NCBI GenBank assembly: GCA_916048095.2 | Contig: OU696581.1 | Location: 8,690,766 to 8,754,765, forward strand | DNA length: 64,000 nt | Direction: 5' to 3' | Source: Sacculina carcini | Taxonomy: Eukaryota; Arthropoda; Thecostraca; Sacculinidae | Part shown: piece after piece, positions 1-64,000 of the stretch | Layout: the number at the start of each line of letters is the position of its first letter | Position numbering within the stretch: the stretch's first letter is position 1 | The notes under the pieces: generated by a model | The model's input: the letters and a program-made list of their open reading frames with translations, nothing else | Database searches by the model: none | What the model was told of the DNA's origin: nothing | Program-made: the position numbers and the translations under genes

Positions 1-90
1 TGTAGTGTGTTCAACACCCAATATCTTCCGCACGATCAACCCCAATTCAGCCACGCTTCACCAAGCGCCGGCTACCAAGTCATCTCAATT

Positions 91-108
91 CACACACGCA
101 CACACACA

Positions 109-140
<32 letters not shown>
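91..140. repeat. (CA)n microsatellite
   Basis: Imperfect CA dinucleotide tract with a few interruptions. Apart from this tract and the (GT)n at 299-367, positions 1-580 show no coding similarity that I recognise. Confidence 0.9.
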
Positions 141-297
141 TCATTACATCAACATGTACAGTTTGAGTCTTTTTGCGCAATAAATTAACTGCAATAAATC
201 CTACAGTGTCAGATGGCTTGTGGGAGTTTAGTAAGATTGAGCTAAATAAAACAGTACAACTTCCAGAAATAGATTGGGAAGCGTTGAATCCTGCTTG

Positions 298-298
<1 letters not shown>

Positions 299-367
<69 letters not shown>
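299..367. repeat. (GT)n microsatellite, about 34 units
   Basis: Uninterrupted GT dinucleotide run. It generates cysteine/valine and threonine/histidine open frames on both strands that have no coding meaning. Confidence 0.97.
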
Positions 368-370
<3 letters not shown>

Positions 371-594
371 ATGCGATCACAGTTTGCAGCAGGCATTATG
401 TGTGAGCTTGAAATCAAGACACGAATGAGCACTAGCACAATGTTCTGCTCAATAAACGGCGACGACAGGTGAGAAAGAGGGTGAGAGTGAGACTTGAACA
501 GAGTTTGAGAGTGGCCATACCAATCAATTCATTTGGCGTCGCGTAAATTACTCGACACCGTAAAATTGATTGTGTCAGAGTGAGTGGAGCATTT

Positions 595-710
595 GACACA
601 CACTGGCACACACACGCACACACACACACACACAATCCACTTCACTGACTCAGCCAATATCACTTCACACACACACACACACATACAGACAGACAGACAG
701 ACAGACACGC
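595..710. repeat. CA / CAGA microsatellite cluster
   Basis: CA-rich tracts at 596-633 and 666-684 run into a short (CAGA)n block at 685-706. No gene recognised from 711 to 1229, which is AT-rich unique-looking sequence. Confidence 0.85.
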
Positions 711-1231
711 ACTCACGCGCTTCACTGCACACCGGCCAGCTTATAAAGCACTCAACAATGCAGCGCGAGAGAGCGAGCAACACGAGGTCACGTGACCTGA
801 CAAAATGCAATTTCAAAATATTTTCCCAGATAATAATAGCACAAGTATAATTGCTGATTTTTCATGCAATTTTTAACAATTTCTGCTAATTTAAATTAGT
901 GTTTGAATCGGGTGGTGTGTCGGTGGTTCTCATATACATTGATGTGTAGTTCACCACCGATATTGCACGATTTCGATGCAATATTGACTAGTCTCTTGCA
1001 TATCTTTCATTCAACAATAGATATGAATAGTTGGCATTATATCAGCTGTATTTTCGCGCAATATTAATTATCAAGTGGCCGATTTTTATATGTTCATTTT
1101 TATCACAGCCATTTCTATAGTTAATTTAAAATTTCTTCCAAATTTGAAATTATAGAAATTCTCTAGAATTTCTCTATACGGGGTTTACGTTTGCACGATG
1201 TTAACTGGGAAATAGTAATATTGTAATATTA

Positions 1232-1432
1232 ATATTATTACTGTCGAAACACATCAACACATCCACACATTGACACATCCACACATTGACACATCAATAC
1301 ATCTACACATCTACAAATCCACACGTCAATACATCAAAAACGTCCACACATTAACACATTCATAATTCAACACATTAACACATTCACAAATCAACACATT
1401 AACATATTCACACATCCACATCCACGCAGGTT
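1232..1432. repeat. Degenerate array of a roughly 10-bp ACACATYMAC-type motif
   Basis: About twenty imperfect copies of a short motif resembling ACACATCAAC / ACACATCCAC / ACACATTGAC follow one another. The unit varies in length and sequence, so this is an old simple-sequence array. Confidence 0.8.
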
Positions 1433-1457
1433 ACACCTCTGTCATCTGAAATTGCTG

Positions 1458-1459
<2 letters not shown>

Positions 1460-1542
<83 letters not shown>

Positions 1543-1543
1543 A
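1460..1543. repeat. (CA)n microsatellite abutting a LINE fragment
   Basis: About 80 bp of CA repeat that ends directly at the first recognisable codon of the LINE reverse-transcriptase remnant, so it marks that element's 5' truncation or a recombination boundary. Confidence 0.95.
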
Positions 1544-2438
1544 CTATTAGGTCCCATCCTATTCTCAATCTACATTAACGATATAATAAATGCAAGTAGC
1601 GAACTTGAGTATGTACTTTATGCAGACTATACTGCATTATTGCTATCTGACAACAACATTGCTAATCTCAAATCGAGACTAGAAAATGAACTTGACAAAA
1701 TCATGTCCTGGTTAAAATCAAACAAATTAAAACTCAATACAACAAAAACAAAGTGTATGCTTTTTCAGAAGCGTTCAATGAAATACTACCTGCCACCAAT
1801 CAGGATCGATGATGCAGTCATCGATTGTGTTAAAAACTTCAAATTCCTTGGAGTTATCGTGGATTAAAATCTTAATTGGAGACCACATATTGATCAACTT
1901 TGTCTTAAATTATCGAAATTAACAGGGATTATGTATAGAATACGGCATAATCTCACTACTGAATCCATGATTACAATATATTATACACTTTTTCACTCTT
2001 ATTTAATCTATTGTATTTCAATTTGGGCGAGTACATGGCCAACTTTTATTGATAAAATAGCTGTGTCCCAGAAGAAATTATTTCGCTATATCTTCTTTTT
2101 GAAAAAATTTGAATCGACTAAAAATGCCTTAAGACATCACAACTCCTTAATTTCCCAAATCTTTTTAAAGTATATACACTTCTTAGCATTTATAAAAACA
2201 CGAAACATGGAGACGCATTTAAATTTGTCAATAGCAGCCGTCCAACCAAGAGTAATGCTGTTAATATCAGTTGCCCTGGATTTCGAACAACTCTTTTCAA
2301 AAACAGTATATTTTGCAAAGGACTTGAAATTTTAACCAACTTCCTATTGAACTGAAATCTGATCTCACTAGAACTACATATGCTACATTTAATACCAAAA
2401 TTAAGAAACATTACCTGACTTTGCAAAACCAACGTTGA
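1544..2438 (+). pseudogene. Decayed non-LTR retrotransposon (LINE) reverse transcriptase, 3' half of ORF2
   Basis: The translated frame opens with GPILFSIYIND, the RT block just before the catalytic motif, and continues through a typical LINE RT thumb and C-terminal region (for example LKLNTTKTKCMLF). The catalytic box reads YADY where active elements have (F/Y)ADD, so the second aspartate is lost. An in-frame TAA lies at 1865-1867; the same frame then continues to about 2240, where a frameshift moves the homologous C-terminus through other frames to a TGA at 2436-2438. The copy is 5'-truncated at a CA microsatellite and is dead. The family is CR1/Jockey-like by general RT features, and differs from the full-length LINE at 27.7 kb. 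The 3' flank (2439-2640) may be its untranslated tail; I see no clear poly(A) or target-site duplication. Confidence 0.88.
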
Positions 2439-3035
2439 AGTCACCAAGCACTCGGTACGGTTTCGAGCTTGTTGTAACTCTTCCTGCAGTTACTGTTCTC
2501 GTTGTCGTGTATAACCGTGTTTTCAACTATGAGCTGGCTATATATGAGTGTTTAATTTCTGTCTTCGTTTTGTATTTCTGCCAAATTTGCCATTACTGTT
2601 CATAATTTCATGTGAAAATTGTATTTGATATTGGTTGGTCAGGGAGCTGTGGCTCAACGTATTGATGCCTCTCACCACTGCTATGTTACTGATGTTTGTT
2701 GATGATGATGACAATACATTTGAAGTTGCAAATAGAAATTACACACACATACATATTTACCTCCACATACACGCACACGCACATACACTTATACGCATAT
2801 GTAAGTATAGTTGTGAAGTATTCAACGTTGCAGACAGACGCACTCAATTCGTATGTATGTGTGTGTGTCAGTGTGTATGTGTATGTGTGTGTGTGTCAGT
2901 TGAGCGAGGTGGGTGTTCTGAGGTGTCGTCGTGGTCGTGGTTGTATGCAGCAAAGCCGTACTCCTCAATTGCCTACACGCACCTCTTCATTACACACAAT
3001 TACACACAACACTGCCACAGTGGTGGTGGCATGGT

Positions 3036-3115
3036 GGTGAAGTCTTGGTGGTGACTTCGTGGTGGTGACTTCGTGGTGGTGACTTCGTGGTGGTGACGTC
3101 GTCGTGGTGGTGGCG
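3036..3115. repeat. 14-bp GTGGTGGTGACTTC minisatellite, about 5 copies
   Basis: Four to five tandem copies of a 14-bp unit, the last ones degenerate (GACGTCGTC). Too short to infer more. Confidence 0.85.
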
Positions 3116-3188
3116 AGGTGTACACAATGATACAATTTAGTGGAGCAGTGCTATAGATTACCTTGAGGAATGCTACGGCCCGCCCGTC

Positions 3189-3192
<4 letters not shown>

Positions 3193-3252
<60 letters not shown>
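3193..3252. repeat. (GT)n microsatellite, about 30 units
   Basis: Uninterrupted GT run. Confidence 0.96.
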
Positions 3253-3254
<2 letters not shown>

Positions 3255-3989
3255 CGACACGTTGCCGTGTCATAAACGTCTCACTGAGCGCCATTAGCTG
3301 ACCGCCCAACACTGACACCGAACAATACACAATTAGCACCTGCGAATACCACCTATGCTGTCTGTATGTCCGTGTGTGTGTGTGTGTGTGTAATTTTACA
3401 GTGCTGATTGATCGTAAATTGAACACTAGAACTGATGTTATATATACACACATAGACATACACACACATAATATACACATACATAAATACTCGAACAAAT
3501 ACACAATTACATAAGCATTTACACACACACACACACAAATACATACACATTTACATTTACACACACAAACACACATACTCATGACTATCAAATACTCATG
3601 ACTATCATTGTTATGCATGGAGTGTATCACTGGTGTTTGTCCATGCTACCTGCTTTCTCTTCGTATCGCTGAATATATTGAAATATTTTGAACAATAAAA
3701 ATACATACACACACTTCACGATTTTTTATTAACAATTATTAATACATTTATTTAACTTTTGCAATTCAAATAAATTATGTAGAAATGCAATATATAGAAA
3801 TAGTTGAGACTCAAAAAGTTCTTGATTTTCTGCTCTTGGTTGTGGACATTTCTTATGACAGGCGTTCATTGGCTCACAATAATTGACTTCAGTGTTGGAA
3901 TTTAGCTCGAGCAACACTTGTCGTCACACCTGGCGGCTGTTACATTTATAACCGCTGTAAAACTTGTGAAAACTTATGCCTCAATAACA

Positions 3990-4058
3990 TCGACCAATGG
4001 CGGACCGACAGCTGTGACGTCATCACGCCGTCGACCAATCAACGTCGCCGGTTATTGG
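3990..4058. promoter_or_regulatory. Cluster of CCAAT boxes around a CRE-like octamer
   Basis: Within 70 bp there are two CCAAT pentamers (about 3994 and 4034), one ATTGG (reverse CCAAT, about 4053) and a perfect TGACGTCA cyclic-AMP-response-type octamer at 4015-4022, in a locally CpG-rich stretch inside AT-rich DNA. This is the composition expected of a housekeeping or bidirectional promoter, but no gene is recognised on either side, so function is inference only. Confidence 0.3.
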
Positions 4059-4706
4059 ATCAGAAATGCGCATCTTTCAGTATAGCACTCGCGTTTGAAC
4101 CACCGCAGGATTATGTGAGAGTGTGTGTGTGTGTCGGTCTCAGGGAAAAAATTCAACTTCCAATACAACCAGAGCGGCAAATGTGTAAATATATAAAATA
4201 CTGTAATAATACCAAGCTATTTCAGATATCCTGTGTTTCCAGTTTGTGCTGCTGATTGAGATATATAATTGATGTTTACATAATATGCATAATATATCGT
4301 ATATATAACTGCATGAAACTCAAAGTTATACAATATCAACGCGTATATTTGTTACAGTCTATTGGATCATCATCATCTTGTATTTGCCAAACCCTCATCA
4401 TCCTCCATTCTCATCATCATCATCATTCTCTTCCTCACCTCATCTCATCTTAGGGAATTATTAATTTCTGTTGTCATTTATCTCTTGTCTCTCTGTTTGT
4501 TGATGAAAAAGATGCATGATGATTGCAGTCACCAGGCATTTTAGCATGTTATCACGTGAGATGTGGTTGCATCCACTTCCATCCACTGACGGCTATTAGA
4601 ATTGAGTATTCTAGAAAAAAATCCCAGCAAAACTGGCCAAGTACTGTGTCAAAATGCATCGCTCAACGTATAACGCAGATAATAGGGAGATATGGTGGCG
4701 TACATG
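4059..4706. other. No gene recognised
   Basis: AT-rich sequence with a short TCATCA simple repeat around 4365-4445. Nothing with coding character. Confidence 0.6.
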
Positions 4707-4977
4707 CAGAGCCGTTGCGAGGACTTATGAGCCCCCCCCCCCCCCCGAAGGCAACACTTGGGGCCCCCATTATGAATAAAGCATCAAATAATGAATGTAT
4801 TTATTAGACATAATCACATAATACAAGCTCAGGTGAAAACATCTGAGCAAAAATTAAAGGCTATACATAATAAATATGATACATTGTAATGTCATACGTG
4901 AAGCAACGGGGCCCCTCAACACTCGGGCCCCCCCCCCCCCCGGCCGGAGGGTACGGGGGGCGGTTGCTACGGCTCTG
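4707..4977. mobile_element. hAT-like MITE, family 1, copy A (271 bp)
   Basis: Starts CAGAGCCGTTGCGA and ends TTGCTACGGCTCTG, giving 14-bp terminal inverted repeats with two mismatches. Flanking octamers CGTACATG and AGTACACG match at 6 of 8 positions, as expected of a decayed 8-bp hAT target duplication. It has two long C runs just inside the ends, an internal AATGTATTTATTAGACATAA segment shared with copy B, and no coding capacity. It carries roughly 95 bp more than copy B. Confidence 0.85.
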
Positions 4978-5417
4978 AGTACACGTGATGGACTTATCTG
5001 TAACTAAATGACATCTCACTGATAAGCAAATATGACAAATAAACATGCCGACGATAGACAAAGGCGACATCTATAATAAAAATGCTAATCTCGCTCGAGA
5101 ACCAATTGGCAGGGTGCAGCAGTATCGGTGAACGATATTTCTCAACCCTGTCACATATATGACCCGCTGTCCAGTAGCAGTGCCAGGGGGGAGATGGAGG
5201 GGCTGAATCCCTGCTAGAAATGTGCCATGTTTCCCTGAGACCCCACATCTTTTCACCTTGTCCCTCCCTTCAGTACCCGCACGGGAATAATTCTGGCCTC
5301 GTTATTATTAACGATTATTAACGTTACTGCTCATATGATCCGCTATCATGCATATAACTGCTGCTATACATAACTAATGTGATTTATTTCGACACAACAT
5401 GCAAGTGCATGAATACA

Positions 5418-5587
5418 CACACTGACACACTGACACACACACACACACACACACTGACACACACACACACTGACACACACGCACACACACACTGACACAC
5501 ACTGACACACGGACACACACACACACACACACTGACACACACACACACACACACACACACTGACACAATGAAACACACACACACACA

Positions 5588-5632
<45 letters not shown>

Positions 5633-5664
5633 ATACACACACTGACACACTGATACACACACCA
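5418..5664. repeat. CA microsatellite interspersed with CTGACACAC units
   Basis: Dinucleotide CA tract repeatedly interrupted by CTGACAC, forming a compound minisatellite. Similar CTGACACA units occur at 26397-26452 inside a COX18 intron. Confidence 0.9.
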
Positions 5665-5820
5665 CAACTGTATGTGACAGTGTCACAGTGTCGTATCTTT
5701 ATTCAGAATCTCAGGAGATTGTTCGGTGGCAGACAACCTGGGTAACCTCAACATCAACATCAACACCCCAATAAAACATGCTCAATTTGCTGACCCGCAA
5801 GTGTATGTATGTGTGACTTT

Positions 5821-5866
5821 ACTATACCTTTTACAATTTCATTTGTCCCAACTGAAATCAAAATTG
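5821..5866. repeat. Paralogous empty site of the 6861-7036 MITE
   Basis: About 45 bp around CCTTTTACAATTTCATTTGT is the reverse complement of the sequence flanking the MITE at 6861-7036, with a single copy of the octamer (CCTTTTAC, 5827-5834) that is duplicated there. It therefore shows what the locus looked like before transposition. The larger parent repeat containing this segment is not resolved. Confidence 0.7.
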
Positions 5867-6860
5867 TCCCAACTGAATTTAACATTGTCTCAATTGGAAT
5901 TAATTATTTCTAAACTGAAATGACCAGTATTCAATGGCTTATCGACTTGTTTTCTCTCATTATTTTTATTTTGATAATGTTAGGAGGACGTGTTCAACTG
6001 TAAACTGGTATATGGTTACTCACTCTTAAAGGATGGTTAGTTTGTAAAAGCATCCAACATATAAGACAAAAGACGTATTAGAAGACGGGCGTACGGAGGC
6101 ATTTCAGTCTCACAAGCGCCAATAAGAAATCATTTGAATGAATACCAGCAGCGCGTGTACTTAAATTCTAGCAACAAAGCAAGATATCACAACTCAACAC
6201 AATCACAACGCAACATGGCCCACTAAAGCACCTTCACTAACAAACACGCACGAAAGTTCTGCGCAAACAACTGCCCTATGGCGCGCACTGCCCAACCCCC
6301 GGCATCCCCACACCAGCGACAGTTCACTCCTTGGAGAAACTGCGCTCGCTCATAGCACGTGCATACAACATACGTACACTCACACTACCTCGCACACACA
6401 AATAGACACCATATACAAAAATATATACCGTACTATATTAAACATAGTACAGATGGCTAGCAACGACAAGCGCTATCCGCACGTGATGCCTGAACACTTG
6501 CCATTAGACGGAATGTACCGTCTCTGAAAGTGTGATGTTTCTGTAGATGTGTGTGTGTGTCTGCACGATTTGCTTGCGAGTGTTCTCCGAGAACAGTGGC
6601 TCTATACGCTGACATTGATATATTGGCTGATAAAGTTCATCATAATGTAAGCACATACGGTACATATCTGCATTGTATTGCATTGTAGTACATACCATAA
6701 CACATATGTTTTACGACTAATGCTAAATTTTTCATGTGAAATACAATAAAATGTACTGATAACAATTAGTTTTGATATTAAATGTAAAATCAATAACATA
6801 CATTGTGGTTCTAGCTGGGACAATTTTGATTTCAGTTGGGACAAATGAAATTGTAAAAGG
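5867..6860. other. No gene recognised
   Basis: AT-rich sequence without recognisable coding or repeat structure, apart from the right-hand flank (about 6805-6860) that matches 5821-5866 in inverted orientation. Confidence 0.55.
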
Positions 6861-7036
6861 CAGAGCCGTTGCGAGAAATTATGCCCCCCCCCCCCCGAAG
6901 GCAACACTTGGGGCCCCCATTGTGAATATTGAATGCATTTATTAGACATAATCACATAATACGTGAAGCAAAGGGGCCCCTCAACATTCGGGGGCCCCCC
7001 GGCCGGGGGGTACGGGGGGCGGTTGCTACGGCTCTG
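6861..7036. mobile_element. hAT-like MITE, family 1, copy B (176 bp) with perfect 8-bp TSD
   Basis: Same terminal sequences as copy A (CAGAGCCGTTGCGA ... TTGCTACGGCTCTG). It is bordered on both sides by the identical octamer GTAAAAGG (6853-6860 and 7037-7044). Eight-base duplications are the hallmark of hAT transposases, so mobilisation in trans by an hAT enzyme is the natural reading. The interior is a C-run, a short AT core shared with copy A, and a G-rich arm. The perfect duplication suggests a relatively young insertion. The empty site at 5821-5866 supports the boundaries independently. Confidence 0.93.
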
Positions 7037-7259
7037 GTAAAAGGTATAGTTGTTCTTACTAGTTATATTGGCAGCAATGAGTCAGAGGCTCGTGACTCCC
7101 GTCTTCCAGTTGTCATATGTCTTCATAAACAGTTGTGTCGTTGGTTGGTGTACTACGTCGCTTGGCAACCTATACCATCTTTCTATTACTCTAGCTGGGA
7201 AACTATATTTATGTATGCCATTTTTAATTCTGCTTTTTTAAAGGTCAACATTGTGATTT

Positions 7260-7426
7260 CTATTTGATTTTAATAATTTAAACAGCTTCGGATTTTCAAT
7301 TTCAGCTTTCCCCGTAAGACATCTATAAACTAAGATTAAATCCCCTCTAACTCTCCTTTCCTGTAGCGTTGCCAAATCTAACTTTTTCAGATAGCTCGGC
7401 TTTGTTGAGCTGTAGAGATTTGCTAT
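7260..7426 (-). pseudogene. LINE ORF2 C-terminal fragment joined to a Gypsy relic
   Basis: The minus-strand translation contains YLKKLDLATLQERRVRGDLI, matching the conserved segment near the C-terminus of CR1/Jockey-type LINE proteins (L..L.SL..RR.RGDLI). The fragment runs directly, without a spacer, into the Gypsy RT frame at about 7427, so this is a recombination or nested-insertion junction. No catalytic domain is present. Confidence 0.7.
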
Positions 7427-8249
7427 TTGGATCTGCACGGATACGCTCAGTGAGCGGGTGGACGATTTCTGCATAGTGTCCGATCATGCGGCGGTAGAAT
7501 CCGGTGGCGCCCAGGAAACGTCGAAGATCGTGTGACGAAGACGGCGCAGGCTGATCGACGAGAGCGCTCACCTTCGATTTCGCCGGCCTGATACCTTCAC
7601 TGTTGATGCGGTATCCGAGAAAATCGATGTCATTCTCAAATAAGACACACTTGTACAGTTTCAGCCGTAGTGAATGCTTCTTGAGGGCATCGAAGACACA
7701 TCTGAGATGGTCGTGATGTTGATTCTCGTCTTGAGAGAACACCAGAATATCGTCAATGTAGACGAATACGTATTCTAGTGTTCTGAAGATAGAGTCCATC
7801 AGTCGTTGGAATGTGGCTGGAGAATTTCGCATACCGTAGGGCATGAAGACGTATTCAACAAGTCCCGCAGGAGTGTCGACAGCAGTTTTAGCGATATCAT
7901 CAGGAGCTACAGGCACCTGGTGATACGCTCTCAGTAGATCGAGTTTTGAAAACACGCGAGCACCGCGTAGTCGAGTGGAGCAGTCATATATATGCGGGAT
8001 GGGGTAACAATCACGTTTTGTTACGGCATTCAAACAGCGGTAATCTCCGGTGAGTCGCATTGTCAAAGAAGATACTACGTGGTAGAATCGCGCAGTCTCT
8101 GAGACGATGTTTTGGAGGTTAAAATGCGCCTCTAGGACGACAAACCAACCCTCGACGGCGTTCTCCATAAACGCTGGCGGTTTAATGGACACGCGACCGA
8201 CAGGGGTCTCATCGCAAGCTGAAAGTGAAGCTTCCTGTTTCCCCAACAT
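7427..8249 (-). pseudogene. Ty3/Gypsy (CsRn1-like) gag-RT remnant with internal deletion
   Basis: Translated from 8249 downwards, the first ~60 residues resemble the N-terminus of Gypsy Gag (KPPAF...W...LEAHF...VVSSLT). The frame then passes directly into RT (GDYRCLNAVT, FSKLDLLRAYHQ, GMRNSPATFQRLMD), with the catalytic YIDD intact, followed by the connection region (FLGATGFYRRMI). The rest of Gag, the protease and the start of RT are missing between these two blocks, and RNase H and integrase are missing after about 7430, so the copy cannot be autonomous. The RT resembles the CsRn1/Kabuki lineage, which agrees with the tRNA-Trp primer site at 8366-8377. LTRs were not delimited. Confidence 0.88.
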
Positions 8250-8365
8250 GTTGTGATTACGAGCACAAAAGTTCCAAATAGCGAAAGTGAAAAATGATAA
8301 ATGATGTCAATTATGAATGAGGAAAACACAACTGAAAACTGACTTTGAAAATGCTCAAACCAAAA

Positions 8366-8377
8366 TCGGGGTCACCA
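8366..8377 (-). other. Primer-binding site complementary to tRNA-Trp 3' end
   Basis: The minus strand reads TGGTGACCCCGA, the complement of the animal tRNA-Trp 3' terminus (…TCGGGGTCACCA), 117 bp upstream of the Gag start. CsRn1-type Gypsy elements are known to prime with tRNA-Trp. The 5' LTR should therefore end near 8380 and extend rightward, but I could not find its outer edge. Confidence 0.75.
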
Positions 8378-8379
8378 AG

Positions 8380-9956
<1,577 letters not shown>

Positions 9957-11189
9957 AGGGCTGTCAAAAGTTAATAAAGTTACTTTTTCACCTAAAGGTC
10001 ACTTTTTCATAAGCTACCTAAAACTGCATGAAAAAGTTGTGTACGATAATTATTAGAAAAGTTATTAGGTTACCAAAAGTTACTTTTTCATCGTTAGGTT
10101 ACTTTTTTGCTTTTTAGGTTACATTTTTATCGTCAGGTTACCTTTTGATATTTTTCTTGTAAGTTTTTCTTGTATTAGGTAGGTTTACCACGAAGTTTGG
10201 TGACTTTTTGCAGATAAGAGGCACAAAAACGGTATACATGAGGATAAAATAGGAAAATAGATGGAATATCAGGTCTGAAGATCAAGAAATGAAAAAATTT
10301 CTGCTGTTAGGATTTAACAATTAATCTTCACCTTATTATCTGTACTACTCGATATTTATACGTTTTTGGGTACGCAGGACAGCGTCGTTCCATTTTAGTA
10401 TATGCCCACGTGTCGTGAGATGTTTGGAGCGTGGTATAGTACGATGTGTGAGCTCTCTATACCAGATACTGCACAGTAGCATTTGACAGTACGTATTTAC
10501 TTGAACAGGAATTAGCACGTGATTTTCAGGGCGTGAGATAGCGCCATATTCCCACGTTTTACATTGATAAGACTGTGAGCTACATATGGGAGGATGGCAC
10601 ATGCAGTGTTTACGCTTACACTAATATACAAGCTTTAGCACGTTATATTTGATAAAATGTTCCATTGAAACAATATAAAGAACATTATTGCGACCATTAC
10701 TAAAAATATTTACATTTGCAATTATTGTTTTTTGCATTTGTATTAACTTTCCACTATAAATTACATTTTGATGGTTATGCTCCTTTTTGCGAGCTTAGCC
10801 AAATGATATTAAGTCACGTTCGGTGGTTTGTTGTAAAAATGGTACCAGATCCTAGAGAGGGTGGAAAAATAGTGCCAACTCGGAAGGAGGATAGCAAAGA
10901 AGGACTGGTGTATTTTCTTCCTTCAGAACTGCAAACAGAATTTGACCTTTTTTGAAGGAGGTTTTTTAGGTTACTTTATTGATTATTATGTTACTTTCTA
11001 TGTTCAAGAACAAACAACAAACACACCGTGTATTTCATATAGCGCACTAATCAGCAAAGGCGTGATAAACATGTGATAAAGCGATACAAAAGTGATAATA
11101 TCATTAAAACTCATAGGTTTTTTAGGTTAATTTTTCTCGAAAATATAGTTATGTTTTTCTGATTTTTAGGTTACTTTTTTGACAGCCCT
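9957..11189. mobile_element. TIR element 'AGGGCTGTC', long copy (1.23 kb)
   Basis: Begins AGGGCTGTCAAAAG and ends TTTTTTGACAGCCCT, so the ends are inverted repeats. The sub-terminal regions carry many copies of the motif AGGTTACTTTTT in both orientations. A second, internally deleted copy lies at 14491-14960. The interior contains an unrecognised short open frame (10716-10955) but no transposase domain I can identify. The terminal sequence resembles some hAT elements (AGGGCTGTCAAAC-type ends), but no clear 8-bp target duplication is visible, so the superfamily is unsettled. Confidence 0.8.
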
Positions 11190-12408
11190 ACTGATTAAAT
11201 TTCACTGAAGCCCAATCACAATTAAGAATGCATCATATTAGCTCCAAGCATGGATGGTGTGGTTTTATTGCGTACAGTTTAATTAATGATACACTATACT
11301 GAATAGAAAGGCTTTATTGTCCTCAATATTTACACATTAATTGTTTCGCACGACGGGCGGGTAAAATGCTACTGGGAACAAAGTAAACTACTGAATTTTA
11401 CTGTGTAATTTCATTGGTCTAATTCCAAGTTCCATATGCTTAAGCTGCATAGGATATGGGTTGTAATATCATGCAATGCTAACTATATGCATATGCTGTT
11501 TTAGCGGAAGCATTCATCTGGAATTATAGAGATGACAGAAAGTTTCATTGTTTTGATAGTGTTACACTTCTGAATTACTACACACGAAGGATGGGTGCGA
11601 ATTTGAGCAGTTTTGAGGAAAAAACTTCGTCAATAATTAAAACAAGAATTTACAAATTTATATTTTTCAATTGGATAGGCTTTTTTCTTTTTGATTCATT
11701 ATATTTTATTAATAGTTCCGCACGACGGGCGGGTTTAAATACGAGGCTGTACGAGGGAAAATATTTTGCCACATCTAAAATAAAAACATTCATATATATA
11801 CTTTTCTATTTATTAAGACTTTATATGGGTTTAATTTTTCATTTTAAATTTCTAATCGTTTTTTATTAATTCAATATTTATTTTACTTTATTAATTGTTC
11901 TGTACAACGGGCGGGTTTTAATGCTAGATGGCGATGTTAAGTTATAAATATATTTTGAGAACATTATGATAAAAATGTTTAGTCATTTTTCATTGTTTTG
12001 TGTCAGAGTTCTGGATTATTCAGCACGACGGGCAGGTTTAAATATAAATTTTTTATGGGCTTACTTTCTTCTTTATTGATTCATATTTATTTTATCTTAT
12101 GAATTGAATACAAACTTAATAGTATTAATTGTTCCGCACGACGGGCGGGCTTACATGCTAGAATTTTCATTGTTTTTTACGTGCTAGTGTTCTGAATTAT
12201 TCCGCGCGACGGGTAGGTTTAAATATGAGGTGGATTAAGGTATCATATTTTGTCAAATTTAAGCTTAAAGTATTCACATTTAGAGTTCTTTATTGGTGAA
12301 CGTATATATCGGTTAAATTTTGTGCTTTTTAATGTGTATTCCATTTATTTTATGGATTGAATATGAATTCTATTTTATGAATTGTTCAGCACGATGGGCG
12401 GGTTCATA

Positions 12409-12410
<2 letters not shown>

Positions 12411-12470
<60 letters not shown>
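12411..12470. repeat. (TA)n microsatellite
   Basis: About 30 uninterrupted TA units directly after a type-B GC box of the surrounding array. Confidence 0.97.
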
Positions 12471-12471
<1 letters not shown>

Positions 12472-12562
12472 CATGTATATATAAAAGAAATTATCTGTCT
12501 GTCTGTGTATGTATGGTTGAATATGAGGTGACATAATTGCGCGGGTTCAATGGTATAGATCA

Positions 12563-13303
12563 GGGGCTTCAAACGCAAACGAAGCGATGACTCATTTTTA
12601 TTTAATAAAAACGTCCCGCGGGCAGCAACTATAGACAATAAAACGTTCAATTTCACCGTATAGAATGAATTAATATACAAAACTAACGGATTTGGCTTCA
12701 AGGTCCAGAACGGATCGTGTTCGAGTTCTGAATTATTCCGCACGTCGGGCGGGTTTAAATATGAGGCGGGCTGAGTGAAAATATTTTGTCCAAATAAAGT
12801 TAAAAATAATAAATTTAGACTTTTCGATTGATTAAGGTTTTTATGATTTTGCCATATACATTTTATAATTTGCAATATTTTTTATGAAATGTTCCGCACA
12901 ACGGGCGGGTTTTAATGCTAGTATGTATATATACTGCATGGTGGTCATACAATCCACGTCATGACACTAAAAGGCGTCATCCACGTCAATCCACGTCATC
13001 GCACTACTTTGCATTTTCGTCACTTGATTCCAGGAAAGCGTTCGTGTATGGGAAAGCCGAATATCCGCCACAAGGCCTCATTGGTACTCAAGTATCGACC
13101 GTTTAAATATCTATACTAGCATTAAACCCGCCCGTTGTGTGGAACAATTCATAACATGAAATTCACATTCAATCCATACAAAATATGGAAAATGAATGAA
13201 TGAATGAATGAATAATGAATATATCTGTCTTACACTTTGGTTTATATGCTATATTGGCGGGTTGAGCGAAAAGTATTGATGGGCCGCGTGTTTGAGACCC
13301 CTG
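12563..13303. mobile_element. Probable decayed hAT-like element within the GC-box array
   Basis: Left end CAGGGGCTTCAAACGC and right end GCGTGTTTGAGACCCCTG are imperfect inverted repeats of the CAGGGGTCTCAAAC type common in hAT elements. The flanking octamers GTATAGAT and GCGTAGAC agree at 5 of 8 positions. Members of the GC-box array lie inside it, so one invaded the other. Boundaries are tentative. Confidence 0.5.
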
Positions 13304-13740
13304 GCGTAGACAATCTCAAACTTCTGATTGCAAATTATGATCGAATTGGTTCATTTTGTGATCACAAACTAATAAGTTAGATCACCTCAAATCAGGCTGG
13401 GTCAGGTCAAGATGGTTGGGTTGAATTTGGCAGGTTCGGGTCAGGTTATATTGGGTCTAAATTATAGCGGAAAACATGATAATTTTAGCATTAAATATTA
13501 TAGCGTTAAAAGTATATTAGTACTTGAGCAAATGATGTTGGAAAATGATGTTAAGTTATACATATATTTTGGAAGCATTCGATGACAATGTTTAGTCATT
13601 TTTCATCAATTATATTTGTGTTTGTTTTCGTGTTTGAGTTCTGAATTAGTCCGCACGACGGGCAGCTTTAGATTTGAGGCGGGTTGTGGAAAAACATTTA
13701 AATAAAATTGAGATATAAATTTCACATTTAGACTTTTCTA

Positions 13741-14440
13741 TTGTCCAAAACTCCCCATGGGTTTGGTTTTCTCTTTCTATTTCCTATTATTCATATCAAA
13801 AAATTAAATATAAAAGATGTAAAAATGACAAAATTTCAATCTACATTCAAAATTTTATTTAAACTCCACTCGTCCGATTTTCTTTACTTTTTTCCCTATT
13901 TCTCAAAAACTAATTATCACACATCTAAATAAATTATACCATCATGCTGGGAATTTGGATTTCTGCAGCACGTTATAAATTTTAATTTTCCAGAGTGTAT
14001 TAAAAAAAAGTTACGGCAGTGTGAAGTCAAAATGACAAAGTCAAAAATGCAAAATTTGCACTGAAAACCGTGAATATGTTGGTCAATATTCCTCTATTTG
14101 CTCCTCATAAACCAGCAATGGTACAGCTATTATAATTATACCATTGTGTAAAGCATTTTGTGTTCTACAAGATAGGCTATAATTTATACCCACAAATGAT
14201 ACAAAAACGTGTAAAATTGGCAAAATTCTCAAATACATCCAACATTTCACTTGAACACCGGGCGACTAAAATTAATTCATTTTTCTACCTATTTCTCAGT
14301 AACTACTTGTCACACATTAAAATAAATTATATCATCGTGCTAGAAATTTTGTTTTCTACAATACGGTATAATTTTTAATTTTCCAGTGTATTTGAAGGAA
14401 GTAAAGGCAGTGTAAAGTCAAAAGGACATATTGCCAATTT
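13741..14440. repeat. Diverged tandem duplication, period about 390 bp
   Basis: Sequence at 13800-14040 recurs in diverged form at 14190-14430: both contain a TCACACAT..AAATAAATTAT segment, then ATCATG/CGTGCTGG, TTTTAATTTTCCAG and GGCAGTGTGAAGTCAAAA in the same order. No coding signal. It may continue the satellite-like organisation of the preceding array. Confidence 0.6.
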
Positions 14441-14490
14441 GACAGCTATTATGCGCACTTGCGATTACACAGGAATATACACTCATTAAT

Positions 14491-14960
14491 AGGGCTGTCA
14501 AAAGTCAATAAAGTTAATTTTTCACCTAAAGGTCACTTTCTCATAAGCTACCTAAAACTGCATGAAAAAGTTGTGTACGCTAATTATTAAAAAAGTTATT
14601 AGGTTACCAAAAGTTACTTTTTCATCGTTAGGTTAGCCAAATCATATTAAGTCACGTTTGGTGGTTTGTTGTAAAAATGGTACCAGATCGTAGAGAGGGT
14701 GGAAAAATAGTGCCAACTCGGAAAGAGGATAGAAAAGAAGGACTGGTGTATTTTCTTCCTTCAGTTACTTTTTATGTTCAAGAACAAACGTCAAACAAAC
14801 CGTGTATTTCATATAGCGCACTAATCAGCAAAGGCGTGATAAACATGTGATAAAGCGATACAAAAGTGATAATAACATTTAAACTCAGGTTTTTAGGTTA
14901 CTTTTTCTCGAAAATAAAGTTACTTTTTTCTTATTTTTAGGTTACTTTTTTGACAGCCCT
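14491..14960. mobile_element. TIR element 'AGGGCTGTC', internally deleted copy (470 bp)
   Basis: Ends are the same as in the 9957-11189 copy (AGGGCTGTCAAAAG ... TTTTTTGACAGCCCT). Two internal deletions relative to the long copy are visible: about 690 bp lost at a short TTAGCC junction near 14636, and about 60 bp lost near 14764. The shared core (around TGGTACCAGATC and GTGCCAACTCGGAA) is about 95% identical by eye. This is the typical derivation of a MITE from a longer non-autonomous element. Confidence 0.82.
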
Positions 14961-14972
14961 AGTTATCAGTAA

Positions 14973-15155
14973 TATCTGTCTACACACGTTCGCGCCACTG
15001 CCAAAATAGATGAACACAGTGTGTGCCCGCGATATGAGGACTATCAGCGTGGACTTATTCTCTACACGTCGCTGGAATTCTTGACTCAGCAGTCACGGAT
15101 GACCGCCGCCCTCATCAACAGCGGATCCAGAGTGCAATTCCGGGAGTGCGGCTGA
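14973..15155 (+). other. Unrecognised 60-codon open frame between two transposons, possible exon relic
   Basis: Between the element ending at 14960 and the MITE starting at 15119 lies a GC-richer island with an open frame. It reads STHVRATAKIDEH, then RYEDYQRGLILYTSLEF, then LTQQSRMTAALIN, before entering the MITE and stopping at 15153-15155. The codon choice looks coding-like and a TAG at about 15006 could be a splice acceptor, but there is no obvious donor and I do not recognise the product. It could be a chance frame or an orphaned exon. Confidence 0.25.
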
Positions 15156-15323
15156 ATTATGTATGTGTGACTAGGTAGCGCGTGAAAGACATGACTTGAC
15201 AAATTCTACAGAATGGTGTTTTTCTTGACTTCTTTTAGTGAACCTCTTGGTTATGAGGAGTTGATGGCAGCATTTGGCGGGGGCTTCAACCCCCTGAACC
15301 CCCATCTGGATCCGCCAATAGTG
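15119..15323. mobile_element. MITE family 2 (CAGCGGATCCAGA ends), copy A
   Basis: Starts CAGCGGATCCAGAGTGC and ends CATCTGGATCCGCCAATAGTG, forming inverted repeats around GCGGATCCAGA. It shares its interior (GTGAACCTCTTGGTTATGAG, a GAGTTGATGG core and a C-rich GGCTTCA.CCCCC segment) with the copy at 49056-49309. The CAGTGGCGGATCC-type terminus is common in hAT-derived MITEs. Confidence 0.72.
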
Positions 15324-16171
15324 ACTGTGGTTTGTTCATCCGGGAACGTAGCATCAATGCAAGCAATCAAAACAATGAAATATGATCAAACATCACCAGA
15401 TACTGGCTTGACTCAATAATAACATATATTTCGAGCACATCGATGGCGCTCGATAAATGCCGTACAAAACAACACACTAAAATAAATTAATGCTCATAAA
15501 GTTCTGCCTGGTGTGACATGTAAGTAACTTATTAACGGAAAATTATTAAAAATCAGTCAGCCGTCAACGAAAATTGGACAAATGAAACAAAACAAATATA
15601 CACACGCAAACCAATAAAAGTTTGGTATTTGTGACTGAATAATTAACAGCGCTCAAATTGAACGTTATAAACACCTATTTAAACAAACAATCACTATTTA
15701 AACACCTATCACATCGACACACACATATACACATATACATTGACACATATGAATACCAGTATGAGTGGGACCCGCAATATTGTGCACACACACACACACA
15801 CGCGTGCGTCAAAGACGAAACGCTATACGATGTACAAGAAATAGAAGCTCCGTATTGTGATGAAGAAAATGATAGATGAGATGACGGTGGTGAACAAAAT
15901 GGGTATGGTAGGGGTAATTACCACCAACACTCAGACTAGGGCAACACACAGACCCGCTCGGCACCAGTATATACGTGTGTGTGTGTGTGTGTGTGTGTGT
16001 GTATTTCGAGAAGCACAGGTTGATTTAGCTGATTCAAGGTGACGTATCAACCAAAAGCCCTCCCAAAATATATAAATAACAGTGAAAAGCAGCGGGCAAT
16101 TAAGCTAGACAAGACGAGCATGACAATTGGTAAAAAGCGCACACATGCAGGTATGTAAGCCACGGTTGAGT

Positions 16172-16207
<36 letters not shown>

Positions 16208-16279
16208 CCGCCGCCAGACAGACAGACAGACAGTGTGTGATGCCGTCTTGGACGGCTGAGATCGGGCAGTGCATTGTAA
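15324..16279. other. No gene recognised; 3' flank of the receptor gene
   Basis: AT-rich sequence with short CA tracts (15784-15801), (GT)n at 15976-16001, (CA)n at 16174-16203 and a (CAGA)n block at 16212-16232. The last ~200 bp are probably the 3' untranslated region of the minus-strand receptor gene; no AATAAA signal was found there. Confidence 0.55.
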
Positions 16280-19279
16280 TCAGTTGTCAGTGTGTGGGAG
16301 ACGGCCGGCGGGCAGGTCAGCAGACTGTTGTCGAGGAGCCTGCGACATGAGAGCGCGCACCATTGCAGCGTCAACGTACGGCGAAAAATGCACGGTGGGA
16401 ACGGCAGCCGCGGCGGAGGAGGGCGCCGGACTGCGGGAAAGAGTGGAGGAGGATGAATGGAGAGAGTGGGGAGCAGCGACACTCACACTGCCACCACTGA
16501 CTCCATCAAGCGCGCTGACACAAATGGCGCCATCATCCAGTTGTTCAGCACTGGACGAGACGGAGGTCACGTGCTGACCGACCTCACTGACCGCTCGATC
16601 AAGGTCAGCCAGCACGAGGTCGCCACTGGCCGCAGGCAGCTGCTGGTCGAGAGAATCATCTTGAGCTGCCGCCGAGGCACGAGCAGGAGAGGTGAGGTCG
16701 ACGTTCAGCGAGGCCACCTGGACGTAGAGCGGCGGAGGTGAAGGAGGTGAAGGACGTGGATGGATGACTGGTGCCGGCGACTCAGTCACCGTGTTTGGTT
16801 GCAGTGCATGGTGGGCTGAGTGGATCGAGGAGAAAGACGAGGTGATTGATGTGGCGGCCATCTCCATCACGGCGTCGTCTCCGTCCTGCAGCGGTGCGTC
16901 GTCGCCGCAATGCTGATGGTAGGCGGTGGTGGTGGCACGAGACAGCTGGACGGAGTGGTGGTGGCGTCTCTCGCCCGGCGTCACCACATCTACACCGCGA
17001 TCTGACGCGCCATTGAACAACGGCGACCGCTCGAAATTGTGCAGGCCACTGGGCAGGTTGACTTTGATGGCCCGCAGCTTGGCCCACTGACGCCGCACTC
17101 GACGACACGCCAACGCAAGCAGCACGACACACACGCCAGTGCCAACCAGCCCCGCTAACACGGCGCCCACCGACCCGCCTCTCTCCCCCTCGCTGTCCGC
17201 CATCGCCGTGCTAACTGACAGCCAGGCGCTGGGTCTGCTGCGTCCGCCATCGTACACACTGGCCACGCGCACCAGGTAGGCGGTGGCTGGCAGCAGACGG
17301 CGCACACTGACCACGCTGGCGCCCGAGTTGGCCACCAGTACAGCACGGCGGGAACGCGGGTCGGTGGAGCACCGTTGCTGCGCAGACAACACAGAGGAAG
17401 TGTTGGCTGCATCTGCGAGCGAGTCAGTGCGCGACAGCACGCGACACACATGCACCTCATAGTGTATGCTGAGCGCTGTGGTGATGCAGTCGGCCGTGAA
17501 CGAGAGAGACACGCCGTCAGCTCGCACAGACTCCACCTTGACACTCTGCAACTGGCCCGGGGCAGGGTGGCCACGCGTCACATAACACTCGGCCCAGCGC
17601 AGACCGCTGCCGCCAAGCTGGCCGGTGTTTTCAGCGCGTGACGCCGATAAGGAAGCGTGGGCGACGGCGGCCACAGCCACCACGGGAACGGCGTCATCAG
17701 ACGTCGAGATGTTGGCAGACACGCGGCCACGTGCGGCGCCACGTGCCACGTGTTGCCAGCCGCGCAGCCGGTCGCACTGAGAGTCGGGCGCGACCGGCTT
17801 GTCGCCCCAGAACAGCGTGAATGACGTGGCGACGCGCGGCCCGTCGTGGCGCCACATGACGCGGTACTGGCGCGACGCCAACTGCACCACGGCGATAGCG
17901 TAGGGGAGAGGGGGGCGGCGCGAGGCGGGGGGCACCAGCACGTGCGCCGGTGCCGACTTGCCGAGCTGGTTGCAGCTGGCGACTCCGAGCAGCAGACGGC
18001 CGGCACTCATGTTGACAAGCAGCGCCGAGGTGTTGGTGATGCGCGCCGCAGCCAGCGGCACGGCCATACCTGCCACGTACGTCTCGAGGCAGTAGTTGAA
18101 GCCGGCGGCGTTGTGATGGCGACGATCGACGGGCCGCCAGAAGAGCCGGATGTTCCTGTTGCCGGCGCCGCTTTCTCCCAGCACCTGGAACGAGATGGCG
18201 TCGACCAGCGGAGGCTGTGACGGAGGAGCCGACGCAGTGAGAGCCTCGGCCGTCTCGTAGCTGGACCACACGTGCATGCGCGAGTTGTTGCTGCACCTGA
18301 TGCGGACACGCAGGTGGTAGCGCGTGTGAGGCAGCAGGTGAGCGACCGGCACAACCACTTGTCTGGCGGAATGTCGAGGCAGAGGGTCGGGGGGCGGAAA
18401 CACCAGAGAAGACTTGTTGAGATGCTGGAAAACGGCGTCATACTCGGCCCTGATGAGCAGTTCGATGAACACGGGATGAGGAAACGCCACCAGCGGGAAC
18501 TTGATGCTCAGCGTGACAACCAGCGAGCGAACGGTCACAGAGGATATCTCGACAATCGGAGGCTCGGGAACAATGATCGAATAGGTGGCAAACTGTCGCA
18601 GAGGAAACGTGCGGTTGCCGAGCGCATTGGACGCGGAGACCTTGATGTAGAACGGATCTCGCGACGGCTGAAATATGTTCTCGGGCACTTGACAATTGGT
18701 AGCGCCCGGATAATACGATGAGAAGTGGTGCACGTCGGGATTACTGCATTTCCAGCTGAAGTAATTGGATGTGGCATACGTGACGTGATATATAGTGCGC
18801 ACGGCGTTGTACGGAATAGTCCAGTTGCACACGACACTCTGCCAGTTGAGCACTTGACAAGAGAAATTCTGCAATTCAAGAGGCGTTGATCCGACATTGA
18901 TGACGTTGGCGCAAACTCCCTGCTCGGAGTGAGAAGAGCCGTTCAGACGGCACCAGTACATGTAGGACACAGGCCAGTTGAGCGTCTCGCGCAAAGCCAG
19001 CACTGAGTCATTGACTACGCGGTACTTGGAGCGCTCAATGACAATAGCACCTTCCTTGCTCGACTCATTGGTGAAATATAGGTTGGAGGCATTGTATGGA
19101 CTGATATCCTTCCTCGACCTATCTAGCATGCAGAAAATCTCGAACGATTCATTGCGTCTCACGTTGATTTCGGCTTGTGGAAACGTCGTACCAATGTCAT
19201 TTTCATCAGTACACCTTAGCAAACTCGCATAGCGAATGAATACCAAAATAACTACCAGTTGGGTAATAGAATTAACCAT
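16280..19279 (-). CDS. gp130-like class I cytokine receptor, intronless
   Basis: 999-residue single-pass receptor. It starts at the ATG at 19279 (the frame is open five codons further but without ATG) with a clear signal peptide (MVNSITQLVVILVFIRYASLL). The ectodomain order is an Ig-like region (~35-120), a cytokine-binding module (~135-350), three more fibronectin-III-like domains (~355-695), a transmembrane helix (~702-726) and a ~270-residue Ser/Pro-rich tail. The first CHR domain shows SC-x9-CNW (C141, C151, W153), the classical class I pattern. The second ends in VWSSYE (~338), a degenerate WSxWS. IKVNLPSGL (~738-746), just inside the membrane, could be a Box1 (JAK-binding) motif. I see no canonical YxxQ STAT3 site; tail tyrosines include YVQV and SPYV. 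The Ig+CHR+3xFN3 order is that of gp130/IL6ST and overlaps arthropod Domeless. Absence of introns is unusual for the family. Upstream, a 1.4-kb spacer separates it from a divergent small gene. Confidence 0.85.
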   Translation of the reverse strand: MVNSITQLVVILVFIRYASLLRCTDENDIGTTFPQAEINVRRNESFEIFCMLDRSRKDISPYNASNLYFTNESSKEGAIVIERSKYRVVNDSVLALRETLNWPVSYMYWCRLNGSSHSEQGVCANVINVGSTPLELQNFSCQVLNWQSVVCNWTIPYNAVRTIYHVTYATSNYFSWKCSNPDVHHFSSYYPGATNCQVPENIFQPSRDPFYIKVSASNALGNRTFPLRQFATYSIIVPEPPIVEISSVTVRSLVVTLSIKFPLVAFPHPVFIELLIRAEYDAVFQHLNKSSLVFPPPDPLPRHSARQVVVPVAHLLPHTRYHLRVRIRCSNNSRMHVWSSYETAEALTASAPPSQPPLVDAISFQVLGESGAGNRNIRLFWRPVDRRHHNAAGFNYCLETYVAGMAVPLAAARITNTSALLVNMSAGRLLLGVASCNQLGKSAPAHVLVPPASRRPPLPYAIAVVQLASRQYRVMWRHDGPRVATSFTLFWGDKPVAPDSQCDRLRGWQHVARGAARGRVSANISTSDDAVPVVAVAAVAHASLSASRAENTGQLGGSGLRWAECYVTRGHPAPGQLQSVKVESVRADGVSLSFTADCITTALSIHYEVHVCRVLSRTDSLADAANTSSVLSAQQRCSTDPRSRRAVLVANSGASVVSVRRLLPATAYLVRVASVYDGGRSRPSAWLSVSTAMADSEGERGGSVGAVLAGLVGTGVCVVLLALACRRVRRQWAKLRAIKVNLPSGLHNFERSPLFNGASDRGVDVVTPGERRHHHSVQLSRATTTAYHQHCGDDAPLQDGDDAVMEMAATSITSSFSSIHSAHHALQPNTVTESPAPVIHPRPSPPSPPPLYVQVASLNVDLTSPARASAAAQDDSLDQQLPAASGDLVLADLDRAVSEVGQHVTSVSSSAEQLDDGAICVSALDGVSGGSVSVAAPHSLHSSSSTLSRSPAPSSAAAAVPTVHFSPYVDAAMVRALMSQAPRQQSADLPAGRLPHTDN

Positions 19280-20701
19280 AATAAAATCCCTCAAGGCATC
19301 ATGTAGTAGTGAAGCAGAGCAATCAAGCTAAGGTTTATCCCGTACAATCCGAATTCAGAGCAATCCATGTGACACAACCGAGACAACAACCCAACGACGT
19401 GAAGACACCGCACAACTGCGATATAAACAGCCTGCACCCAGTACAGATTATACACTTGTTGCATACATGCGCCATTATTGTTCGTTTTTTTTTTAATCTT
19501 CATTGAAATTTTTTTTTGCGAGTGATTGATTTGAATTAAAAACAATAAAAAACTTATTTTGCATCTTTCAAGTCATTAATTGCCAATCATAGATGATTGT
19601 CACATTAATCGAAATTCACATGATTCAATGACTTAATTTCATTGCTTCTGTAGATGATACAGCAATATTATGGCTTGTAATTTTTTTCAGGATGTTTTCA
19701 ATATTTGTGTCAAGCTTATAATGGGGTTTATTACGCTATATACGCTCTTCATACAAAATTGAAGTTACGATGTCGTGTACGTAGCTATTGTTCCTCGAAA
19801 TATTGCTTAGTTTTGTGATTTTGTATTGGTTTATATGCAATAGCCTCACGTATGTTCATGTAATTTAAAACTAAATATCGCATTCCTCGATCTGGTGAGT
19901 TTTGGTATTTGATATGGTGTAAAAGAAGCCAGAAACTAAAATATATTACAGACAGGCGCGCGTGGGCATCACCGCCCCACGCGCGCCTACAAGACGTCAC
20001 ACTCCGATCGCACCACAAACACAAACACGACACCACAAACACGACAAGCCGAAATAGCTTGTAAAAGAAGCCGAAATAGCTTGTAACAAAACTGAAGAGA
20101 CTACAATATATTACAGACAGGCGCACGTGGGCATCACTGCCCCACGCGCGCCTACAAGAGTCTTGTTCGTGGTGCGATTGTGGTGTGACGTCTTGTAGGC
20201 GCGCATGGGGCAGTGATGCCCACGCGCGCCTGTCTGTAATATATTTTAGTCTCTCCAGTTTTGTTACATATGGTTTATTTGGTATTGATATTTGGTATAT
20301 GTATGTGCTTGCTGCCGATGGTGTTGCGGATGCCGCTGTATGCATACAGAAAATGTTGTCAAACAGTTCAAAGAGTATTATCTGCATGGGCTATAATAAT
20401 ACTGGTTGGTTCGGGCCACTGACGGCACAAGATTGTCCACGTGTCGATAGTTTTTGTTTTAGATTGAGGTATTTCAATTCATGCGCGTTAGGTGTTTTTG
20501 CAATATTTTTTAATTCTGGTTGAACGCTACGTGTTGGCCAGTCTCACGCTTGCAGCCATATTGGATATAACGCTAATCAAGTGGTTATCAACGCCGTCAC
20601 CTCGTGATCGGCTCGTCACACGACAACTTGATCTTGATCCTATGCAGTTACTGTGCATTTGAATTTATTCGACAACTTCTGTAATCATTCGGTGGGTGAT
20701 A
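19280..20701. promoter_or_regulatory. Divergent intergenic region between the receptor and a small gene
   Basis: AT-rich sequence upstream of both the minus-strand receptor and the plus-strand small gene. It contains three copies of the hairpin repeat (19931-20262) and otherwise no recognisable element. Promoters of both genes should lie at its two ends; no TATA box stands out. Confidence 0.45.
19931..20262. repeat. Three copies of a GC-hairpin repeat, two facing each other
   Basis: Each copy contains a near-perfect hairpin, AGGCGCGCGTGGG...CCCACGCGCGCCT (19954-19988, 20119-20153, 20197-20231), flanked on one side by CTGTCTGTAATATATTTTAG and on the other by ACAAGACGTCACAC-type sequence. Copies 1 and 2 are in one orientation and copy 3 is inverted relative to them, giving a large cruciform-capable structure. 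A further copy lies at 33045-33150 and a partial one at 32283-32335. Confidence 0.82.
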
Positions 20702-21145
20702 ATGGATGTTATTCATGGGCGTATGTATTCTTGGAAGGTGACTGTTTGTGCTGATCATACAAGTGGAGACGGCGTTGACACGTGGCTGTTGAGAATGTCA
20801 CGGGAGACGGTGCCATTGCCGGAGGAACCCAGCGCACTGCAGATACAGCAGGACTTGGACTCGTGTGGCCTCGATGATGTCGTGTTCGCCGACATCTCCG
20901 ACAAGTTGATGCACGCTCAGTCTCCGACCGCCACCGCCTGCTCGACCGAGCAGTTATTTGTGACTGTGCACGCGCTGTGCTCGCTGCACCGACGACTCCG
21001 CGACGAGCAGGAGCGCGCGCTGCAGCTCTCACAGCTGCTGAGTGGCGCGCGCAGTCGACTGGCCCAGCTGATGAGCAGCTTGACGGCTGATATGAACGAG
21101 CACGTAACCGCGACGGCAGCGACCCCTAGTGACTCGGTGGTGTAA
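20702..21145 (+). CDS. Unrecognised small intronless protein, 147 aa
   Basis: The open frame begins at the ATG at 20702 (MDVIHGRMYSWKV); a second ATG eight codons in is an alternative start. The N-terminal half is acidic and mixed. The C-terminal half (about residues 80-130) is Leu/Arg/Glu-rich (LHRRLRDEQERALQLSQLL) and should form an amphipathic helix or coiled coil. It lacks signal peptide and transmembrane segments. Codon choice is GC-rich like that of the neighbouring genes, and an AATAAA lies 92 bp after the stop, both supporting a real gene. I cannot assign a family; a small coiled-coil adaptor is the only description I would risk. Confidence 0.6.
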   Translation: MDVIHGRMYSWKVTVCADHTSGDGVDTWLLRMSRETVPLPEEPSALQIQQDLDSCGLDDVVFADISDKLMHAQSPTATACSTEQLFVTVHALCSLHRRLRDEQERALQLSQLLSGARSRLAQLMSSLTADMNEHVTATAATPSDSVV

Positions 21146-21236
21146 CACTTTGTTTGTGGACAGATATCGCGTGAGAGAACCGCAACAGGTAGTGTGGTTG
21201 CCTCGTTTTCACGCCGCACTGCTTATAGCTGATTCT

Positions 21237-21242
21237 AATAAA
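21237..21242 (+). terminator. AATAAA polyadenylation signal
   Basis: Canonical hexamer 92 bp downstream of the stop codon of the 147-aa gene. The following 21243-21886 has no recognised gene and should include the promoter and 5' leader of SLC38A10. Confidence 0.6.
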
Positions 21243-21886
21243 ACAGTTTGTGTTTCCGCCGTTCATACGAAGAAGGTTGATGTTTCATTAGGAACAGAGT
21301 GAGCAATGCTTATTGAATCTGATTACATAATATACCATTCTTCAAATGGGAGATGACAATTGTTTAATGATTACTCGAATGTCTAAATATCTGGCTGAAT
21401 GTTGAGTGGCTCGTCGCCTCGTATCTTGCACTTCAAGAATGACGCGTGCGTTCGCTGATCCCGCGATTGTGTTAGGATGTAGCACTATTGTGTCCAGTGC
21501 AGTGTATGTTACCCCTGTCAGACAATCTTGGTTAGGTTAGGATATGCCGCAATGTTCGTTGTTGCACCTCTGCTACACTTGACACATGTGCCGGGTCGCT
21601 GGTTTAACTGGACGAAACGCGTCGACAAATGCGTTCTGAGCGTATGAAAAGTTCAATAGATGCGTGCTATCATTGTTCCTGTATGTGCGTGTGTGTGTAT
21701 GTGCGTGTGCGTCGAGTGACAGCGTCCTTGCTGGAATATACTATTGTCGGGTGAAAGTGTTTCGACGCCATGTTGAGTTGCGTCGCGGCTAAAATGCAGG
21801 TGTTTTGTTATTGCAGCTGATTGTGGAGTCGTTGAGAGAGCGGGCGTCGTGGTTTGTTGAAGCACGTGGTTCAGTGCAGCCTGATT

Positions 21887-24736
21887 ATGGCGGCCGAAGG
21901 CAACATGAAGCACATTATCACACTGGGCAACTCCATCATCGGAGTTTCGGTGCTGGCCATGCCCTACTGCTTCCGACAGTGCGGCCTCGTGCTCGGCATC
22001 TTGCTGTTGTTTGTCAGCGGCGGTATCAACAGACTCAACTGTCACTTCCTCATCAAGTCGGCCATCAGCACCAAGCGCAGAAGCTACGAGTTCCTCGCCT
22101 TCCAAGTGTACGGCTCCCTGGGCAAGTTCGCCATCGAGGTCATCCAGATCGGCTTTCTGTTCGGCATCTGCGTGTCGTTCTTCGTGATCGCCGGCGATCT
22201 CGGTCCCAAAATGCTCGCCAAGATGTTCTCCATCGAGCCCGACCAGCAGACTCGCTGCGTCTTCCTGCTGGCCATGTGCACGTGCGTCGTGGCGCCACTG
22301 TGCCTGCTGCGCAACATTGCCAGTCTGGCCAACATCAGCGCGCTGTCGATCGCCTTCTACGTTGCGCTCGCGTGCAAGGTGTGTGCCGACGCGTGGCCGC
22401 ACATTGTGTCGGGAGCGTGGGTGCACAGCGTGGCACTGTGGCGGCCGCAAGGCGTGCTACACACGCTGCCCATCATGGCCCTGGCGCTCGCCTGCCAGAC
22501 CAACGTGTTCTCCATCTACGACGCGCTGGCCGAGCCGGCGCTGGGCCGCATGAACGCCGTGATCGGCGGCGCCATCAACTTGTGCTGCTGCGTCTACATG
22601 CTGGTCGGCTTCTTCGGCTACGTGGCGCTCTACGACACCGACTTCGGCGGCAATTTGCTCATTCACCTGGAGTCGTCGGTGGTGTCGCGCTGGATCAACG
22701 TCGGCTTCGTCATGTCTATCGCCATGGGCTTCCCGTTGATCGTGTACCCGTGTCGGGTGAGCATCAACTCGCTGCTGTTTCGACGAGGCGCCGGAGTGTT
22801 GGACTCCTCGTCGTCCGGCTACATTCCCGAACTGCGCTTCAGGTGCATCACTCTGTGTCTGCTGGCTGCCTCGCTGCTCGTCGGCATCATGATCCCCAGC
22901 ATCGAGGTGGTGCTGGGACTACTCGGCTCCACCATGGGCACGGCCATTGCCATCCTCTTCCCGTCGTCCATGTTCATCAGACTGCAGAACAGAGAGAGTG
23001 TGGAGCGGTCTGCGGCTCGCTGTACGTTTGTGCTCGGTCTTCTGCTGCTCTTCTGCGGCACCTATGCCAACTTGTACGCGGCCGATCAAATGGCTCCGCG
23101 CTCGGCCACTGCTTCACTCAACCAGCATATTGAACAGCCGCCGCCGCCGCCAGTCGTGGCCGATAATCCGGCCGTCGCACCTGCCATTGCTGGCAACAAG
23201 ACGGCCAGTGCGTCCGAGGTTGGCGTATTGAGCGAGAGGAAGCGATCTGACGTGGCGGCGGCGGCTGGCGACGGGCAGCAACAGCGTCATGAACCTGCAG
23301 TGCCCGAGCCTCCGCCGGCCGTCGAGCCAGCAGGTGTGGCGAGGCCGGACGGCGACAAGTTGGACGCGCAGGCGATCGTGAAGGAGCGCGAGGAAAGACA
23401 GCAGGAATCTGGCGTGCACGGCGACAAGACTAGACTGGAAGAGAAGCAGGAGCAGGTGTTGAAGAAGCTGCAGGAGACACATCAGCAACAGAAGGCCTTG
23501 TTGAACGAGCAGAAGAAGATCCTCAGTGAGATGAAAGAGCAGAAACGTCTGGTGGACGAGGCACCTGATCTTGGACAGCAGCCGGCAGGCGGCCGACTCA
23601 ATATTCACGCACCTGTCGATAACAGCGAGGCGCGTGCTGCCGTCAATGTCAACCAGCCAGCTGCACGTGCAGCGTACCCGGCCGCTGACGGTGATAACAC
23701 TGATAACAAGCTTCAACAAGCCGCGCCACCTGTCGCCATCAACAACAATAACAATAACAACATGGCCAACAACAACAATAACATGCTCATCAACAACAAC
23801 AACATGGCCAACAACAATATGCTCAACAACAATAACATGGCCAACAACAACAACATGGCCAACAACAATAACATGGCCAATAATAATATGCTCAACAACA
23901 ATAACATGGTCAATAACATGGCTAACAACAACATGGTTAACAACATGGCCAACAAAAACAACAACATGGCCAACAATAACATTAACATGGCCAACAATAA
24001 TATGCTCAACAACAACAACATGGCCAACAACAATAACATGGCCAACAGCAACAACAATAACATGCTCAACAACAACAATAACATGGCCAACAACAATAAC
24101 AACATGGTCAATAACAACAACAACATGGCCAACAGCAACAATAATAACATGCTCAACAACAACAATAACATGGTCAACAACAACAATAACAACATGGTCA
24201 ATAACAACAATAACATGGCCAACAACAATAACAATAACATGGCCAACAACAACAATAACATGGCCAACAATAACAACATGGTCAACAACAATAACATGCT
24301 CAACAACAACATGGCTAACAATAACATGCTCAACAATAACATGCTCAACAATAACATGGCCAACAAAAACATGCTCAACAACAACAATAACATGGCCAAC
24401 AATAACAACATGCTCAACAATAACAATAACATGGCCAACAACAACATGCTCAACAACAACAATAACATGGCTAACAACATGCTCAACAACAATAACATGG
24501 CCAATAAAAATGTGGCTGGCAACATGTTGAACACCAAAAACATTGTTAACAACAAGATGCTTAACAACAACATGCTTAACAAGATGGTCGACAACATGCA
24601 AATCCAGAATAACAGAGCTAACAGTAACGGCAATGTTGGCATGCCCAATGGCGCAGTCAGGATGAACGACGGGTACAAGCAAACTGAGCCGCGTGCCGGC
24701 GTGTACCAGGCACCGCTCGTGAGGCACGCACTATGA
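21887..24736 (+). CDS. SLC38A10: SLC38A10-like amino-acid transporter with Asn-rich tail
   Basis: 949 residues, starting at the ATG at 21887 (MAAEGNMKHIITLGNS). The N-terminal ~400 residues are an amino acid/auxin permease-type transporter with about eleven membrane helices. The signature IIGVSVLAMPYCFRQCG near the start matches the SLC38A10/A11 branch of sodium-coupled neutral amino-acid transporters. The long hydrophilic C-terminus is characteristic of SLC38A10: a Pro/Ala-rich linker, a Glu/Lys/Gln coiled-coil-like segment (about 495-560, e.g. EEKQEQVLKKLQETHQQQK), and then, unusually, about 285 residues of Asn-rich repeats (618-904) before a short terminal segment (905-949). The gene is one exon here, whereas the human orthologue has many. 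A TTGTTATTGCAG at 21808-21819 might be a 5'UTR splice acceptor. Function is inferred as plasma-membrane or ER glutamine/alanine-type transport. Confidence 0.93.
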   Translation: MAAEGNMKHIITLGNSIIGVSVLAMPYCFRQCGLVLGILLLFVSGGINRLNCHFLIKSAISTKRRSYEFLAFQVYGSLGKFAIEVIQIGFLFGICVSFFVIAGDLGPKMLAKMFSIEPDQQTRCVFLLAMCTCVVAPLCLLRNIASLANISALSIAFYVALACKVCADAWPHIVSGAWVHSVALWRPQGVLHTLPIMALALACQTNVFSIYDALAEPALGRMNAVIGGAINLCCCVYMLVGFFGYVALYDTDFGGNLLIHLESSVVSRWINVGFVMSIAMGFPLIVYPCRVSINSLLFRRGAGVLDSSSSGYIPELRFRCITLCLLAASLLVGIMIPSIEVVLGLLGSTMGTAIAILFPSSMFIRLQNRESVERSAARCTFVLGLLLLFCGTYANLYAADQMAPRSATASLNQHIEQPPPPPVVADNPAVAPAIAGNKTASASEVGVLSERKRSDVAAAAGDGQQQRHEPAVPEPPPAVEPAGVARPDGDKLDAQAIVKEREERQQESGVHGDKTRLEEKQEQVLKKLQETHQQQKALLNEQKKILSEMKEQKRLVDEAPDLGQQPAGGRLNIHAPVDNSEARAAVNVNQPAARAAYPAADGDNTDNKLQQAAPPVAINNNNNNNMANNNNNMLINNNNMANNNMLNNNNMANNNNMANNNNMANNNMLNNNNMVNNMANNNMVNNMANKNNNMANNNINMANNNMLNNNNMANNNNMANSNNNNMLNNNNNMANNNNNMVNNNNNMANSNNNNMLNNNNNMVNNNNNNMVNNNNNMANNNNNNMANNNNNMANNNNMVNNNNMLNNNMANNNMLNNNMLNNNMANKNMLNNNNNMANNNNMLNNNNNMANNNMLNNNNNMANNMLNNNNMANKNVAGNMLNTKNIVNNKMLNNNMLNKMVDNMQIQNNRANSNGNVGMPNGAVRMNDGYKQTEPRAGVYQAPLVRHAL
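23740..24590 (+). repeat. Coding (AAC/AAT)n-ATG-GCC/CTC minisatellite inside SLC38A10
   Basis: About 850 bp of in-frame units of 3-5 Asn codons followed by Met-Ala, Met-Leu or Met-Val (NNNNMANNNNML). AAC and AAT codons are mixed and lengths vary by whole codons, so the reading frame has been kept through many expansions. The antisense frame is also open (Val/His-rich) but is a shadow. Confidence 0.95.
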
Positions 24737-24776
24737 CTGTGATGTGAGGTGTCATCTGTGAAAGTGTAGTTCTCTC

Positions 24777-24808
<32 letters not shown>

Positions 24809-24911
24809 TGTGTGTGATATTGTGCTTGTGCAAATACAAATTGTCCGATATTGAGCCAGTTGTAGAATAACCGCCAGAGTCACAGCTGATCATGAACCGA
24901 AATATTGAGAT

Positions 24912-25234
24912 CAGGGGTCTTAACCTGGGTTATACACACCCCTCGGGGATATGGGAACAAAAGACCGGGGACATGGGAATATACTGCTGAGTACTGGTAT
25001 AAATTATCCACGGTTTATGAATAATTAAATTATCAATAATTATGTTATTTCGTAGTAATTCGTATCTAAAGTACAGTAAATTCAAGCGATTGAAATACTC
25101 GTGGATATGGAAGACATACTGGCAAATAATAAGATTGGTGATAATTATTTGAACAGTCAAGTAAGTCGGGAGTATGGGAGCATATTCGACAATCTATTTA
25201 GGATATGCAACCATTAAAAGGTTGATAAGCCCTG
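24912..25234. mobile_element. hAT-like non-autonomous element with 7/8 target duplication
   Basis: The left end CAGGGGTCTTAACCTGG and right end CAACCTTTTAATGG (reverse complement) form imperfect inverted repeats beginning CAGGG. Flanking octamers ATTGAGAT (24904-24911) and ATTTAGAT (25235-25242) differ at one base. The interior is AT-rich without coding capacity. It lies between the 3' ends of SLC38A10 and COX18. The stretch 24737-24911 is SLC38A10 3' flank with a GT tract (24777-24815). Confidence 0.78.
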
Positions 25235-25246
25235 ATTTAGATCAAT

Positions 25247-25252
25247 TTATTG
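25247..25252 (-). terminator. Candidate AATAAA poly(A) signal for COX18
   Basis: Minus-strand AATAAA about 290 bp beyond the COX18 stop codon, just outside the hAT element. It is the only hexamer noticed in the expected place. Confidence 0.35.
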
Positions 25253-25540
25253 TGATATAATGCTTAAACGCTGTCAGGATTCACACACACGCACACACAT
25301 ACAGGCAGAGAAAACACACATGAACGTAAGATTGTTGATTTAATACTGCCACAGTGTGTAGACACGTCAAGACATGAATGAACTGCTCTTCTCAATCGCA
25401 CTGCTACAGACGTTGCACTGACGCGCAGAATCGCTGAAAATGACGACAAAATCACAAGCCGTGTAGAACCGCTGGGCAGAAATACGATCAACTATCAGAT
25501 ACAAGCGTGTCTTTCAGTTGTACAGCCGAAATTGAGCAGA

Positions 25541-26582
25541 TCAGGGGGTTGGAGGGGGTTGTCTTTTGAGTCGACACAACAGCGCGCGCCACAACTGTCG
25601 ATATGGAGTGACAGACTCGTACTGGGTACGAGGAATACGCAACAAACGACGCACTCTCGGACTCATCAGCGCCAGATTGGTGGCCAGCGAACACGACGAC
25701 GACACGCTCCAGTACAACACCAGTGCCTGCCACACACACACACACACATATACACACGACCACACACACATACACACAAGGGTGTAGATTTGTGTCGAGG
25801 CTCGGGGGGATGACAGCCATCATGCATTAGTGTTCAAAGTTGACTCAGTTGGTCAATTGTATGAGACCCTCAACTATTTTATGTCTATTGAATTATACAT
25901 ATATATCAGACACTCAATGAAAAATATACTACGTATAATTACATACACACACATTTGTCGTGTCTTGCTACTTTTTGCTATGTTGATTTTCATGACAATA
26001 TACCCAATGAACTAAACTGATCATTATCGGGAGGTATAATTGCATATTCATAACCCCAGTCAAGTTATTAGAGGGTGTATATACCCCCATACCCCGAGGA
26101 TATACACCTATGCACACACACACACACACACATGCGCACACACACACACACGTGTCTAAAATACACCGTCGTCACATCTAAGCGTAATTAAGAGCATACG
26201 CCACAATAAATGTACCAACACGCAACGCTTCATTCTGGCAATATATCGAGCTTTTTATGGCAAATATACGGCGGATGTGATGCAAATTAAGCACGAGTAA
26301 TATGGTGAAAATGCAGCTCAATAATCGATACATTATCGTCCAACACAATGCTTCATGTTGAAACATGCACCATGGCGTGGCTGACACACCCACACACTGA
26401 CACTGACACACACACACACACACTGACACTGACACACACACACTGACACACTGTAGCTGCACTGACCGACGGAATGAAACTGGACACTGCCAGTACGAAA
26501 CAACACAGAAATCGCCCCAAATACACCGGCACCTTACTCAATCCCACCAGCGGCTTCAAACGACTCATCACCCCTATCTATC

Positions 26583-26663
<81 letters not shown>

Positions 26664-29600
26664 ATACAAAACTAATTCAAGATTAAAAATCATTTGAACA
26701 TCCTCGAGCAGTGGTTCCCAAAGTGGGCGGTACCGCCCCGTGGGGTCTGTGGAAAGATCTGGGAGTGGTAAGCGGGCGGCAGGGCGGCCTGAAGCTTATT
26801 TTTCAGTGCATATTGCTGAAACGGTTAAAACTTCCACAAAAAATAAATTGGTTTACTGATTTTTATTATTATTTGTGAAATGCACATTCATGTTTGTTTC
26901 CATATATATGTATATGTGTGTGAATGTGTGTGGGGGGAGCGCTAGGAATTCACCCCAAGGGATTCCAGCCTGCCAAAGTTTGGGAACCACTGCCCTATAG
27001 TTATCACATATACTATATGCATTTGGAATATCACAACTTTTCTTTTTTCTGTATATTTATAGTAAAATTTGATGCGTTGATACTAACTGTCCTAGTTGTA
27101 TGCTATCTTTTACATATAGTAACGAGATTTTATTTATAAAAGAAATTGAATCGTCTGTATGAAAAACGTTTGCCTGAAAGACAATTGGCATACGTGTTTT
27201 TACTGTTCTGTTTGTGTATGTGTGTATGTGTATGGACAATAAACATTCATCATCATTGGAGAGTGAATTCACTGAGAGACAGAGCAGAGGAGGACCTCGA
27301 GTGAGCAGAGGTTGACACAGGCGGTGATGAGAGGCAGCAACATGAGAGGATCTGGCGCTAACAGGTTGGGGAACCACAACGCTCCGCCCACCGATAAGTT
27401 CAGCTGGTTGAGAACGGCCACTGTAACAACCACAACACAACCAACGTCACCACAATATCGCGTCTACTAAACACCGATCGTGTTTGATGCTGTTCACGCC
27501 GGTGAGAAGTAGTATCAGACGGCGCGGAACTCGAGAATAACAACTCGCTACTGTGCCAGCAATCAGCGACGAGCCCAGCAATCAACACTGTCAACTGAAC
27601 ACTTGAGAAACACACGCAAAAAACTACCCACAGGTCCAATGAGGAAATTGCCGAAACTGGTGTGTATGAGAATTGTAGTTAGAGCTTTTCGTTGTGTGTG
27701 TGTGTGTGTGTGTGTTTGGAACTCTGTTTCACAGAAAGTGTGCTTCCTTTACGATCACGCTTGAAAAAATGCTGCTAAAAAGCGGCATATTTTGGCATTG
27801 TCGCTTCTGCCAGGATTCTCTCCTGAAAGGAAAATTGGACGTGACTCATGGAAGTGACGAAGATTCTCAGCATATCTCGGATATCGACGAGAAAATCGAC
27901 AAACGACTGAAAATTGCACTGGATGATTTCAAGCAGGAGGTGCTTCAATCAGTCCATTCAAATCCGGCGACGTATGCTGCTGTGACCTCATCGTCTTGTG
28001 AGAACCAGTCCATAGTGAACACAAGTGACTCAGACTGTGACAGTGAGGCTGCCACTGCCTCGTCTGCCCCTCAAAAATGGACAACTGTCGAACGAAAAAG
28101 GAGTAGAAGAACAAAGAAGCGGACCACTCCAACGCGTGAGACCACTGCCAAAAAGTCTTCCAAGAAACCTATGTCGACTGGCTCTGCTAGCATCACGGAG
28201 CTGCCGACGGTGTCTCGAACGTCTGTTGTGCATGTTTTCGCAACGCGCTTCCACGTGGACGCGAAGGCTGAGCACTTGGCAAACCATCTGGCGTCTGCGC
28301 TGAATATCGATGCTGACAGCATATCGGTCGAGAAGCTGAAGACAAGACATGACTCTTATAACAGCTTCAAAGTGTCGTGTCGTGGTGCTGACCGTGCAAC
28401 AGTTATGGAGACGGAGATCTGGCCGACTGGCTGTCTATACAGGCGGTGGCATCAACCTGCACGATCATCTGAAAAATCGCAATGACTGCACTCGAACCGG
28501 TGTCCGGGAAAAGCACAAACAACCTGTGCTTTCTGGAATATGAGGTCAGCTCGAAAAAAATCCTCACTTGTAAATAGCATTCTAAATGACGGTATCGATA
28601 TTTTTTGCATTGCTGAGTCTTGGCTAGCGGATGAAGAGAGTGCAGCATTTTCTGCCAATCTTCCCGATAATTTCTCTGCCATACATTATTGTCGTGATAC
28701 AACAGGTGGGGGTATAGTTTTTGTGTATAACAAGCGCTTTGTCGTACATAAAATACCCTTTTCCTTGTCTATCACTACATTTGAATATGTTTGCGTTCGT
28801 ATTAAGAACCCGGATCATAGCCGAACGTTTTGTATATTAACTGTATATAGACCTGGACATACTTCTGGCTCAGCGTTTATTGAGGAGTTTTTCGCCCTGG
28901 TTGAAATTCTCACTTCTATGTTTTATGAAAATGTATATATATGTGGGGACTTCAATTTCTGGTTAGATCAACCTCATCTGAAAGCTCACTCTCAAGCATT
29001 TCTTGATAGTCTTCAGTTATATGGTATGACAAATCATGTGAGCCATCCTACACATGATCATGGCCACATTTTGGACCTTGTAATTAGCCCCGACTCTCAA
29101 AGTGCATCGGTCATTGATGTGCGGATAGACCCCATTGATAAGGACGTTTCCGATCATAGTTTAATTATATTTAATCTTGATATTACTCCTCCTGTGAAAT
29201 TGTGTACAAAAATATCTTTCTATGATTATAATCGTATTGATGCTGAATTATTAAAATTTGAACTCTGTAAAAAATTATATATCTTAAACTATGCTTCTCT
29301 ACCAATTGATGAATTGTATCCATACTTTGAGAGAAGCATGTATGATATTCGTTGCATGTGTGTCCCGTATGTACATAAACTTATAAATGTTCACCAATCC
29401 GCTCCTTGGTTTAATGGACAGCTGTGTGAGCTCAAAAAACGAAAAAGAAGGCTTGAACACCGTTGGCGCCGTAGTTTTTCTGCAGATGATTGGAATGATT
29501 ACTGTCTTGCTAGGTCAACTTATAACCGAGGTGTTACACAAGCAAAACAGGTATATTTTAATACTAAAATTATGGACTCACGACCGGATGCACTGTGGAG

Positions 29601-32600
29601 AACTCTCAATGGACTGATGGGTAATAAGCGTAGCTCTAACGAAAACGTGTGGAGTGGAGACGAATGTCGAGATATGCCTAATACATTCCGCCTGTTTTTT
29701 CAAAATAAAATTGATAAAATTCACGCATCAATTCAGGTCCCAATGAGATATGTAAATACTTCATTGCGTAATCCAATGTCATTTACATCCTTTCAACCAA
29801 TTGACTATTGTTCATGTACAGCATTGATCAATCGTAGTTCTATGCGATCCAATATTCTCGATCCGATTAAATTTAACTCTATCAAATCTCATTTATCATT
29901 CATTGTACCCTTTGTCTTGTACCTTGTAAATACTAGTTTCATGCATGGTAGATTTCTTGCTTCCAAGAATTCTGTTATTACTCCTGTTTTAAAAAAGACT
30001 GGATTAAACGTGGAATCCTTTGGTAATTACCGGCCTGTATCACAAATACCGTGGGTGTCTAAACTTCTTGAGTATGCTATATACGATCAACTGTATATAT
30101 TCCTGGAAAATAACTCTCTTCTCCTGCCACAACAGTCAGGATTTCGGAGGAATCATTCTTGTGCCACCTCATTGCTCTGTACATATGACTATTCTTTGAA
30201 CGCGCATCTAAGCGGCCAAAACGTGCTTCTCATGCAGCTTGACTTTTCGGCGGCATTTGATACTGTGTGCCACGAAATGCTGCTGGAAGATTTATCAAAC
30301 TGCGGTGTATCTGGGAGTGCACTCTCGCTCATTCGAGATTACCTAACAGATCGCATGCAAACAGTGATTCTGGACGGAGTTCAAAGCCAGTGGTTTCCCC
30401 TGAAAACTGGAGTTCCTCAAGGCTCCATTCTCGGGCCTTTGTTTTATAATGTATATATACTGTCCATAAAGCGGGTTCTTAACAACTATGCTGTAAATTA
30501 TCAAGTGTTTGCCGATGATATTCTAGTGTATTTTAAGTATTCTGATGATGTACAGGCAGTATCCACTATCAGGGAAATACTGCAAGCTATTAACACCTGG
30601 GCAGCCTCCAAGCACCTAAAGCTGAATGAGGAAAAGACCAAATTTCTCGCCATAACGAAAGAGCAATTGAACGGTTCTCTCTGCAATGAGCTTGATCTGG
30701 CTGAAACCACCAAACATCTCGGTGTAACGCTAGACAGGTTGTTAACATTCGAGCCTCATGTATCTGCGCTGGTGCGTAATTGTAATTATCACATACGTAG
30801 AGTGTATTATATAAGGAAATTTTTGACTGTAAATGCTGCAAAAAAACTTGTGGATTGTCTCATTTTGAATAGGATTAAGTATTGCTCTGCCCTTCTACTG
30901 AATATTAACCACCGAACTCTGCGGAAACTGCAGAGTGTGATGAACAGGTCGTGTCGTCTTGTGTTCAACCTGCCTAGACGCACTTCTCTGGTGAAATATT
31001 TAATCAAACTAGCCTGGCTTCCTGTCAAGGCTGACATTGAGTACAACCTGCTTTGTATAGTTCACTCTGTCCTTGTAAATAAAACACCTGCCTATCTACA
31101 AGACCTGCTATCTTTCAAACAAATTTCACCAGATTATGATTTGCGCCAAAATACTCAAAATTTTCAATACGAACCTGCATTTCCCTCTAGACACTCGCAC
31201 TATAACCGCTGCTTTCAGTATATGGCCCCCAGGTTGTACAATAAGCTGCCACAGTTCATTAGGGGATCTCACTCTCTCTCACTTTTCAAAAGTAGACTTA
31301 AGAAATATTTATTGGAAAAATCTTATGACCGCGAAAAACTCCTCATTAAACCTGAGTACACGGTGTAAATTTTGCATATTCACGATTGTTAATACAGTTG
31401 CTACATGTATAGAAAATGTATTGTGTTATCTGAGTGTGCGTTTGGTTGGGGTTTCGTATCTATTTATATCTATGGTGGATCTTTGTATTTGTACGTGTGT
31501 GTGAGTGTATGCGTGTGTGTGTGTACGACTGTCCACGCTGTGTCGGTTTCCTTTGAATTGTGGGTACGTAAGTACTCTTATACCCAACCTGTGCATGTGA
31601 GCGTGTATGTGTATGTGTGCATGTGTGTGTTTGTATGTGTGTGTGTGTGTGTATGTGTGAGGGTCCACGCTGTCCCCACTGCGTGGGTTCTTTGATTGAC
31701 AGCGTGACTGCGTCCTCAATACTGTTTCGACATGTCAATACTGTTTACGTCTACATGTCATCATTGTATATATATATGTGGTGTGCGGTGTGTTTGTGAT
31801 GTATGATGTTTTCGTGCGCTCAGTACAGGTAGTACCTGGCTGAATTCCCTGTAAGATTAGTGTCATCGCTATCTTGATGAACCGTAAGGTATTTGCTGAT
31901 GGGCGCATGTACGTGTGTGTGCGTGTGTCTGTGTTCTGCCTGTATTGTATTGTCCTGCTTTGTAAATACGAAACATATTTGAATATGCATGTGATTGTGC
32001 ATGAATGTATGTGGTGTGTAATGTTTATATTTGCGCAATTGAGACATGATGTGTGTATTGCGCTTTACAAATGACTCAATAAATGAAAATGAAATAAATG
32101 AAAATGTGTGTGCAAGTGTGAGTGTGAGTGTATGTGTGTGTGTGTGTATGTGTGTGTGTGTATGTGTGTGTGTGTGTTTGCACAGTGCTGCGTTTGCAGG
32201 ATGAGTTCTAGGTATCACGTGGCGTTGATCGGGTGTCGTGTTGAGATGTAAGGATGTGTGTGTGGGGAGTTCCAGCGATGTCCCACGCGCGCCTGTCTTT
32301 CAATATATCTTGTTTCAGTTTGTTTGTCAAATTAGAAGAACAAAGCGCGTGCGTGTGTGACACACTGACCATCGTCGGCAAGCGGCCAGGCCATGGTGAG
32401 ATTGCGCAGCGCCATTGACATGCTCACCCACACAGGCAGCTGCAAAAAAGTGATAGCCACACCCTTGGCCGGGTGACAGTTGTTCTGTACAATCATCTCG
32501 GACATGTGTCGCTTTATCTGAACAAGCACAACCACAACCCACTCACTCACGTAACAAACACATTCTCCCTCTCACACACACACACACATGAGTCAAAACA

Positions 32601-33650
32601 TCACCCTCTCACATGACTAACAATGTCTCGTTTCATGTCCACTTGAAGTCAAATTATGTTCAACATACGTGGACCGCAAGCACGCATTCGTTCACACCTA
32701 TATACACACACATAAACAGCTACAGAGACAAGAACAACAAACAATGCCACCATTAGGCGTGTGGGCGTGTGTCACCGTGGTGTTGAACATGTATCTGCAT
32801 CGATGTTCGTCCCAATTGAGAGCACGCTTGGCTATGGCCACCTCCAGCTTCACTTGCTCGGCGAACTTATCAAAGTGCGGCTTCAAGTTGGCATATCTGG
32901 CCATCACGTAGTGCTGCCAAACACACACACACACACACACATTCCATAGAACGTCAAAATGGCAATAATTGGACTTGTCGTGTGATCGTGTATTGTGTGC
33001 GAGCGTGAACGCGTGTTGAGGAGTAGCGTTTGTAGTCTTGTTCGAAGTGTGACAAGGTTCTAGCGTCTTGTAGGCGCGCGTGGGGTAGTGATGCCCATGC
33101 GCGTCTGTCTGTAAATATATTTCAGTTTTCTGGTTCGTTACAGGACTCACATGAAACATTCAAAACACAACTGAAATATTACGCACTGATAAGTCACACC
33201 CTAACTTGCTTCACAAAGCCAAGCAAAACGGTACCTTTGAAACAATTGAAACAATCAATAAGAAACCGAGCAATCAGTTATTCAAGCTGATATTTCAAAC
33301 AGTTACATGTCAGCAGAGAGGAACTATTGAGCGGCAGTCACGTGCACCTGGTACACTTGCAGCGGCAGTGCGACACAGACGCGCACCATGACCGTGCTGG
33401 CAGCAATGCTCGCCCACCACGGCAGGCCAGTGTGATCGTGCACTTGAGTCAATGCAGACTGGACCGTCGTCACAACTGAGCTAGACGATAACCAGAGCCA
33501 AACACCACCGTCCACATTGCTAGCAGAAGACAGGTGGCGCCGCGCAATGCCGCAGCGACGTTCGTGGCGCAGCATCGAAGAAACCAGCGCATTGTGCCGA
33601 CAATGACACCCAGCAGTTGACTGACGCAGCACGCGCATACAATGCGACAT
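25541..33650 (-). CDS. COX18: COX18, mitochondrial inner-membrane insertase (six exons)
   Basis: Exons in coding order: 33650-33348, 32913-32776, 32517-32370, 27420-27296, 26577-26452, 25726-25541. All have GT-AG borders and the phases join to a 341-residue protein; the human protein is about 333. The start has an Arg-rich, acid-poor mitochondrial presequence (MSHCMRVLRQ ... RRHLSS). Oxa1/YidC/Cox18 family blocks follow in order: TGLPWWASI...LPLQVYQ (exon 1), the matrix loop with VIAKRALNW-type sequence and NCHPAKG (exons 2-3), FLQLPVWVSMSMALRN (exon 3), GALWFPNLLAPDP (exon 4), MSRLK and the next membrane helix (exon 5), VLYWSVSSS and RIPRTQYESVTPY (exon 6). It inserts the C-terminal part of COX2 during cytochrome c oxidase assembly. 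A full LINE sits in intron 3. The exon 4 donor (GAG/GTCCTC) is weak. Acceptors of exons 2, 5 and 6 follow (TG)n tracts. Confidence 0.93.
26397..26452. repeat. CTGACACA/CA repeat at the COX18 exon 5 donor
   Basis: On the coding (minus) strand the intron opens GTGTGTCAGTGTGTGTGTCAG, so the 5' splice site is itself part of the tandem repeat. The rest of this intron (25727-26396) holds a CA tract next to exon 6 (25730-25777), another at 26116-26151, and no other recognised feature. Confidence 0.85.
26584..26661. repeat. (CA)n tract next to the COX18 exon 5 acceptor
   Basis: About 39 CA units; on the coding strand a long (TG)n ends seven bases before the exon 5 acceptor AG. Confidence 0.97.
26709..26992. 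mobile_element. hAT-like non-autonomous element in COX18 intron 4
   Basis: The ends CAGTGGTTCCCAAAGTGGGC and AAAGTTTGGGAACCACTG are classic hAT-type inverted repeats. Flanking octamers TCCTCGAG and CCCTATAG agree at 5 of 8, so the insertion is old. No coding capacity. Confidence 0.85.
27000..27262 (+). repeat. Probable LINE 3' tail fragment in COX18 intron 4
   Basis: AT-rich sequence ending in TATGGACAATAAACATTCATCATCATT, the form of a LINE 3' terminus with a short simple-repeat tail. It ends about 30 bp before the exon 4 donor. No ORF2 coding sequence is left. Confidence 0.45.
27715..28485 (+). CDS. LINE ORF1 (truncated at its N-terminus)
   Basis: The open frame enters from the upstream GT repeat (in-frame ATG at 27694 lies inside the repeat). 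About 255 residues are LINE-derived. The start keeps WHCRFCQ, probably the last Cys pair of a PHD-type zinc finger found in CR1-group ORF1 proteins. The middle is acidic then Lys/Arg-rich (KRSRRTKKRTT). The C-terminal ~90 residues (VVHVFATRFHVDAKAEHLANH ... ETEIWPTG) match the conserved C-terminal block of CR1/Jockey ORF1. It ends at TGA 28483-28485 in the same frame as ORF2. Likely role: nucleic-acid-binding RNP protein. Confidence 0.75.
   Translation, partial: FGTLFHRKCASFTITLEKMLLKSGIFWHCRFCQDSLLKGKLDVTHGSDEDSQHISDIDEKIDKRLKIALDDFKQEVLQSVHSNPATYAAVTSSSCENQSIVNTSDSDCDSEAATASSAPQKWTTVERKRSRRTKKRTTPTRETTAKKSSKKPMSTGSASITELPTVSRTSVVHVFATRFHVDAKAEHLANHLASALNIDADSISVEKLKTRHDSYNSFKVSCRGADRATVMETEIWPTGCLYRRWHQPARSSEKSQ
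28540..31368 (+). CDS. LINE ORF2: endonuclease-reverse transcriptase, 942 aa, intact motifs
   Basis: ATG at 28540, but the frame is open from the ORF1 stop and the family motif C.FWNMRS straddles this ATG. The apurinic-type endonuclease (residues ~1-230) has IAESWL, YRPGH, GDFNFW, HILDLVIS and SDHSLI. A linker (~280-400) precedes the RT (~460-720) with SGFRRNHS, LDFSAAFDTV, GVPQGSILGPL and the catalytic FADDILVYF intact. A C-terminal region of CR1 type runs to a TAA at 31366-31368. There are no stops or frameshifts, so this copy may be recent. The enzyme would nick target DNA and copy the LINE RNA. Confidence 0.93.
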   Translation: MRSARKKSSLVNSILNDGIDIFCIAESWLADEESAAFSANLPDNFSAIHYCRDTTGGGIVFVYNKRFVVHKIPFSLSITTFEYVCVRIKNPDHSRTFCILTVYRPGHTSGSAFIEEFFALVEILTSMFYENVYICGDFNFWLDQPHLKAHSQAFLDSLQLYGMTNHVSHPTHDHGHILDLVISPDSQSASVIDVRIDPIDKDVSDHSLIIFNLDITPPVKLCTKISFYDYNRIDAELLKFELCKKLYILNYASLPIDELYPYFERSMYDIRCMCVPYVHKLINVHQSAPWFNGQLCELKKRKRRLEHRWRRSFSADDWNDYCLARSTYNRGVTQAKQVYFNTKIMDSRPDALWRTLNGLMGNKRSSNENVWSGDECRDMPNTFRLFFQNKIDKIHASIQVPMRYVNTSLRNPMSFTSFQPIDYCSCTALINRSSMRSNILDPIKFNSIKSHLSFIVPFVLYLVNTSFMHGRFLASKNSVITPVLKKTGLNVESFGNYRPVSQIPWVSKLLEYAIYDQLYIFLENNSLLLPQQSGFRRNHSCATSLLCTYDYSLNAHLSGQNVLLMQLDFSAAFDTVCHEMLLEDLSNCGVSGSALSLIRDYLTDRMQTVILDGVQSQWFPLKTGVPQGSILGPLFYNVYILSIKRVLNNYAVNYQVFADDILVYFKYSDDVQAVSTIREILQAINTWAASKHLKLNEEKTKFLAITKEQLNGSLCNELDLAETTKHLGVTLDRLLTFEPHVSALVRNCNYHIRRVYYIRKFLTVNAAKKLVDCLILNRIKYCSALLLNINHRTLRKLQSVMNRSCRLVFNLPRRTSLVKYLIKLAWLPVKADIEYNLLCIVHSVLVNKTPAYLQDLLSFKQISPDYDLRQNTQNFQYEPAFPSRHSHYNRCFQYMAPRLYNKLPQFIRGSHSLSLFKSRLKKYLLEKSYDREKLLIKPEYTV
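32283..32335 (+). repeat. Partial copy of the GC-hairpin repeat
   Basis: CCCACGCGCGCCTGTCTTTCA followed by ATATATCTTGTTTCAG matches the right half of the repeat family at 19931-20262. It lies in COX18 intron 3, close to the exon 3 donor. Confidence 0.65.
33045..33150 (+). repeat. Full copy of the GC-hairpin repeat in COX18 intron 1
   Basis: CGTCTTGTAGGCGCGCGTGG ... GATGCCCATGCGCGTCTGTC then TGTAAATATATTTCAGTTTT, same order as in the three copies near 20 kb, with a few arm mismatches. The remainder of this intron shows nothing recognisable. Confidence 0.8.
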
Positions 33651-34938
33651 TTTCCACCGGTTGTCGACCGCACAGGATACCTGGACAACCGTGAAGCCAT
33701 GCTGCTATTTCAACCGCGTTGTTGGCCATTTCTCATCTAAATAAATGAAACGCGGTGATTCTGACATCACATAATGAACAAAAATGTCTACATTATAGAA
33801 AACTACGCGGATACAAGGTGAAATCATACAATGGTCTGTGGTGATAGCCATACTGGTGTGTGTGAATTGTCATATGTGCATATTGTATATTGTTTATGTC
33901 GGTGTTATGTGGCTAACTCAAGTGTGTGCTTACCTGTGTGTTAGTTGGTGTTGGGTGTGTCAAGGTCGGAGGCTTGTGTTGACTATATGGTGCCTTTGGC
34001 TAAGTTCAGGTCAGCGTTAACTGTTTGTGTATGTGAATGTGTACGTGTGTGTATGGTAGGTTTGTATGCGTGTCTGTCAATGAGTGTTCATGTCACTTCC
34101 TTGTAACTATGCCCTATTGGTATGTATGCGTGTGTGTAGATGTATAAATATGCGTACGACCGATTAAAAAGGTTCTCTTTCTTTTCTGGTTGTGTCGCTG
34201 AGTGAATATATTGATTGTGCCGGTTGCTGTTGGTCCAAGACGACACTTCAGGTCAATGAATCAACCATTCTCGTTGCTAGAATAAGTAAAACAGAGTATT
34301 ACCAAACAAGTTGAGCTTTGATGAATTACCAGAATAAAATCGCTTGCTGAGTGCAACGATAATCTGAGGTATGCTGATGAGAAACCAGCCTAACGGAAAA
34401 GAAGACGGAAAAACGATAGGCCATGAGCATATCATTAGACAGAGAGACATACTGAAAAAACAAATAAATGCCTACACATACCTAAGAAACAATAGCTACC
34501 CTCGAGTACAAGCAAAAACTAAAAGCTACACTTCAATAATGTAAAAGCTGCGGACCGAACTCTTTATTCAAGTTGTTCATTAACTATTCAAAAACCGATA
34601 TTTCACCAAAAACTGCGTTCAAAACTATATTAGATCGAATTAAATTATTGCGCGTGATAAAATAATCCACTATAAATAAAAAAAACTGTGAATATCATGC
34701 TCACCTTTTAAAATATAATCACAATTGCTGCTTTAGAAATACAAAATATGGTTTTCCATGAGTCGACCTGTGCAGGCTGGTTTCGCAGTGTCTTGCGCTG
34801 ATTTTTGCGCTGAGGTCTACAACATTTTTGATTCTGTACAGACTATCTTACTTCATAAATTTCCTTAATTGACAAGCAAGGTCATCCTTTTACGCAGTCT
34901 GTCCCTATGAACGACAACCTGGCTGTTTGACATTCTCT
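33651..34938. promoter_or_regulatory. Shared upstream region of COX18 (minus) and SKIC3 (plus)
   Basis: 1.29 kb between two divergent start codons. GT-rich at 33850-34140 and AT-rich towards SKIC3. Two mitochondrial/RNA housekeeping genes head to head suggest a bidirectional promoter, but no decisive motif is visible. Confidence 0.45.
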
Positions 34939-37900
34939 ATGGATAAGCGAATTAAAACACTCTTAAAAACTGCTAAGGAGGCCATAAAATCTCAGGATTA
35001 CGACCTGGTGCTGGAAAATTGTAATTCAGTGTTGGACAATGATCCAAAGAATTACACTGCTCACGTTTTCCACGGAGTGGCATATAAAGAGACTGGTCAA
35101 ATAGAAAAAAGCGTTTGCTCGTTTAAAGAAGCGATACACATCTCCTGTGAACAGCCTCTAGCCTGGCAGGGCTTAGGCGCTTTGTATGAAGTAAACACCT
35201 CCAAATATCATAGTGAGTTGATAGGAGTGTACGGTACTTTATTGGATATTCTTCCCAGCAATGACGCCAAACTCGGAGACATATTCTACAAGTTAGCCCG
35301 ATTACAAGCACTTTTTGGCGAGCTGGATGCTTGCTTGACGACACTTGATAGGTGGCGTGAGTCGGGCGCCGTATGTGCTGCAAACGCGGCAGAACTTCTC
35401 CTCTTGCTGCCTGACAAAAGCGTCAACTTGAAGCAGGCCAGTTGTATTGTTGCAAACTTGCAACATGTTTTGGCAACGGCAGACCTCGATGTCCAGTCAA
35501 GCAGGCGGTTGTTCACTTACAAACTTTCACTGCTGCATACACTCGACAGATGGAAGGATATCTACGAATACGCAGTGCGCATGCGTGAAACGCTGTGTGA
35601 CAGTGTGACGGCGAGTGAGTGGTTATTACGCTGCTGGCTCGAGGGGGGCATAGATATAACTTTCCAGATGGCGGATGATCATCGGAAGCAAGAGTACGTC
35701 GACACTCTAGTTGAACATTTATCGTCTGAGGACGCGGATAATGTGTGGTTGTGTTTGGCCCGAGCTCACAGATTGGCTGACCATTGTCAGTGGTCCCAGT
35801 TGATGTCACTCTTATCTCGACTGTCGTCTGGTCCATGCGTTTGGCTCGTTGAAAGTCTGCGAGGTCGTGCATTGTTGGCAGCTGGTCGGTTCGGCGAGGC
35901 AGAGGTGCATTTGCGGCGAGCTCTGGACCAGTGTCCGGCACACGTGTCATCGCTCGCTCTGCACTTACAGTTGGCGGCTGCTCTGGTGCGACAGCAGCGT
36001 CGGTCCAAGGCGGCCGCCGCTCACGCGATACTGCAGCAAGTGACCGTCGATGTGGGCGAGGCAGAGACGTGTCAATATGAGCGTGTTGTTTGGGAGACGC
36101 GGCTTGTTATCGGTGAGGTATCCCTGGACGTGATCGAGGATCACTCTGTCCCCGTTGATATCCGTGCTCGCGTGCTCATGAGGCATTGCCGTTGGAAGGA
36201 CAGCGTGCTTTTGCTGGAGGGCTGCTCGGAGGCGCAGCGCAGTGCTGACGTTGTTCGCCTGTTGGCCATTGCATTGTGGAGAAGTGGCGAGGTGGTGCAC
36301 AGTGTTGACGTGTTGCGTGAGGCCATCACCCTCGACCCGCTGCACTGGCTGCCGTTCTACCTGCTCGCCCGCTTCCTACTGCGTTCCTCTAGCGCCGCCA
36401 CTCACCCCGGCGAGCAGCGGCGGCAGCGACAGCGAGCAGTCAGGTGTTTGGAGAAGGCGTGTCGTCTGCGTCCCGGCGAGCGTGCGTGTTGCACCATGCT
36501 GGGCGAGTTGTACCGCACCGCCGGTCATCACGAGCAGCATGAGACCTTGTTGACTGCCGCCGCCACGAGGTGCCAGTCGACTGGTAGCTGGGCCTGGTTG
36601 AGTCTGGGCGTGTTGAGACTGCGCTCTGGCGACCAAACTGGGGCCGTGACCGCCCTGCAAACAGCCGCCAAACTGTGTCATCTCGACCAGCAGCGACAGC
36701 AAGATGACGCCAGTGTCTACGATGACTGGCGCTTGTGGCACGATCACGAGCAGGACGGCGGCGCGCTGGACGACCAACAACAGCCGGCGTTGATTTGGGA
36801 GTGTCTGGGTGATGCTTACACTGGTCGTGGGGCACTCACCTCGGCTCAGTGTGCTTACCAGCGCGCCATTGATCACTACACGTCTGCCAATTGCTCACAA
36901 ACGTCGGCCACTCTCTACTGCCACTTGCAACTGGCTCGCGTGTTGCACATGCTCGGTCAGCTGCAGTCGGCCGTCGAGCAGTACGGCTTGGTGCTACATC
37001 GCTGTCCTGACTACCTGCCGGCGCTGTTTGGTGCGGCCAACACGCGACTTGGGCTGGCTCACCAGCTGGTGGCTCAGTACCGACACGCCAGCGCGCGAGA
37101 CGTGCTGCAACTGTCAGTGCATTGCGCCGTCGCTGCCGTGCGCCAGAGACCCGACCTGTCATGTGTGTGGCGCGTGTTGGCGGCGGTGTTGCACGAGGCT
37201 GCGGCCCTGCCTGCCCCACTGGACTGGCTGTATGTGCCCGCCCACTGCTGCGACGACAGTGGACGTGTGTCTTGGATGCCGGGCTCTGATGCCGTCTCGT
37301 GCGGCGGCGATACTCGTCTCAGTGATGTGAGTCTCGCAGAACTGGCGTGCCGCTGCTATCGTCACGCGCTGCACAGTGGCGGTGATCCGTGCTCGCTGAG
37401 TCACGCGCTGGCTGTTAGCTGCCTGGTGGGCGCCGACAAGAGCGGTCGCCGCTCGACATCACTGCAGCACGCGTGCGACCAGGACCAGTGGCTACTGCTG
37501 GCCTATAATTACGCTATGTCCTCGGTCCGCATGGCTGGCTCATCGAGCGGTGTTGTGGCTGGTGCGCTGTGGAACACGCTGGCAGTGTGTGCGGTTCGTC
37601 GCGGCCGCCTAGCCAGTGCCCAACATGCGTGCGTGCGCGCACTGCGAGCGTGTGACGCTGATAGCGCCGTGGTGTGGACCAACCTGGCCGTCGTGTACCT
37701 GCGCGCCGCCGAGCCAACGTTGGCGCACGAGGCATTGTGTCGCGCGCAGAGCTGCATGCCCGAGTACAGCGCCGCGTGGACCGGCCAAGCGATGGTGGCC
37801 GAGCTGCTGGCGCCGCACCAGACGGCCGACTTATTCCGACACGCGTGTTCGCTGGCAGTGGACTGGAGTACAGGAACGTCACTTCAAGCCGCCGCCGCTT

Positions 37901-39014
37901 CTCACCTGGGCTTCGTGCATCACGCCGTCTCCTCGTCGTCGCAACAACAGCTGCCTCTGTGTGGCGCCGTCTACGAGGCGAGCCACTTCTACACGAGCGT
38001 CGAGCACAACAGCTGTGTCGGCTGGAACCTGCGCGGCGCCGTGTGTGAGCTGCACGGTGAGTGGCGTGCCGCTGCGACCGCTTACTCTCGCTCTCTTCAA
38101 CTGACGCTCGACCAACACCACCACCACCTCGCCGACACAGTGCGAGTGAACCTGGCGCGTGCGCTCACTATGGCCGGCTCGGCTGAGAAGGCCGTGGCGC
38201 AGCTCAACCAGCTTGCCGGTCACAATCTGGCATCCCTGTGCGCCCTGGCGCTGGCCTACTACCGCTGCAGTCAGTGGACTGATTCGTTCTCGTGCTACGA
38301 AGCCGCCATGAAGCTGGTGATGGCGGACGATGACGTCACTGCTAGTGGGCGTGGTCAGTTAATGGTGGCCGCCGCGTGCGTGTTGTACGCAGCTGGCGAC
38401 GTAGCAGCTGCTCGCCAACTGCTGCTCACAAGCTGCCAGCTGCAGCCGCCGCCTCCCGCCGCCGTCATGGCGCTGGCTGCTCTCACACTGCGCGAGCGCT
38501 CGTGCCAGCAACACAGCTGCGAGCTGGTTGCTGCGTGCGGCCGCGAGATGGCGCCTCTGTTGCTAGATATCCGTCACGCGCGCCACGCTGCACTGCTGTT
38601 ATCACAGGCGGCTCCAGGCAGCGACCAGGCCGGGGCGGCACGTGTGCTGCAGCGTGCCTGTCGTCTATGGCCGCACGTGGCCGCCACGTGGCACGTGTTA
38701 GCGGTGCAGTTGTACAGTGAGGGGTGTGAGGCTGCGGCACGTCATGTGGCGCTCGTGGCACTCGCTCTGTCTGACAAGCAGGCGCGCTCGCATGAGCTGG
38801 TGCAGGTAAATGAGAGTCACACGCCGGCTGCTCTCCATTATGCTCCACGCTTTATTTCACTGTAAATGCGTGTTTTTATGTGTTGTTCGTATTTGTACTC
38901 TGACTGCATATATTTATGTTTATATCTCAATATGTCTGTTAATTTGCCCATGTAGAATTTGCTCTCAATATTTGCACGTTTGTATGTGTGTCTGTGCGCT
39001 TGTGTGTGTACGCG

Positions 39015-39098
<84 letters not shown>

Positions 39099-39438
39099 AA
39101 CGCTTTTGAGATCTGGTGAAAAGGGAGATTTAAATGTCTTAGTATAATGTAATGTATGTGTGTTTGTGTGTGTGCAGGTGGCGGTGCTAGCGAGCGTATG
39201 TCACGTTTTGTGTGGTGATCTGAATGCTGCACTTGGCGCCGTACAGAGGGCATTGCTGATGCAGCCCGATAGTGCGCGTGTGTGGTGCTGTATGTTGTAC
39301 GTGTTGAGACGCTGTGACTCCTCTGCTCGCACTAAGTGTCTCGTTTCTGCCGACAAAATGGCCGCCATTGAGACGCACACGCGACATATGTGTAATGAGC
39401 AGAACTTGCTACAATGGCTGGATAATTTGCCGCGGTGA
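34939..39438 (+). CDS. SKIC3: SKIC3/TTC37, TPR scaffold of the Ski complex (two exons)
   Basis: Exons 34939-38805 and 39178-39438, donor CAG/GTAAAT and acceptor TGTGCAG/GTGGCG, phase 0, giving 1375 residues (human 1564). Start MDKRIKTLLKTAKEAIKSQDY resembles the family start; the first TPRs read YTAHVFHGVAYKETGQIEKS and QPLAWQGLGALYE, very close to TTC37. TPR-like helical repeats continue throughout (W..L, A...Y..A). The protein scaffolds the Ski helicase (SKIC2) and WD-repeat SKIC8 and feeds RNA to the cytoplasmic exosome for 3'-5' decay. The human gene has over 40 exons; only one intron, near the 3' end, is present here, and its acceptor follows a TG tract. Without the splice the frame would read through 20 intron codons to a stop at 38863. 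Confidence 0.93.
39020..39094. repeat. (GT)n microsatellite in the SKIC3 intron
   Basis: About 37 GT units, followed 80 bp later by a second TG-rich tract that directly precedes the exon 2 acceptor. Confidence 0.97.
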
Positions 39439-39466
39439 TCATGTTATATTCTTGTGGTTTGGTATG

Positions 39467-39472
39467 AATAAA
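39467..39472 (+). terminator. AATAAA polyadenylation signal of SKIC3
   Basis: Canonical hexamer 28 bp after the SKIC3 stop codon. Confidence 0.75.
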
Positions 39473-40880
39473 ACGTGTTTATGTAATACAATGCGCATGT
39501 TAAAAATTATGAAGGATATAAAATTGCATTTGCAGTGAACTTGATATTGTGTTTAATTTCAAGCAAAACTAATTTATGGATATTTGGAGATTGTTTGGTT
39601 GCCAGCATGCTCAATCTCATCTTGTATTATACCTTGCATTTCATTTGAACTTGATTTGTACAAGATAAAAATTTATTCCCTGGGATAGCACCCATAGTTA
39701 TTATCAGTACACCTATATGTGGTTCATATTATTTAGTTCTAGGTTGATTTATGGTGGCGCAGATGTGACAAACATCCTGTGTCGCTTGGTCGAAACGCCA
39801 AAAATCAAGCCTATATGTCTTGAGCTGCAAGGTATTTTTTAACCCAAGTTATTTTTCTAATGAAAGAATGGTATTCCGAAAATGTATTGCATATTTTTGG
39901 TTTTATAATTGTTTTGCTCAGTACAACGCGGGCTTAAGCTACTGGATCTGGTGAATTGGGTAACGACCAGCGCTATACTCATCGGACCTCGACTGTTTTT
40001 TATTGTTTTTCTTAGAATATGGATATGTTCCCCATTGCTTTAGGACGTGAACGTGGGGTTTATGTGTATTGGGGCCCCACCTGTAGTTCTTCAAAGGGCA
40101 CATCACGTCGCTGCGGCTCTGCGGACGATATGCTCATACTTCTACGGTATCTGTCATGTTTCTGGCTAGTTTTGTGTATATCAATGAGGGCTTGAAATTT
40201 CAATAGTTTTTTGTGTCTTTCAGATTGTGGTTTATAGCGAAACTGCTATTATGTCTAATCTTTTGTACTATATTACCACGCCGATGTTCTATGTGAACGC
40301 AGGTGAGGTTTTGTGGTAATTTTTGTGTGATGCATTCCCTGTAAATTTACCTATAGAGTTTTTATGCTTAATTTTTTAGCTAGCTGGCATATTGTTTTTC
40401 ATTGCGTCTGCCATGTTTCCGTGCTGCAATTGAATTTTCGATTCATGTTGAAACATGCCAAGTGATGAGACTGGTTCGAATGCCGCATATTTCCTTCGGT
40501 CCACCGATTATTGTGCGCTTGAAATAACGTGCTATATCTGTAATTGATTTCAGGTGACCTAATAATGGTTTTATGGCTGGTTTTGTTCTTGTTGAAACAG
40601 CGCTTACCGTAGTGTTAAATATATCTAGCAAAACGTATGAAAAATATCGTTTTTTTGTTGGCTAATGCCAACAAAAAAACGATATTTTGTTGCGTGTTTG
40701 CTCTATAGTTTCATTATTATTATTCAAATGTATGAACAAGGTGAAATGAGAGGGGCTTGAACGCTATAAAATGCATGTAGAATGCAGCATTTACTTAGTT
40801 GAATTTGCTTTTTGCAGAACATGTTGTTATAGATTTTTCAATTGGTGCCACGTATCTGATATCGCCGCAGCATCTCTGCA
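39473..40880. promoter_or_regulatory. AT-rich intergenic region upstream of EXOC2
   Basis: No coding signal. It contains the perfect palindrome at 40641-40688. A TTTGCTTTTTGCAG at about 40804-40817 could be a 5'UTR splice acceptor for EXOC2. The promoter is expected here but not identified. Confidence 0.45.
40641..40688. repeat. Perfect 22-bp palindrome with 4-base loop
   Basis: AAAATATCGTTTTTTTGTTG GC, loop TAAT, then the exact reverse complement. Perfect arms of this length in AT-rich DNA are unexpected by chance. It could be a terminal-repeat relic of a transposon, a cruciform or a transcribed hairpin. Confidence 0.9.
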
Positions 40881-43469
40881 ATGGCACCGTCGGTGACCGG
40901 AGTTTCACCCAAGGAGGGTCCTCCTGGCACCAAGGTGACAATTCGCGGCGAGCGCCTGGGCTGCAGCCAGCAGGACGTCGTGTCCGTGATGCTGGGCCAA
41001 TGGGACGCCACGCTGTCAATGGACTGGCACAGTGCCAACAAGCTGGTCGTTCTGTCTGGCCCTGCGCGTGGCGCGTGCGACGTGATAGTGACGACTCGCG
41101 TCGGCGGTCGCGGCACGTGCACGGTGCAGTTCCGCGGCGTCGACCAGCTGGTGGGACATTTGAAGGAGAGTGCCGTGTGGGACGACAAGTTCGACAATGA
41201 GCGCGAGGAAATACTGCAGGAGTTGGTGTCCACGCACGGTATGGGACAGGAGGATGTGCTCGGTATTTCCATGGAAGGCTGCGATTCTCGCTTTCCCGAA
41301 GATCGCCTGGAGGAGATGTTTCCCGGGAGGTCGGGCAATATTTTCGCTGAATCATTTCAGCCGGTCTGGTTTCTGCTGGAGAATCACCAGCAGACGAGCT
41401 ATGACGACATGCGCGCCGGACTCAGCTTTCTTCGTCGCAAGGTGCATTCCGAGAAGGAAGGGCAGTTGACCTTTCTCAAGGATTACGCTGGCCTGGTTAT
41501 TGATCAGCTAGACGCCCTGTCCGACATGCGGCGTCTGTTTCTCCAGCACGCGCAACATCAAGATCCCATGCTGTCCATGGAGAAGGCGCTCGACAGCAGC
41601 AAAACAGAAGCAGACAAGCTGTTTCAAGAAGTTCTGCAACGAAAAGAGCGCGCAGATCGCACGCGCAATGCTCTGGCGGTGCTTCAGCGCTACAAGTTTC
41701 TATTTTATCTGCCTGTCAACATACAGAAGAACATGGAGCGGCGTGAATACGACAAGATTATCAGTGATTACACTAAGGTGCGACAGATGTTTGGTAACAC
41801 CGAGGTGCAAGTGTTCAAGCGTATATTGCACGTTGTCGAGGGCAAAATGACAGAGCTGAAAAGTGTTCTGCGCGAGCGACTGACTCAAGTGGCTGGCTCG
41901 TTCGACAAGCAGCGCGATATTGTTCGGCATTTGGTGAGTTTACAAGTTGACGATGACGTGGGCTGGAAGTGTGTCTTGTGTGAGCGAGATAACATAGTAG
42001 CTGCGTTGCGGGCGTGTCGTGAGCAGTATAAGAACGCGCACAACGCTTGTAATTTGGACATTGATAGTCAGGTGTCTGCTCCTGCGGTCGTGCTCTTCAT
42101 CGAAGATGTGGCTGATCGTATGACCAGCAAGTTTCCCGCTCTCATCAAACTTAACAAGTGTTATTTTTGCGGAGAACTTCACTGTTCACCTGATATGTCC
42201 AAGAAGGCGGATTCCCGCCGAATGCTGAAGGATGTGATAGGACTGTGGTTGGGCTTGGTTCGGGGGGCAATTTTACCTCACACGGCCGACTCCAGCGAGC
42301 TGACGTGGCAACATCCTCCGCGTGAGCCCTCGTGGCTGCTCGTCTGTCTGCGGGAGATCTCCAACGCAGCTTCAAGTGTTCAATGCTCGTCTATTGACAC
42401 GGAATCTCAGGACGAGTTGAGCCAGTTGGTGTTCGATCTTCGTAAACATTCTCTCATGATGTTGTTCAACACAGCCATGGAGAAAATCCGCAAGTTGTCT
42501 GATCAGGAGGCTTGGCTGCTGGAATCAAGTCTGGATGGCGGTTACGGCCAGTCCCAGTTGTTGAGCAGTTTCGTGCAGATTGTCAACGAGCTGATTCTGC
42601 AAGTGGATGAGTCGGTTTTGTCGACGATTTTGTCCAGCGAGACGCCACTCATGACCGATGAAACTGTTTGTCGCGATATTGTCGTGCTCGTGTACAATTT
42701 GATCGCCACATTCGCTCAATTGCTGGAGCGACTTGGATTCGAGGATGTTGTTTCAGACGCCGAAATTGACTCGGGAGATGAGCAGGCAGAATCGGGCACC
42801 ACAGCTCCTCTCAATATTGGCAAACGTCTACTCATAGTGCTTTCCGATTGTCACGTGCTGCGAGTTTCAAAAATCAAACAGCTGGCCGAATCATTCTCGA
42901 AACATGGCTTTCCTTCATCAGAGGTCGACAGTGGCATGTCCAAAGTGGCCACTGTCCTGTCAGATCTTGAGGAGAAATTGTTTGAGGCCTATATGGAGGA
43001 GAAGGCCGACCCGATTTTGGGCGTGATAGAAGTGAGTATGTATCAGGACAACTTGGACTGGGCTGATGTGTCGCGCCAGCCAGCCTCCGTCAGCGACTAC
43101 ATCAAGGAGGCAATCATCAACTGCGTGCTCGTTCACGCCGAGGTGTACTCTGTGTCTCCGTCGTTGGTAGCGCGAGTTCTGGTCGCCCTGGCTGAAGGTA
43201 TTATCGAGGAGCATTGTCGTCTGTTTGCTGCCGTAGCAAAGCTGTCTCCGCTGGGTATTCAGCAGGCTGTGCTCGATTTGAAGGCCTTACAAGAAGCGCT
43301 GCGATTGTTTACCTCAAACTCAGCTCGTGCCTCTCTCGCCGCCACCATGAAGTCGTTGAATTGTGCTGTGACTGATAGCAAGCTGCACGAGAAGCTGCTG
43401 AGTGAGTTCAGATCGTCCATGCGCATTTATCTGTTGTGTTTCAGCAGAAAACCCCAGCTGGAAATTTGA
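40881..43469 (+). CDS. EXOC2: EXOC2/Sec5, exocyst subunit, intronless
   Basis: 862 residues, ATG at 40881. The first ~90 residues (VTGVSPKEGPPGTKVTIRGE ... TTRVGGRGTCTV) are the IPT/TIG-type Ral-binding domain found at the Sec5 N-terminus. Further family blocks include SAVWDDKF, a coiled region ending LFQEVLQRKERADRTRNAL, YKFLFYLPVNIQKNMERREY, FGNTEVQVFKR, and near the end KADPILGVIE...DW and SDYIKEAIIN-VHAEVYSVSPSL. Together they cover the whole protein. Length is slightly below human (924) because of gaps in the middle. Sec5 tethers secretory vesicles to the plasma membrane in the octameric exocyst and is a Ral effector. The gene is one uninterrupted exon, against nearly 30 in human. No AATAAA was noticed downstream. 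Confidence 0.97.
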   Translation: MAPSVTGVSPKEGPPGTKVTIRGERLGCSQQDVVSVMLGQWDATLSMDWHSANKLVVLSGPARGACDVIVTTRVGGRGTCTVQFRGVDQLVGHLKESAVWDDKFDNEREEILQELVSTHGMGQEDVLGISMEGCDSRFPEDRLEEMFPGRSGNIFAESFQPVWFLLENHQQTSYDDMRAGLSFLRRKVHSEKEGQLTFLKDYAGLVIDQLDALSDMRRLFLQHAQHQDPMLSMEKALDSSKTEADKLFQEVLQRKERADRTRNALAVLQRYKFLFYLPVNIQKNMERREYDKIISDYTKVRQMFGNTEVQVFKRILHVVEGKMTELKSVLRERLTQVAGSFDKQRDIVRHLVSLQVDDDVGWKCVLCERDNIVAALRACREQYKNAHNACNLDIDSQVSAPAVVLFIEDVADRMTSKFPALIKLNKCYFCGELHCSPDMSKKADSRRMLKDVIGLWLGLVRGAILPHTADSSELTWQHPPREPSWLLVCLREISNAASSVQCSSIDTESQDELSQLVFDLRKHSLMMLFNTAMEKIRKLSDQEAWLLESSLDGGYGQSQLLSSFVQIVNELILQVDESVLSTILSSETPLMTDETVCRDIVVLVYNLIATFAQLLERLGFEDVVSDAEIDSGDEQAESGTTAPLNIGKRLLIVLSDCHVLRVSKIKQLAESFSKHGFPSSEVDSGMSKVATVLSDLEEKLFEAYMEEKADPILGVIEVSMYQDNLDWADVSRQPASVSDYIKEAIINCVLVHAEVYSVSPSLVARVLVALAEGIIEEHCRLFAAVAKLSPLGIQQAVLDLKALQEALRLFTSNSARASLAATMKSLNCAVTDSKLHEKLLSEFRSSMRIYLLCFSRKPQLEI

Positions 43470-43870
43470 TAACACCAGCACTGGCGTTTTTACTGTGTTG
43501 TTTCGAGCATGTGATCTGTTGAATTTCTATTGACCGCCTGTTTGTTCCAGCTTATAGAGACATTATTTATCTGGCGGTCAACGAGGTTTGTGAGGTTTTC
43601 TGGCTGCATCACAAGATGTTTATGTGGTGAAATACATGTGTCTACTTGAGTGGTGTTGTTCTTGGTGTTTCCATGTGTGAATGTCATATATGAATCTCAA
43701 TTGCGCCGGCCATGTTCACCAAATATTCTATTCCTATTCACATGCTTGTAATATTCCAAAGATGCCACTTCGCTCGAAACGTGGTGTTTTTTCTATTGCT
43801 TCTGTGAGCTATTTGTGACGCTGTGATGTGGCCGCTTGATGCGTGCTCAATGTGTCGTGAACGTCGCCAG
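43470..43870. other. EXOC2 3' flank / region that should hold MARS2 exon 1
   Basis: 400 bp with no recognised coding sequence. MARS2 exon 2 begins at 43871 in mid-motif, so the first exon (presequence plus the T-P-I-[FY]-Y-V-N strand) should lie here or is missing. I found only a weak, unconvincing candidate frame. Confidence 0.5.
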
Positions 43871-46800
43871 CGCCGCACATTGGTCACGTGTACAGCGCCG
43901 TGTTGGCGGACGCCGCATGTCGCCTGCAGCGCTTGTTATGTCCGTCTGTCTCGGCCACCACTCGTCATCTGCTTGTCAGCGGCACGGACGAACACGGGCT
44001 CAAGATCCAGCGAGCTGCTGGCACGCGCAATATGACGCCCCGCCAACTATGCGACCACGTGTCGCCACAGTTCCGCCACATGCTCGCTGCCGCCGGCGTT
44101 GACTGCGGCGTGTTCGTGCGCACCACCGAGCCTCAGCACCGAGCTGCAGTGCTACACTTCTGGGTGAGTCTGTCTGCTGGCTGCGCCGTGCACATTATCA
44201 CCAGTACATTATCACCAGTACATTATCACCAGTACATTATCACCAGTACATTATCACCAGTACATTTTAACCGGTACATTATCACCAGAACATTATCACC
44301 AGTACATTATCACCAGTACATTATCACCAGAACATTGTCACCAGTACATTATCACCAGTACATTATCACCAGTACACTATCACCAGTACATTATCACCAG
44401 TACATTATCACCAGTACATTATCACCACAACATTATCACCACAACATTATCACCAGTGCATTATCACCAGTACATTATCACCACAACATTATCTCTAGTA
44501 CATTATCTCTAGTACATTATCTCTAGTACATTATCACCATTACATTATCACCAGAACATTATCACCAGAACATTATCACCAGTACATTATCACCAGTGCA
44601 TTATCACCAGTACATTATCACCAGAACATTATCACCACAACATTATCACCACAACATTATCACCAGTACATTATCACCAGTACATTATCACCAGTACATT
44701 ATCACCACAACATTATCACCAGTACATTATCACCATTACATTATCACCACAACATTATCACCACAACATTATCACCAGTACATTATCACCATTACATTAT
44801 CACCACAACATTATCACCACAACATTATCACCAGTGCATTATCACCAGTACATTATCACCACAACATTATCTCTAGTACATTATCTCTAGTACATTATCA
44901 CCATTACTTTATCACCAGAACATTATCACCAGAACATTATCACCAGTACATTATCACCAGTACATTATCACCAGTACATTATCACCAGAACATTATCACT
45001 AGTACATTATCACCAGTACATTATCACCAGTATATTATCACCAGTATATTATCACCAGTACATTATCACCAGTACATTATCACCAGTACATTATCACCAC
45101 AACATTATCTCTAGTACATTATCTCTAGTACATTATCACCATTACATTATCACCAGTACATTATCACCAGTACATTATCACCAGTTCTTTATCACCAGTA
45201 CATTATCACCAGTACATTATCACAAGTACATTATCACCAGTACATTATCACCAGTACACTATCACCAGTATATTATCACCAGTACATTATCACCACAACA
45301 TTATCTCTAGTACATTATCTCTAGTACATTATCACCATTACATTATCACCAGTACATTATCTCTAGTACATTATCTCTAGTGCATTATCACCATTACATT
45401 ATCACCAGTACCTTATCACCAGTACATTATCACCATACATTATCACATTATCACCAGTACATTATCACCAGTACATTATCACCAGAACATTATCACCAGT
45501 ACATTATCACCAGTTCTTTATCACCAGTACATTATCACCAGTTCTTTATCACCAGTACATTATCACTAGTACATTATCACCAGTACATTATTATCAGTAC
45601 ATTATCACCGGTACATTATCACCAGTACATTATTACCAGAACATTATCACCAGTACATTATCACCATTACATTATCACCAGTACATTATCACCAGTACAT
45701 TTTAACCGGTACATTATCACCAGTACATTATCACCAGTACATTATCACCAGTACATTATTATCAGTACATTATCACCGGTACATTATCACCAGTATATAT
45801 CACCAGTACATTATCACCAGTATACATTATCACCAGAACATTATCACCAGTACATTATCACCATTACATTATCACCAGTACATTATCACCATACATTATC
45901 ACATTATCACCGGTACATTATCACCAGTATATATCACCAGTACATTATCACCAGTATACATTATCACCAGAACATTATCACCAGTACATTATCACCAGTA
46001 CCTTATCACCAGTACATTATCACCATACATTATCACATTATCACCAGTACATTATCACCATACATTATCACCAGAACATTATCACCAGTACATTATCACC
46101 AGTACATTATCACCAGTACATTATCACCAGTACATTATCACCAGTACATTATCACCAGAACATTATCACCAGTTTTTTTATCACCAGTACATTATCACTA
46201 GTACATTATCACCAGTACATTATTATCAGTACATTATCACCGGTACATTATCACCAGTACATTATTACCAGTACATTATCACCAGTACATTATCACCAGT
46301 ACATTGTCACCAGTACATTATCACCAGTACATTGTCACCAGTACATTATCACCTGTACATTATCACCAGTACATTATCACCAGTACATTATCACCAGTAT
46401 ATTATCACTAGTACATTATCACCACAACATTATCACCAGTACATTATCACCAGTACATTATCACCAGTACATTATCACCAGTACATTGTCACCAGTACAT
46501 TATCACCAGTACATTTTAACCGGTACATTATCACCAGAACATTATCACCAGTACATTATCACCAGTACATTATCACCAGTACATTATCACCAGTACATTA
46601 TCACCAGTACATTATCACCAGTACATTATCACTAGTACATTATCACCAGTACATTATTATCAGTACATTATCACCAGTACATTATCACCACAACATTATC
46701 ACCAGTACATTATCACCAGTACATTATCACCAGTACATTATCACCAGTACATTATCACCAGTACATTATCACCAGTACATTATCACCAGTACATTTTAAC

Positions 46801-48337
46801 CGGTACATTATCAACAGTACATTATCACTAGTACATTATCACCAGTACATTATTATCAGTACATTATCACCAGTACATTATCACCACAACATTATCTCTA
46901 GTACATTATCTCTAGTACATTATCACCATTACATTATCACCAGTACATTATCTCTAGTACATTATCTCTAGTACATTATCACCATTACATTATCACCAGT
47001 ACCTTATCACCAGTACATTATCACCAGTACATTATCACCATACATTATCACATTATCACCAGTACATTATCACCAGTACATTATCACCAGAACATTATCA
47101 CCAGTACATTGTCACCAGTACATTATCACCAGTACATTGTCACCAGTACATTATCACCTGTACATTATCACCAGTACATTATCACCAGTACATTATCACC
47201 ATTACATTATCACCAGTACATTATCTCTAGTACATTATCTCTAGTACATTATCACCATTACATTATCACCAGTACCTTATCACCAGTACATTATCACCAG
47301 TACATTATCACCATACATTATCACATTATCACCAGTACATTATCACCAGTACATTATTACCAGAACATTATCACCAGTACAATATCACCATTACATTATC
47401 ACCAGTACATTATCACCAGTACATTTTAACCGGTACATTATCACCAGTACATTATCACCAGTACATTATTATCAGTACATTATCACCGGTACATTATCAC
47501 CAGTACATTATCACCAGAACATTATCACCAGTACATTATCACCATTACATTATCACCAGTACATTATCACCAGTACATTTTAACCGGTACATTATCACCA
47601 GAACATTATCACCAGTACATTATCACCAGTACATTATCACCAGTACATTATCACCAGTACATTATCACCAGTACATTATCACCGGTACATTATCACCAGT
47701 ACATTATCACCAGAACATTATCACCAGTACATTATCACCATTACATTATCACCAGTACATTATCACCAGTACATTTTAACCGGTACATTATCACCAGAAC
47801 ATTATCACCAGTACATTATCACCAGTACATTATCACCAGTACATTATCACCAGTACATTATCACCAGTACATTATCACCAGTACATTATCACCAGTACAT
47901 TGTCACCAGTACATTATCACCAGTACATTATCACCAGTACATTATCACCAGTATATTATCACCAGTACATTATCACCAGTACATTATCACCAGTATATTA
48001 TCACCAGTACATTATCACCACAACATTATCACCAGTACATTATCACCAGTACATTATCACCAGTACATTTTAACCGGTACATTATCACCAGTACATTATC
48101 ACCAGTACACTATCACTAGTGCATTATCACTAGTACATTATTATCAGTACATTATCACCAGTACATTATCACCACAACATTATCACCAGTACATTATCAC
48201 CAGTACATTATCACCACAACATTATCACCAGTACATTATCACCAGTACATTATCACCAGTACTGCATTTTACTGCATTTCTTCGTGTGTGTATGTGCCTG
48301 TGTGTTTGTACGTGTGTGTTTGTACGTGTGTGTCTGT

Positions 48338-48388
<51 letters not shown>

Positions 48389-50887
48389 TCAGGATCGCTT
48401 GTTCTCAGCGGGTTACATAGTGAAGAGTGTTTACTCAGGCTGGTACTGCGAATCCGACGAAACATTCCTCAGCAAATCTCAGGTCACACACACACACATA
48501 CACACTAGCGGGATTATTGTCAATGTGACATGGTTGCAGAGAGTCAGTGATGGTGGCATTATGCTGGGTGTTTTGTGTGTGACAGATTGTCGAGGAGACG
48601 ACGGGTGCAGGTAATGATAAGGTGGTGGTGTCTGCCGAGTCTGGTCACGAGGCCGTGTGGACTCAGGAGGAGAACTACGTGTTTCAGCTGTCTCGCATGC
48701 AGACGGCGCTCTGTGATTGGGCTAGCAACGGTGCTCATCCCACCGCTCTTTCTCACCCGCTCTCTCACTCTGTCCTCACTCAAATACAACACACACAGGA
48801 CGGATAAATTTCATCGTTCAGACAACAAGTCGGAATATCTTGGTATGTGTGTGTGTGTGTGTGTGTGTGTATGTCAAGATGACGTGGTGAGGCCGGTCAA
48901 GTTTCTCAATCAGTTGAGATCGTGGCTGACAGAACCGCTGCCTGATTTGTCCGTGTCAAGACCAGCCTCCAGACTTACCTGGGGCATTCCCGTGCCCGGT
49001 TAGTCAACACAAACTGACACACTGACACATTGACACACATACACACACACACACACAGGAGCGGATCCAGAGTGCAATTTTGGGAGCTGAATGATTTGGG
49101 GTGGGCTGAATTTTCTTCAATGATATATACACACACATTTACAAACGCATTATGCGCGAATATGCTTTGCGATAATGCTTATATCAACAAATTCCACAAA
49201 AAGATACTTTGTCTTGACCACGCTTAGTGAACCTCTTAGTTATGAGCAGTTGATGGAAACATTTTGAGGGGCTTCAGCCCCCCTGAGCCCCCCTCTAGAT
49301 CTGCCAGTGCACACACACACACATACACACATACACATACAAGTTACGTGACTTCGATGAATATCTATTTTTCTGGTGACGGTCAATTGTTAGTTATCTC
49401 CTGGAAAAACAAGTTGTATTCAATTCGAGAAAATGATCACAACCTATAATAAGCAGGAAAAACGTCATGAAAATATTTACTGAACATTCTCCCTCCTGTA
49501 TGTAATGTATATATAATGCATATATAATATATGTAATATATATGTAATATTGTATATATAATGTATATGTATTGTATATAATGTAATGTGTATGTATAAT
49601 AATAATGTATGTGTATGTATGTAATGTATGTGTATGTAGTATAATAATGTGTATGTATTGTATGTAATGTAATGTATATATATTGTATATGTAATGTATA
49701 TAATGTATATGTAATGTATATAATGTATATGTAATGTATATAATGTACATGTAATGTATATGTAATGTATATGTAATGTATATGTAATGTATATGTAATG
49801 TATATGTAATGTATATGTAATGTATATGTAATGTATATGTAATGTATATGTAATGTATATGTAATGTATGCTTATTTGTGTGCGACGCTGGCTGGATGCA
49901 GGCGACGACACACAGGTGATATACGTGTGGCTGGACGCACTGGTCAGTTACCTGTCAGCAGTGGGGTATCCGCACCACGTGCGACGATGGCCGGCCGACT
50001 GCCACATCATTGGCAAAGATATTCTCAGGTGATGTTCGCGTGTGATGAGCCGATTTCGTACACGCTGCGTCAGTCACTTATTGTTTTATCTTTAAATGAG
50101 TATATTCTGTATGTTTGTCCTATATAACTTTATACATTGTAGGTGTTTATATATTTATGTGGGTAATCAGGTTTCACGGCGTGTACTGGCCTGCCATGTT
50201 GATGGCGGCGGGCCTAGCTCCACCCGCCAGCATTATGTGTCACAGTCACTGGACTGTGGACGGTCGCAAAATGTCCAAGTCGCTCGGCAACGTCGTGTCG
50301 GCCACTGACGCCTTGCGACTCTGCTCCGGTGACGCACTGCGATACGTACTGCTGCGCAACGGAACCCCGCACTCCGACAACAGTATGACTCACTGACTGA
50401 CTCACACGATATGACTCACTGACTGACTCAATATGACTCACTGACTGACTCAATATGACTCACTGACTGGCAATATGACTCACTATGACTCACTGACTGA
50501 CTCACTATGACTCACTGACTGACTCAATATGACTCACTGACTGACTCAATATGACTCACTGACTGACTCAATATGACTCACTGACTGACTCAATATGACT
50601 CACTGACTGACAATATGACTCACTATGACTCACTGACTGACAATATGACTCACTATGACTCACTGACTCAATATGACTCACTGACTCACAAACAGTTCGA
50701 AGCCGAGTCAAACACTTGAATCATTTCAGGCGGATAAGTTTCATCTTGGCATTCATAATTGGCATATAACACACTCATATGATATTGTTATGTACTTTCA
50801 TAAACGTGTGCTATCAAAATGAATATCAATACAGGCTCATAGTCAACGTACTTGTTATCACAAGGAATGCTTCCACCTATCCCTCGT

Positions 50888-50926
<39 letters not shown>

Positions 50927-51794
50927 CGCCCTAGAGACCCTCTAGGTGTAGGGCGCTATATAAATATCTACCTAATGTAATGTAATGTAATGTGTGCGTG
51001 TGTGTGTGTATGTGTGTGTGTATGTGTGTGTGTGTGTGTGTGTGAGTCAGATTTTAGCGAGAGTACTGCGGTGGCGCTGTTGAACGCCGAGCTGGCAGAT
51101 ACACTGGGCAATTTGCTGGCTCGATGCTGCTCCTCGTCAGTGAACCCCCGCCAGTGCGTGCCCTCGCTCGTGCACTGTGATGTGACACAGCACTGCGGCC
51201 CGCTGGCCGTCGACCTCGTGACCTGGGTCAGGTCGCTGCCCGACTCAGTGCTGCAGCATTACCGGCAGTTCAATTTCTACCTGGGTCTGGAGGCGATTCA
51301 GCGCGTGCTCCACATGGCCAACAAGGTGTGTCTGGCTCAATGTATCACGCCAAGGTCATTTGTTGCACTGATTTTGAGGTTATTTGAATATGAACGAGTG
51401 AAATGACCGCTGAACGTGTTGCTGTTGTGTCGCCAGTTCATTGACGATCAGAAGCCGTGGAAGTTGTGTAAGCATGTGGAGCATGAAGATCAGTTGCGAT
51501 GTTGTCTGGCCGTTGCCATGGAAACACTGCGTGTTAGCGGCATTCTCCTGCAGCCGGTCGTTCCCTCGCTGGCCACGCATTTGCTTGGTGAGTGGCGCGA
51601 CAGTGACGTCAACTATCTGTCTGTCTGTCTGCATGTGTGTATGTCCGTGTGTGTGTGTGTGTGTGTGAGCAGATAAGTTAGGGGTGGATGCCAGTGAACG
51701 CGGGTGGAATTGTGCAGTGCGTATTTCAGACAACACGACTGTCGAATGTCCCCTGGGCAACAACAGTGCGGTGATATTCAACAAGCTGCGGTGA
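43871..51794 (+). CDS. MARS2: MARS2, mitochondrial methionyl-tRNA synthetase (nine exons found, first exon missing)
   Basis: Exons: 43871-44163, 48393-48482, 48586-48730, 48879-48998, 49902-50028, 50171-50382, 51051-51325, 51437-51587, 51673-51794. All have GT-AG borders and compatible phases, giving 510 residues plus an unseen N-terminus (human 593). Class I synthetase signatures: PHIGH at the first codons (split by the preceding intron, with xCG as the residue before), [16 protein letters not shown]-type [25 protein letters not shown]...[48 protein letters not shown]. The C-terminal anticodon-binding helical domain continues to KLR-TGA. It attaches methionine to mitochondrial tRNA-Met for initiation and elongation. 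Introns contain a 4-kb satellite, a MITE, an AT minisatellite, a 22-bp repeat and a LINE tail. The human gene is intronless. Confidence 0.95.
44192..48262. repeat. 14-bp satellite (ACATTATCACCAGT)n, about 290 copies, in a MARS2 intron
   Basis: Over 4 kb of a 14-bp unit with recurring variants (…TCTCTAGT, …CACCACA, …CACCATT, ATTTTAACCGGT, ATTATTATCAGT). Variants occur in repeated higher-order strings, so the array grew by duplicating blocks. No stop codon arises in several frames, giving long His/Tyr/Ile/Thr open frames that are not protein-coding. It starts 28 bp after the exon donor. Confidence 0.97.
49056..49309. mobile_element. MITE family 2, copy B, inserted in a CA microsatellite
   Basis: CAGGAGCGGATCCAGAGTGC ... 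TCTAGATCTGCCAGTG, matching the copy at 15119-15323 at both ends and in the interior (TTAGTGAACCTCTTAGTTAT, GGGGCTTCAGCCCCCC). It is embedded in CA repeat on both sides, so an 8-bp (CA)4 duplication is possible but not provable. Lies in the MARS2 intron between exons 48879-48998 and 49902-50028. Confidence 0.78.
49500..49866. repeat. AT-rich GTAATGTATAT minisatellite (11-bp unit)
   Basis: Irregular in the first half, then a regular 11-bp GTAATGTATAT array from about 49680. Ends about 35 bp before the MARS2 exon at 49902. Confidence 0.9.
50383..50692. repeat. 22-bp ATGACTCACTGACTGACTCA minisatellite starting at a MARS2 donor
   Basis: The intron's first bases, GTATGACTCACTGACTGACTC, are already the repeat, so the splice donor is the first unit's GT. 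About 14 irregular units of ~22 bp (ATGACTCACTGACTGACTCAAT) follow. Confidence 0.92.
50693..50990 (+). repeat. L2/CR1-like LINE 3' tail fragment in a MARS2 intron
   Basis: Ends with GCGCCCTAGAGACCCTCTAG and then TGTAGGGCGCTATATAAATA followed by (ATGTA)n, the stem-loop plus simple-repeat tail typical of L2/CR1 3' ends. A GT tract (50890-50923) precedes it. No coding region remains. Confidence 0.65.
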
Positions 51795-51944
51795 CAGCCG
51801 ACACAACACACACACACACACACACACACGCCGATACATCACAAAAACCTAGCCAGTGACGACGCCTGTCTGTGTATTGAATACGTGACGTCATAAGAGG
51901 CGAGTTATGATGAGCGCCAACCATCATAAACTCGCTTCATTTGC

Positions 51945-51950
51945 AATAAA
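51945..51950 (+). terminator. AATAAA polyadenylation signal of MARS2
   Basis: Canonical hexamer 150 bp after the MARS2 stop. The following 51951-52590 has no recognised feature apart from a short TA/CA tract at 51985-52016. Confidence 0.7.
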
Positions 51951-52590
51951 ACACCGACATAACATCTAACATAAAGTGCGCGCATATATATATCTATATA
52001 CACACACACATATATATTGCCTCTTGATCGTAGCTAATTGTGGCGAGGATTACTGTTCAACTGTTCGCAAGAAGCGCCGAGCGATAATTAAACACCGAGC
52101 ACCAAAGCACCGATAATTAAACTAGGAAAACTAGCTGGCACGCTAAACTAACCAGAACCCGTATCAATGGCTACCAGAACACACACAAGTAAATACTATT
52201 GTTCCAAGTCAGCCTGGCGGGTATCAATTGCACTGGCTCCAGGAACCGGGTCGCGAGAACATCAACTCAAAAATAGCAATATATAAACACATAAGCGACT
52301 TGAAGGCGGGACGAACCAGCTTGACTCGATAGTGAAGGGAAGTGCGTGCACCACACACATCTCACTAATCAGACTGGTGTGTTGCGGCTTCAATTGGCGT
52401 TCTCACTGAATATGCCAGCATAACTAGCAGATTAATACTCAACACCGCTACACGACCGTACCGGCAGAAACGTGCAATTGTAAACAACACGATACAAACA
52501 GCATGGACTTTGCTAGCACAATCACACACACACAGAGGAGCAGCGCCATACGAGTTCACATGGCCGGCTGCTAGAAGAGCCAATCTGCAA

Positions 52591-55442
52591 TCACAGTTGG
52601 TAGCAGTCGTGTTGATTTAGCCGCGCCGCTGGCCTGCCGTCACGAATCACTGCGAGAGGCAGTGCGGCCGGGTCTTCGCTGTAATGTTCACTATTGCCGC
52701 GAGATGGCGCCACTGAGCGACGGTCGCGAGATGAAGCTAGATCACGTGGCAGTCGAGAAAACAGTACATCTTCATCATGACTGTCAGCCCTGCAACCACA
52801 CACACACACATACACATACACACACAGGAGCCTCATATAGCTGCGTGACCTGTTGCGTTATCAAATGATGAGGATAATGTGTTGTTAATTGATGAGGATA
52901 ATGTTGCGTTATCAAGTGATAAGGATAATGTTGTGTTGTTAAGTGATGAGGATAATGTTGTGTTGTTAAGTGATGAGGATAATGTTGTGTTGTTAAGTGA
53001 TAAGGATAATGTTGTGTTGTTAAGTGATGAGGATAATGTGTTGTTAAGTGATGAGGATAATGTTGTGTTGTTAAATGATGAGGATAATGTTGTGTTGTTA
53101 AGTGATGAGGATAATGTGGTGTTGTTAAATGATGAGGATAATGTTGTGTTGTTAAGTGATGAGGATAATGTGTTGTTAAGTGATGAGGATAATGTTGTGT
53201 TGTTAAGTGATGAGGATAATGTTGTGTTGTTAAGTGATGAGGATAATGTTGTGTTGTTAAGTGATGAGGATAATGTTGTGTTGTTAAGTGATGAGGATAA
53301 TGTTGTGTTGTTAAGTGATGAGGATAATGCTGTGTTATCAAATGATGAGGATAATGTTGTGTTGTTAAGTGATGAGGATAATGTTGTGTTGTTAAGTGAT
53401 GAGGATAATGTTGTGTTGTTAAATGATGAGGATAATGTGTTGTTAAATGATGAGGATAATGTTGTGTTGTTAAGTGATGAGGATAATGTGTTGTTAAGTG
53501 ATGAGGATAATGTTGTGTTGTTAAATGATGAGGATAATGCTGTGTTGTTAATTGATGAGGATAATGTTGTGTTGTTAAGTGATGAGGATAATGTTGTGTT
53601 GTTAAGTGATGAGGATAATGTTGTGTTAGCTGCAGTGGTGTTGGCATGAGTGCGGCGGAGGTGACACCCACCAGAGGGCTGCCCAATGTCATACGGAAGA
53701 CTCGTCGAAATGGTCGTTGAAGTTGTTCCACGTTGAACGCGCGAACGCCACCGCCTCGCTACCCCAACTAACACACGCACAGACATACACGCATGCACAC
53801 ACACCCCAACATGCGTCATAAGAGTCGTGCATTAAAGTAGTCAGGCGACGTGAAAGCAAGTAAAATCAGAACAGAAGAAGCGCCGATGAGCTCACAAGAA
53901 TAACCAACAAACAACAATTACACTAACAGCAAACATTACAAGAAAATATACCCATCAGGAAAATCGAAATAAACCGGAAAGCACCAGAGATCAAGGCACA
54001 CACAGACGACATACACACACACAGACACACACACACACACGACTACCCCCCGGCACCAAGCTGCCATACACCCCACACACGAAATTGCATAAATGAAAAA
54101 ATAAGCCATAAAGTCGACAGCTCTGGCTTAGCTTACTTTGGCTCACAGACAGACACTGTGAAAATCACTGACTAGATTCTATTCGTGCACTTTGGAAGTG
54201 GTTACTTCTGAAGTGCACGAATAGGACAGACCCGTGGAAGGGCGATGTGACAATATGATGTGACGGTGCAAGAACTCACGCTTTGCCCGCGCTCAGCTGA
54301 CTGACGGAGCGGCGGCTGGCGGCGATGGCAGAGTCGATGCCGCTGAGAAACTCGGCGGCGCTCTGTCGCGATAAATCACCACCAGATGGCGCTGACGTCG
54401 GCGGCTGCAGATTGCGTTGCTGGTTCCAGCACGACGCTGACGAGGGCAGACTGTCGGTGCTGGTGGAGGAGGCCGTGCCACTGTCGCACGTGCAGACAGA
54501 GCAGCACGACGAGCAGCAGGCAGAGAGAGGGGAAGAGGCGGCCGCGTCAAACACGGGAATTAGCAGAGTGGGACGCAGTGCCAGACTATCGTTGGTCCAC
54601 AAACGATTGGCTCTTTTCAACTGCTCCATCTAACAACACAGTTACACCCTATCAGCAACGTCTGCTCTCAAAGGAATATCCATATACAATAGTGTGAATG
54701 TCATGAGCAAAAACAAGCAATCGCTTGCTATAATTTTGTGGACTCCGTGGTGCAGTTGTTAGCACACCCGCCTCACAAGCGGGAGGTCCGTGGTTCGAAA
54801 CCCGGCGGAGCAGAATTTCATTGGGCGAATTCTACAATCCCACAGCCCCTGTCAACCCAGCAGTAAATGGTACCAGATATCAGTCATGAGTTGTGCCATG
54901 CATTCTGGGGAGGTGGCCCTCTCTAATACGTCTTACGTCCTTGTGGCGCCATAGCGTGGAGAGGGTCGGTTCTGCGGTGGCAACGAGCTGCACGGGGCAC
55001 GCCTGTGTGTTCATAAGCTTCGGCTTCTTCCCGTGTAGCAGCTGCCACTTAGGCATTTAACCTTTATTTAATTTAATCAGAATACACGGACAAGACACCA
55101 ACGAAGTTCACGGAGAATACACAAAATATAAGTAGAAAATTAGCCTAAAATGAAATTATTCTGATACAGAGAGGCACAAATAAACAAAAAAGAACATTAC
55201 ATTAAATCAAAACACAATCACCTAAACTATATGAAAATGCACAAAACGACTAGAAATAATCCTGGACAACTCACCGTCACATTATGCTTGAGCGCAATTC
55301 CTTGTAGCGTATCACCGGGCATCACCTCGTATGGAACAAATCGATCCGCTTTTTTTGCGGATGCAGAAGCTGTTCCATATTTCTTCTGTTGGTTATTAAA
55401 CGCAGAAATTAGGGACCTCTCCTCCTCCCTTGACTGCGCCAT
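52591..55442 (-). CDS. LYSMD2: LYSMD1/2-like LysM-domain protein (three exons)
   Basis: Exons in coding order: 55442-55275, 54629-54280, 52789-52591; phases 0 and 2 agree and the product is 238 residues (human LYSMD1/2 about 215-227). After a short N-terminus, the LysM domain (~residues 35-85) reads YEVMPGDTLQGIALKHNVT at the end of exon 1 and continues MEQLKRANRLWTNDS in exon 2, then a hydrophobic strand ending LIPV. The rest is Ser-rich, then a SAAEFLSGIDSAIAASRR helix typical of the family, and an exon 3 tail with no known fold. Exon 3 is supported by a strong GTGAGT donor, a (TG)n-TTGCAG acceptor and correct phase; if it is not used, exon 2 ends at a stop at 54276. Choice between LYSMD1 and LYSMD2 is not certain. 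Function in animals is poorly known; cytosolic, no signal peptide. Confidence 0.85.
52865..53630. repeat. 27-bp minisatellite GATGAGGATAATGTTGTGTT.. in a LYSMD intron
   Basis: About 29 tandem units of 27 bp (or 24 bp when GTT is missing). Since unit lengths are multiples of three, both strands stay open for over 250 codons (DEDNVVLLS on plus, NNTTLSSSL on minus). Its position between splice sites that join in phase shows it is intronic. Confidence 0.95.
54179..54224. repeat. Inverted repeat CTATTCGTGCACTT / AAGTGCACGAATAG
   Basis: Perfect 14-bp arms with an 18-bp centre that itself contains GAAGT..ACTTC. Located 55 bp downstream of LYSMD exon 2 on the coding strand. Sequence 53631-54178 otherwise shows only CA tracts (54000-54040). 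Confidence 0.75.
54738..55075 (+). mobile_element. tRNA-Val-derived SINE, copy 1 (full length), in LYSMD intron 1
   Basis: The head (54741-54813) resembles a tRNA: A-box-like TGGTGCAGTTGTTAGCAC, anticodon region CCTCACAAGCGGG (anticodon CAC, valine), B box GGTTCGAAACC, and CTCCG...CGGAG pairing ends. The body is a tRNA-unrelated segment (TTGGGCGAATTC, GGTACCAGATATCAGTCATG, CGCCATAGCGTGGAGAGGGT, CTTCTTCCCGTGTAGCAGCT), ending near CCTTTATTTAATTTAATC. RNA polymerase III promoter boxes look intact. Confidence 0.9.
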
Positions 55443-56132
55443 TTTTGTCTGATCCAGACATATTCTCAGGTGACTGTCAGCGGATGCCAGATGATACATA
55501 ATTTCTGCACAATAAATAATTTCTCAATTTTGCCAAACTTTTTCTACCATAAGTTTCGTATGAATGAGATTTTAAAGAGCGCCAAAAAAGTCCAGGATAA
55601 ATTTTCTTTTGCCCAAAATCCATAAGCCCAACGGATCAAACTCTGCAATGCCTAAGTGAAATATACTGGCTTTGAGTATAATTTCAATATATTACTGTTA
55701 GATTTCGGCTAATAATCCGGTCAGAGGTTATTTTTTAAATCTTAAGAGGTCGAATGTTAGGTAGGAATGTTAGGTCGAATGTAGGTAGGTTAAACGTGTT
55801 GGGTTTTCTAACTCTTGAAGAGGGCGTATGCCCTTAACATCGGCGAAACTTGTTAAATTTGTTTATGGTAACACAGCAAACGACTCTCAAAAATTTTGTA
55901 TGTTAAAATATTTGTATGTTTGAGAGAACAGGACCAATACCCATGAAAAAAAATATCTTCACATGACAAGAATAGCCCGTGAAAAATGATTCGAGAGAAT
56001 TGCTTGTTGATAAATGAACTACAATGCGCAAGTAAGCGACATGTTGAAGAGCATTGCTGCAGGAGCTAATTGCAGATAAAATTTACTAGAGACAAATTAC
56101 CGGGAATAATTTTCCTGGTATTCACACACGCT
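55443..56132. other. No gene recognised; upstream region of the LYSMD gene
   Basis: AT-rich, with a few repeats of TAGGTCGAATGT around 55740-55795. The LYSMD promoter is expected next to 55443, but no element is clear. Confidence 0.5.
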
Positions 56133-56785
56133 CCTTGGACATCGTGGTGTAGTGGTTTGTACACCCGCCACACAAGCGGGAGGTCCATCGTTCGAAGCAC
56201 AGCGAAGGAGAATTTCTTTGGGCGAATTCTATAATCCAACATCCCCCGTCCACCCAACAGTCTACGTGTTTCGTCCTTGTGGCGTCATAGCGTGGAGAGG
56301 GTCGGTTCTGCAGTGGCAGCGAGCTGCACGGGACATACCTGTGTGTTCACCTGTGTGAACCTCAACACTCAGGTCGTCGTCTTCACTCTCTTCACTCTCC
56401 TCGAGCAGTTTTCGAGTCGCCTTGGTCGGTGAAATCTTTCTACTTCTTTGCTCCTCGTCTCTATAACTCCTTGCCTTCTCGTATCCGGTCATCTCCTTCA
56501 CTTCGATCCTTACCTTCTGCTCTTCATGCACATCTTCTTGAGTCTACCTCTCCCTGTTGAATGGTTTCGTGTTTTTCTTTTGTATATACGCCTGTTCAAT
56601 TTTGTCTGTCATGCTCTTAGCTATTCTGACATTTGTTTCACTTATTATATAGACATACATACTATTTTATTTTTTATCTCATCCTGTCATCGCACCATTG
56701 TATATTTGGCGCTATATTAAATACATGTTGTTGTTGTTGTTGATAAGCTTCGGCTTCTTCCCGTGTAGCAGCTGTCACATACAGG
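56133..56785 (+). mobile_element. tRNA-Val SINE, copy 2, split by a nested LINE tail
   Basis: Head and body up to CCTGTGTGTTCA (about 56133-56349) and the SINE 3' end (ATAAGCTTCGGCTTCTTCCC, 56740-56785) are separated by 390 bp of unrelated sequence. In the other copies these two parts are contiguous. The copy also lacks the GGTACCAGATATCAGTC...CTCTCTAA part of the body, an internal deletion of about 70 bp. Confidence 0.85.
56350..56739 (+). mobile_element. L2/CR1-like LINE 3' fragment inserted in SINE copy 2
   Basis: The insert ends TTTGGCGCTATATTAAATAC followed by ATG(TTG)5, the conserved 3' terminus and simple-repeat tail of the L2/CR1 group. It is 5'-truncated and has no complete ORF. Confidence 0.7.
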
Positions 56786-58229
56786 TCATTATTTCTAACA
56801 AGTGTTTACTAAAACACTGAAAGCTCTACTAAAGAGCAAATAAATACTAGGGAAACAGTGGTTGCCTCACCTCAACATGTGACCTTTTACTTATGGGGAA
56901 AGCTGAACTTGAGGTGGACCGTGGTGACTTGCACCGCAGCGCTTAAATCCAACTGTCAAACTGAGATCACCCGCACTGCGACAACATCATCCAAACTCAC
57001 ACACTGACGTCTATCTGGCCGGCTCATCATTACGTTTGTCGTCTGTCAATTTGGGTGGCATAAATAATACAAGCTGAGATCAGGGTCGATTACGGCCAAA
57101 CAATACGTATATACACACGCTACGCATGTCAAGTGTAAACAAAACGTCAAACAAATAAACTAATTGTTGAGGAGAAAACGCAGATTGTACGTGACAGCAC
57201 TGGAGACACTGATATCCATGAAAACTATGTCGTGGTGATAATATACACTCATTAATACGAAACTCAACGATAAAACAACAACTAGGGTGAAGAATGAATC
57301 ACTTCAAACTGCCTTATCAAGATACAAACACACTCACACAAACACACCTCTGTCACTCACACAAACACACCACACACTCACACAAACACATCATCCACTC
57401 ACACAAACACACCACACACTCACACAAACACACCACACCCACACAAACACACCACACACCCACAAAAAACACACCACACCCACACAAACACACACTCACA
57501 CAAACACACTCATCCACTCACACAAACACACCCGCACTCACACAAACACACTCACACAAACACACAGACACACTCACACAAACACACAACCACACAAACA
57601 CACTCACACAAACACACCACGCACCCACACAAACACACCACGCACTCACACAAACACACCCACACAAACACACCACGCACTCACACAAACACACCACCCA
57701 CCCACACAAACACACCACCCATCCACACAAACACACCACACACTCACACAAACACACCACACACTCACACCATACACTCACACAAACGCACATTCAAATA
57801 GTCTGCTGGAAATGGACCTGAAAAAACGGCAATATTACTTGTCTGCGTATATTGATACAGCCCAACAATATGTGTGCGTTGAAGCGTGATTGAAACTCTC
57901 ACTCGTCAGTCGCGAAAATAACACTGATCTGAACCAGCAAACAAACACGAGCATAATTTCAAACATCGCAAAATAGTCTCATCGATCCAATATGTATATC
58001 AAAATAAAAGCACAAATATATGGCCAAGCATTTACCAGTCATACATACATACATGCACACACACACACGCGCATACAAACACGCCAGTCAGAATAACTTC
58101 ACAACTCAAGTGGCTGGCACAAACACCGACGAAAGACACAACAAAACACAACACAGCCACAGCCAGCACAATAAGAGAGAGAGAGAGAGAGCGCCGAGGC
58201 AGGACAGAGGCGGGGATGTTGCACGGTAC
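56786..58229. other. No gene recognised; minisatellite and 3' flank of the next gene
   Basis: Holds the CACACAAACACACCA array (57318-57796) and a short (GA)n at 58173-58192. The last few hundred bases are probably the 3' UTR of the minus-strand gene ending at 58230. Confidence 0.55.
57318..57796. repeat. CACTCACACAAACACACCACA minisatellite
   Basis: Irregular units of about 10-21 bp built from CACACAAACACACC and CACTCA. Open frames here (His/Thr/Lys-rich) are repeat artefacts. Confidence 0.92.
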
Positions 58230-61200
58230 TCAAATACTGATCAATTGCAGCGCGTGCATCAGCTGGTCGACGCTGGTGGTGGCCAGGAAGTGCGCGTGCA
58301 AGTGTTGCTCGAGCGAGAGTGGCGAGGTGGCGCCCCCTGTCGGCCGGCGGGACAACAACTGTGAAAGCATGGCAGCACGATGCACGGCCAGCCAGCGTTG
58401 CAAGCGATCTGCATCATGGCAACACTTAGGGCCCCACAACTCCGCCTGCAACACTGCCTGCACGCTAGCAAGATTGCACTCGCGCTCCTGCTGCAACAGA
58501 CTGGTGAGCAGCTCGCACGTGTTCAGTGCTGTCACGTGCGACGGCACGGCCACGCCGCGGCCCTCAGACACGCGCACCACCGCATCACGCACGCCCAGCA
58601 CGCGCAGCAGCACGACCAGCGCCAGCTGACACGCAGACAGTTGGTGAGGCGGCGAGTGAGGCGGCGAGTGAGCCGGTGGTGACGGGCTGTGGTCTGCCAG
58701 CGCTACCACACGACACCCGTCCTCACCGCCGCCAGGAATCACGAAAAAGTGCGCCAGCGAGACACAGGCGGGCAACATGTGACGTTGCTCGATCAACAAT
58801 GACACCACTTGCAACAGCAGCAGGAACACGTGACGCTCGTGCTGCAACGAGCTAACTGTCGGCCAGCGGGCTATCACCTCGCTGAGCGGCTGCAACGACC
58901 GAGCAGCCAGCGGTGCCAACACCCACACTACGACTGCTCACACACACACACACACACACACACACAATTCAGAGCTATGTTAACTTTTGTTCAACACCAG
59001 TTGTGTTACAAATTAAAAAACAAAAGACAAATAGGGAGAATTAAATTAAAAATGTCAATTAATAAGTTGATCTTTGTGGACATCGTGGTGTAGTGGCAGC
59101 ACACCCGCCTCACAAGCGAGAGGTCCGAGGTTTGAAACCCTGCGGAGGAGAATTTCATTGGGCGAATTCTATAATCCAACAGTCCCTGTCCACCCAGCAG
59201 TAAATGATGATACCAGATATCAGTCATGTGTTGTGTCATGCATTCTGGGGAGGTGGCCCTCTCTAATACGTCTTCCGTCCTTGTGGCGCCATAGCGTGGA
59301 GAGGGTCGGTTCTGCGGTGACAGCGAGCTGCACGGGACACGCCTGTGTGTGTTCATAAGCTTCGACTTCTTCCCGTGTAGCAACTGTCACTTGAGCCCTT
59401 AAACCTTTTAACCTCTTCACTCCAGGAACTAGTCGGAATACAGGCCAAACTAACAATTACAATCAACAGCTGGATATTGTTGGCAAACGATGATAAAGCT
59501 AGCACGCGCACACACAAGCAATGCAGCAAGCAGACATGCAAACAACAAGCTGGTAACAAGCAGTGTTGGTGATATTACCGTGGTAACAAGCAGTGCTGGT
59601 GATAATACCGTGGTAATACTGGTGACAAGCCGTGTACAGCGTATATGGTACCGGTGAGTGGTAATGTGGATGGTAATAGTGAGTGGTAATGTGGATGGTA
59701 ATGGTGAGTGGTAATGTGAATGGTAACGGTGAGTGGTAATGTGGATGGTAATGGTGAGTGGTAATGTGGATGGTAATGGTGAGTGGTAATGTGGATGGTA
59801 ATGGTGAGTGGTAATGTGGATGGTAATGGTGAGTGGTAATGTGGATGGTAATGGTGAGTGGTAATGTGGATGGTAATGGTGAGTGGTAATGTGGATGGTA
59901 ATGGTGAGTGGTAATGTGGATGGTAATGGTAAGTGGTAATGTGGATGGTAATGGTGAGTGGTAATATGGATGGTAACGGCGAGTGGTAATGTGGATGATA
60001 ATGGTGAGTGGTAATGTGGATGGTAATGTGGATGGTAATGGTGAGTGGTAATATGGATGGTAACGGCGAGTGGTAATGCGGATGGTAATGGTGAGTGGTA
60101 ATATGGATGGTAACGGCGAGTGGTAATGTGGATGGTAATAGTGAGTGGTAATGTGGATGGTACCGGTGAGTGGTAATGTGGATGATAACGGCGAGTGGTA
60201 ATGTGGATGGTAATGGTGAGTGGTAATGTGGATGGTAATGGTGAGTGGTAATGTGAATGGTAATGGTGAGTGGTAATGTGGATGGTAATGGTGAGTGGTA
60301 ATGTGGATGGTAATGGTGAGTGGTAATGTGGATGGTACCGGTGAGTGGTAATGTGGATGGTAATGGTGAGTGGTAATGTGGATGATAACGGCGAGTGGTA
60401 ATGTGGATGGTAATGGTGAGTGGTAATGTGGATGGTAATGGTGAGTGGTAATGTGGATGGTAATGGTGAGTGGTAATGGTGAGTGGTAATGTGGATGGTA
60501 ATGGTGAGTGGTAATGTGGATGGTAATGGTTAGTGGTAATGTGGATGGTAATGGTGAGTGGTAATGTGGATGGTAATGGTGAGTGGTAATGTGGATGGTA
60601 ATGGTGAGTGGTAATGTGGATGGTAATGGTTAGTGGTAATGTGGATGATAACGGTGAGTGGTAATGTGGATGATAATGGTGAGTGGTAATGTGGATGGTA
60701 ATGGTGAGTGGTAATGTGGATGGTAACGGTGAGTGGTAATGTGGATGGTAATGTGGATGGTAATGGTGAGTGGTAATGTGGATGGTAATGGTGAGTGGTA
60801 CAGTGCCAGCAGGTGGACGTACCTGATCCTCGGCCAATACCACCGAGCGAGTCCACACTGGCCGTCCTTCTGCACGACGACGGAGCGGCAAATGATGACG
60901 CGACAAACGTGGCGGCCGGCAGACACGGCTGCACGCGGTCGCAGAACCACAGCAGTGGCGGAGCTGTTAGAAGACCGGCGGGCGCTAGCAGTGGACACTG
61001 AGATGAGGAGACGCCGGGCGGTGTACTGCCGGCACGAGCCAGTAACAACATCACGCGCTGCCGGCGGAACGAGGCGGCCACCAGCCAGTGTGCGGCGCCC
61101 AGCTGCTGCCAGCCCGTGGCGGCGCTACTTGATGGCGGAGGAGGCAGCTGGAACTGAGCCAGACACAGCGTCGACGCCATTGGTACTGCTGGGGCGGCGG

Positions 61201-61333
61201 TGGTGGAGAGCGAGCATGCAGGCGCTGAACTGCCAGTCAACGATACAAGATAACGCAGGGCAGGCGACAGCGCCTCGCGACATGCTCGCATCTTGACACA
61301 CACACACACACACACACACGCAGGGCCGACGTT

Positions 61334-61365
<32 letters not shown>

Positions 61366-64000
61366 AGCAGGCAAGCAAACAAGCAGCAGTAGACTGTATT
61401 GTTGACTGCATGAAAGCCGAGGCGTGCAACAGCAAGCACATGCAATGAGCAGCAGAACAGCGAGGTTGTCATGACAACGAGCCACTCAATCAACACGCAC
61501 AGCAAGCGGTCTCACCTGGCCGAGCACTTGTTGCAGCGCGTGCAAGTTGCTCGCCGCCACACTAGAGTAATTGTCGTCCTCGGCCGTCTCGTGCTGTCCT
61601 GTCGAGTGCTCGTCCTTCTGTGTACCAGTCTGTCAGAACACCAGTGCAACACACACACACACACACGAGCATGATGGTGAGTGCATGTACCGCGATAGAC
61701 AAACCCAACACACATGGCCACCTCACTAGTCATCCAGCCAGGTGAGAGACGGGGTGATTAACTCACGTGGTGCAAGCATGATGTATCACTGTTATTGCTG
61801 CCGACACTGAACACTGGCAGACTGGCAGGACCGCTGCTATCAAACGACGTCTGCAATCAACACACACACACACAAACACACACATATATAAGTTCAGTTG
61901 TTCGTGCAGTATGGCATCAAGACATCAGGAGATATCAGCCTGACACACAGTGAGAGGACGCTAATTCTACTGTTCTTGCTGTTGTCACAGGCTCAATGTG
62001 AAAGATACACGAGTCTGACGTGATTGGAAGCACGCGTAACTCGTCGCTTCAGTTAAAGGTTAAATACCTCAAGTGATAGCTGCTACACGGGAAGAAGCCG
62101 AAGCTTATGAACACACACAGGTGTGTCCCGTGCAGCTCGCTGCCACCGCAAAACCGACCCTCTCCACGCTATGGCGCCACAAGGACGAAATAAGTATTAG
62201 AGAGCCACCTCCACAGAATGCATGACACAACACATGACTGATATCTGGTACCATCATTTACTGCTGTACGCTCACACACACACCAGAACAACAAGTTACA
62301 ACACGACAGTCCACAAGGAGAGGGCAGGGGAGAAAGGTAGCGCAGATGAGCTGCACACGCCAAACAATGATACAACAATAACCTATCTACTGTAACTGAC
62401 ACTATCCACAGATCCACACACAGACAGGAGGAAGAGAATGAAGAAAGAGATGAGGAAATTCAGTGAACAAAATTGAATGAGGCCACTTGCGACAATCACC
62501 ATTGCACACACACACACACACACACACACAACACAGCATACACATCTGTGCGATACACACAGAAACGCACGTGATTGTATGAATGACTATGTGGTGTCTG
62601 TGTGTGTTTCATATGACAGTGATGTGAGCTCGGCCAGCTAAATTTGGTGACACGTTTGAACGTCGGACACGAATAAAATTATCTAGCTGCTACCACACAC
62701 ACACACTGACACACACACACACAACCACACACCAGACCGAACAAGAGAGATGGATAACACACTGCCTGTGTTGATGAATCATGTAGAATGATGGAGGAAG
62801 TGATAGAGAAGTATATGAACTCGGTGCATAGAAGAAACACAGGTTCATTGGACTCAAACCACACAAACACACACATACACACACACGCACACACATACAA
62901 ACACACATAGTGTAGGGCTTATTTGTTACGAGTTGAATCAACACAAAACAATGCCAAACATGCGGAATTACAAACACCCACACACACTCACGCATGCATA
63001 CACACACACACACTAACACACTAACACACACACACACACACACACATACCACACAACATGTGACCACGTCGACTGCACGGCGTTTACTACACGAGAAAAT
63101 AAAAAGCCAAATCACAGACTAATACAGCAATCAATTAACTTTAACTTCGTTTGTATTAACTTTAACTTCGTTTGTATTAACTCTAACTTCGGTTTGTATT
63201 AACTTTAACTTCGTTTGTATTAACTCTAACTTCGGTTTGTATTAACTTTAACTTCGTTTGTATTAACTCTAACTTCGTTTGTATCAACTTTAACTTCGTT
63301 TGTATTAACTTTAACTTCGTTTGTATTAACTTTAACTTCGTTTGTATTAACTTTAACTTCGTTTGTATTAACTTTAACTCTCTAACTTTGTTTGTATTTT
63401 TATCACTGTTATATAGCTATCATGAATCCATGGACACGTGACAACTGACTGACTGACGATTTTGTAATGGTGCAAACAGTGAGAAATGAATTGAGAACCA
63501 CTGATTTAACAGGTGTTGATTGTATGTGTGAATAATGCGCCAGCTCGCATCACTTGGTCCGTACATTGTACCGGTCTGTACAATTCGTGGAACGCTGATG
63601 ACGGCTTTTCCACGCATGCATGCACACAAATACTGAGAATGCCAATCAATGAGTGTATGGTATTACGCCGCACCCCGCTGCAACGGTGACTCATCGTAAC
63701 TTGCATGAGTCAGCAATGACTTGTGAGTAACATTGAGCTTGCGGTAATGGAGACGATTTGGCTGTGTTGGTGACTACTGCCAATGTTACAGAGCGGATGA
63801 CAGGAACCACACACCAGCCCCATGCTATTTCTCTATGCAAACAGGTGTGTTGTTGTCACCTGATGACAGAGCACATTGTCGCGCTGGTGCTGGTTGGTGA
63901 TGCGCGTGGCGGACGGTGTGCAGCGAGAGTCACGCAAAGAACCAGCTCGTTCAGGTCTCACCCCCTCATCACCAGCAGCCGTCTCACTGCAACCTGCACA
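58230..64000 (-). CDS. Unrecognised multi-exon gene, C-terminal part (five exons, open at right edge)
   Basis: Exons in coding order: 64000-63860 (incomplete), 61850-61767, 61629-61516, 61291-60823, 58933-58230. GT-AG borders with phases 0,0,0,1 join into 484 codons ending in TGA at 58230. The first visible part is hydrophilic (SLRDSRCTPSATRITNQHQR, then SSGPASLPVFSVGSNNSD and an acidic ETAEDDNYSS). From VAASNLHALQQVLGQ the protein becomes leucine-rich and helical (ACREALSPALRYLVSL, HWLVAASFRRQRVMLLLARA, HVFLLLLQVVSLLIEQRHML), with a Pro/Ser-rich insert (HSPSPPAHSPPHSPPHQ) and ends in LQRWLAVHRAAMLSQL and VDQLMHALQLISI. No signal peptide or clear membrane span. It may be an alpha-solenoid or DENN/longin-type regulator, but I do not recognise the family. 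Confidence 0.72.
59076..59420 (+). mobile_element. tRNA-Val-derived SINE, copy 3 (full length)
   Basis: Same head and body as copy 1; the head has TGGTGTAGTGGCAGCACACC and B box GGTTTGAAACC (one change). Lies in the last intron of the unrecognised minus-strand gene, antisense to it. Confidence 0.9.
59640..60800. repeat. 25-bp minisatellite (GGTAATGGTGAGTGGTAATGTGGAT)n, about 46 copies
   Basis: Regular 25-bp array with variants (GGTAACGGCGAG, GGTACCGGTGAG) filling most of an intron, ending 22 bp from the exon donor at 60823. The plus strand contains a GGTGAGT in every unit, a splice-donor-like motif, but the host gene is on the minus strand. Confidence 0.96.
62050..62270 (-). mobile_element. 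tRNA-Val SINE, copy 4 (head missing), minus strand
   Basis: Reverse-complement body from CAGCAGTAAATGATGGTACC through CGCCATAGCGTGGAGAGGGT to the CTTCTTCCCGTGTAGCAGCT tail. The tRNA-like head is absent, i.e. a 5'-truncated copy. Lies in an intron of the unrecognised gene and in the same orientation as it. Confidence 0.85.
62271..63859. other. Intron sequence of the unrecognised gene
   Basis: CA tracts at 62504-62530, 62693-62728, 62858-62907 and 63000-63047, and a 21-bp minisatellite (63130-63390). No further exon is required by phase between 63860 and 61850, and none was seen. Confidence 0.55.
63130..63390. repeat. 21-bp TTAACTTTAACTTCGTTTGTA minisatellite, about 12 copies
   Basis: Regular tandem array with TTTAACTTC / TCTAACTTC and occasional extra G variants. 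Intronic. Confidence 0.95.

Follow-up and report, generated by a model that had tools for sequence, protein, structure and literature searches.

GU-rich tracts before the 3′ splice sites of Sacculina carcini probably take the place of the polypyrimidine tract

The window analysed here, a stretch of 64,000 nucleotides (C12:8690766-8754765; positions below are those of the window unless a contig is named), belongs to a 264 Mb genome in 43 contigs. COX18 and LYSMD lie on its minus strand, together with an unrecognised gene (58-68 kb), and SKIC3, EXOC2 and MARS2 on its plus strand. The plus-strand exons of MARS2 join cleanly into a methionyl-tRNA synthetase of 511 aa (Pfam E 1.7e-91), whose alignment with MetRS in the PDB spans residues 1-479. 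An open reading frame at 21836-24736 matches Aa_trans (amino-acid transporter) and ends in a long, Asn-rich C-terminal tail with NNNNM-type repeats, and retroelement-type frames occur among the genes (28486-31368, RVT_1; L030, recognised by eye). Rfam scans returned tRNAs only. The first intron of MARS2 (44192-48262) consists almost entirely of a 14-bp minisatellite, ACATTATCACCAGT, in about 293 copies. Farther upstream, at 43469-43871, some 400 nt separate the EXOC2 stop from the acceptor at which the MARS2 frame opens; both genes have the same strand, and no first exon of MARS2 is obvious; MARS2 could be the downstream member of an operon with EXOC2, served by trans-splicing.

The tracts and acceptor regions of the window, as read in the sequence, are as follows.

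48312..48381, plus strand: interrupted TG tract, MARS2 acceptor 48393
48485-48498, plus strand: CA run opening the MARS2 intron 48483-48585 (acceptor 48586)
48574..48581, plus strand: short TG tract (8 nt), MARS2 acceptor 48586
48846..48870, plus strand: TG tract, MARS2 acceptor 48879
50998..51044, plus strand: interrupted TG tract, MARS2 acceptor 51051
51647..51667, plus strand: TG tract, MARS2 acceptor 51673
39165..39174, plus strand: TG tract, SKIC3 acceptor 39178
32921..32941, minus strand: TG tract (CA on the plus strand), COX18 acceptor 32913
26584..26661, minus strand: 78-nt TG tract, COX18 acceptor 26577
25731..25748, minus strand: TG tract, COX18 acceptor 25726
49874..49901, plus strand: acceptor region of MARS2 exon 49902, without a TG run in the last 60 nt
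50143..50170, plus strand: acceptor region of MARS2 exon 50171, without a TG run in the last 60 nt
51409..51436, plus strand: acceptor region of MARS2 exon 51437, without a TG run in the last 60 nt
32518..32545, minus strand: acceptor region of COX18 exon 32517, GT-rich, without a run of 8 in the last 60 nt
27421..27448, minus strand: acceptor region of COX18 exon 27420, GT-rich, without a run
54630..54657, minus strand: acceptor region of LYSMD exon 54629, without a run

An earlier note on this DNA had placed TG tracts before MARS2 acceptors 48393, 48879, 51051 and 51673, COX18 acceptors 32913, 26577 and 25726 and the SKIC3 exon 2 acceptor (39178), and we found a tract at every one of them. 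The two MARS2 donors that it had located inside repeats also proved to be so placed, 48482 in a CA run and 50382 in minisatellite. For the unrecognised gene, TG is indeed present near the candidate acceptors; its exons are putative, and this gene was therefore kept out of the counts. In the interval covered by that note, 9 of 15 curated acceptors have a TG run.

The sequence read comprised the window with 100 kb of flanks and, from C1 and C2, 50 kb apiece, some of these letters being N; C8, C16 and C22 then contributed 10 kb apiece, and the surroundings of kinesin genes on C10, C8 and C4 were read over 9.9 kb. The acceptor set grew from 36 to 39 (11 genes) and finally to 52, in 14 genes on six contigs (C12, C2, C22, C8, C10 and C4). 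A self-trained gene finder fused genes, and was used for candidates; the counts come from exons joined by hand, with GT and AG demanded of every intron during curation. SKIC3 exon 2, LYSMD and a FREP-like gene (C22) were added to the set by hand, and afterwards the three kinesins. After their exons were joined, COX18, PRPF19, a homeobox protein, SLC5, ELOVL, a MARK-like kinase and a KLHL protein matched their Pfam families. Families thus rest on profile matches, and the gene names (LBX-like homeobox, MARK-like kinase, kinesins, U2AF2 and so on) are those that we presume from similarity.

The junctions of MARS2, COX18, PRPF19, ELOVL and the kinesins, one MARK junction and the first SLC5 junctions fall within the matched domain. 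Those of both KLHL introns, the LBX intron, SKIC3, LYSMD, SLC5 110622 and 110403, SLC5 from 100057 on, MARK 9727 and the FREP-like C22 intron were placed by reading-frame continuity or remembered similarity, and the COX18 donor 27281 carries an uncertainty of about 15 nt. Outside the counts, besides the unrecognised gene, stand the first predicted LBX intron, the exons upstream of EXOC2, an 1102-aa gene, a predicted gene at 41-43 kb of C2, a later LYSMD exon, and also MARS2 43871 and the C10 kinesin's first exon. These last two, both without a TG run, were dropped since it was uncertain which exon precedes them or precisely which AG is used.

Of the 52 acceptors, 26 have a TG run of 8 nt or longer within the last 60 nt of the intron, as compared to 2 with a CA run. 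The proportion was similar in the smaller sets (18 TG and 1 CA among 36; 19 TG and 2 CA among 39), and is 26/54 when the two dropped acceptors are put back. Three of the 52 had first been spotted in a list of TG runs (SLC5 110622 and SLC5 103407, in window numbering past 64000, and MARK 9727 of the C2 block); without them, the count is 23/49. Random 60-mers contain such runs in 5.3% (TG) and 5.2% (CA) of cases, and intron interiors in 5.5% and 6.9%. The acceptor density thus differs from the background (26/52 vs about 5%), equality of the two being what the earlier note had named as speaking against the pattern. The pattern itself therefore holds, but the claim that TG lies upstream of most acceptors has to be lowered to about half. 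The kinesins differ among themselves, with TG at 5/5 acceptors on C8, 2/4 on C4 and 0/4 on C10.

The runs are also locked in position. In the set of 39, all 19 TG runs end no more than 12 nt from the exon, whereas only 4 of 836 decoy YAGs of the same introns have a TG run ending that close (Fisher 1e-24); among the 52 acceptors, 23 of the 26 runs leave a gap of at most 12 nt. The window is rich in repeats (on the plus strand, 52 TG runs and 85 CA runs are 8 nt or longer), and the pattern could in principle be a by-product of abundant TG/CA microsatellites combined with wrong exon borders. We consider this extremely unlikely, given the excess of TG over CA at acceptors (26 to 2), the exon-locked position, the 4/836 decoys and the borders that lie inside conserved domains (MetRS, ELOVL, Prp19, kinesin).

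The strand bias also appeared when no gene model was used. Among TG runs of at least 12 nt, 21 of 275 were followed by an AG within 8 nt and a coding-like open stretch of 90 nt, as compared to 1 of 275 CA runs; when a wider gap was allowed and the coding cut was raised, the contrast shrank (19/274 for TG, 4/274 for CA). Over the whole genome, the exact string (TG)9CAGG occurs 399 times and its read-backwards control 24 times. The anagram (TG)9GGCA occurs 92 times (backwards, 15) and (TG)9CGGA 52 times (backwards, 50), the former being the fairer control because both CGGA and the backwards CAGG contain CpG. Two strings are commoner than (TG)9CAGG, namely (CA)10GG (1477; backwards, 945) and (TG)9CATG (1234; backwards, 874), which we read as mostly interrupted repeat arrays. 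The former had been considered as a strand control and was dropped, since it amounts to a CA array with interruptions and is not comparable; the same applies to (TG)9CATG. The strand, decoy, background and whole-genome pattern tests together support both suggestions of the earlier note, that the arrangement is a genome-wide habit and that TG tracts stand in place of the polypyrimidine tract.

The composition of the acceptor regions extends beyond the repeats. Between -24 and -5, the 52 acceptors average A.082, C.085, G.385 and T.449, and the 26 acceptors without a run still show A.131, C.150, G.319 and T.400. When the same interval was divided into 4-nt bins (36 acceptors), G ranged from.34 to.46 and T from.42 to.51, with A and C each at most.10. 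The GT fraction at -28 to -5 exceeds.6 at 35 of 39 acceptors vs 157 of 836 decoys, and its mean at the 20 no-run acceptors of that set is.715 vs.479 at decoys (p 2e-10). The four remaining acceptors, with a GT fraction of.6 or less, are exceptions, and one C10 kinesin acceptor has.50. As the no-run acceptors are GT-rich too, GU richness would seem to be the basic signal, and pure TG runs look like an expanded form of such a tract. The low C and A could in part reflect the way in which slippage tracts grow.

In other respects, the introns follow the canonical form: they are GT-AG introns ending in YAG, with C or T at position -3 in 38 of 39, and the tract occupies the same location before the YAG as the polypyrimidine tract of U2-type 3′ splice sites, which is read by U2AF65. 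Unlike that tract, it has G instead of C. On average over the 52 acceptors, the sequence before the AG is not a C/U-rich, G-poor tract (C.085, G.385), and pyrimidine runs within the final 40 nt are no longer at acceptors (median of the longest run, 3 nt) than at decoys (4 nt).

The tract thus has a distinct composition, a fixed position and strand specificity, and is present beyond one chromosome. Strand, position, composition and genome counts lead us to the reading that GT-AG introns in this animal carry, just before the AG, a GU-rich tract poor in A and C in place of the pyrimidine tract, to which we assign a probability of roughly 0.65. Judging from its position and composition, the GU tract would take over the job of the polypyrimidine tract, namely the recruitment of U2AF and U2 snRNP. 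The (TG)n runs would then be its slippage-expanded form, and may be retained because a (TG)n of any length stays GU-rich and AG-free.

Introns that end in GT repeats are also found in fish and lamprey, where AC-GT repeat introns have been described (Lin et al. 2016, PMID 26566657, as cited in PMC9198270 and PMC7404189). In such introns, an (AC)n repeat downstream of the donor base-pairs with a (GT)n repeat upstream of the acceptor, and this bridge does the work of U2AF2. The introns studied here resemble them in the GT repeats (26/52) and, in a few cases, in a donor AC as well. Single introns fit the scheme: very strong bridges are predicted for the 506-nt intron of SLC5, at -89.6 kcal/mol for its own duplex, and for a pair of introns in the C8 kinesin (-51.4 and -58.9). 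CA runs are mildly enriched in the first 150 nt past the donor (11/43 introns vs 10.5% background, p 0.004). However, a donor AC bridge in the same intron is not general. Predicted duplexes of own donor-acceptor pairs are no stronger than those of swapped pairs (24 introns, p 0.42; 30 introns, p 0.34), donor CA does not preferentially accompany acceptor TG (3/16 with TG vs 5/14 without), and the model-free donor test gave no excess of CA over TG (35 vs 39, from 500 runs each). Furthermore, acceptors without TG runs are GT-rich too, a feature that, like the missing general complementarity, sets them apart from the fish and lamprey introns as described in those sources. Co-occurrence and duplex permutation led us to reject AC-GT bridging as a general rule, and we regard it as a very unlikely account of the tracts; bridging may help some introns without explaining the overall pattern.

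If GU tracts replace the pyrimidine tract, their reader would be, in our proposal, U2AF2, present as two diverged copies and acting with or without a GU-binding helper; this is the weakest part of the proposal. Two copies of U2AF2 score above the family cut-off. They are single-exon genes, head to head on C26, with open reading frames of 428 and 421 aa and no stops within the match, and the best PDB matches of both are chains named Splicing factor U2AF 65 kDa subunit. The pair (L032/L033, C26:1032223-1036658) shares 48-78% identity in 100-nt DNA windows over most of its length, while the last 300 nt are 97-100% identical, which suggests gene conversion.

Both copies differ from human U2AF2 at 44 positions of the compared stretch, from which we picked N268 (P and G in the two copies), N271 (T, S), D272E, N289H and K340R. 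We take N268, N271 and N289 of U2AF65 to have a contact role and to be conserved in other animals; the three were not found by name in the accessible parts of the literature searched for them. PMC4786784 describes D272 as making a contact between the RRMs and K340 as contacting a phosphate. The same source gives Q147, N196, K225, R227, V254, K260, F304, K329 and G338 as U2AF65 contacts, and all nine are kept in both copies. Given that the checked contacts are unchanged and that the five changes were hand-picked from 44, an altered specificity of U2AF2 is conjectural, and U2AF2 is a candidate reader, on sequence grounds.

The same unchanged contact residues count in favour of an alternative in which U2AF2 is ordinary and the tract would be bound by TDP-43, CELF or SF3B4 (in SF3b), which would then bring in U2 snRNP. 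TDP-43 and CELF classically bind UG repeats, and the genome contains three matches to TDP-43_N; in the form given in the earlier note, the link of the tracts to these two factors finds no support beyond those matches. SF3B4 is stated in PMC7408900 to prefer GU-rich motifs. The matches to the TDP-43 N-terminal domain lie at C29:895365-895583 and C26:5886003-5886991, and two of the three are arranged head to head inside 1 kb.

In human CFTR exon 9, too, a (TG)n repeat, linked with TDP-43, lies only a few nucleotides ahead of the 3′ splice site; this is a single regulated site with a T tract, at which the arrangement favours skipping. Our acceptors share the arrangement. Unlike in CFTR, it concerns about half of the checked acceptors, with a gap of at most 12 nt in 23 of 26, and, while the human TG tracts hinder inclusion, the tracts described here stand at in-frame exons of housekeeping genes. 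On balance, a separate GU-binding factor seems to us a rather improbable, though serious, alternative to the reading that the GU tract replaces the pyrimidine tract.

A more far-reaching version of the latter reading would be a lineage-wide shift of the 3′ splice-site code to a GU tract, accompanied by changed recognition by the duplicated U2AF2 (RRM2 positions 268, 271 and 289), whereby TG microsatellites would become ready-made splice signals. We regard this version as possible but doubtful. To our knowledge, the polypyrimidine tract is regarded as near-universal in animal 3′ splice sites, and a search of open-licence papers, covering titles, abstract openings and passages, returned no title on GU tracts replacing polypyrimidine tracts in an animal. 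If G does stand in place of C there, the signal is able to drift, perhaps along with its reader. Such a genome would mislead ordinary gene predictors, would offer a natural test of what U2AF2 requires, and would tie the way in which splice signals arise directly to slippage in microsatellites.

Finally, among 123 kinesin matches in the whole genome, 26 run from profile position 1 to at least position 324 of 327 in one frame; 23 of these 26 are free of stops and 11 lie on C11, which suggests many retroposed or intron-free copies.
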